Shown: piece after piece, positions 1-22,591 of the stretch
How positions within the stretch are numbered: position 1 is the stretch's first letter
Layout of the letters: each line of letters opens with the position of its first letter
NCBI GenBank assembly: GCA_026770585.1
Contig: MU646303.1
Location: forward strand, 476,684 to 499,274
Origin: Baffinella frigidus
Lineage: Eukaryota > Cryptophyceae > Cryptomonadales > Baffinellaceae
Length of the DNA stretch: 22,591 nt
Direction: 5' to 3'
The notes under the pieces: model-generated
What the model was told of the DNA's origin: nothing
What the model saw: only the letters and a program-made list of their open reading frames with translations
Database searches by the model: none
Translations under genes and position numbers: made by a program

Positions 1-103
1 TCGTACCGGCAGAACTGGTTGTTTTCGTACCGGCAGAACTGGTTGTTTTCGTACCGGCAGAACTGGTTGTTTTCGTACCGGCAGAACTGGTTGTTCTCGT
101 AGT
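1..103 (-). repeat. 24-bp tandem array made from a redox-domain exon
   Basis: Four 24-bp units start at 1, 25, 49 and 73, with a partial fifth at 97; the window opens inside the array. Read on the minus strand each unit is eight codons, YENNQFCR, the sequence at the end of the exon at 391-331. The array therefore looks like a tandem expansion of coding sequence, still in frame. Minus-strand sequence just before it (around 104-110) diverges from the 391-331 exon. Whether this array is translated is unknown. Confidence 0.85.
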
Positions 104-176
104 TCCGGGAGGGGTAAGGGTTTATCGAGGGCTGCTGGGCCGGGTGCACGAGAGGAGAATTAATCAAACCACAAGC

Positions 177-318
177 CACTTAGCAGCCACCGGGGGCTTC
201 ACGGATACAGTCCATCTTAACGATGTGATCTAGAATCGCATCCATTGCCTCGGATTCCAACCGGAATGTCGCCTTGCTCTCAGGGCGAAAAGGAACTCGA
301 CCGCTGCCAAGTGGGGCG
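177..318 (+). mobile_element. MITE family 1 copy (CCACTTAGCAGC termini)
   Basis: Starts CCACTTAGCAGC and ends GCTGCCAAGTGG, giving short terminal inverted repeats. The body contains GGGGCTTCACGGATACAGTC. The same ~140-bp unit recurs at 10327-10470 (plus) and 12536-12677 (minus), and its end alone at about 22152-22192. There is no coding capacity, so it is a non-autonomous DNA element. It sits immediately next to the donor side of the exon at 331-391. No clean target duplication was recognised. Confidence 0.75.
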
Positions 319-330
319 GCGGGCGCGCAC

Positions 331-391
331 CGGCAAAACTGGTTGTTCTCGTAGTTCCAGAGCTGAAGCGGCGCGGCGGGCGCCTCCTTGA
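331..391 (-). CDS. Exon 8: start of second GST-N domain
   Basis: Acceptor GAGCAG precedes base 391. The exon enters in phase 1, encodes KEAPAAPLQLWNYENNQFC, and leaves in phase 2 at donor GTGCGC (330-325). The PLxLWxYE...FCR pattern is typical of the second thioredoxin-like domain of the family. Its 3' end is the source of the 24-bp array at 1-103. A MITE lies just beyond the donor (177-318). Confidence 0.72.
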
Positions 392-3300
392 CTGCTCCCT
401 CCCACCGGGACATGCCGCGTCCTGCCGTTCGTGGGAGGGTTTGGGGGGGTTGGGTTTAGGGTTTGGGGGTTTGAGTTAAGGGTTTGGGGGGCTAGGGTCT
501 AAATCAGAACAGCGCCCTCTTCCATGGAGACATGCAGCGCCCTGCGGCGCATCCAATAGTTTTCATCCGTGGTCTATTGGAGCTATTGGAGCTATTGTAT
601 CTATTGAAGCCCATGGCTCTGACACTCTGCGTCATATACAGCAGTTGTTTTTGTGATATATAGGAGTTTTTTGGTGATATACAGGAGTTGGGTTGACTAC
701 GGGGTTTTCATTTTGAAAAGGAGTCTCGTTCAATTTCACTGGTTTTTGCCCTTTTCAGGTACGAAATGGATCACGTGAACCCCGGGTGGAGCTGTTGAAG
801 ATATTGGAGCCATTGGAACCATTGGCCATTGGAGATGTCGAAGCAGGCGGCTCTAGAGCTGTGATATCACTCGATCCTGTAAGTGGCGGACGGGCGAATA
901 TTCGCCCTAACTCGCCCTAGGCAGGTCCTAGGGCCCTACCGTAGGGCGTATGCGAATACTCGCCACTTAAGGGATAACCATCCCGGGAGGGATGAGCTCT
1001 GCGCGGAGCAGCTTCCCAGACGCCACAACGAGCGCTCGAAACCTCCACTTTTGACATCATTCAGTGAAAATCCCCTGAGTACTTAAGTCAACGACGTCAG
1101 ATCTGGCGTGGATAAGGCTGCAGTTTCCCTCGAGGCCTCCGGCGTGGCGGGAGGGATGGGCTCAGGCGCGTGCACACGCAGTCAATAGTCTAATCCCTAA
1201 CCCCTAAAATCTAAAATCTAAAGCCACTAGTCGCGGGGGGCGAGGCTGAGAACAGGTCGTTTGGATACACAGGCCATTGTCGCGTGGCAGTATCACGGGG
1301 GTGGGGTTATCCCTCAAGTGTACAGCATCCCGGGTTATTCCTCAAGCAATTGACCCCCAAGAGGTCCTAGTCTGGTCCTAGGACCCAACGGTAGGGCATA
1401 TGAGCCTACTCGCCACTTGAGGGATATCGCGGGGGGGTGAGGCTCGGAACCTGCGCGGAGCAGCGTGGGGACCCAGCCGGTGAGGAGCGTGGACTCGAGG
1501 AGCAGCGGGGGGAAGCTGCGCACGCGGGGGGGTGTCAGAAACACTGTGTGGGTGATTACCCTGACTCGGTTCTTGCAGCGTTCGGCTTCGACGCGCGAGG
1601 GAAATGGCAGCTTTTTCATCAAAAGGCCCACGGCTTCGATTCCCTATGGGAGAAGAGTATGAGATGATATCACAATAACCCGTGATATCACAAATAATCC
1701 CAAACTCGCAGATACGTATGGCCTCGATTCCCTACGTCAGAAACCAGGTCCACGGCTCTGATTCCCTGTGGGAGAAGAGTGCTAGAGGATGTGTTGGGAT
1801 GCCCCGTGTTTCCCCTTGACTCGCGTACTTGGCTTCTGATAACGGGCACGTGGAGGCGCTGAGGATGCTGGTCGAGGCTGGGGGCAAGAAGTTGGTGATG
1901 CTGGCGAACAAGAATGGCATCGTTCAGACTACGCGCGAGGGAAATGGCATCTTTTTCATCAAACGGCCCTTTTGATGCATCAGACGGCCCACGGCTTCGA
2001 TCCCCTACGGAACAAGAGTATGAGATGATATCACAATAACCCGTGGTATCACAAATACTCCTAAACTCGCAGATATGTTGTCGCGGGGGACAGTACCTGG
2101 CGCCCTGGCCATAAGTGGCGAGCAGGTAGTTAGCGATGTCCGCGCTTTCTGCCGTTCGAAAAGGGTTCAGCGTTCAGACACGGCGCCATTTTCGATGCAC
2201 GTACTACACACTCAGACTTTCCCGACAAACTCAGCGTGCTATCTTATGGACCACTCGCATGAAGGGTTTAGGGTGGCGCGATTCAGGGTTGCGGGTTGAA
2301 GTTAGGGCCACCCCAACCCCGCAACCCTGAATCGAAAACGGGCACCTCTCACTACGGTTTTGGTTTGCGATTCAGGGTTGCGGGTTTTGGGAGGACCGTA
2401 GAGAGAGGTGCCCGTGTTCTCATCGATCATGTATGGGAACAGCTGCTTGCCCCCCAACGATGCCACCTGCGAGAGGTTGGGATTTAGGGGTTTAGAGGTT
2501 AGGGTTTAGGGTTTGGGGTTTAGGGTTGGGTTTAGAGTTCAGGGGTTGGGGTGCAGGCTGCTTGCCCCCCAGCGCTGCCACCTGAGGGTCCAGGGTTTAT
2601 GGTTTGGGGTTAGGGTTTAGGGTTTAGGGGTGAGGATTTGGGTTCAGGGTTTAGGGTTTAGCCTGATTTCCCCCAAACGCTGCTACCTGACAGGGGTTGG
2701 GATTTAGGGGTTAGGGTTTAGGGTTAGGGGGTTGGGTTCTGGATTTTGGGTTTAGGGTAGGCGCAGGGTTTTCACGCACTGTTCATCCCTCAGTGGCGAG
2801 CGGTTCACATTTGACCCGAAGCAGGGCGCGAGTCTGTACGTATAGGCCTAAGCAAGAGGTAATAGGCTACTCGCCACTTGAGAGATTCGTCACATGACCC
2901 GATCGCGGAAAGATCATGTGCAGTGCCACCTATCCCGTAAGTGGCGGACGGGCGAATATTCGCCCTATTCTATGAGCCAGTCAACCTCTTTTCTTATGAG
3001 CCAGTTAACCCTATCCCTTGAGTGGCCAAGCGGTCAAATTTGACCGCCAAGAGGTTCTAGGCAGGTCCTAGGGCCCTACCGAAGGGCGTATGAGCCTACT
3101 CGCCACTTCATGATGCACAGCACGTCTGTGGAAAGCTCAGGCTCAGAGCAGTGCGAAGCCATGCGAACAACCGCCCGAGTACGCCTGACAACACGGTGGA
3201 CTACGAACCTTTCATCAAAAATCAACTAACCTGCAGACAATCAACTTTTAAGGATTTTTCTAATGCAATTTGGTCACGTAACCCCCTGGAATCCAGGCCC

Positions 3301-6300
3301 AACGAAACCTTCGAAGCCCACCGTGTGGGTAGGCCCTATGACTCCTACACGAGACGCGGAACTAAGCGCCCTAGGGCCTACCGTAAGTCCTGTGCAGTAT
3401 TCTACGCATAGTAGCCTTCAGGGGTGGTACACCGGGTAGCCTTCAGGGGTGGTACACCGAGTAGCAGTATTCTACGCATGTAGCCTTCAGGGGTGGTACA
3501 CCGAGTAGCCTTCAGGGGTGGTACACCGGGTCCATATAAAAGCTGTATTCGCTGCTTTACCGAATGTGGTTCAGGGTGAAGGGCGCAATCCGTTGACCGG
3601 TCCTAACCAGCACACCTCGCACACATACCTCACCTCGTATAGGCCTAAGTAAGCGGTAATAGGCTACTCGCCACTTGGGAGATTCGTCACATGGCCCGAT
3701 CGCTGATTGATGCGGTTCAAACTAGAGGGCAGAATCCGTTGATCGGTCCTAAAAACCAAGCATGACTCACACGCATACCTCACCTCGGCTGAGCCACCAA
3801 GTTTCGGTTAGGATTTCCGTAGGAACAACCCTATGTACGTACGGGTTGCCGAATGAGGTTCAGGGTGGAGGGCGCACACCTACTAGCTCTATCTGAGGTT
3901 TATTCTGGCTCGTCCTAAAGGCTTTATATTCGCCCTTTTGTACTGGATTTCTCCTCTCAAATGATTTTAAGGACCTGAACCGCACACCACATTCCGGTTA
4001 GGATTTCCGTAGGAACAACCCTATGCCCCTACGGGTTGCCAAATGAGGTTCAGGGTGGAGGGCGCACACCTCGTTGCGGTGGCGGATCGAACCCTTGGGG
4101 TAGGGCAGCACCTCGTTGACCGGTCCTAAAAACAAAAAACATAACTAACACGCACCGCGCCCGGACACGAAAAGGTCTACTTCCAAAATCTGGCGTGGTA
4201 TTTCACCTCGTTGCGGTGGCGGATCGAACCCTTGGGGCAGGGCCGCACCTCCACCTGCAGGGGGGAGCACCACTTATTCATCACATCCACGCCAGGTCAT
4301 TAGTCACAATTTCAGGACGCAACGGTTCGGTTCGTGGTACTAAATGGTACGTACTGACCCGGCCACATGCGACGGTTCGTCCTTTCCACGTCCGTTCCGA
4401 ATACATTTTTTTCGAATCCGAGTGATTTTTTTTAAAAAAAGACTTCTAGCTGAAATTCTGACAAATGACCTGGCGTGGTCTAACATAAAAAGCACGACCG
4501 TTAAAAGCATGAACACGCAAGCTCAAAGCGGCCGAGATTTTAGCGGTTGTACCTGCATGGGGGAAGCGCTATTTATGCATCACATGAAAAGCACGACCGT
4601 TAAAAACACGTGCAAGCTCGAAGCGGATTTTATCGGTCGTGCTGTTAATGGTCGTGTTTTGCACCGCGGGAAGCTCAGATTCTGTGCAGGGAGAGATGGG
4701 GGGGGCAGACGCCAGTTTTTTTTACACAAAAAGTTTTTTTATGTCATGTTTTTTTGTCATTCTCTTACCTCGAGGTCGAGGCAGGTGACAAGCTCCCGTA
4801 CGCGGCGGCAGAAGGGGCACGACTGAATAACACACCACGAGCGCTGCCCGCTGAGACAAAACATCGAGAGTGGGACGTCTCAGAGCAAAAGGGAACCTCC
4901 ATTACTAGCAGCAACAGTCCACGCCAGGGCGCGCGAAACATCCACGTTTGACATCTCCCGCACGCGGCGGCAGAAGGGGCACGCCTCGATCCCTCAGGAT
5001 TGATTGGTTTCAGGTTGAGGAGTACCACGCCAGAGGCCTCGAGCCATCAACTTTTGACTCTTGCTGCGAAATCCCGAGGGATTCCAAAATCATCGACGCC
5101 AGATCTGGCGTCGATACGGCAGTTACCCTCGAGGCGTCTGGCGTGGTAAGAGCGTCACAAAAACCTCGGGGTTGAGGTGCGTGACAAGCTACCGTACGCG
5201 GCGGCTGAGAGGGGCACGTCTGAAAAACCACACGAAGAGCGCTGCCCGCTGAGACAAAACATCGAGAGTGGGACGTCTCAGAGCAAAAGGGAACCTCCAT
5301 TATTAGCAGCAACAGTCCACGCCAGGGCGCTTGAAAAATCCACGTTTGACATCTTTCAAGGGGAATGCCTTGAATTCTTAAGTCAACCGCACCAGATCTG
5401 GCGCGGATAAAGCGTCGGTTTCCCTGGATCATTGTGGCGTGGGTGGACACCTCGAGGTCGAGGTAGGTGACCAGCTCCCGCACGCGGCGGCAGAAGGGGC
5501 ACACCTCGAATTCGTAGATCACGATCGCCTTCTCAGGACGCACACTCCTCGCGTGGTAGGTGCCCTCCTCGCAGTTTGGTGATTCTCCTACCTCCCAAAA
5601 GGAAGGTTCCGCACTCTCCCGAGATCTACCAGTCTGAGTCGGTCTGTTGTTTTGATGTAAGTCGGTCTGTTTTTGTATATTTCCGGTCTGTCTTTGTGCA
5701 TGTTTTCTTGGTGACGATCTTACCTCGAGGTCGAGGTAGGTGACAAGCTCCCGCACGCGCCGGCAGAAAGGGCACGCCTCGAACTCGTAGATCACAATCG
5801 GCTTCTCAAGACGCACCTGCGCCGCAACGAGCTCAGTCCCAGTCTAGTTACTCTCGCCAATCGCCAATTTCTTCGGACCCGGGCTCACCAAATTTCATCT
5901 CGAAAGATAACTGAATCAGTTCCCTAATTAGCGTTTTCATTCAATTAGGAGGCCTAATTGAATTTACTATGCCTTCACTAATTTCTCCTAGTCAACCTCC
6001 TATTGAAAAGGAACTGATTCAGTTATCTTCCGAGATGAAATTAGTGAGCCCACATAGGTTGGGACTGAGCTAGGCATCGTGCATTCGTCCACGCTGGATG
6101 CTCCCAGGCGGGATACGCTTCGAACTCGTAGATGACGATCGGCTTCTCAAGACGCACCTGCCACGCGAGGAGGTTATCTCTGAGAAACACTTTTAGAAGT
6201 CCTTTTCCTAATTGGGCCTTTCAAGGGCCTGAGGCGCACTGACGGTCACGTGACCCAGAATCCGGCAGAAGGCGAGCAAGTGCTGACTGCCGTTGAGTTT

Positions 6301-8254
6301 GTACCAGGAAGTCGGGACGTGACCGATAAGGTTTGAATATATCGCGTGTTTTGTGACCTTCAGCGGTAATTTACTACACAAGTGGCGGGGGACCAAGCCC
6401 CCAGCAGGGACCGCCGGAGGCTCGACCGCGATTCGGGTCGCGGAGCAAGCCCCCCGCAGGGGCCGCCGGAGGCTTGTTAGGTCCCCCTCCGATGTGAATT
6501 CGTTTCACACATCTGGGAGGGACCAGACGCCCGGGAAGCCCCCCGCAGGGGTCGACCGGGATTCGGGTCGCACTTGATTATTGCAGCAAGCCCCCCGCAG
6601 GGCCGCCGGAGGCTTGTTAGGACCCCCCTCCGATGTGAATTCGTTTCACGCATCGGGGAGGGACCAGACGCCCGGAAGGCCACCGCAGGGGTCGACCGGG
6701 ATTCGGGTCGCGCAGCAAGCCCCCCGCAGGGGCCGCCGGAGGCTTGTTAGGTCCTCCTCCAGTGGCTTGCCTCGCCTTGAAAGGCCCTTACGACGGCGTG
6801 TCTCCACTTTATGTCAACTCCCCCATAAACTCGTCAACTTATGCATGGACTGAAGAATACGTTGCCGGGTTTGTGGGGGAATTGACTTGGGAAAAGGACT
6901 TGTGAAAGACTTTCTCTGGGATAAGAAGGGAACGCATCAAAACAGCATCCCCCTAGCACAGATCCGCCAGAACCAAACGTCGCGGGGTCAGGTACCACCC
7001 GCCCTCCGATTCCTAGCGCTGCCTCACTCGGGTTGGCGGACTATTCGCAAGTTGGCATGCTGGGTGTGCGGTACAAATCCGTCAAATGTGGTCCTCGCGA
7101 GGAGGGGGACGCATGGCGTTCTTATCTCAGAAAACGAGTTCTAAAACTCGTTTTCTTAAGTCAATTCCCCTATAAATTTGTCAACTTATTCTTTACTCTC
7201 CGCATAAGTTGACAAAATTGTAAGGGAATTGACTTAAGAAAACGAGTTTTAGAACTCGTTTTCTGAGATAAGTTCATGCGTCCGCGCGGAACGCTCCTTG
7301 GCGTGAACCCCCCCTGATGCTCTGGCCAATCGTGCCGTGGCTTCTTCCTCTTCTTGTTACTCTCAAGCCTGGAGACGAGTGATCCAAATGTCTATGCGCC
7401 TTGAAGCTGGGGCAGGAGGATGGAGGAGCAAGGGCTTATTCCAGGTTCTGCTTTCTAAACCATGCTGGAGCAAAGTCGGGCGTGGGGGCCAACCGCTGCC
7501 GCAGCGACCTCCGGAGCGACCTCGGCGCCCCAAGGAAGTCGCGAGATCGAGGAGAAGCCCGAGAGCGCGGTCTCGAGCTGCTGGTTCCGCGGAGCGGTCG
7601 GGTCCGAGTTCGCCACGACCTGATGGAAATCGGCATGATTCTCCCCTGCATCGCTCACTTCATTCTCCGCGTGGGGCGAGGTTGTTCCGGACTGGTGCGG
7701 TGCTGGAATTTCTCGAAGAAAGGACGCAGGGCCATCCTGCAGAACCAGTTCCAGAGTCCGCCTATGGTGGAAGTCGAAAGAACCTTCAGGACCTAAAGAG
7801 AGGGTCGGATCTGGGGGTGGTGCCTTGAGGAGGGGGCACAGCTTGCTCAGGACACTGTTGGCCAAGTCGTTGTCCCCGGGGGAAGGAGACTGCTGCATCG
7901 CCCATCTCCCCCGGTGGTCAGCACGCGGACGAGCCCCCAGGACGAGTCCTCCCTGCAGGGAAAGGGTGTCAGAAGAGATCACGGGGTGAGACTATGGCAA
8001 CCAAAGTTGAGCAGCGTGGACAGCAAATGCACGACGCAAGCAAAGTTTGTCTTGCTGTCCCGGCTGCTCGACATTGGTTGCCATGATCTTCGGCGCGGAG
8101 AGAGATCGAGCGAGCGCGCTCTTGCAAGACAAACTCGCCACGAGGGGATGGAACGTGGGTCGTAGTGGTCACGCACCGGCAGGAACGCGACGACCACGGA
8201 GGGGACGAGCGCCGAGGCGAGAAGAGCGAGCATAAATCTGCTTTTTGGTGCCAT
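331..8254 (-). CDS. Plastid-targeted thioredoxin-fold protein with two GST-N/glutaredoxin-like domains (multi-exon, 3' part beyond window)
   Basis: Joined exons: 8254-8177, 7952-7659, 5816-5724, 4254-4207, 2466-2397, 2148-2097, 1515-1451, 391-331. They total 761 nt with all phases matching and GT...AG at each junction, giving about 253 residues to the window edge. Residues 1-26 are a signal peptide ending VVAFLP; an Arg-rich transit-like stretch follows. Domain 1 has IVIYEFEACPFCRRVREL (redox CPFC), then RPCPKGSIRHRNE, LGGKQLFPYMIDENTGTSLY, ADIANYLLATYGQG and LLLESTLLTGWVPTLLRA. Domain 2 begins PLQLWNYENNQFCR, where the first Cys of the motif is absent. The order matches plant and algal plastid proteins with tandem GST N-terminal domains (Arabidopsis At5g03880 type, from memory). 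They are thought to be thiol-redox or glutathione-related; the substrate is unknown. Every internal boundary is inferred without RNA evidence. Confidence 0.82.
425..505 (+). repeat. G-rich degenerate TTTAGGG-like tract
   Basis: GGGTTTAGGG and GGGTTTGGGGG motifs repeat irregularly, resembling a decayed plant/algal-type telomere repeat inside a gene intron. From 505 to 870 I see no coding signal. That stretch holds only short repeats such as the ATTGGAGCTATTGGAGC run near 577-605 and the TGATATATAGGAG/TGATATACAGGAG pair near 652-690. Confidence 0.6.
872..980 (+). mobile_element. MITE family 2 copy (AAGTGGCGA.../...TCGCCACTT termini)
   Basis: The left end ATCCTGTAAGTGGCGGACGG pairs imperfectly with the right end ACTCGCCACTTAAGGGAT. 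The interior carries the GGTCCTAGGGCCCTACCG segment seen in other copies. Related copies are at about 1310-1430, 2788-2890, 2934-3112 and 3630-3690, with an end fragment at 20284-20304. There is no coding capacity. Confidence 0.75.
985..1150 (+). repeat. Dispersed repeat with GTCAGATCTGGCG core
   Basis: The stretch with CCACTTTTGACATC, ACTTAAGTCAACGACGTCAG and CCTCGAGGCCTCCGGCGTGG recurs in diverged form at 5025-5147 and 5320-5440. At its left end (around 1003-1010) it also matches the LLRA-encoding end of the exon at 1451-1515. It appears to be a mosaic of an exon fragment and a foldback element. Confidence 0.5.
1308..1430 (+). mobile_element. MITE family 2 copy, rearranged
   Basis: Ends GGTTATCCCTCAAGTG and CTCGCCACTTGAGGGATATC form inverted termini. 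The interior has AAGAGGTCCTAG and GGTCCTAGGACCC. An extra GGTTATTCCTCAAGC end lies inside, so one terminus is duplicated. Confidence 0.65.
1451..1515 (-). CDS. Exon 7: FPPLLLESTLLTGWVPTLLRA segment
   Basis: Acceptor GCGCAG precedes base 1515 and donor GTTCCG follows 1451. The exon enters in phase 2 (its first C completes a Ser codon with AG from exon 6) and leaves in phase 1. It encodes FPPLLLESTLLTGWVPTLLR plus Ala. The LLESTLxTGWxPTLLRAG block is typical of this double GST-N family between the two redox domains. Confidence 0.8.
1590..2080 (+). repeat. Direct repeat pair of about 150 bp, ends about 370 bp apart
   Basis: The segment from GCGAGGGAAATGGCA through GGCTTCGATTCCCTA, GAGATGATATCACAATAACC and CTCGCAGATA occurs at about 1595-1715 and again at about 1937-2075. 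Each copy contains GATATCACAA...GTGATATCAC, an inverted motif. An ankyrin-like fragment lies between the copies. The region is inside an intron of the minus-strand gene. Confidence 0.65.
1823..1925 (+). pseudogene. Ankyrin-repeat fragment
   Basis: Plus-strand frame reads LASDNGHVEALRMLVEAGG then KKLVMLANKNGI. This fits the ankyrin consensus (A-NGH-E-LR-LVEAG, then an N-GI start of the next repeat). The frame stops within about 20 codons on the right and has no start. Its strand is opposite to the host gene. I read it as an isolated exon or inserted gene fragment, not a working gene. Confidence 0.5.
2097..2148 (-). CDS. Exon 6: SADIANYLLATYGQGA
   Basis: Acceptor CGGCAG precedes base 2148 and donor GTACTG follows 2097. 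The exon enters in phase 1 (G from exon 5 plus AA gives Glu) and leaves in phase 2. It encodes E-SADIANYLLATYGQGA, equivalent to the MYESxDIVxYLFxTYG block after the cis-Pro strand in GST-N domains. Phase agreement on both sides is the main support. Confidence 0.82.
2262..2396 (+). repeat. Inverted partial copy of exon 5 end with G-rich tract
   Basis: At 2333-2365 the plus strand carries GAAAACGGGCACCTCTCACTACGG, cited here only as ACGGGCACCTCTCACTACGG. It matches the minus-strand end of exon 5 in the opposite orientation. It is flanked by GATTCAGGGTTGCGGGTT repeats on both sides, so the exon end lies in a small inverted repeat around 2335-2430. Confidence 0.6.
2397..2466 (-). CDS. Exon 5: LGGKQLFPYMIDENTG block
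   Basis: Acceptor CTCGCAG precedes base 2466 and donor GTCCTC follows 2397. The exon encodes VASLGGKQLFPYMIDENTGTSLY and leaves in phase 1. The GGKxxFPYxxDxNTG block with its cis-Pro is the hallmark of the thioredoxin-fold half of this family and directly follows the RHRNE block of exon 4. Degenerate copies of its 5' end lie just to the right. Confidence 0.88.
2473..2765 (+). repeat. TTTAGGG-like tracts alternating with exon 5 acceptor copies
   Basis: Three G-rich tracts (about 2480-2545, 2587-2665, 2696-2762) contain repeats of GGTTTAGGG, GGGTTAGGG and related heptamers. Between them lie two decayed copies of the exon 5 start with its acceptor on the minus strand: 2549-2580 (reads VAALGGKQ after CTCAG) and 2660-2692 (reads VAAFGGNQ after TGTCAG). 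Exon start and telomere-like tract were multiplied together. Confidence 0.82.
2788..2890 (+). mobile_element. MITE family 2 copy
   Basis: Termini are CATCCCTCAGTGGCGAGCGG and CTACTCGCCACTTGAGAGAT. The right half, TATAGGCCTAAGCAAGAGGT, recurs near 3637-3660. There is no coding capacity. Confidence 0.65.
2934..3112 (+). mobile_element. Compound MITE family 2 copy (nested ends)
   Basis: Begins TATCCCGTAAGTGGCGGACG and ends CTACTCGCCACTTCATGATG. A second start, CTATCCCTTGAGTGGCCAAG, lies inside at about 3010. Two nested elements or a recombined copy explain this. The interior GGTCCTAGGGCCCTACCG is shared with the copy at 872-980. Confidence 0.65.
3254..3332 (+). repeat. Dispersed repeat (TGGTCACGTAAC type), copy 1
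   Basis: The segment from GATTTTTCTAATGC through TTTGGTCACGTAACCC to CCCACCGTGTGGG is matched in reverse orientation, with moderate divergence, at 19154-19232. The surroundings from 3112 to 3395 hold no recognised exon. Confidence 0.7.
3395..3530 (+). repeat. Composite minisatellite
   Basis: A 24-bp unit containing GTAGCCTTCAGGGGTGGTAC occurs four times as two pairs, each pair preceded by CAGTATTCTACGCAT. The array is thus a duplicated unit of about 66 bp. No coding origin was recognised. A TATAAA motif follows at about 3535 but has no gene to serve. Confidence 0.75.
3550..4065 (+). repeat. Diverged repeat units in intron 4, no gene seen
   Basis: Two interleaved motifs recur. GGTTCAGGGTG-AGGGCGCA and GTTGACCGGTCCTAA appear near 3570, 3715 and 3860-4060. 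A ~46-bp block GGTTAGGATTTCCGTAGGAA...CGGGTTGCC appears at about 3807-3852 and 3983-4031. The latter has near-palindromic ends (CCGTAGG.../...CCTACGG) and diverged relatives near 11895-11940, 12720-12752 and 20130-20158, suggesting a very small foldback element. Confidence 0.6.
4070..4111 (-). pseudogene. Second copy of exon 4
   Basis: Minus-strand frame is open and reads VLPYPKGSIRHRNE, preceded by AG (ACGAG) and followed by GTGTGC. It lacks the EVR residues, and CPK has become YPK compared with the copy at 4254-4207. It could be spliced but loses the Cys, so I take it as a decayed duplicate. Confidence 0.75.
4207..4254 (-). CDS. Exon 4: VEVRPCPKGSIRHRNE
   Basis: Acceptor CCCCTGCAG precedes base 4254 and donor GTGAAA follows 4207; the exon is 48 nt in phase 0. 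VExxPCPKGSxRHR is the signature segment that follows the CPFC helix in plastid GST-N/thioredoxin-fold proteins, so both family and order are well supported. A copy of the acceptor neighbourhood without the exon lies at about 4545-4590. Confidence 0.9.
4487..4670 (+). repeat. AAAAGCACGACCGTTAAAA repeats, direct and inverted
   Basis: The motif occurs near 4489 and 4586 in direct orientation and as GTCGTGCTGTTAATGGTCGTG near 4637-4657 in reverse (cited in part). Between them, ACCTGCATGGGGGAAGCGC...TTATGCATCACAT repeats the acceptor region of exon 4. Bases 4270-4487 and 4670-4768 show no exon, only A- and T-runs. Confidence 0.55.
4769..4823 (-). pseudogene. Exon 3 copy, 3' part (copy e)
   Basis: Minus strand reads SCPFCRRVRELVTCLDLE and ends at a good donor GTAAGA. 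The 5' half of the exon, including IVIYEFE and the acceptor, is missing, so the copy cannot be a complete exon. The redox CPFC codons are intact. Confidence 0.8.
4836..4950 (+). repeat. Dispersed repeat family 5 (GAGCGCTGCCC...GAGACAAAA), copy
   Basis: Contains GAGCGCTGCCCGCTGAGACA and GTCTCAGAGCAAAAGGGAAC. A near-identical copy lies at 5237-5350. More diverged copies lie at 22038-22132 (same strand) and at 13325-13412 and 20892-20985 (opposite strand). The two copies here sit between exon 3 fragments, so exon fragment and repeat were duplicated as one unit. Confidence 0.75.
4955..4990 (-). pseudogene. Exon 3 fragment (copy d)
   Basis: Short block reading EACPFCRRVRE on the minus strand, then diverging into the neighbouring repeat. 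Both splice sites are gone. Confidence 0.7.
5025..5148 (+). mobile_element. Foldback element with perfect 24-bp central palindrome
   Basis: Ends are ACCACGCCAGAGGCCTCGAG and CTCGAGGCGTCTGGCGTGGT, inverted repeats with one mismatch. The middle, centred at about 5103-5104 on GCCAGATCTGGC, is a perfect palindrome extending to ATCGAC/GTCGAT. Diverged relatives lie at 985-1150 and 5320-5440. No coding capacity. Confidence 0.75.
5165..5220 (-). pseudogene. Exon 3 fragment (copy c)
   Basis: Aligns by eye to the CPFCRRVREL...LDLE part on the minus strand with several changes: the second redox Cys codon is lost and a stop appears where REL should be. It ends near CCCCGAG followed by GT. Clearly decayed. 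Confidence 0.65.
5237..5440 (+). repeat. Dispersed repeat family 5 plus foldback-related segment
   Basis: The first part (5237-5350) nearly duplicates 4836-4950. The second (5320-5440) with CACCAGATCTGGCGCGGATA is related to 985-1150 and 5025-5148. Confidence 0.7.
5451..5543 (-). CDS. Second intact copy of exon 3 (copy b)
   Basis: 93 nt, fully open, reading VRPEKAIVIYEFEVCPFCRR then VRELVTYLDLE, followed by GTGTCC. It differs from 5816-5724 by Leu-Pro, Pro-Ala and Ala-Val. The base before its start is T (GAGGAGT), so the AG acceptor of the sister copy is not preserved. CCACGCGAGGAG here is the reverse complement of CTCCTCGCGTGG before copy f, suggesting a small inversion. It could be an alternative exon or a duplicate that has lost its acceptor. 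Confidence 0.6.
5724..5816 (-). CDS. Exon 3: CPFC redox exon of GST-N domain 1
   Basis: Acceptor GGCGCAG precedes base 5816 and a good donor GTAAGA follows 5724; 93 nt, phase 0. It encodes VRLEKPIVIYEFEACPFCRR then VRELVTYLDLE. CPFC is the thiol motif; YEFExCPFCRxVRE is diagnostic of the plastid GST-N/glutaredoxin-like family. This is the only one of six copies with both splice sites and the complete frame, so I place it in the transcript. Confidence 0.92.
5830..6071 (+). mobile_element. Long foldback element containing MITE family 4
   Basis: Outer arms AGCTCAGTCCCA and TGGGACTGAGCT, then inner arms AAATTTCATCTCG-AAGATAAC and its complement ending near 6042. The inner ~150 bp (AACTGAATCAGTTCC...GGAACTGATTCAGTT) recurs in reverse orientation at 16326-16461. 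It lies between exon 3 copies a and f, just upstream of the exon 3 acceptor. Confidence 0.85.
6113..6157 (-). pseudogene. Exon 3 copy, 5' part (copy f)
   Basis: Acceptor GTGGCAG is present and the frame reads VRLEKPIVIYEFEA, then diverges (YPAW) before the CPFC. The exon 3' half and donor are missing. Together with copies e and d it shows that either half of the exon can be duplicated separately. Confidence 0.8.
6385..6765 (+). repeat. GC-rich tandem array, unit about 129-139 bp
   Basis: Units begin near 6447, 6588 and 6717, with a diverged partial at about 6394. Each contains GCCCCCCGCAGGGGCCGCCG, TCCGATGTGAATTCGTTTCA and GGGGTCGACCGGGATTCGGG. The first of these is a stem-forming motif. It lies in the intron before exon 3. 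Reading frames run through it, but they change between units and I do not consider them coding. Confidence 0.85.
7005..7082 (+). repeat. Dispersed repeat family 6, copy 1
   Basis: CTCACTCGGGTTGGCGGACT...GCGGTACAAATCCGTCAAA matches, in reverse orientation, the segment at about 19480-19550. Sequence just before it (6790-6925: GTCAACTCCCCCATAAACTC...GGGGGAATTGACTTGGG) is a diverged relative of the foldback at 7121-7272. Confidence 0.6.
7121..7272 (+). mobile_element. Near-perfect 69-bp inverted repeat
   Basis: Left arm 7121-7189 begins CTTATCTCAGAAAACGAG; right arm 7204-7272 ends CTCGTTTTCTGAGATAAG. The loop is about 14 bp and only a few positions mismatch. Each arm contains a smaller inverted motif (AACGAGTTCTAAAACTCGTT). 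Beyond the arms GGACGCATG and CATGCGTCC are also inverted. There is no ORF. It looks like a young foldback insertion in intron 2. Confidence 0.9.
7659..7952 (-). CDS. Exon 2: transit-peptide region and N-terminal part of mature protein
   Basis: Acceptor with a pyrimidine tract (CCCTTTCCCTGCAG) precedes base 7952 and donor GTGAGC follows 7659; 294 nt, phase 0, 98 residues. It begins GGLVLGARPRADHRGRWAMQ, Arg-rich like a transit peptide, with a plausible processing site near WAMQQ. NDLANSVLSKLCPLLKAPPP follows, similar to the region ahead of domain 1 in the family. Its final third (HHRRTLELVLQDGPASFLRE) is less recognisable, so the exact donor is uncertain. Overlapping plus-strand frames in 7337-7828 appear to be shadows. 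Confidence 0.68.
7992..8087 (+). repeat. Hairpin in intron 1 of the minus-strand gene
   Basis: Arms ATGGCAACCAAAGTTGAGCA... (7994-8027) and ...TGCTCGACATTGGTTGCCAT (8053-8086) pair with a few mismatches around a loop of about 25 bp. The hairpin fills much of the 224-bp first intron (8176-7953) and could be an inserted foldback element. Confidence 0.75.
8177..8254 (-). CDS. Exon 1: signal peptide with AFLP motif
   Basis: ATG at 8254 opens MAPKSRFMLALLASALVPSV, then VVAFLP, followed at once by donor GTGCGT (8176-8171), phase 0. It has a basic start, a hydrophobic core and a cleavage-like site before Phe. Phe at the start of the following transit peptide (ASAFAP-like) is known for import into red-alga-derived complex plastids. 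The intronless continuation is also open for 65 residues, but splicing into 7952 gives the better protein. Confidence 0.72.
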
Positions 8255-8349
8255 GATGCCTGCAGATCTTCCAATCCCACGAAAGAACGCCCGAAAAAAA
8301 ACGAACCGAAAAGAGCTGGAGATCCTGGCTCAGACACCCCGGGACCGCC
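8255..8349. promoter_or_regulatory. Presumed shared promoter between divergent genes
   Basis: About 95 bp separates ATG 8254 (minus) from the most upstream ATG of the plus gene (8350). If that start is 8386 or 8398 the gap is 131 or 143 bp. The stretch contains CGAAAAAAAACGAACCG and no clear TATA box. Head-to-head spacing this short implies a bidirectional promoter and overlapping 5' UTR/promoter sequence. Confidence 0.5.
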
Positions 8350-8584
8350 ATGAGACAGACGTGTCAAGAGAACGCCTGGAGCACCATGGTTCTCGTCATG
8401 ACGCTTTCCACGCGATCGCACGCAGCCTCGCTCCCCACGGCATTCGCCGCCTTCTTCCGCCCACCGCTCCCGACGCTTGCTACAGTGCGACCACCAGCGG
8501 TGCAGGCGCGCCGGGCGTTTGCGCTGCGGACATTCTCTTCGCGCACGCTTCATATCATTCGAATCGATCCCAAGTTCGAGCCAG
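8350..8584 (+). CDS. Helicase gene exon 1: organelle-targeting-like leader
   Basis: Open frame with ATGs at 8350, 8386 and 8398. It reads MTLSTRSHAASLPTAFAAFF, then RPPAVQARRAFALRTFSSR, and ends FEPG in phase 1 at CCAG|GTCAGG. Arg, Ala, Ser and Phe dominate, acidic residues are absent, and RAFALRTFSS resembles a mitochondrial presequence; plastid targeting is possible. The donor is weak, and another donor, GAG|GTAACA at about 8691, lies outside this frame. Translation from ATG 8753 would omit this exon. Confidence 0.5.
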
Positions 8585-11037
8585 GTCAGGCGCGCGGGGA
8601 GCAGGCAGTAGCAGACCCTTTTTTAAGCCATCGGTTTCGGAGGTTGATGGGCAGAGGGTGACGCTCGCGGGCCAGTGTGTGGCTTGCCGAGGTAACAGGC
8701 GTGAGTGTCTCTGAAGCGGAGCGCGGGTGCAGGGGCGGCGAGTGGTTTTTTCATGGGGCCCGAGCCGCCCGACGGGCCACCGGTGAAGCGGGGACGGGGT
8801 CGGCCACGCAAGGATGGGCTCCCGCCCGTGCAGCGTAAGTCGCCGGAGCCTGAGCGCGCCGAGGGGGTCGACGCCGCAGACGGTCGCCCCCTGACCCCTG
8901 CCCCGCCGCGCGCGTTGCCCCGCCCGTGCCGTGGCGCGAGCGCGACCGCTGCCTTGGGCCCCTAGCTCTGTGTCTCAGTCGGGTTGGTCGACTTTTCTCA
9001 AGGGGATATCTTGCTTCCGTCTACACATCCGTCCTTTTTTTGCGAGTGGGAAAGGGTCTCCACTCAACAAATTGGCTGGCCCAACTCAGACTGAGGCAGA
9101 GCTAAGGCCCACTGCCTGCCACGCACAGGGGCGAAGGCTGGCAAGCCTGAGGGAGCGTCCGTCGTAGCGAAGGCTGGCCAGGAAGCGGGAGGGGCCGTCG
9201 CGGCGAAGGCTGGCGAGAATGCGGGAGGGGCGAAGACTGGTAAGGATGCTGGAGGGGCAAAGGCTGGCGTGAATGCGAGAGGTGCCGCTGCGGCGAAGGC
9301 TGGCAAGCAGCCTGCGGGCGGGGCGGCGAAGGATGGCGACCATGCGGGAGGGGCCGCCGCAACCAAGGCTGGCGAGAATGAGGGAGGGATCTTCCTCTCG
9401 GCGAAGGCTGGCAAGCCTGCGGGAGGGGCGAAGGCTGGCGAGAAGCCTGCGGGAAGGGACACCGCGGCGAAGGCTACCGAACCGGTTCCAGTGTCGGCCT
9501 CTGATGGGAGCTCGAAGAACCAAGGGGATGGTGGGGCTGCAGGAGCCGGGGAGGGTGGGGGAGGGGAGGGTAGGGAAGGCCCAAGAGTCGTGTGGGAGGG
9601 GGCGGAGGAGCTTGCGGGTATGCTGCGGGAAAGGGGTCTGGAGTTGGAACACGTGAAGGCTGGTGTGGACCGAAACCCGAACCCGAAACCTGAAGCCCGA
9701 AGCCCGAAACCCGAGATCCGATACCCGAAACCTTGTGGGTATGCTCCGGGAAAGGGGCCTGGAACACGTGAAGGCTGGTATGGACCGAAACCCCGACACC
9801 GAAAACCGAAACCCGACACCAGAAAACCGGAAACCAAAACCCGAAATCCGAAATCGCGAACACGTGAAAAAAAGGGCGGGTGTATTGACGAATTCCTACC
9901 ATAGGCAGACACCTTCCTTTCCCGAAGAAAGAGTCTGCAGACCACACGGTGGACTACGAGTTATCATTTTAAAAGCAGTCTCGTCCAATTTCACGCTAGG
10001 ACAGCCCTCGGGTCCTAGGGATGGCCCTACCGTAGACGCCGACCGGTGTATTGTTTCAGATATTCGAGACACCCCTACCTTTCGCTGTGCGGTAGTCTCG
10101 GACCCTCACATCTCAACCAGAACCCTGCGCTCTTCCGCGTGACACGTTTGGCGCTAAGCGCGTGACACCTTGAGTATTTTCGAGTGTCACCGTGACTACG
10201 CACAAAACTTGCCTACTCTACAACGCTTGGCAGTGACTCAAATTCACGAAGACACGGGATTTGTTTTTCTTCGTGAATTTGAGTCCAGAGCGACTCGCTG
10301 TCCCTCGCGGTGGCCCGGCTGCTCCCGCCACTTAGAAGCAACCAGGGGCTTCACGGATACAGTCCATCTACCCGATGTGTACTAGAATCTTATCCATTTC
10401 CCTGGATTATAACCGCATTTTCCCCGGATATCCGGGGGGAAAGGAACTCGGCCGCTGCTAAGTGGGAGTCCCGCAGGCTTAGTACCAGGAACATCTGTGG
10501 TTATTCACTCAAGAGGCGTGGGGTCCTCAAGATTTCATAGGGAAACGGTTTTAATGAAAAACCATAGGAATTAATGAAATTTACTACACGGATGCTTTAT
10601 TGTTACTATTAAACATTATGCTGTGTAGTAAACTTCATAGCCCAGAAGTTTGAAAATTAAAACTGTTTTCACATGAGGGTGTGTGCGGCAGGTGGCGACT
10701 CGATTTTTCTCGCGGTGGTGCGACTGCTCCGGAGCCACCAGCGTTCCACCTTGCGTAGTCAAGAGTGTCGCCTTGAGGCGGCCCTGAACCACAAACCCTG
10801 CTAGGTGGTGACTCGATGTTTCTCGCGGTGGTGCGGCTGCTCCGGCGGGGCGGGGCGGAGCCGGCGTCCTGGAAGCCTGATTCGTGGTCGGGCCTGGCGA
10901 GGTCGCTTTCTCTCTCTCTCTCGTGCACGCTCTCTTTCTCTCTGTCTCTCTCTCTCTCTTTGTCTCTCTGTCTCTCTGGCTGTCCGTCTCTCTCTCTCTC
11001 TCTCTCTCCCTCTGTCTCTGCCTCTCTCTCTCTGTCT

Positions 11038-11083
<46 letters not shown>

Positions 11084-11084
11084 A

Positions 11085-11116
<32 letters not shown>

Positions 11117-14100
11117 GGTCTCTCTCCTGTGGTGGTGCGGCTGCTCCGGCGGGGCGGGGCGGAGCCGGCTGCCTGGAAGCCTGATTCGTGGTCGGGTCTT
11201 GCGAGGTCGCTTTCTCTCTCTCTTGAACGCTCTCTCTCTCNNNNNNNNNNNNNNNNNNNNNNNNNNNNNNNNNNNNNNNNNNNNNNNNNNNNNNNNNNNN
11301 NNNNNNNNNNNNNNNNNNNNNNNNNNNNNNNNNNNNNNNNNNNNNNNNNNNNNNNNNNNNNNNNNNNNNNNNNNNNNNNNNNNNNNNNNNNNNNNNNNNN
11401 NNNNNNNNNNNNNNNNNNNNNNNNNNNNNNNNNNNNNNNNNNNNNNNNNNNNNNNNNNNNNNNNNNNNNNNNNNNNNNNNNNNNNNNNNNNNNNNNNNNN
11501 NNNNNNNNNNNCTCTCTCTCTCTCGCTCTCGCTCTCGCACTCTCGCCCCCCCTCTCTCCCTTTCTCTCCACCACGCGGCGTATCTCCCCACACCACTCCA
11601 ACCCAACCGTCTTCCACACACAGGATTGCACGCGCAGAAGTGGTGGCCCACATGGAGATCAACCCCTGGGACTTTTGAACGGGATACCGTCATCAGCCCC
11701 CAGAACCTCTCTCTCTCTTCCTCCATATCTTTCCACACCACTCTAATCCTGTTTTTCACACACAGGATTGCACGCGCTGAGGTGGTGGCCCACATGGAGG
11801 AAAACACCGAGGACTTTCTCAACGGCATGACCCTCTCATATCCACACAGCGGGCCACGAAGTGATTTTCTGCTCAGATTTAAGCCATTTCCCGTTACCTT
11901 ATCCGTAGGAACCCCCCCTATGTCGCTACGGATTGCCTGTCTCAACCGTGTTCCGCATACAGGGTTGCACGCGCTGAGGTGGTGGCCCACATGGAGGAAA
12001 ACACCGAGGACTTTCTCAACGGCATGACTCTCGCCGAGCTGCAAAAGCGGACCGCTGACATCGCCTGGCCTGGCACTGCGGTACGACTCTGATCCGGGAA
12101 CAATGATTTTTAATTAAAAAAATCTTCGAGGAAAATTAAGAGATGCGGACACCCGGAACCCGAAACCAGAAACCCGAAACCAGAAACCAGAAACCAGAAA
12201 CCCGAAACCTGAAACCCGAAACCTGAAACCCGAAACCCGAAACCGGCCTGGCACTGCGGTAAGAGATGCGGACACCCGGTACGACTCCCCTCATGGAAGG
12301 TTGCGGAGAAAAGGAGGGGGATACCGAGCTAGACGTTTGAGTCTACTCGTCTTCTTCTTCTTCTTTAGTACTCTCGATACAGTTCCGAAATAAGGCCCTT
12401 GAGGCTACTCCGTTGTTCCCGTCCTGTTTTCTCGTACCCGAAAAGATCGCCGGGTTTCTGGCGTTAAGAGATCCAGCACGACGTTCTGACCACTTAGCAG
12501 CGACCGAGGACCTTAGAGATCCAGCACGACGTTCTGACCACTTCGCAGCGACCGAGGACCTTTTCGCCTTAAATGCAATACAAAATTCCGGTGAGGTTAG
12601 AGGGCAATGGATACGATGCTAGTGCAAATCGTTTGGATGGATTGTATCCGTGAAGCCCCTGGTTGCTGCTAAGTGGAGAGAGGGGTTACTTTATTGTTAG
12701 AACCTATGCGATCAGAGCTAGGACCCTACGGTAGGCAACCCGTAGGGACATAGGGGGTTTTCTAAGTGGCTGCTAAGTGGGCATGACCATCGCCGAGCTG
12801 CAAAAGAGGACAGCCAAAATCGCGTGACCCGGCACCCCGGTGAGCGAATCTTATATGAAAACGGTTTTAATTTAAAATTTCTGGGTAATGAAATTTACTA
12901 CACAGCATGATCTTTGTTAGGGGGGTTATTCCTTTTAAAACGCCCCAACGAATTTTTTAATTTGTACCACAATCATCCCTGTTTGGAGATGATTGAACGA
13001 CAAAAAATACTTGAGATAATCGACGGCCGTGCCGGAGGAGCACGTTACTTGAGCCATTCACTCTTTAGCCCTCCCGGGTAGTACGGTATGTGTTTCTCGT
13101 AGGCGCCATATCGTTTCAGAAAACCTTGGCCCGGCGGTTTGATGTGTTCGAGTTTGATCTGATTTTATTTTGGTGCGTTCAAGTTTGATCAGGTTTTGAT
13201 CTGGCTGTGTGATGCGCTCAAGTTTGACCTGATTTCGGTGAGGTCGATGCGGGTAGGTTGGCGCGCCAGAACTCACGGCTGTCGCGCGGCACTTCGAGGT
13301 CGACCCCAACCCCCGATTCCGTTTCCCACCGTTGCCTTAAGTTAACGGAGGTTCCGCTTTTGCTTTTGAGACGTTGCACTCTCGACTTTTGTCTCGGTGG
13401 GCAGCGCTTTTCAATAGTCTACGCTCCCTGGTTCCACGCTCTCATTTCACCGCGTTCTCTCTACACTCCCCACGGCCTCTGCACCCGTCCACTGACCCCA
13501 ATCTCATATGGAAACACTTATAATCTATAAACTGGATTTCAATCAAAATTACTACACGTTTGCTTTAAATCCTCTTGCAGGTCTAATAGCATTATAATCA
13601 CTTTAGTTGGAGCCATTTATTTGACCTTTGGCCTGTAGTAAAGATCTCAAGATTTCATCGCAGCTCGAATTTTTTTAGCAGATTCTGGAGCTGAAGGCCA
13701 AATCTCGAGGATCTGCGCTTTCAAATTTCAAAAAGGATGAAATTTAGGGGCGAAATTCGGCAGAATACCACGAACCTCCATTTATGACTTATTTATTTGG
13801 ACCTGCTAGAGGATAACATGTAAAGATCGTTCTATGTAGTAAATTTCATTGGATCCAGTTCAGAAATTATAAGTGGTTCTATATGAAATCCGCAATCCCA
13901 TCGCCACTGGATGTTCAGTTAGATACGAACCACGAACCATCCCACTCCGGCTGGCACGCTCTCTCTCCCTCTCTCCCTCTCTCCCTCTCTCCCTCTCTCT
14001 CTCTCCCCATCTCTCTCTCCCTCCCTCCCTTCCTCCCCCTCTCTCTCTCTAGCACCCAGACACCCTCCATCATTATCATCCTGTATTACGTTCAAGGCGT

Positions 14101-14817
14101 GCGTGATCAACTTACAAACTATGCAGCGTGTAGACCTTGCATGTGGGCACTCGACGCACCCGGGCACCCTCCACCCTGGCACTCACCACGCTCATTCCAC
14201 CGTATGCTATCGCCACTCCCCACTGTCTCCGCCCCCCCCCAACATGGTAGGCACCCGGGCACCCTCCGTGGTGAGTGGAGTTTATCCGGGGAAACCTATT
14301 TTTCTTTAGTTTGATGGCAAGGGAAATTACTACACAATTTGTTCTTATTAGTAATATTAAAGCATTTGTGTAGTAATTTTCCTTGCCATCAAACTAAAGA
14401 AAAATAGGTTTCCCCGGATAAGAGTGCACTCACCACGCTCATTCCACCGTATGCTATCTCCACTCCCCACTGTCTCCGCCCCCCCCCAACATGGTAGGCG
14501 CGCGTAGAGCGGGCCGCGTTTCGGGTTGCCAGTGTGCCGGTTTGCACATTTGATGTGTACCAGAATTCTCGACACGATGCGTTTTGAAGGGCGTTGAGTC
14601 AGCTTTCTGGTTCAAATGAAACCAGCAAACCGGCACATCGGAAACCCGGAAAGCGGGCAACATTTATCATCCTCGCTGTAGCTCCCAGACGAAGGTATTT
14701 CGAGAATAAACCGCAAGTGAATATTAAATAGAACCCTCCCTGCACGCACCATTCGCGCGCGGGAGTCGCATGCCGGCCGTCGGGTCTACGCGGGAGTCGT
14801 GTGGCGGTGGTGCTGAC

Positions 14818-14865
<48 letters not shown>

Positions 14866-15137
14866 TGCTCTCTCTCTCGCTTGCTCTCTCTCTCGCTTGT
14901 TCTCCCTCTCGCTCTCGCTCTCTCGCTCTCCCTCCCTCGCGCTCTCGCTCTCTCTCCGTACGGTGGAGTATCTCCTCCGACCGGCTGCTGCGTCTTCTTC
15001 TTCTTTATTGCTCTCGATACATGTCCTAGATCGGCCCTTTTGCCTTGAGTTGAGTGATCCAACAGTCTATGCGCCTCACAAAACGAAGACTGGTCGGTTT
15101 CCATGCCTCTCTCTCTCTCTCTCTCTCTCCCTCCCTC

Positions 15138-15168
<31 letters not shown>

Positions 15169-15777
15169 CCGTCTCTCCTCTGACCGGATCCCACCCGCGC
15201 CACTCAACAGGTGCAGGTGGATGTCTACCTCCAGACTCCCGCGGGTCCCGAGCTCTGGACGTTCCACCCCCGCAACGGCACCCCACCCAAGGCCACCCTC
15301 GTCCTCGTCACCCCGGGTGCGCCCCTGCCACACCCACTCGAGCCCCGAAATGTCACGGTTTTAAAACAGGGATTCTTTTACAAGTGATGCGGGAAGAGAA
15401 CTGTGTAGTAATTTTCACACACATAGGGGAGTTTGGTCACGTATCTGCGGGATATCCCGCAGTTACGTGACTGGGCCCGAGCTTTGGACGTTCCCCCCGC
15501 GCGACGGCACCCCCCCCACGGCCACCCTCGTCCTCGCCACCCCGGGTGCGCCCCTGTCGGATATCCTAGAAAAACGCTACATTTGATGGATTAGATTTAT
15601 TAGCAGCGCATAATTATTTTAATAATAAAACATCATTAACACAATACCTTGGTAGCCCGGTGTGTGGAGGTGTGCCCGCTGTGTGGGATCGGGCCACGAA
15701 AGGAGTTTTTGTCGGACGGTCCTCCTGCGTGACGGCACACCCCCCACGGCCACCTTCGTCTTCGCCACCCTGGGTGC

Positions 15778-15842
<65 letters not shown>

Positions 15843-18800
15843 CCTCTATTTATCCTTCTCGCTCGCGCGCGCTCTGTCGGATATCCTGACCGATTCTTGG
15901 TCAGAATCTGACAAAACGTCCTTTCGTAGCCCGCTGTGTGGGATTGTGTCCGCTGTATGGGATCGGGTCACGAAGGCATTTTCGTAACGAAGGCATTTCC
16001 GCTGTCGGTACGAAGGCATTTCCGCTGTCGGTACGAAGGCATTTCCGCTGTGTGGGATCGGGTTACGAAGTCCTATTCTGAACGGCGTGGCGCGGCAGAC
16101 GCGTCCGGCACGCGGTTTTGCTCCACCGTGGAGGTTAATGGGGTAACGGCCTGAAAATGGGGTAGTTAGGCCTACGGCATTGCCTAGGACCTCCTACCGT
16201 AGGCCGAGACTTTTTGGTCCTAGGATCCCTCGGCCTACGGTAGGAGGTCCTAGGCAATGCCGTATGCCTAACTACCCCATTTTCAGGCCGTTGGCCTATG
16301 AAGGTGGCTGCGGCTGGGAAGCAAGTTCATCCCGGAAGATAACTGAATCACTTCCTTTTCAATAGGAAGTCGCATAGGAGAAATTAGTTAAGGCATAGTA
16401 AACTCGATTAGGCATCTCCTAATTAAATGAAAACGCTAATCAGGGAACTGGTTCAGTTATCAAAATAAATAAAATAAAAAATGCGGCAGATGCGTCCGGA
16501 AAGCGCTTTTGCTCCACCGTGGAGGTGGCTGCGCCTGGAAAACAAGTGGCACGGGGGAGCGGCAGTGTTTCCGCGGGAGGGGTGCTCGGGGATGCTGCCT
16601 TATCGGAGGAACAGAAGGTCGGCGTCCCCCGTATTAGTGTGAACCTGGATCGGATGGGGTTGTAGAGCTGTTTTCGCCATCATTTGGCCACGCACAGAAT
16701 GAAACAAATTTTGGTTTTGTGTCTGCGCCGTCAACATTTGCTGCCATTGCGGCTGGGAGGCAAGTGGCGCGGGGGAGCAGACACGAATAAAATTATGAGG
16801 TGCTGGCCAAAGAAATTCACTGCACAAAGGCTTTACTGTTACTAGTATGCTTGAGTGTGTTATTACTAGTATGACCCTGCTGGGAAGCAAGTGGCGCGGG
16901 GCAGCGGGAGTGTTCCTGCGGGGGGGGGGGCTGGGAAGGCTGCCCTGTCGGAGGAACAAAAGATGTGGGGGTTGGGGGTTAGGGGGTTAGGGTTTGGGGG
17001 TTAGGGTTTGGGGGTTAGGGTTTGGGGAAGAGCAGAAGGTTGGAGTCCCCCGTACGACTATAGTTGCGGACACGAATACAGATATCAGGTGCTGGTCAAC
17101 GAAACTTACTACACGAATGCTTTACTGTCATTGGTATGCTTGAGTATACTATTACAAGTATGACCCTGATGGGAGGCAAGTGGCGCGGGGGAGCGGGAGA
17201 CCTGGTTTAGGGTTTAGGGTTTGTTCCTGACCTGGTTTAGGGTTTAGGGTTTGTTCCTACGGGGGGGGCTGTTCGGGGATGCTGCCCTGTCGGAGGAACA
17301 GAACGTGTGGGGGTTGAGGGTTAGGGTGTGGGGAAGGGCAGAAAGTCGGGGTCCCCCGTACGACTTGAGTTGCGGACTTGAATCAAAATATTAGCTGCTG
17401 GCCTACACCTATTAGTAGATAAGCTCTTTCCTATTACTAGTATGACCAAACTGTGTGGTAACTTTCGTTGCCATACACCGATGTGTTGATTGGGAGGCAA
17501 GTGGCACGGGGGAGCGGGAGCGTTCCTGCGGGGGTGGCCCTCCCCCTTAGGGAGGCTGCGCTCTCGGAGGAACGGAAGGTCGGCGTCCCCCGTACGACTG
17601 TTGACCCAACCCTAAACCCTGAACCCTTTCGCTGGCAGCGCACTGCTAGCACAGAAGAATTTCAGATGGAAACATCGTCGAAGGCCCCGGTGGCTGCTAC
17701 GTGGCATGTGTGTGTGGTGCAGACGGTGTAGGAGAGGGTGCTGAAAAAACGACGGGGCATGTGTGTGTGTGTGTGGTGCTCGTATGAGCGGTCGACACGG
17801 GGTAAAGTAAGTGGCATAACGTGTAGCATGTGCGGCACTGACGCTGATTATTTGGCAAACAAATATCAATCACTGTCATGCAGATGGTGTTGCAGAGTGA
17901 AAACCTTAAACCCGAACCCCCAACACCCAATCCTAAACCCTGAACTCTACAACCCTCGATGCAGACGGTGCTGGAGAAGGTACTGGAGGGGGAGTCGGTG
18001 TTCATCACCGGGTGTGGCGGGACTGGCAAGTCACACCTCATGCACCACGCGGTGCGAGCACCCGAAACTCGAAAATTGAAACTTGAAATTTGAAATACGA
18101 AACACCGAGATACGAAACACAAAAGCCGAAAGCCGAAACCGGGTGCGTCGGGACCGGAAAGTCGCACCTCATGCACCACGCAGTGCGCCCGGAGCCCAAA
18201 CCCGAACTTTGAAAATTGATAACTGAAAATTAAAACACGTCACACGAAAAAACGAAACCCTAAATCCTAAACGGGTTGCGGTGGGACCGGCAAGCCAAAG
18301 GCTCGAGGTTAGGGGGTTGGGGGGTTAGGGGGAGAGTCGGTGTTCATCAGGGGGGGTGGCGGGACCGGGAAGACGCACCTGATGCACCATGCGGTGCGCC
18401 CGAATTCCAACCCCGAAGCTTGAAATTTGAAATCTGACATTTGAAATACGAAAAAACGAGGCACGAAACACGAAAGCCGAACCCCGAAACCGGCAAGTCA
18501 CACCTCATGTACCGCGCGGTGCGCCCGGAACCCGAAATTTTAAATTTTAAATACGAAAAACGAAACACGAGACACAAGACACGAAACCCGAGATCCGAAA
18601 CCGGAAACCGGCTAGTGGCACCTTATGTGCCACGCGGTGCGAGCGCCCCACACCCTGGATCCGAAACCTGAAATCCGAAACCCCACACCCCAAACCCGAA
18701 ACCCGAAACCCGAAACCCGAAATCCGAAACCCGAAACCCTGAACCCGAAATCATCAACGCTACCCCGCGAGGCAGACAGCGGCGCTGCGGCGGAAGCGCA

Positions 18801-21354
18801 AAAACATTAGTGAAAATGGAACACGCAGATAAAGTCGCAGATAAAGGACACGCACTGAGACACGTGCATGCCCTGCGTTGCAGATCAAGGCTTGATTGTG
18901 CACCCCTGGGGGGCGGGTGCACAGCCCGCGCGCCGTAGCCCGCTCTAAAGCATCTACGCCGCGTCGTGCAGATGCGTTATCTCGCTACCGACACCCCTGT
19001 GTATAACATTTGACCACTACGATGTTCAAATGCAGAGACGTTGTAATGGTCAAATAAATAATGGAATTGGAAAACGCAGATCAAGGCGATTGGGCGGGTG
19101 CACAGCCCGCGTGAGGTGGCCGTCTGCGCTACCACCGGTATCGCGGTACAACCCCCTACCCACACAGTGGGGTTCGAGGGTTGCGTTGGGGCCGGAATTC
19201 CGGGTGTTACGTGACCAATTTGCATCAGAAAAATCTGGCATCGTGATGCGTCCCATGACTTCTTTAGTCCGACTGTAGGGTTTACGGGTTTATGGGTGCA
19301 ACCGTCTGTGCTACCACAGGCATCGCGGTGCAACCCCCACACTTCCTAGCTCTGTCTCCGCGATCTCAGCGAGCGTTATTGCCACCACTGCGCGCGCGCT
19401 AATGGGGGTTGGACCTTAGCGCTGCCTCAGTTTATTTGTTCTCACAAATCTCGTGAGCCCGGGCGCTTTCCCGCGCCAAAGTTGACGGGTTTGTACCGCG
19501 AATTCAGCACGTCAACTTAACAATAGTCCGGCAACCCGAGTGAGGCGCGGCGGCACGACCCTCGACCGAGACCGCGCCCAGGAACCTCTGGAACACCTGT
19601 CTCTTGCAACCTCCTGGGCTCTAAACCCCAAACTCTAAACCCCAAACCCTAAACCCTAAACTATAAACTATAAACCCTAAACCCTAAACCCTAAACCCTG
19701 AACCCTAAACCCTAAACCCTAATCCTAAACCCTAAACCCTAAACCCCAAACCCTAAACCCCAAACCCTAGACCCTAAAACCTAAACCCTAAACCCTAAAA
19801 CGGTGTTGCCCACAGGTGAAACAGTGTAACAAAAGTAACCCCGGGCTGAACAGTGCCCCCTCCAAAACACAGGCGTGGTACCTTGGAGGCACGACGCTCG
19901 ACTCCTTAGCACACCACGCCCGCGTCCACGCCAGACTCGCTCTGTTTGTAAAGTCACGTTGCTTGGGGGGTCGCAGGCGTGCCACATCGGGGGCACAACC
20001 CTCCACTCCTTCGCAGGCATCGGCCTGGGGACCGCGCCGGTTGATCAGGTCCAACCACCAGCAACCCGTAGCAGCTTTTACCGGATCCTCCCAAGGATTC
20101 GGGTATCTGATTTAAAAATTCATCTTCCCTATGACCCTACGGTAGGAACCCCTAGGGACCTCGAATTTCTGACGGGAGATACGGCCAGTTATGTCCGGTT
20201 TAGCTGAAATTTACTACAGTACCCGATCCGGTTATAAGCTGCAACGGGTTGCTGGTGGAACCCACGAGCCACATTGCCGAATATCCCTTGAGTGGCGAGT
20301 AGACCCAGGGTTTGGCGCCGCGCAGGTTGCTCAGGTCCTCGCCTCTCTAGTTATGACACTCTCGTCCGAGAGTGTAGCGCACACATAGTGACAACGAGTG
20401 GGTGGAGTACGCGTCACGTGACACTGCTTCTTGATCGCTCCTTGTGAGCGGGGGGGGGTACGTGTTCATCTCCGGAAACGATTAAAAATGTTACTTTATG
20501 GGACCTTCCTGGCAACGAAAATCAATACATTGAGGCTTCACTATTACTAATAAACTCCAATCGTGTAGTGAATTTGGTTGCCAAAAAGGTCCCAGAAAGT
20601 AATATTTGAATTGGGCTCCGCAGATTAGTGTGTTCGGGTCCTTGAGGCAGCTAACGAAGAAGCTATCAAGAACATCAAGCATCTATTGAACCATGGAGCT
20701 AACTGTACAGTCCGTGCGCTTCCCCGGTGGTCCCCCACCTGAGTACTGGGCACATGTATGGCTGCTTAGCTTCGGAGATCGGACGGGATCCGGCGTTTCC
20801 AACCAAGTATGACCGTACAGAACTTTCCCCCAGGGCCGCGTGGCAGCTAACGAGGAGGCTAACGATGAAATCAACTCGACAGTCAATAACCTGTTCTCCA
20901 CCGTTACTTAAGTTGACGGAGGTTCCACTTTTGCTTTGAGACGTTCCACTCTCGACGTTTGTCTCGGTGGGCAGCGCTCTTCACAGGAGTCGAGAAAAAA
21001 GAGGAATTAAAGATGCATTTAACGAGGAAGCTAACGCATATGCCAACTCGGCAGCTAACTCGGCAGCTGACGATGAAATTAACTCGGCAGCAGCTAACGC
21101 ACAAGCTAACACTTAAGCTAACAATGAAGATGCCGAGGAAATTAACCATATATTTAACGAGGAAGTTAACTCGGCAGCCAACCATGAAACCAACTCGGCA
21201 TTCAATAACCTGTTCGTTCCTCGTTGATATCAAAGTTGACGAAATCAACTTTTCGCAAGTTGACGAAATCAACTTTACGCGGCAGCTTGTGAAGAAGATG
21301 GCCCCCGTGGCGAAGGGGCGCTGGATCGAGACCAAAGTCATGATCGTCGACGAG
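8350..21354 (+). CDS. PIF1-family helicase with targeting leader, AT-hook and OTU-like domain (multi-exon, C-terminal half not seen)
   Basis: Joined exons: 8350-8584, 8733-8834, 9129-9662, 10805-10901, 11963-12080, 15211-15316, 16490-16617, 17965-18051, 19080-19145, 19977-20048, 21286-21354. They total 1614 nt (538 codons) with every phase matching and GT...AG throughout. Order: Arg/Ala/Phe-rich leader; AT-hook KRGRGRPRK; Ala/Gly/Lys linker; OTU-like region from GGDSMFLAVVRLL to RFCSTVEV; then LSEEQKTVLEKVLEGESVFI, Walker A GCGGTGKS, ATTGIAACHIGGTTLHSFAG (exon 8/9 junction) and Walker B region RWIETKVMIVDE. PIF1 proteins are 5'-3' DNA helicases for replication, telomere and organelle-DNA maintenance. 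LHSFAGIGLG points to cellular PIF1 rather than Helitron helicase. Motifs III-VI were not found before the window end. Start codon and exon 1 are the least certain parts. Confidence 0.82.
8733..8834 (+). CDS. Helicase gene exon 2: AT-hook
   Basis: Acceptor GGGTGCAG (8725-8732) and consensus donor GTAAGT (8835-8840). It reads AASGFFMGPEPPDGPPVKRG then RGRPRKDGLPPVQ. GRGRPRK flanked by Pro and basic residues is a canonical AT-hook, a minor-groove DNA-binding motif. An in-frame stop (8702-8704) upstream means that without exon 1 the first ATG would be 8753. Leaves in phase 1 into 9129. Confidence 0.78.
9129..9662 (+). CDS. Helicase gene exon 3: Ala/Gly/Lys repeat linker and start of OTU-like region
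   Basis: Acceptor CACGCACAG, enters in phase 1, open for 177 codons. The first two thirds repeat AKAGKPAGGA-like units about ten times, a flexible basic low-complexity linker reminiscent of H1 tails. The end, WEGAEELAGMLRERGLELEH then VKAG, leads into the GGDSMF of the next exon as expected for an OTU-like domain. Donor GTGTGG (9663). A copy of the last ~45 bp with donor GTATGG is at about 9733-9778. Minus-strand frames here are shadows. Confidence 0.72.
9665..9870 (+). repeat. CCCGAAA heptamer array with a copy of the exon 3 end
   Basis: Directly after the exon 3 donor the sense strand runs through degenerate CCGAAACCCGAA and CCCGAAG units (TTTCGGG on the other strand). The array is interrupted at about 9733-9778 by a second copy of the exon end, CGGGAAAGGGGCCTGGAACA...AAGGCTG|GTATGG. 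A third fragment, GAACACGTGAAA, lies near 9859. The same array type follows the exon 5 and exon 8 donors. Confidence 0.8.
9940..10230 (+). other. Intron 3 stretch with minor repeats, no exon recognised
   Basis: GGACTACGAGTTATCATTTT...GTCTCGTCCAATTTCACG resembles 692-742. GGTCCTAGGGATGGCCCTAC resembles the MITE family 2 interior. GGCGCTAAGCGCGTGACAC is locally self-complementary. No convincing coding segment. Confidence 0.5.
10235..10285 (+). repeat. Perfect 18-bp inverted repeat at an exon 4 copy
   Basis: GACTCAAATTCACGAAGA (10235-10252) and TCTTCGTGAATTTGAGTC (10268-10285) are exact complements with a 15-bp loop. The right arm ends where the acceptor-like CCAG of the following exon 4 fragment begins. 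Confidence 0.85.
10287..10326 (+). pseudogene. Exon 4 fragment interrupted by MITE 1
   Basis: After CCAG the frame reads SDSLSLAVARLLP, matching GDSMFLAVVRLLR of exon 4, then stops abruptly where MITE family 1 (10327) begins. The Ser at the catalytic position is kept, while the following Phe is Ser here. Confidence 0.72.
10327..10470 (+). mobile_element. MITE family 1 copy
   Basis: CGCCACTTAGAAGCAACCAG at the left and GCCGCTGCTAAGTGGG at the right, with interior GGGGCTTCACGGATACAGTC as in 177-318. Inserted in the exon 4 fragment. Confidence 0.8.
10534..10676 (+). mobile_element. Foldback family 3 copy (TTTACTACAC core)
   Basis: Arms CATAGGGAAACGGTTTTAAT...GAAATTTACTACAC and GTGTAGTAAACTTC...ATTAAAACTGTTTTCACATG pair imperfectly around an AT-rich loop. 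Relatives: half copy 12845-12915, and elements at 13505-13888, 14282-14421 and 20487-20605. No coding capacity. Confidence 0.8.
10692..10735 (+). pseudogene. Exon 4 fragment with acceptor
   Basis: Acceptor GCGGCAG, then in the right phase GGDSIFLAVVRLLR, after which the sequence diverges (SHQRSTL). The 3' half and donor are missing. The Ser of GDS is retained. Confidence 0.8.
10805..10901 (+). CDS. Helicase gene exon 4: GGDSMF (OTU-like catalytic-loop) exon
   Basis: Acceptor CTGCTAG; enters in phase 1, leaves in phase 2 at donor GTCGCT. It encodes GGDSMFLAVVRLLRRGGAEP then ASWKPDSWSGLAR. GDSxFxAV aligns with the GNCLFRAL catalytic motif of OTU cysteine proteases, so the Cys position holds Ser. 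It is the only complete copy of four. A CT microsatellite starts a few bases past the donor. Confidence 0.75.
10908..11125 (+). repeat. CT microsatellite
   Basis: Imperfect (CT)n with CTCTGTCT and CTATCTAT interruptions on the helicase sense strand. Ser/Leu-rich frames across it are artefacts of the repeat. Confidence 0.95.
11129..11205 (+). pseudogene. Exon 4 copy, 3' part with donor
   Basis: Reads VVRLLRRGGAEPAAWKPDSW then SGLAR and ends at the same donor GTCGCT, again followed by CT repeats. The acceptor and GGDSMFLA part are missing. With 10805-10901 it shows a duplication of exon end, donor and CT tract as one block. Confidence 0.85.
11211..11560 (+). repeat. CT microsatellite with assembly gap (N at 11241-11511)
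   Basis: CT repeats enter and leave a run of 271 N. The gap is therefore probably unassembled microsatellite. Its real length and any further exon copies inside are unknown. Confidence 0.95.
11624..11680 (+). pseudogene. Exon 5 fragment (copy 1)
   Basis: After ACACACAG reads IARAEVVAHMEINPWDF then a stop; ENTEDF has become INPWDF. A pyrimidine-rich stretch and acceptor precede it. Decayed. Confidence 0.75.
11766..11837 (+). pseudogene. Exon 5 fragment (copy 2)
   Basis: After CACACACAG reads IARAEVVAHMEENTEDFLNG then MTL, identical in protein to the complete copy apart from Ile/Val at the start, then diverges into SYPHS. No donor. It may be usable as an acceptor but is incomplete. Confidence 0.82.
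11963..12080 (+). CDS. Helicase gene exon 5: OTU-like domain helix region
   Basis: Acceptor CGCATACAG; enters in phase 2 (first G completes Arg with AG of exon 4) and leaves in phase 0 at donor GTACGA. Reads VARAEVVAHMEENTEDFLNG then MTLAELQKRTADIAWPGTA. RxxVVxHMxENxExF and the following WxGT are as in OTU-like domains. Two 5' copies precede it and two 3' copies follow (12245-12258, 12781-12839). Confidence 0.78.
12145..12258 (+). repeat. CCCGAAA/CCAGAAA array plus copy of the exon 5 end
   Basis: Heptamers CCCGAAA, CCAGAAA and CCTGAAA run from about 12150 to 12244, then GGCCTGGCACTGCG (12245-12258) repeats the last 14 bases of exon 5, followed by GTAAGA. The phrase GAGATGCGGACACCCGG flanks the array on both sides, so a duplication encloses the array. 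Confidence 0.8.
12467..12677 (-). mobile_element. MITE family 1 copy with duplicated end
   Basis: On the minus strand from 12677: CCACTTAGCAGCAACCAGGG...TTCACGGATACAA...GTCGCTGCGAAGTGG (about 12536). The terminal end plus outside sequence (GATCCAGCACGACGTTCTGA) is tandemly duplicated as a 48-bp unit at 12467-12514 and 12515-12562. Confidence 0.75.
12678..12780 (+). other. Short palindromic CCGTAGG-type element and MITE end
   Basis: CTAGGACCCTACGGTAGGCA and ACCCGTAGGGACATAGGGGG belong to the small foldback seen in intron 4 of the other gene. It ends GTGGCTGCTAAGTGG, a MITE 1 terminus, abutting an exon 5 fragment. Confidence 0.5.
12781..12839 (+). pseudogene. Exon 5 fragment, 3' part
   Basis: Reads MTIAELQKRTAKIA then a TGA in place of TGG, then PGTP, and ends at donor GTGAGC. 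The stop shows it is not used as is. A MITE 1 end abuts its left side. Confidence 0.8.
12842..12915 (+). mobile_element. Half copy of foldback family 3
   Basis: TATGAAAACGGTTTTAATTT...GGGTAATGAAATTTACTACACAGC matches one arm of 10534-10676, cited in part. Bases 12915-13320 contain no exon; TTCAAGTTTGATC/GTGTTCGAGTTTGATC motifs repeat near 13138-13230. Confidence 0.7.
13325..13412 (-). repeat. Dispersed repeat family 5 copy
   Basis: Reverse orientation of the GAGCGCTGCCCACCGAGACA repeat: ACGGAGGTTCCGCTTTTGCT...TTTGTCTCGGTGGGCAGCGC. Nearly the same as 20892-20985 and, inverted, 22038-22132. Confidence 0.8.
13505..13888 (+). mobile_element. Large foldback of family 3
   Basis: Left arm CATATGGAAACACTTATAAT...ACTGGAT...TTACTACAC and right arm TATGTAGTAAATTTC...ATCCAGTT...ATTATAAGTGGTT pair imperfectly. 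An internal GTAGTAAAGATCTC (about 13637) suggests a nested second copy. No exon recognised inside. Confidence 0.7.
13956..14052 (+). repeat. CT/CCCT microsatellite
   Basis: (CCCTCT)n then (CT)n on the helicase sense strand. Confidence 0.95.
14175..14500 (+). repeat. Direct duplication split by a foldback element
   Basis: CACTCACCACGCTCATTCCA...CCCCAACATGGTAGGC occurs at about 14180-14252 and 14426-14499 with very few differences. The foldback at 14282-14421 lies between. Confidence 0.85.
14282..14421 (+). mobile_element. 56-bp-arm foldback (family 3 core)
   Basis: Left arm 14282-14337 starts TTATCCGGGGAAACC and ends TTACTACACAA. Right arm 14366-14421 is its complement with one or two changes. 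The 28-bp loop contains ATTAGTAATATTAA. GAGTG occurs close to both ends and may be a target duplication. Confidence 0.9.
14513..14658 (+). mobile_element. Foldback with GTGCCGGTTTGC arms
   Basis: Left GCCGCGTTTCGGGTTGCCAG...TGTGCCGGTTTGC; right GCAAACCGGCACA...GGAAACCCGGAAAGCGGGC. Imperfect arms of about 35 bp, loop about 75 bp. No coding capacity. Bases 14660-14815 show nothing recognisable. Confidence 0.75.
14820..14958 (+). repeat. CT microsatellite with CTCGCTTG interruptions
   Basis: (CT)n with repeated CTCGCTTGCTCT and CTCGCTCT units, on the sense strand of intron 5. Confidence 0.95.
15108..15176 (+). repeat. CT microsatellite upstream of exon 6 acceptor
   Basis: (CT)n ending about 35 bp before the acceptor at 15210; it may serve as an oversized polypyrimidine tract. 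Confidence 0.95.
15211..15316 (+). CDS. Helicase gene exon 6: late OTU-like segment
   Basis: Acceptor ACTCAACAG, enters in phase 0, leaves in phase 1 at CCGG|GTGCGC. Reads VQVDVYLQTPAGPELWTFHP then RNGTPPKATLVLVTP. Joined after WPGTA of exon 5 it gives the beta-rich end of an OTU-like domain. Its final G joins AT of exon 7 to give Asp. Two decayed copies follow (15473-15545 and 15700-15773). Confidence 0.75.
15436..15471 (+). repeat. 36-bp palindrome
   Basis: GTCACGTATCTGCGGGAT followed by ATCCCGCAGTTACGTGAC; only one position pair fails. It directly abuts the exon 6 copy at 15473. Confidence 0.9.
15473..15545 (+). pseudogene. Exon 6 copy, 3' part
   Basis: GGCCCGAGCTTTGGACGTTC onward matches GPELWTF...PPKATLVLVTP with base changes and an altered frame in the C-run; ends with the same CCGG|GTGCGC donor. 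Confidence 0.82.
15700..15773 (+). pseudogene. Exon 6 copy, end only
   Basis: GACGGCACACCCCCCACGGC...TTCGCCACCCTGG|GTGCGT repeats the last third of exon 6 with its donor. A CT microsatellite starts immediately after. Sequence from 15560 to 15655 is AT-rich without an exon. Confidence 0.75.
15779..15845 (+). repeat. CT microsatellite
   Basis: Near-perfect (CT)n a few bases past the donor of the exon 6 copy at 15773. Confidence 0.97.
15925..16075 (+). repeat. 23-bp minisatellite with GTGTGGGATCGGG flanks
   Basis: CGAAGGCATTTCCGCTGTCG-type units start at 15988, 16011 and 16034. CGCTGTGTGGGATCGGG phrases surround the array and also occur near 15678-15700. This looks like local expansion of an intronic motif. 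Confidence 0.85.
16099..16325 (+). pseudogene. Exon 7 copy split by an intron-like foldback insertion
   Basis: 16099-16133 reads ASGTRFCSTVE after acceptor GCGGCAG. After an insertion at 16134-16303 it resumes at 16304 with VAAAGKQV, then ends where MITE 4 begins (about 16326). If the insertion is removed as a GT...AG intron, the frame is identical in layout to the intact exon at 16490-16617. Confidence 0.8.
16134..16303 (+). mobile_element. Introner-like foldback element (GT...AG, 64-bp arms)
   Basis: Begins GTTAATGGGG and ends CTATGAAG. Inside lie 64-bp inverted arms at 16145-16208 and 16229-16292 (AACGGCCTGAAAATGGGG...), differing at about one position. AGGT occurs at both junctions, so a 4-bp target duplication would itself supply the splice sites. 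The interior contains CCTACCGTAGG and GGTCCTAGGATCC motifs shared with other short elements in the window. Confidence 0.82.
16326..16461 (-). mobile_element. MITE family 4 copy
   Basis: GATAACTGAATCACTTCC at the left and GGAACTGGTTCAGTTATC at the right. The interior (AGGAGAAATTAGTTAAGGCA) matches the reverse complement of 5891-6042 closely. It sits between exon 7 copy 0 and the intact exon 7. Confidence 0.85.
16490..16617 (+). CDS. Helicase gene exon 7: end of OTU-like domain, linker and LSEEQK
   Basis: Acceptor TGCGGCAG; enters in phase 1, leaves in phase 0 at AAG|GTCGGC. Reads ASGKRFCSTVEVAAPGKQVA, RGSGSVSAGGVLGDAALSEE, QK. RFCSTVEV sits where OTU domains carry the catalytic His (HYxSV), which here reads Arg. 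LSEEQK begins the PIF1 domain (Q-motif region) and joins TVLEKVLEG of exon 8 with exactly the spacing of PIF1 proteins. Only complete copy of several. Confidence 0.85.
16749..17603 (+). repeat. Tandem array of exon 7 copies with TTTAGGG-like insertions
   Basis: GGGAGGCAAGTGGCGCGGGG starts copies near 16751, 16869, 17169 and 17491. Full-length 3' ends with SEEQ are at about 16963, 17309 and 17578 (reads AALSEERK, donor GTCGGC). In two copies a TTTAGGG/GGGTTAGGG tract (16965-17028; 17307-17332) splits the end, which restarts as CAGAAGGT or CAGAAAGT. In one copy a duplicated ~30-bp unit GACCTGGTTTAGGGTTTAGG... (17200-17256) lies earlier. Linking DNA carries ACTACACGAATGCTTTACTG, foldback family 3 core. 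Confidence 0.85.
17604..17964 (+). other. Intron 7: decayed exon 8 starts and CCCTAAA motifs
   Basis: GTGTGGTGCAGACGGTGTAG (17713-17732) and TGCAGATGGTGTTGCAG (17879-17895) resemble the exon 8 acceptor and start, the first with a stop. CCCTAAACCCTGAACCC lies at 17608-17625 and CCTAAACCCTGAACTC at 17930-17948, ending just before the true acceptor. A (GT)n run lies at 17760-17775. Confidence 0.65.
17965..18051 (+). CDS. Helicase gene exon 8: PIF1 Walker A exon
   Basis: Acceptor CGATGCAG, donor GTGCGA; 87 nt in phase 0. Reads TVLEKVLEGESVFITGCGGT then GKSHLMHHA. GCGGTGKS is the P-loop (motif I) for ATP binding; VLEGxxVFxTGxxGTGKSxL is the characteristic PIF1 form. Confidence 0.93.
18056..18765 (+). 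repeat. CCCGAAA-type array with five decayed Walker A copies
   Basis: Degenerate CCCGAAA, AACTTGAAATTTGAAA and ACGAAACACGA units alternate with fragments of exon 8: about 18140-18186 (GTGKSHLMHHAVR with changes), 18270-18296, 18331-18397 (ESVFI then GGTGKTHLMHHAVR), 18488-18527 (GKSHLMYRAVR) and 18600-18642. Most fragments keep the GCGGTGCG exon/donor junction. The last part (18655-18750) is nearly pure CCCGAAA repeats. Confidence 0.85.
18875..18960 (+). pseudogene. Exon 9 copy, decayed
   Basis: GTTGCAGATCAAGGC and then GGGCGGGTGCACAGCCCGCG match exon 9 with its acceptor, but are separated by an insertion and followed by CGCCGTAGCCCGC in place of GAGGTGGCCGTC. Confidence 0.75.
19080..19145 (+). 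CDS. Helicase gene exon 9: PIF1 motif Ia, first half
   Basis: Acceptor AAACGCAG, donor GTACAA; 66 nt in phase 0. Reads IKAIGRVHSPREVAVCATTG then IA. PREVAVxAxTGIAA is PIF1 motif Ia; the second Ala comes from the next exon. Confidence 0.9.
19154..19232 (-). repeat. Dispersed repeat (TGGTCACGTAAC type), copy 2
   Basis: Reverse complement of 3254-3332 with moderate divergence (CCCACACAGTGGGG...GTTACGTGACCAATTTGCAT). It lies between exon 9 and its 3' copy. Confidence 0.75.
19291..19336 (+). pseudogene. Exon 9 copy, 3' part
   Basis: ACCGTCTGTGCTACCACAGG then CATCGCG|GTGCAACCCCC repeats VCATTGIA and the donor. The 5' part is absent. Confidence 0.82.
19420..19550 (-). repeat. Dispersed repeat family 6, copy 2
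   Basis: Reverse complement carries CTCACTCGGGTTGCCGGACT and GCGGTACAAACCCGTCAACT, matching 7022-7080. CCTTAGCGCTGCCTCAG at its left also matches the same family. Confidence 0.65.
19618..19800 (+). repeat. Interstitial CCCTAAA (telomere-type) array
   Basis: About 180 bp of CCCTAAA units with CCCCAAA, CTATAAA and CCCTGAA variants; the longest and cleanest telomere-like tract here. It lies on the helicase sense strand inside intron 9. Orientation is opposite to the GGGTTTAGGG tracts at 16965-17332. Confidence 0.92.
19868..19920 (+). pseudogene. Exon 10 copy, decayed
   Basis: GGCGTGGTACCTTGGAGGCA then CGACGCTCGACTCCTTAGCA reads AWYLGGTTLDSLA, a damaged form of ACHIGGTTLHSFA. Confidence 0.8.
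19977..20048 (+). CDS. Helicase gene exon 10: IGGTTLHSFAGIGLG exon
   Basis: Acceptor GTCGCAG, donor GTCCAA; 72 nt in phase 0. Reads ACHIGGTTLHSFAGIGLGTA then PVDQ. IGGTTLHSFAGIGLG is a signature of cellular PIF1 helicases and continues motif Ia of exon 9. Confidence 0.95.
20310..20342 (+). pseudogene. Exon 10 end fragment
   Basis: GGCGCCGCGCAGGTTGCTCA then GGTCCTC resembles GGGACCGCGCCGGTTGATCAG|GTCC. Only the last ~25 bases and the donor are recognisable. Confidence 0.5.
20487..20605 (+). mobile_element. Foldback family 3 copy
   Basis: TTACTTTATGGGACCTTCCT...GGCAACGAAAATCAATACA pairs with GTAGTGAATTTGGTTGCCAA...AAGGTCCCAGAAAGTAA. The loop contains ATTACTAATAA. Confidence 0.82.
20644..20690 (+). 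pseudogene. Exon 11 start fragment
   Basis: GAGGCAGCTAACGAAGAAGC resembles the exon 11 acceptor and start (CGGCAGCTTGTGAAGAAGAT). It abuts the 5S-like gene. Another, TGGCAGCTAACGAGGAGGCT, flanks it on the other side at 20840. Confidence 0.6.
20703..20820 (-). rRNA. 5S rRNA gene (or full-length 5S-derived copy)
   Basis: On the minus strand, 118 nt from base 20820. The ends CTGTACGGTC and GACTGTACAG pair as helix I. The conserved blocks GGATCCCGTCCGATCTCCGA, AGCTAAGC and CAGTACTCAGGTGGGGGACC are present; they include the internal promoter region for TFIIIA/Pol III. No T-run follows the 3' end (TTAGCTCC), so normal Pol III termination is doubtful; it may be a pseudogene or a 5S-derived retroelement head. 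It lies antisense inside the last helicase intron, between exon 11 fragments. Confidence 0.85.
20838..21230 (+). repeat. Degenerate array derived from the exon 11 start
   Basis: CGGCAGCTAACTCGGCAGCT, GAGGAAGCTAACG and GATGAAATTAACTCGGCAG units repeat irregularly at 20838-20885 and 21000-21205. They fit amplification of the exon 11 acceptor/start (CGGCAG|CTTGTGAAGAAG) with drift. A long plus-strand frame exists but its KLTRQLTMK pattern is just the repeat. Confidence 0.7.
20892..20985 (-). repeat. Dispersed repeat family 5 copy
   Basis: CCACCGTTACTTAAGTTGAC...GAGACGTTCCACTCTCGACG...TCTCGGTGGGCAGCGCTC; inverted with respect to 22038-22132 and like 13325-13412. Confidence 0.82.
21231..21285 (+). 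repeat. Two 24-bp self-complementary units before exon 11 acceptor
   Basis: AAGTTGACGAAATCAACTTT is followed by TCGC at 21231-21256 and by ACGC at 21258-21280. Each unit can form a small hairpin. The second runs into the acceptor GCGGCAG. Confidence 0.8.
21286..21354 (+). CDS. Helicase gene exon 11: PIF1 Walker B exon
   Basis: Acceptor TACGCGGCAG, donor GTGCTC; 69 nt in phase 0. Reads LVKKMAPVAKGRWIETKVMI then VDE. RWxxTKVLIIDE is PIF1 motif II (Walker B, DE for ATP hydrolysis). A CT microsatellite starts right after the donor. The next exon (SMLD...) was not found in the window. Confidence 0.92.
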
Positions 21355-21357
21355 GTG

Positions 21358-21705
21358 CTCTCTTGCTCTTCCTCTCTCTCCCTCTCTCTCCATCTCCATC
21401 TCTCTCTCTCCTTCTCTCTCCATCTCTCTCTCTCTGTCTCCCTCTCTCCCTCTCTCTCTTCCTCTCTTTCCCTCTCTCTCTGTCTCTCTCACACACTCTC
21501 TCTCTTCTCTCCATCTCTGCCTCTCGCTCTCCCTCTCTCTACCTCTCTCTCTCCCTCCCTCTCTCTCTTGCTATCTCTCTCGCTCACTCTCTCTCTTCTC
21601 TCCCTCTCTGTCTCTCACTCTCCCTCTCTGCCTCTATCTCTCCCTCCCTCTCTCTCTCGCTCTCTCTCCCCCCCCCTCCTTCCCTCCCTCCCGCCCTCCC
21701 TCTCA
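21358..21705 (+). repeat. Long CT microsatellite
   Basis: About 350 bp of (CT)n with CCCT, CATCTC and CTTCTCTC interruptions on the sense strand immediately past exon 11. Frames across it are repeat artefacts. From 21705 to 22035 I see no exon or recognised repeat. Confidence 0.95.
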
Positions 21706-22037
21706 GCGCCCTGACACGTGCGATCGAACCACACGCCTCACAGCCGTCAACTTCCACGAGAGAAACACCTCCCTCTGAAAGCCGCGCCCGGATTCGGAAG
21801 GATCTTAAGGATTCTGCGTCCATCTCAAGTTTTATGCTATCTTACGCATTGGTTAATGCCAAGACGCACCCCCCTACCCGTAAGATGACACAGTATTTTT
21901 GAACCGTTGCGATAACATACGTACCAACAGGTCCAGTTTTGGTACTTTGAGAATGTCCGTTGGAAGATAGAATGCCTCCGTCGTCGGGTGCGGGGCCCGC
22001 AGGTCCTGGCGTGAGAGCACAACAGACCTGCTCAGGT

Positions 22038-22132
22038 TTGAAGAGCGCTGCCCACCGAGACAAAAGTCGAGAGTGCAACTTCTCAAAGCAAAAGTGGAAC
22101 CCCCGTTGACTTAAGGTAACGGTGGAATCGAC
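22038..22132 (+). repeat. Dispersed repeat family 5 copy
   Basis: GAAGAGCGCTGCCCACCGAG...GTTGACTTAAGGTAACGGTGG. The best-preserved forward copy; inverted partner of 20892-20985. A MITE 1 end (AACTCGGCCGATGCTCAGTGG) follows at about 22172. Confidence 0.8.
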
Positions 22133-22190
22133 ACCTGCAGAAGGGTTGTTTCTGATCAAGGCGAAAAGGTAACTCGGCCGATGCTCAGTG

Positions 22191-22380
22191 GTAGAGCTAT
22201 TCCGGTAGGACTTGTCGCGTTTTCGATTTCGTGACTTCGAGACTTCGAGACTTCCTTAGTACCATGAGATTTGAAACGGTGTGTTTTAAAACGTTTTACG
22301 CCCTTTAAAACCTTTTTGAAGTCTGAAATTTTGAAATATCGAAGTCGAAAACGCGACAAGTCCTACCGGAATAGCTCTAC
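22191..22380 (+). mobile_element. Foldback with perfect 36-bp arms
   Basis: GTAGAGCTATTCCGGTAGGA...TTTTCGA (22191-22226) and its exact complement (22345-22380). The ~118-bp interior has further weak inverted matches (GACTTCGAGACTTC/GAAGTCTGAAATTTTGAA). No ORF. Confidence 0.9.
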
Positions 22381-22423
22381 CGGACAGTAGGAGAGTGCAT
22401 CGAGTTCTCTCCGGTCGCGTGAG

Positions 22424-22458
22424 CCACTCTTGCGATGATGTTGGACGCGGTGCTCTAC
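22424..22458 (+). pseudogene. Exon 11 end fragment
   Basis: GCGATGATGTTGGACGCG|GTGCTCTACC matches GTCATGATCGTCGACGAG|GTGCTCTCTT by eye, including the donor, and is likewise followed by CT repeats. Only the exon end is present. An alternative reading as the start of the next PIF1 exon (MMLDAVL) is weaker. Confidence 0.55.
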
Positions 22459-22492
22459 CCCTCTGCAAGTGTCGATGTTGGGCGCTGCCGTT

Positions 22493-22546
22493 TTCTCTCT
22501 CTCTCTCTCCCCTTGAATTACTCTCTCTCTCTCTCTCTCTCTCCGC

Positions 22547-22581
<35 letters not shown>

Positions 22582-22591
22582 CCTCCCTCCC
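22493..22591 (+). repeat. CT microsatellite at window end
   Basis: (CT)n with one CCCCTTGAATTA interruption, ending in (CCCT)n at the window edge. Confidence 0.97.

What the first reader, a model, noticed from the sequence alone, without database searches (positions are those of the whole stretch)
1..22591. General pattern: exons in both genes are multiplied as pieces carrying their own splice site
At least ten of the nineteen proposed exons have one to five nearby same-strand partial copies that keep either the acceptor plus exon start or the exon end plus donor. One exon 5 fragment in the left gene is inverted. Copies include adjacent intron DNA. This is not gene duplication or retroposition. 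It suggests a local mechanism that repeatedly copies exon/intron borders, possibly tied to breaks or replication pausing there. I know of no named system of this kind.
Basis: partly seen in the sequence, partly recalled or inferred. Interest (0 to 1): 0.9.

Follow-up and report, generated by a model that had tools for sequence, protein, structure and literature searches.

The report
Exon-end fragments scattered through algal introns
In two genes of a cold-water alga the long introns are littered with decaying copies of the ends of the neighbouring exons, most still carrying a splice signal; similar copies were seen elsewhere in the same genome and look like scars of error-prone DNA copying that made the introns grow, though why the copies so often stop near the splice site is not settled.

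Summary
The window holds two divergent genes of the cryptophyte Baffinella frigidus: a tandem GST_N protein (minus) and a PIF1 helicase (plus). A spliced database protein fixes the nine left exons (243 of 243 residues); eleven right exons join in one open frame. Thirteen of 20 exons have same-strand copies in adjacent introns: 25 of 25 that reach the donor border lie downstream (23 keep GT); 8 of 9 that reach the acceptor border lie upstream (8 of 8 keep AG). Copies decay like neutral DNA. Twelve of 12 introns over 800 nt carry copies; 0 of 6 shorter ones do.

Local direct duplications cover introns nearly as much as exons, and three of three readable random stretches are similarly dense; one holds an ankyrin gene with the same pattern. 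Best reading: generic local X-filler-X duplication by break repair or template switching, filtered by selection on the mRNA. But border copies are about twice as frequent among pairs as in random simulations, and homology often stops within 6 nt of the splice site, so a border preference is not excluded. Closest known: staggered-break repeats in new Daphnia introns and direct repeats at splice sites.

The parts
331..8233 (-). Left gene, nine exons: L1 8177-8233, L2 7824-7952, L3 7494-7619, L4 5724-5816, L5 4207-4254, L6 2397-2466, L7 2097-2148, L8 1451-1515, L9 331-421; tandem GST_N-domain protein, gene runs off the left edge
   Evidence: 243 of 243 residues identical to spliced protein P0001; Pfam GST_N_3 2.7e-31 on P0001
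8386..21354 (+). Right gene, eleven exons: R1 8386-8584, R2 8733-8882, R3 9129-9662 (or to 9617), R4 10805-10901, Rm1 11963-12080, Rm2 15211-15316, Rx 16490-16617, Ra 17965-18051, Rb 19080-19145, Rc 19977-20048, Rd 21286-21354; PIF1-type helicase, gene runs off the right edge
   Evidence: all in phase, no stop; PIF1 4.6e-20; R1, R2 and R4 agree with NCBI T484DRAFT_1759558 of Baffinella frigidus, R3 except its donor
5449..5543 (-). whole copy of exon L4 (93 nt plus GT), 91.6% identical, downstream
4745..5221 (-). three further L4 fragments downstream: 5163-5221 and 4745-4824 (exon end plus donor), 4955-4989 (interior)
6115..6172 (-). upstream copy of L4: acceptor plus exon start
4067..4114 (-). 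copy of L5, exon positions 4-48 plus GTG, 95.8%
2557..2635 (-). upstream copy of L6: acceptor plus exon start with 58 nt of CCCTAAA-rich intron
941..1012 (-). downstream copy of L8: last 14 exon nt plus 60 intron nt (donor GT lost)
1..106 (-). downstream copies of L9 end plus donor as a 24-nt tandem array (encodes repeated YENNQFCR)
9732..9829 (+). downstream copy of R3 end plus donor plus CCCGAAA-type intron (mostly intron if the earlier R3 donor is right)
10690..10732 (+). upstream copy of R4: acceptor plus exon start, 93%
11114..11240 (+). downstream copy of R4 end plus donor, next to the N gap
11604..11835 (+). two upstream copies of Rm1 (11604-11685, 11751-11835): acceptor plus exon start
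12245..12841 (+). two downstream copies of Rm1 end plus donor (12245-12264, 12780-12841)
15473..15778 (+). two downstream copies of Rm2 end plus donor (15473-15556, 15714-15778)
16092..16135 (+). upstream copy of Rx: acceptor plus exon start
16748..17594 (+). Rx copies downstream: 16880-16962, 17026-17054, 17252-17306, 17498-17594 reach the exon end; 16748-16778 and 17177-17199 interior
17718..17743 (+). upstream copy of Ra: acceptor plus exon start
18138..18680 (+). four tandem downstream copies of Ra (Walker A exon) end plus donor, each followed by CCCGAAA-like intron
19302..19338 (+). downstream copy of Rb end plus donor
19870..19911 (+). upstream copy of Rc: acceptor plus exon start
20318..20338 (+). 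downstream copy of Rc end plus donor
2483..2771 (.). telomere-like heptamer arrays beside L6 and its copies; others at 436-485, 3801-3833, 9670-9732, 9785-9846, 12157-12244, 16987-17023, 17204-17252, 17907-17941, 18661-18750, 19621-19799
   Evidence: 9 of 13 arrays lie within 25 nt of a border or border copy

Best explanation
The copies are scars of a genome-wide process of small local direct duplications (tens to a few hundred bases) with unrelated DNA between the two copies: a segment X becomes X-filler-X. The likely chemistry is repair of staggered breaks with fill-in and filler capture, or replication template switching (inferred). Where X spans an exon border, the exon copy joined to the rest of its exon stays in use and the other falls inside the intron, is spliced out (shown for the nine left exons by a spliced protein) and decays as neutral DNA (shown by codon positions). 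Duplications inside exons are purged unless in frame, as in the repeat-rich exon R3 (inferred). This makes introns longer, and exon-derived pairs stay recognisable longer because one partner is under selection. The frequent stop of homology 0-6 nt past the splice site is attributed mainly to fast replacement of intron flanks; this last step is the weakest.
For: Local pairs within 1.5 kb: 74 direct, 6 inverted (fold-backs left out), none in one block shuffle. Direction: 25 of 25 donor-reaching copies downstream, 8 of 9 acceptor-reaching copies upstream, as X-filler-X plus selection predicts and free dispersal does not. Changes unique to one copy fall 26/23/37 on codon positions 1/2/3 (p = 0.15 against equal) while sites where the functional exon differs from all copies fall 5/2/12 (p = 0.016). 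P0001 contains none of the copies. 12 of 12 introns over 800 nt carry copies, 0 of 6 of 581 nt or less. Similar density in 3 of 3 readable random stretches (2.7-4.4 pairs per readable kb; window 3.3). Two beta-tubulin genes differ in exon 2 only at third positions (47 of 1,240 sites) yet their introns align no better than within the shuffled range (28; shuffles mean 20, maximum 34) and agree by eye for only about 6-7 nt at each splice site. Telomere-like arrays, break-repair scars in mammals (abstract), sit within 25 nt of a border or copy in 9 of 13 cases, 4.0 expected, 0.3% of shifts.
Against: Simulated random X-filler-X duplication with selection does not give this many border copies: border/pair ratio 0.32 observed, as high in 3 of 432 runs; exon excess among pairs of 88% or more identity 2.6-fold, as high in 3 of 732 runs. 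Junction clustering within 3 nt was matched in 45 of 732 runs, and the share of border copies with 6 or fewer intron nt (0.38) in 58 of 432, so these two are weaker. Fast turnover in the simulation did not repair the border excess. 24 of 71 local pairs are below 80% identity and cover 15.6% of non-exon bases, which sits badly with very fast intron turnover. The telomere-array association fails at 15 nt (11% of shifts), is 3.4% at 50 nt, and fails against true borders alone (18% at 25 nt). Sites covered by a single copy give 9/8/26 by codon position (p = 0.0008), a mixture of both branches.
Confidence: 0.58

Rival explanations
1. Border-directed duplication: breaks or fork stalls form preferentially at splice junctions (for example at R-loops, at nucleosome edges of short exons, or through AG|GT microhomology in end joining), so exon ends are copied more often than other DNA and the block ends at the splice site.
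For: 8 of 38 junctions have a block end within 3 nt (2.7 expected, 0.3% of shifts); 16 of 33 border copies carry 6 or fewer intron nt; border/pair ratio twice the simulated one; in an ankyrin gene outside the window one block ends 5 nt past the donor and one starts 1 nt before the exon.
Against: Overall duplication coverage of exons is not significantly raised (38.6 vs 31.7%, 23% of shifts); two beta-tubulin gene copies show the same sharp stop, with exon-versus-intron scores of only 14-19; the window was picked because a reader saw the pattern, so its p values are too good; the ankyrin gene was noticed by eye, not sampled blind.
Confidence: 0.25
2. RNA-templated copying: pre-mRNA or splicing intermediates are reverse transcribed and captured at local breaks.
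For: One copy is almost exactly one exon (5449-5543) and another nearly so (4067-4114).
Against: No two copies of successive exons lie joined; apart from R3-internal hits, copies lie only in an intron next to their exon, same strand, and nearly all obey the upstream/downstream order; most donor copies carry the intron's GT.
Confidence: 0.04
3. Introner-type transposons carry the splice sites and multiply.
For: Fold-back elements and dispersed repeats lie in the introns.
Against: The copied pieces are exon sequence specific to each exon; the window's self-comparison shows no repeat pair spanning whole introns; reported introner target duplications are 3-9 bp, here 13-93 aligned exon nt.
Confidence: 0.05
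4. Functional alternative (mutually exclusive) exons kept by selection.
For: Copies often keep frame and GT/AG; pooled differences lean to third positions, 49/37/116.
Against: That lean comes largely from the functional exon and from non-independent copies; copy-only changes are 26/23/37; 6 of 39 copies are frame-shifted, 3 more have stops; nearly all are partial; spliced P0001 uses none.
Confidence: 0.05
5. Assembly artefact.
For: A 271-base gap in a CT microsatellite at 11241-11511.
Against: Aligned copies are 73-96% identical (one 20-nt interior piece is identical), so they are not duplicated reads, and both genes read through as open frames.
Confidence: 0.02

Closest known systems
Internal direct repeats of newly gained Daphnia pulex introns, staggered double-strand breaks (PMC4202315; passages read)
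   Same: Direct repeats inside introns and of the terminal bases of the adjacent exon, with inserted DNA between; repeated events may lengthen introns
   Different: There 4-12 bp exon-end repeats in recently gained introns; here 13-93 aligned exon nt, often several per exon, in 12 of 18 introns
Direct repeats near intron splice sites (Rogers and Bendich 2025, PMC11782384; abstract and part 1 of 2 of the results read)
   Same: Direct repeats at or within 10 bp of exon/intron borders, read as traces of breaks and insertion
   Different: There 4-30 bp, paired between the two ends of the intron; here long, multiple, mid-intron, and hardly any such repeat at the opposite intron end
Intron gain by tandem genomic duplication of an AGGT-bearing exon segment (reviewed in PMC3443670; passages read)
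   Same: Tandem duplication of exon sequence with AG|GT, mRNA kept unchanged by splicing
   Different: No exon copy abuts the opposite splice site of the intron, so these events seem to have lengthened existing introns, not created them
Small tandem duplications by fill-in at staggered break ends (PMC8355091; abstract read)
   Same: Gives direct duplications at breaks
   Different: Here most copies are spaced by unrelated filler; chemistry not tested
Interstitial telomeric sequences inserted at double-strand breaks (PMC7215372; abstract read)
   Same: Telomere-like arrays at internal sites, here often beside exon borders or their copies
   Different: Degenerate CCCTAAA/CCCGAAA units in an alga; insertion not shown against an empty allele

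Membership tests
Staggered double-strand-break repair scars (Daphnia type) | Direct repeat of exon-terminal bases with inserted DNA between | tested here: met
   33 border-reaching copies, nearly all at a distance from their exon that exceeds the repeated block
Staggered double-strand-break repair scars (Daphnia type) | Empty allele or relative without the insert | not tested
   no second strain or close relative compared at DNA level
Tandem genomic duplication intron gain | Intron 3' end repeats the upstream exon end, or intron 5' end repeats the downstream exon start | tested here: not met
   18 introns: the own-pair score beats all 17 other introns in 0 cases for the first and 1 case (L1-L2, score 16) for the second
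Introners | A family of near-identical introns with TSD or TIR across genes | tested here: inconclusive
   no repeat pair spans whole introns in the window, though dispersed and fold-back repeats are shared between introns; no genome-wide family search was run
Tandem exon duplication for alternative splicing | Whole exon with both splice sites, frame conserved by selection | tested here: not met
   only L4 and nearly L5 and R4 have whole-exon copies; copy-only changes not different from neutral by codon position
Interstitial telomeric sequence at break | Telomeric units of the species at an internal site | tested here: inconclusive
   TTTAGGG-like arrays present; the species' telomere unit was not determined

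The most novel reading that the evidence does not exclude
In this cryptophyte, introns grow outward from their splice sites: transcription- or splicing-linked breaks form at exon borders, repair re-copies the exon end with its splice dinucleotide and inserts filler (often telomere-like DNA), so each long intron is a stack of its own exon ends.
Probability: 0.22. Interest if true: 0.82.

Novelty: new variant of a known kind. Interest (0 to 1): 0.55.

Why it matters
How introns grow and turn over is an old open question. Here long, datable exon-end repeats mark individual duplication events inside introns, with the functional exon as a fixed reference, so event rate, direction, block ends and decay can be measured genome-wide. 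If the border preference holds up, it would tie intron growth to breaks made at splice sites.

Tried and rejected
Tandem-genomic-duplication origin of the introns: no signature at opposite intron ends beyond one weak case. Functional copies: rejected by codon positions of copy-only changes, although the pooled counts (49/37/116) first looked like constraint; the pooled count mixes shared changes. Differential conservation alone: simulated over 14 settings and 756 runs; it did not reproduce the border excess, so I keep the border rival alive. A displaced-flank search (is the missing intron flank found further on?) gave scores above the random 95% point for a number of the 33 copies, largely in arrays or heptamers, and I draw nothing from it. 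Exon against intron divergence within one duplication: 0.112 vs 0.173, ratio 1.55, p = 0.058, 16 copies with at least 11 aligned intron nt; not significant. Genes in the random stretches by codon-phase scan: 7 candidate pairs, mostly low-complexity, not used. Rfam and tRNA scans: one 5S-like hit only. Papers: 10 searches used; by their listings none returned a paper on exon-end copies in cryptophyte introns; only open-licence texts are held.
Full report
What the window is. The window lies in a 382-Mb assembly of 1,364 contigs. The N-terminal exons of the right gene match an NCBI protein of Baffinella frigidus, T484DRAFT_1759558; a published draft of strain CCMP2293 is 534.5 Mb with 41.1% repeats and GC 53.9% (PMC9756366, passages; a different assembly). 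Two genes diverge from about 8.2-8.4 kb. The left one encodes two GST_N-type domains (P0001: GST_N_3 2.7e-31, two stretches) and the right one a PIF1-type helicase (4.6e-20 on joined exons Rm2-Rd).

Exon structure. The nine left exons were fixed by P0001, a protein from a 2,502-base jgi contig: 243 of 243 translated residues agree. The locus spans nearly 8 kb in the window alone, so that contig must be spliced. The eleven right exons were set by homology to P0121 and P0122 and by phase; they join into one frame without a stop. The NCBI model agrees on R1, R2 and the start of R4 but ends R3 45 nt earlier; Rm1 and Rm2 rest on phase and open frame only. If the earlier R3 donor is right, R3 and one donor copy leave the counts below.

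The copies. Each exon with 60 nt of flank was compared with the window (hits inside exon R3 and one R3-interior hit at 7742-7784 in the left gene dropped, E <= 1e-3 kept). Thirteen of 20 exons have same-strand copies; L1, L2, L3, L7, R1, R2 and Rd have none. Thirty-three copies reach a border on the expected side: 25 donor, 8 acceptor. The check for the other order found only the whole-exon L4 copy, which reaches both ends and lies downstream. GT is kept in 23 of 25 and AG in 8 of 8. Sixteen of 33 carry 6 or fewer intron nt. The four L9 units and four Ra units are copies of one another, so independent events are fewer.

Are the copies alive? Where two or more copies cover a site, changes unique to one copy fall 26/23/37 on codon positions 1/2/3 (p = 0.15 against equal), and sites where the functional exon differs from all copies fall 5/2/12 (p = 0.016). 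Sites covered by a single copy give 9/8/26 (p = 0.0008), a mixture of both branches. Of 39 copies 6 are frame-shifted and 3 more have a stop. The copies decay; the exon is constrained.

Is the border special? Local direct pairs (under 1.5 kb) number 74, local inverted ones 6, fold-backs left out. After dropping three R3-internal pairs they cover 38.6% of exon and 31.7% of non-exon bases (23% of circular shifts as high). Pairs of 88% identity or more cover 25.7% and 10.5% (1.3% of shifts); pairs below 80% cover 10.2% and 15.6%. Block ends lie within 3 nt of 8 of 38 junctions (2.7 expected, 0.3%), within 6 nt of 10 (4.7, 1.3%), within 10 nt of 11 (7.1, 8.6%). Simulations of random X-filler-X duplication with selection and several turnover regimes gave mean border/pair ratios of 0.12-0.17 against 0.32 (3 of 432 runs as high) and a mean young exon/non-exon ratio of 0.59-0.75 against 2.6 (3 of 732). 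Junction clustering within 3 nt was matched in 45 of 732 runs, and the share of border copies with 6 or fewer intron nt in 58 of 432. So a simple random process is not the whole account, chiefly for the number of border copies. The window was chosen by a reader who saw the pattern, which makes all these figures optimistic.

Elsewhere in the genome. Of twelve random 10-kb stretches asked for, three are readable. They hold 4.4, 3.5 and 2.7 local direct pairs per readable kb, covering 34-39%; the window has 3.3 and 32%. Reading their open frames by eye I noticed two places. In L017 two exons of an ankyrin gene (joined, Ank 3.1e-8): the end of the first with GTGCC recurs 381 nt downstream (82.9% over 70 nt), the start of the second recurs 283 nt upstream (91.7% over 36 nt, but with TG where the exon has AG), and CCCGAAA-like DNA follows both exons. 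L016 holds an array of exon-like units. I did not count exons without copies there, so this shows that the pattern is not confined to the window, not how common it is.

A natural control. Two beta-tubulin genes (L006, L008) differ at 47 of 1,240 exon-2 sites, all third positions, yet their single introns (133 and 366 nt; 135 and 368 in the script's count, which takes in two exon bases) align at score 28, inside the range of 200 shuffles (mean 20, maximum 34); by eye likeness ends about 6 nt after the donor and 7 nt before the acceptor. The longer intron holds an internal 59-nt repeat but no clear exon fragment. Sharp ends at splice sites thus also arise without border copying, through fast intron replacement. 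Exon homogenisation between the two genes could mimic this, and it is one pair only.

Link to intron length and breaks. All 12 introns longer than 800 nt carry border copies and none of the six of 581 nt or less does (Fisher p = 5e-5); recognisable copies make up 2,162 of 18,515 intron nt. Nine of 13 telomere-like arrays lie within 25 nt of a border or copy border (4.0 expected; 0.3% of shifts), but 11% of shifts match the count at 15 nt and 3.4% at 50 nt, and true borders alone give 4 of 13 (18%). In mammals such arrays are inserted during break repair (PMC7215372, abstract), which fits filler capture.

Literature. Daphnia introns show internal direct repeats ascribed to staggered breaks, including 4-12 bp repeats of exon ends (PMC4202315, passages). 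Direct repeats of 4-30 bp at or near splice sites were reported in 213 of 213 introns of many kinds (PMC11782384, abstract and results part 1 of 2). Tandem genomic duplication as a source of introns is reviewed in PMC3443670 (passages). The introner survey PMC9860276 does not name Baffinella, cryptophytes or cryptomonads in its main text (term search). What is unusual here is length, number and direction of the repeats.

Verdict. Observation confirmed; interpretation partly supported. The parsimonious account is a generic local duplication process plus selection and detection bias; a residual border preference remains unexplained and testable.

Noticed in passing
20702-20820 minus: A 5S rRNA-like copy (Rfam RF00001, 87 bits) lies inside the Rc-Rd intron.
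   Followed up: no
5881-6051, 7107-7283, 14267-14437, 16145-16292, 20468-20625, 22190-22381: Fold-back elements (69-88% self-complementary) in non-exon DNA; at 14179-14499 a 74-nt direct repeat (98.6%) flanks one.
   Followed up: partly
4839-4903, 5234-5302, 13343-13412, 20898-20983, 22040-22126: A dispersed repeat of up to about 88 bp in both orientations.
   Followed up: no
7812-7823 and the other donors: Splice donors look almost without consensus beyond GT (20 read), and the L2 donor is GC, a GC-AG intron supported by P0001.
   Followed up: partly
8234-8385: The two genes diverge with about 150 nt between the start codons used here, a possible shared promoter.
   Followed up: no
9130-9458: Exon R3 holds repeats with periods of 27, 30 and 36 nt, all multiples of three: similar duplications tolerated inside a low-complexity coding exon.
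   Followed up: no
9617-9662: Two candidate donors for R3 45 nt apart, both in phase; the NCBI model takes the earlier one.
   Followed up: partly
L006 and L008: Two beta-tubulin genes with only third-position differences in exon 2 but introns without clear likeness.
   Followed up: yes
L024: A random stretch with 31 local inverted pairs against 23 direct ones, unlike the other two.
   Followed up: no
L016 6586-7385: Tandem units each with an exon-like RKEYVEELRKRHEEV piece; only the most upstream copy appears to have an acceptor, with CCCTAAA repeats before it.
   Followed up: partly
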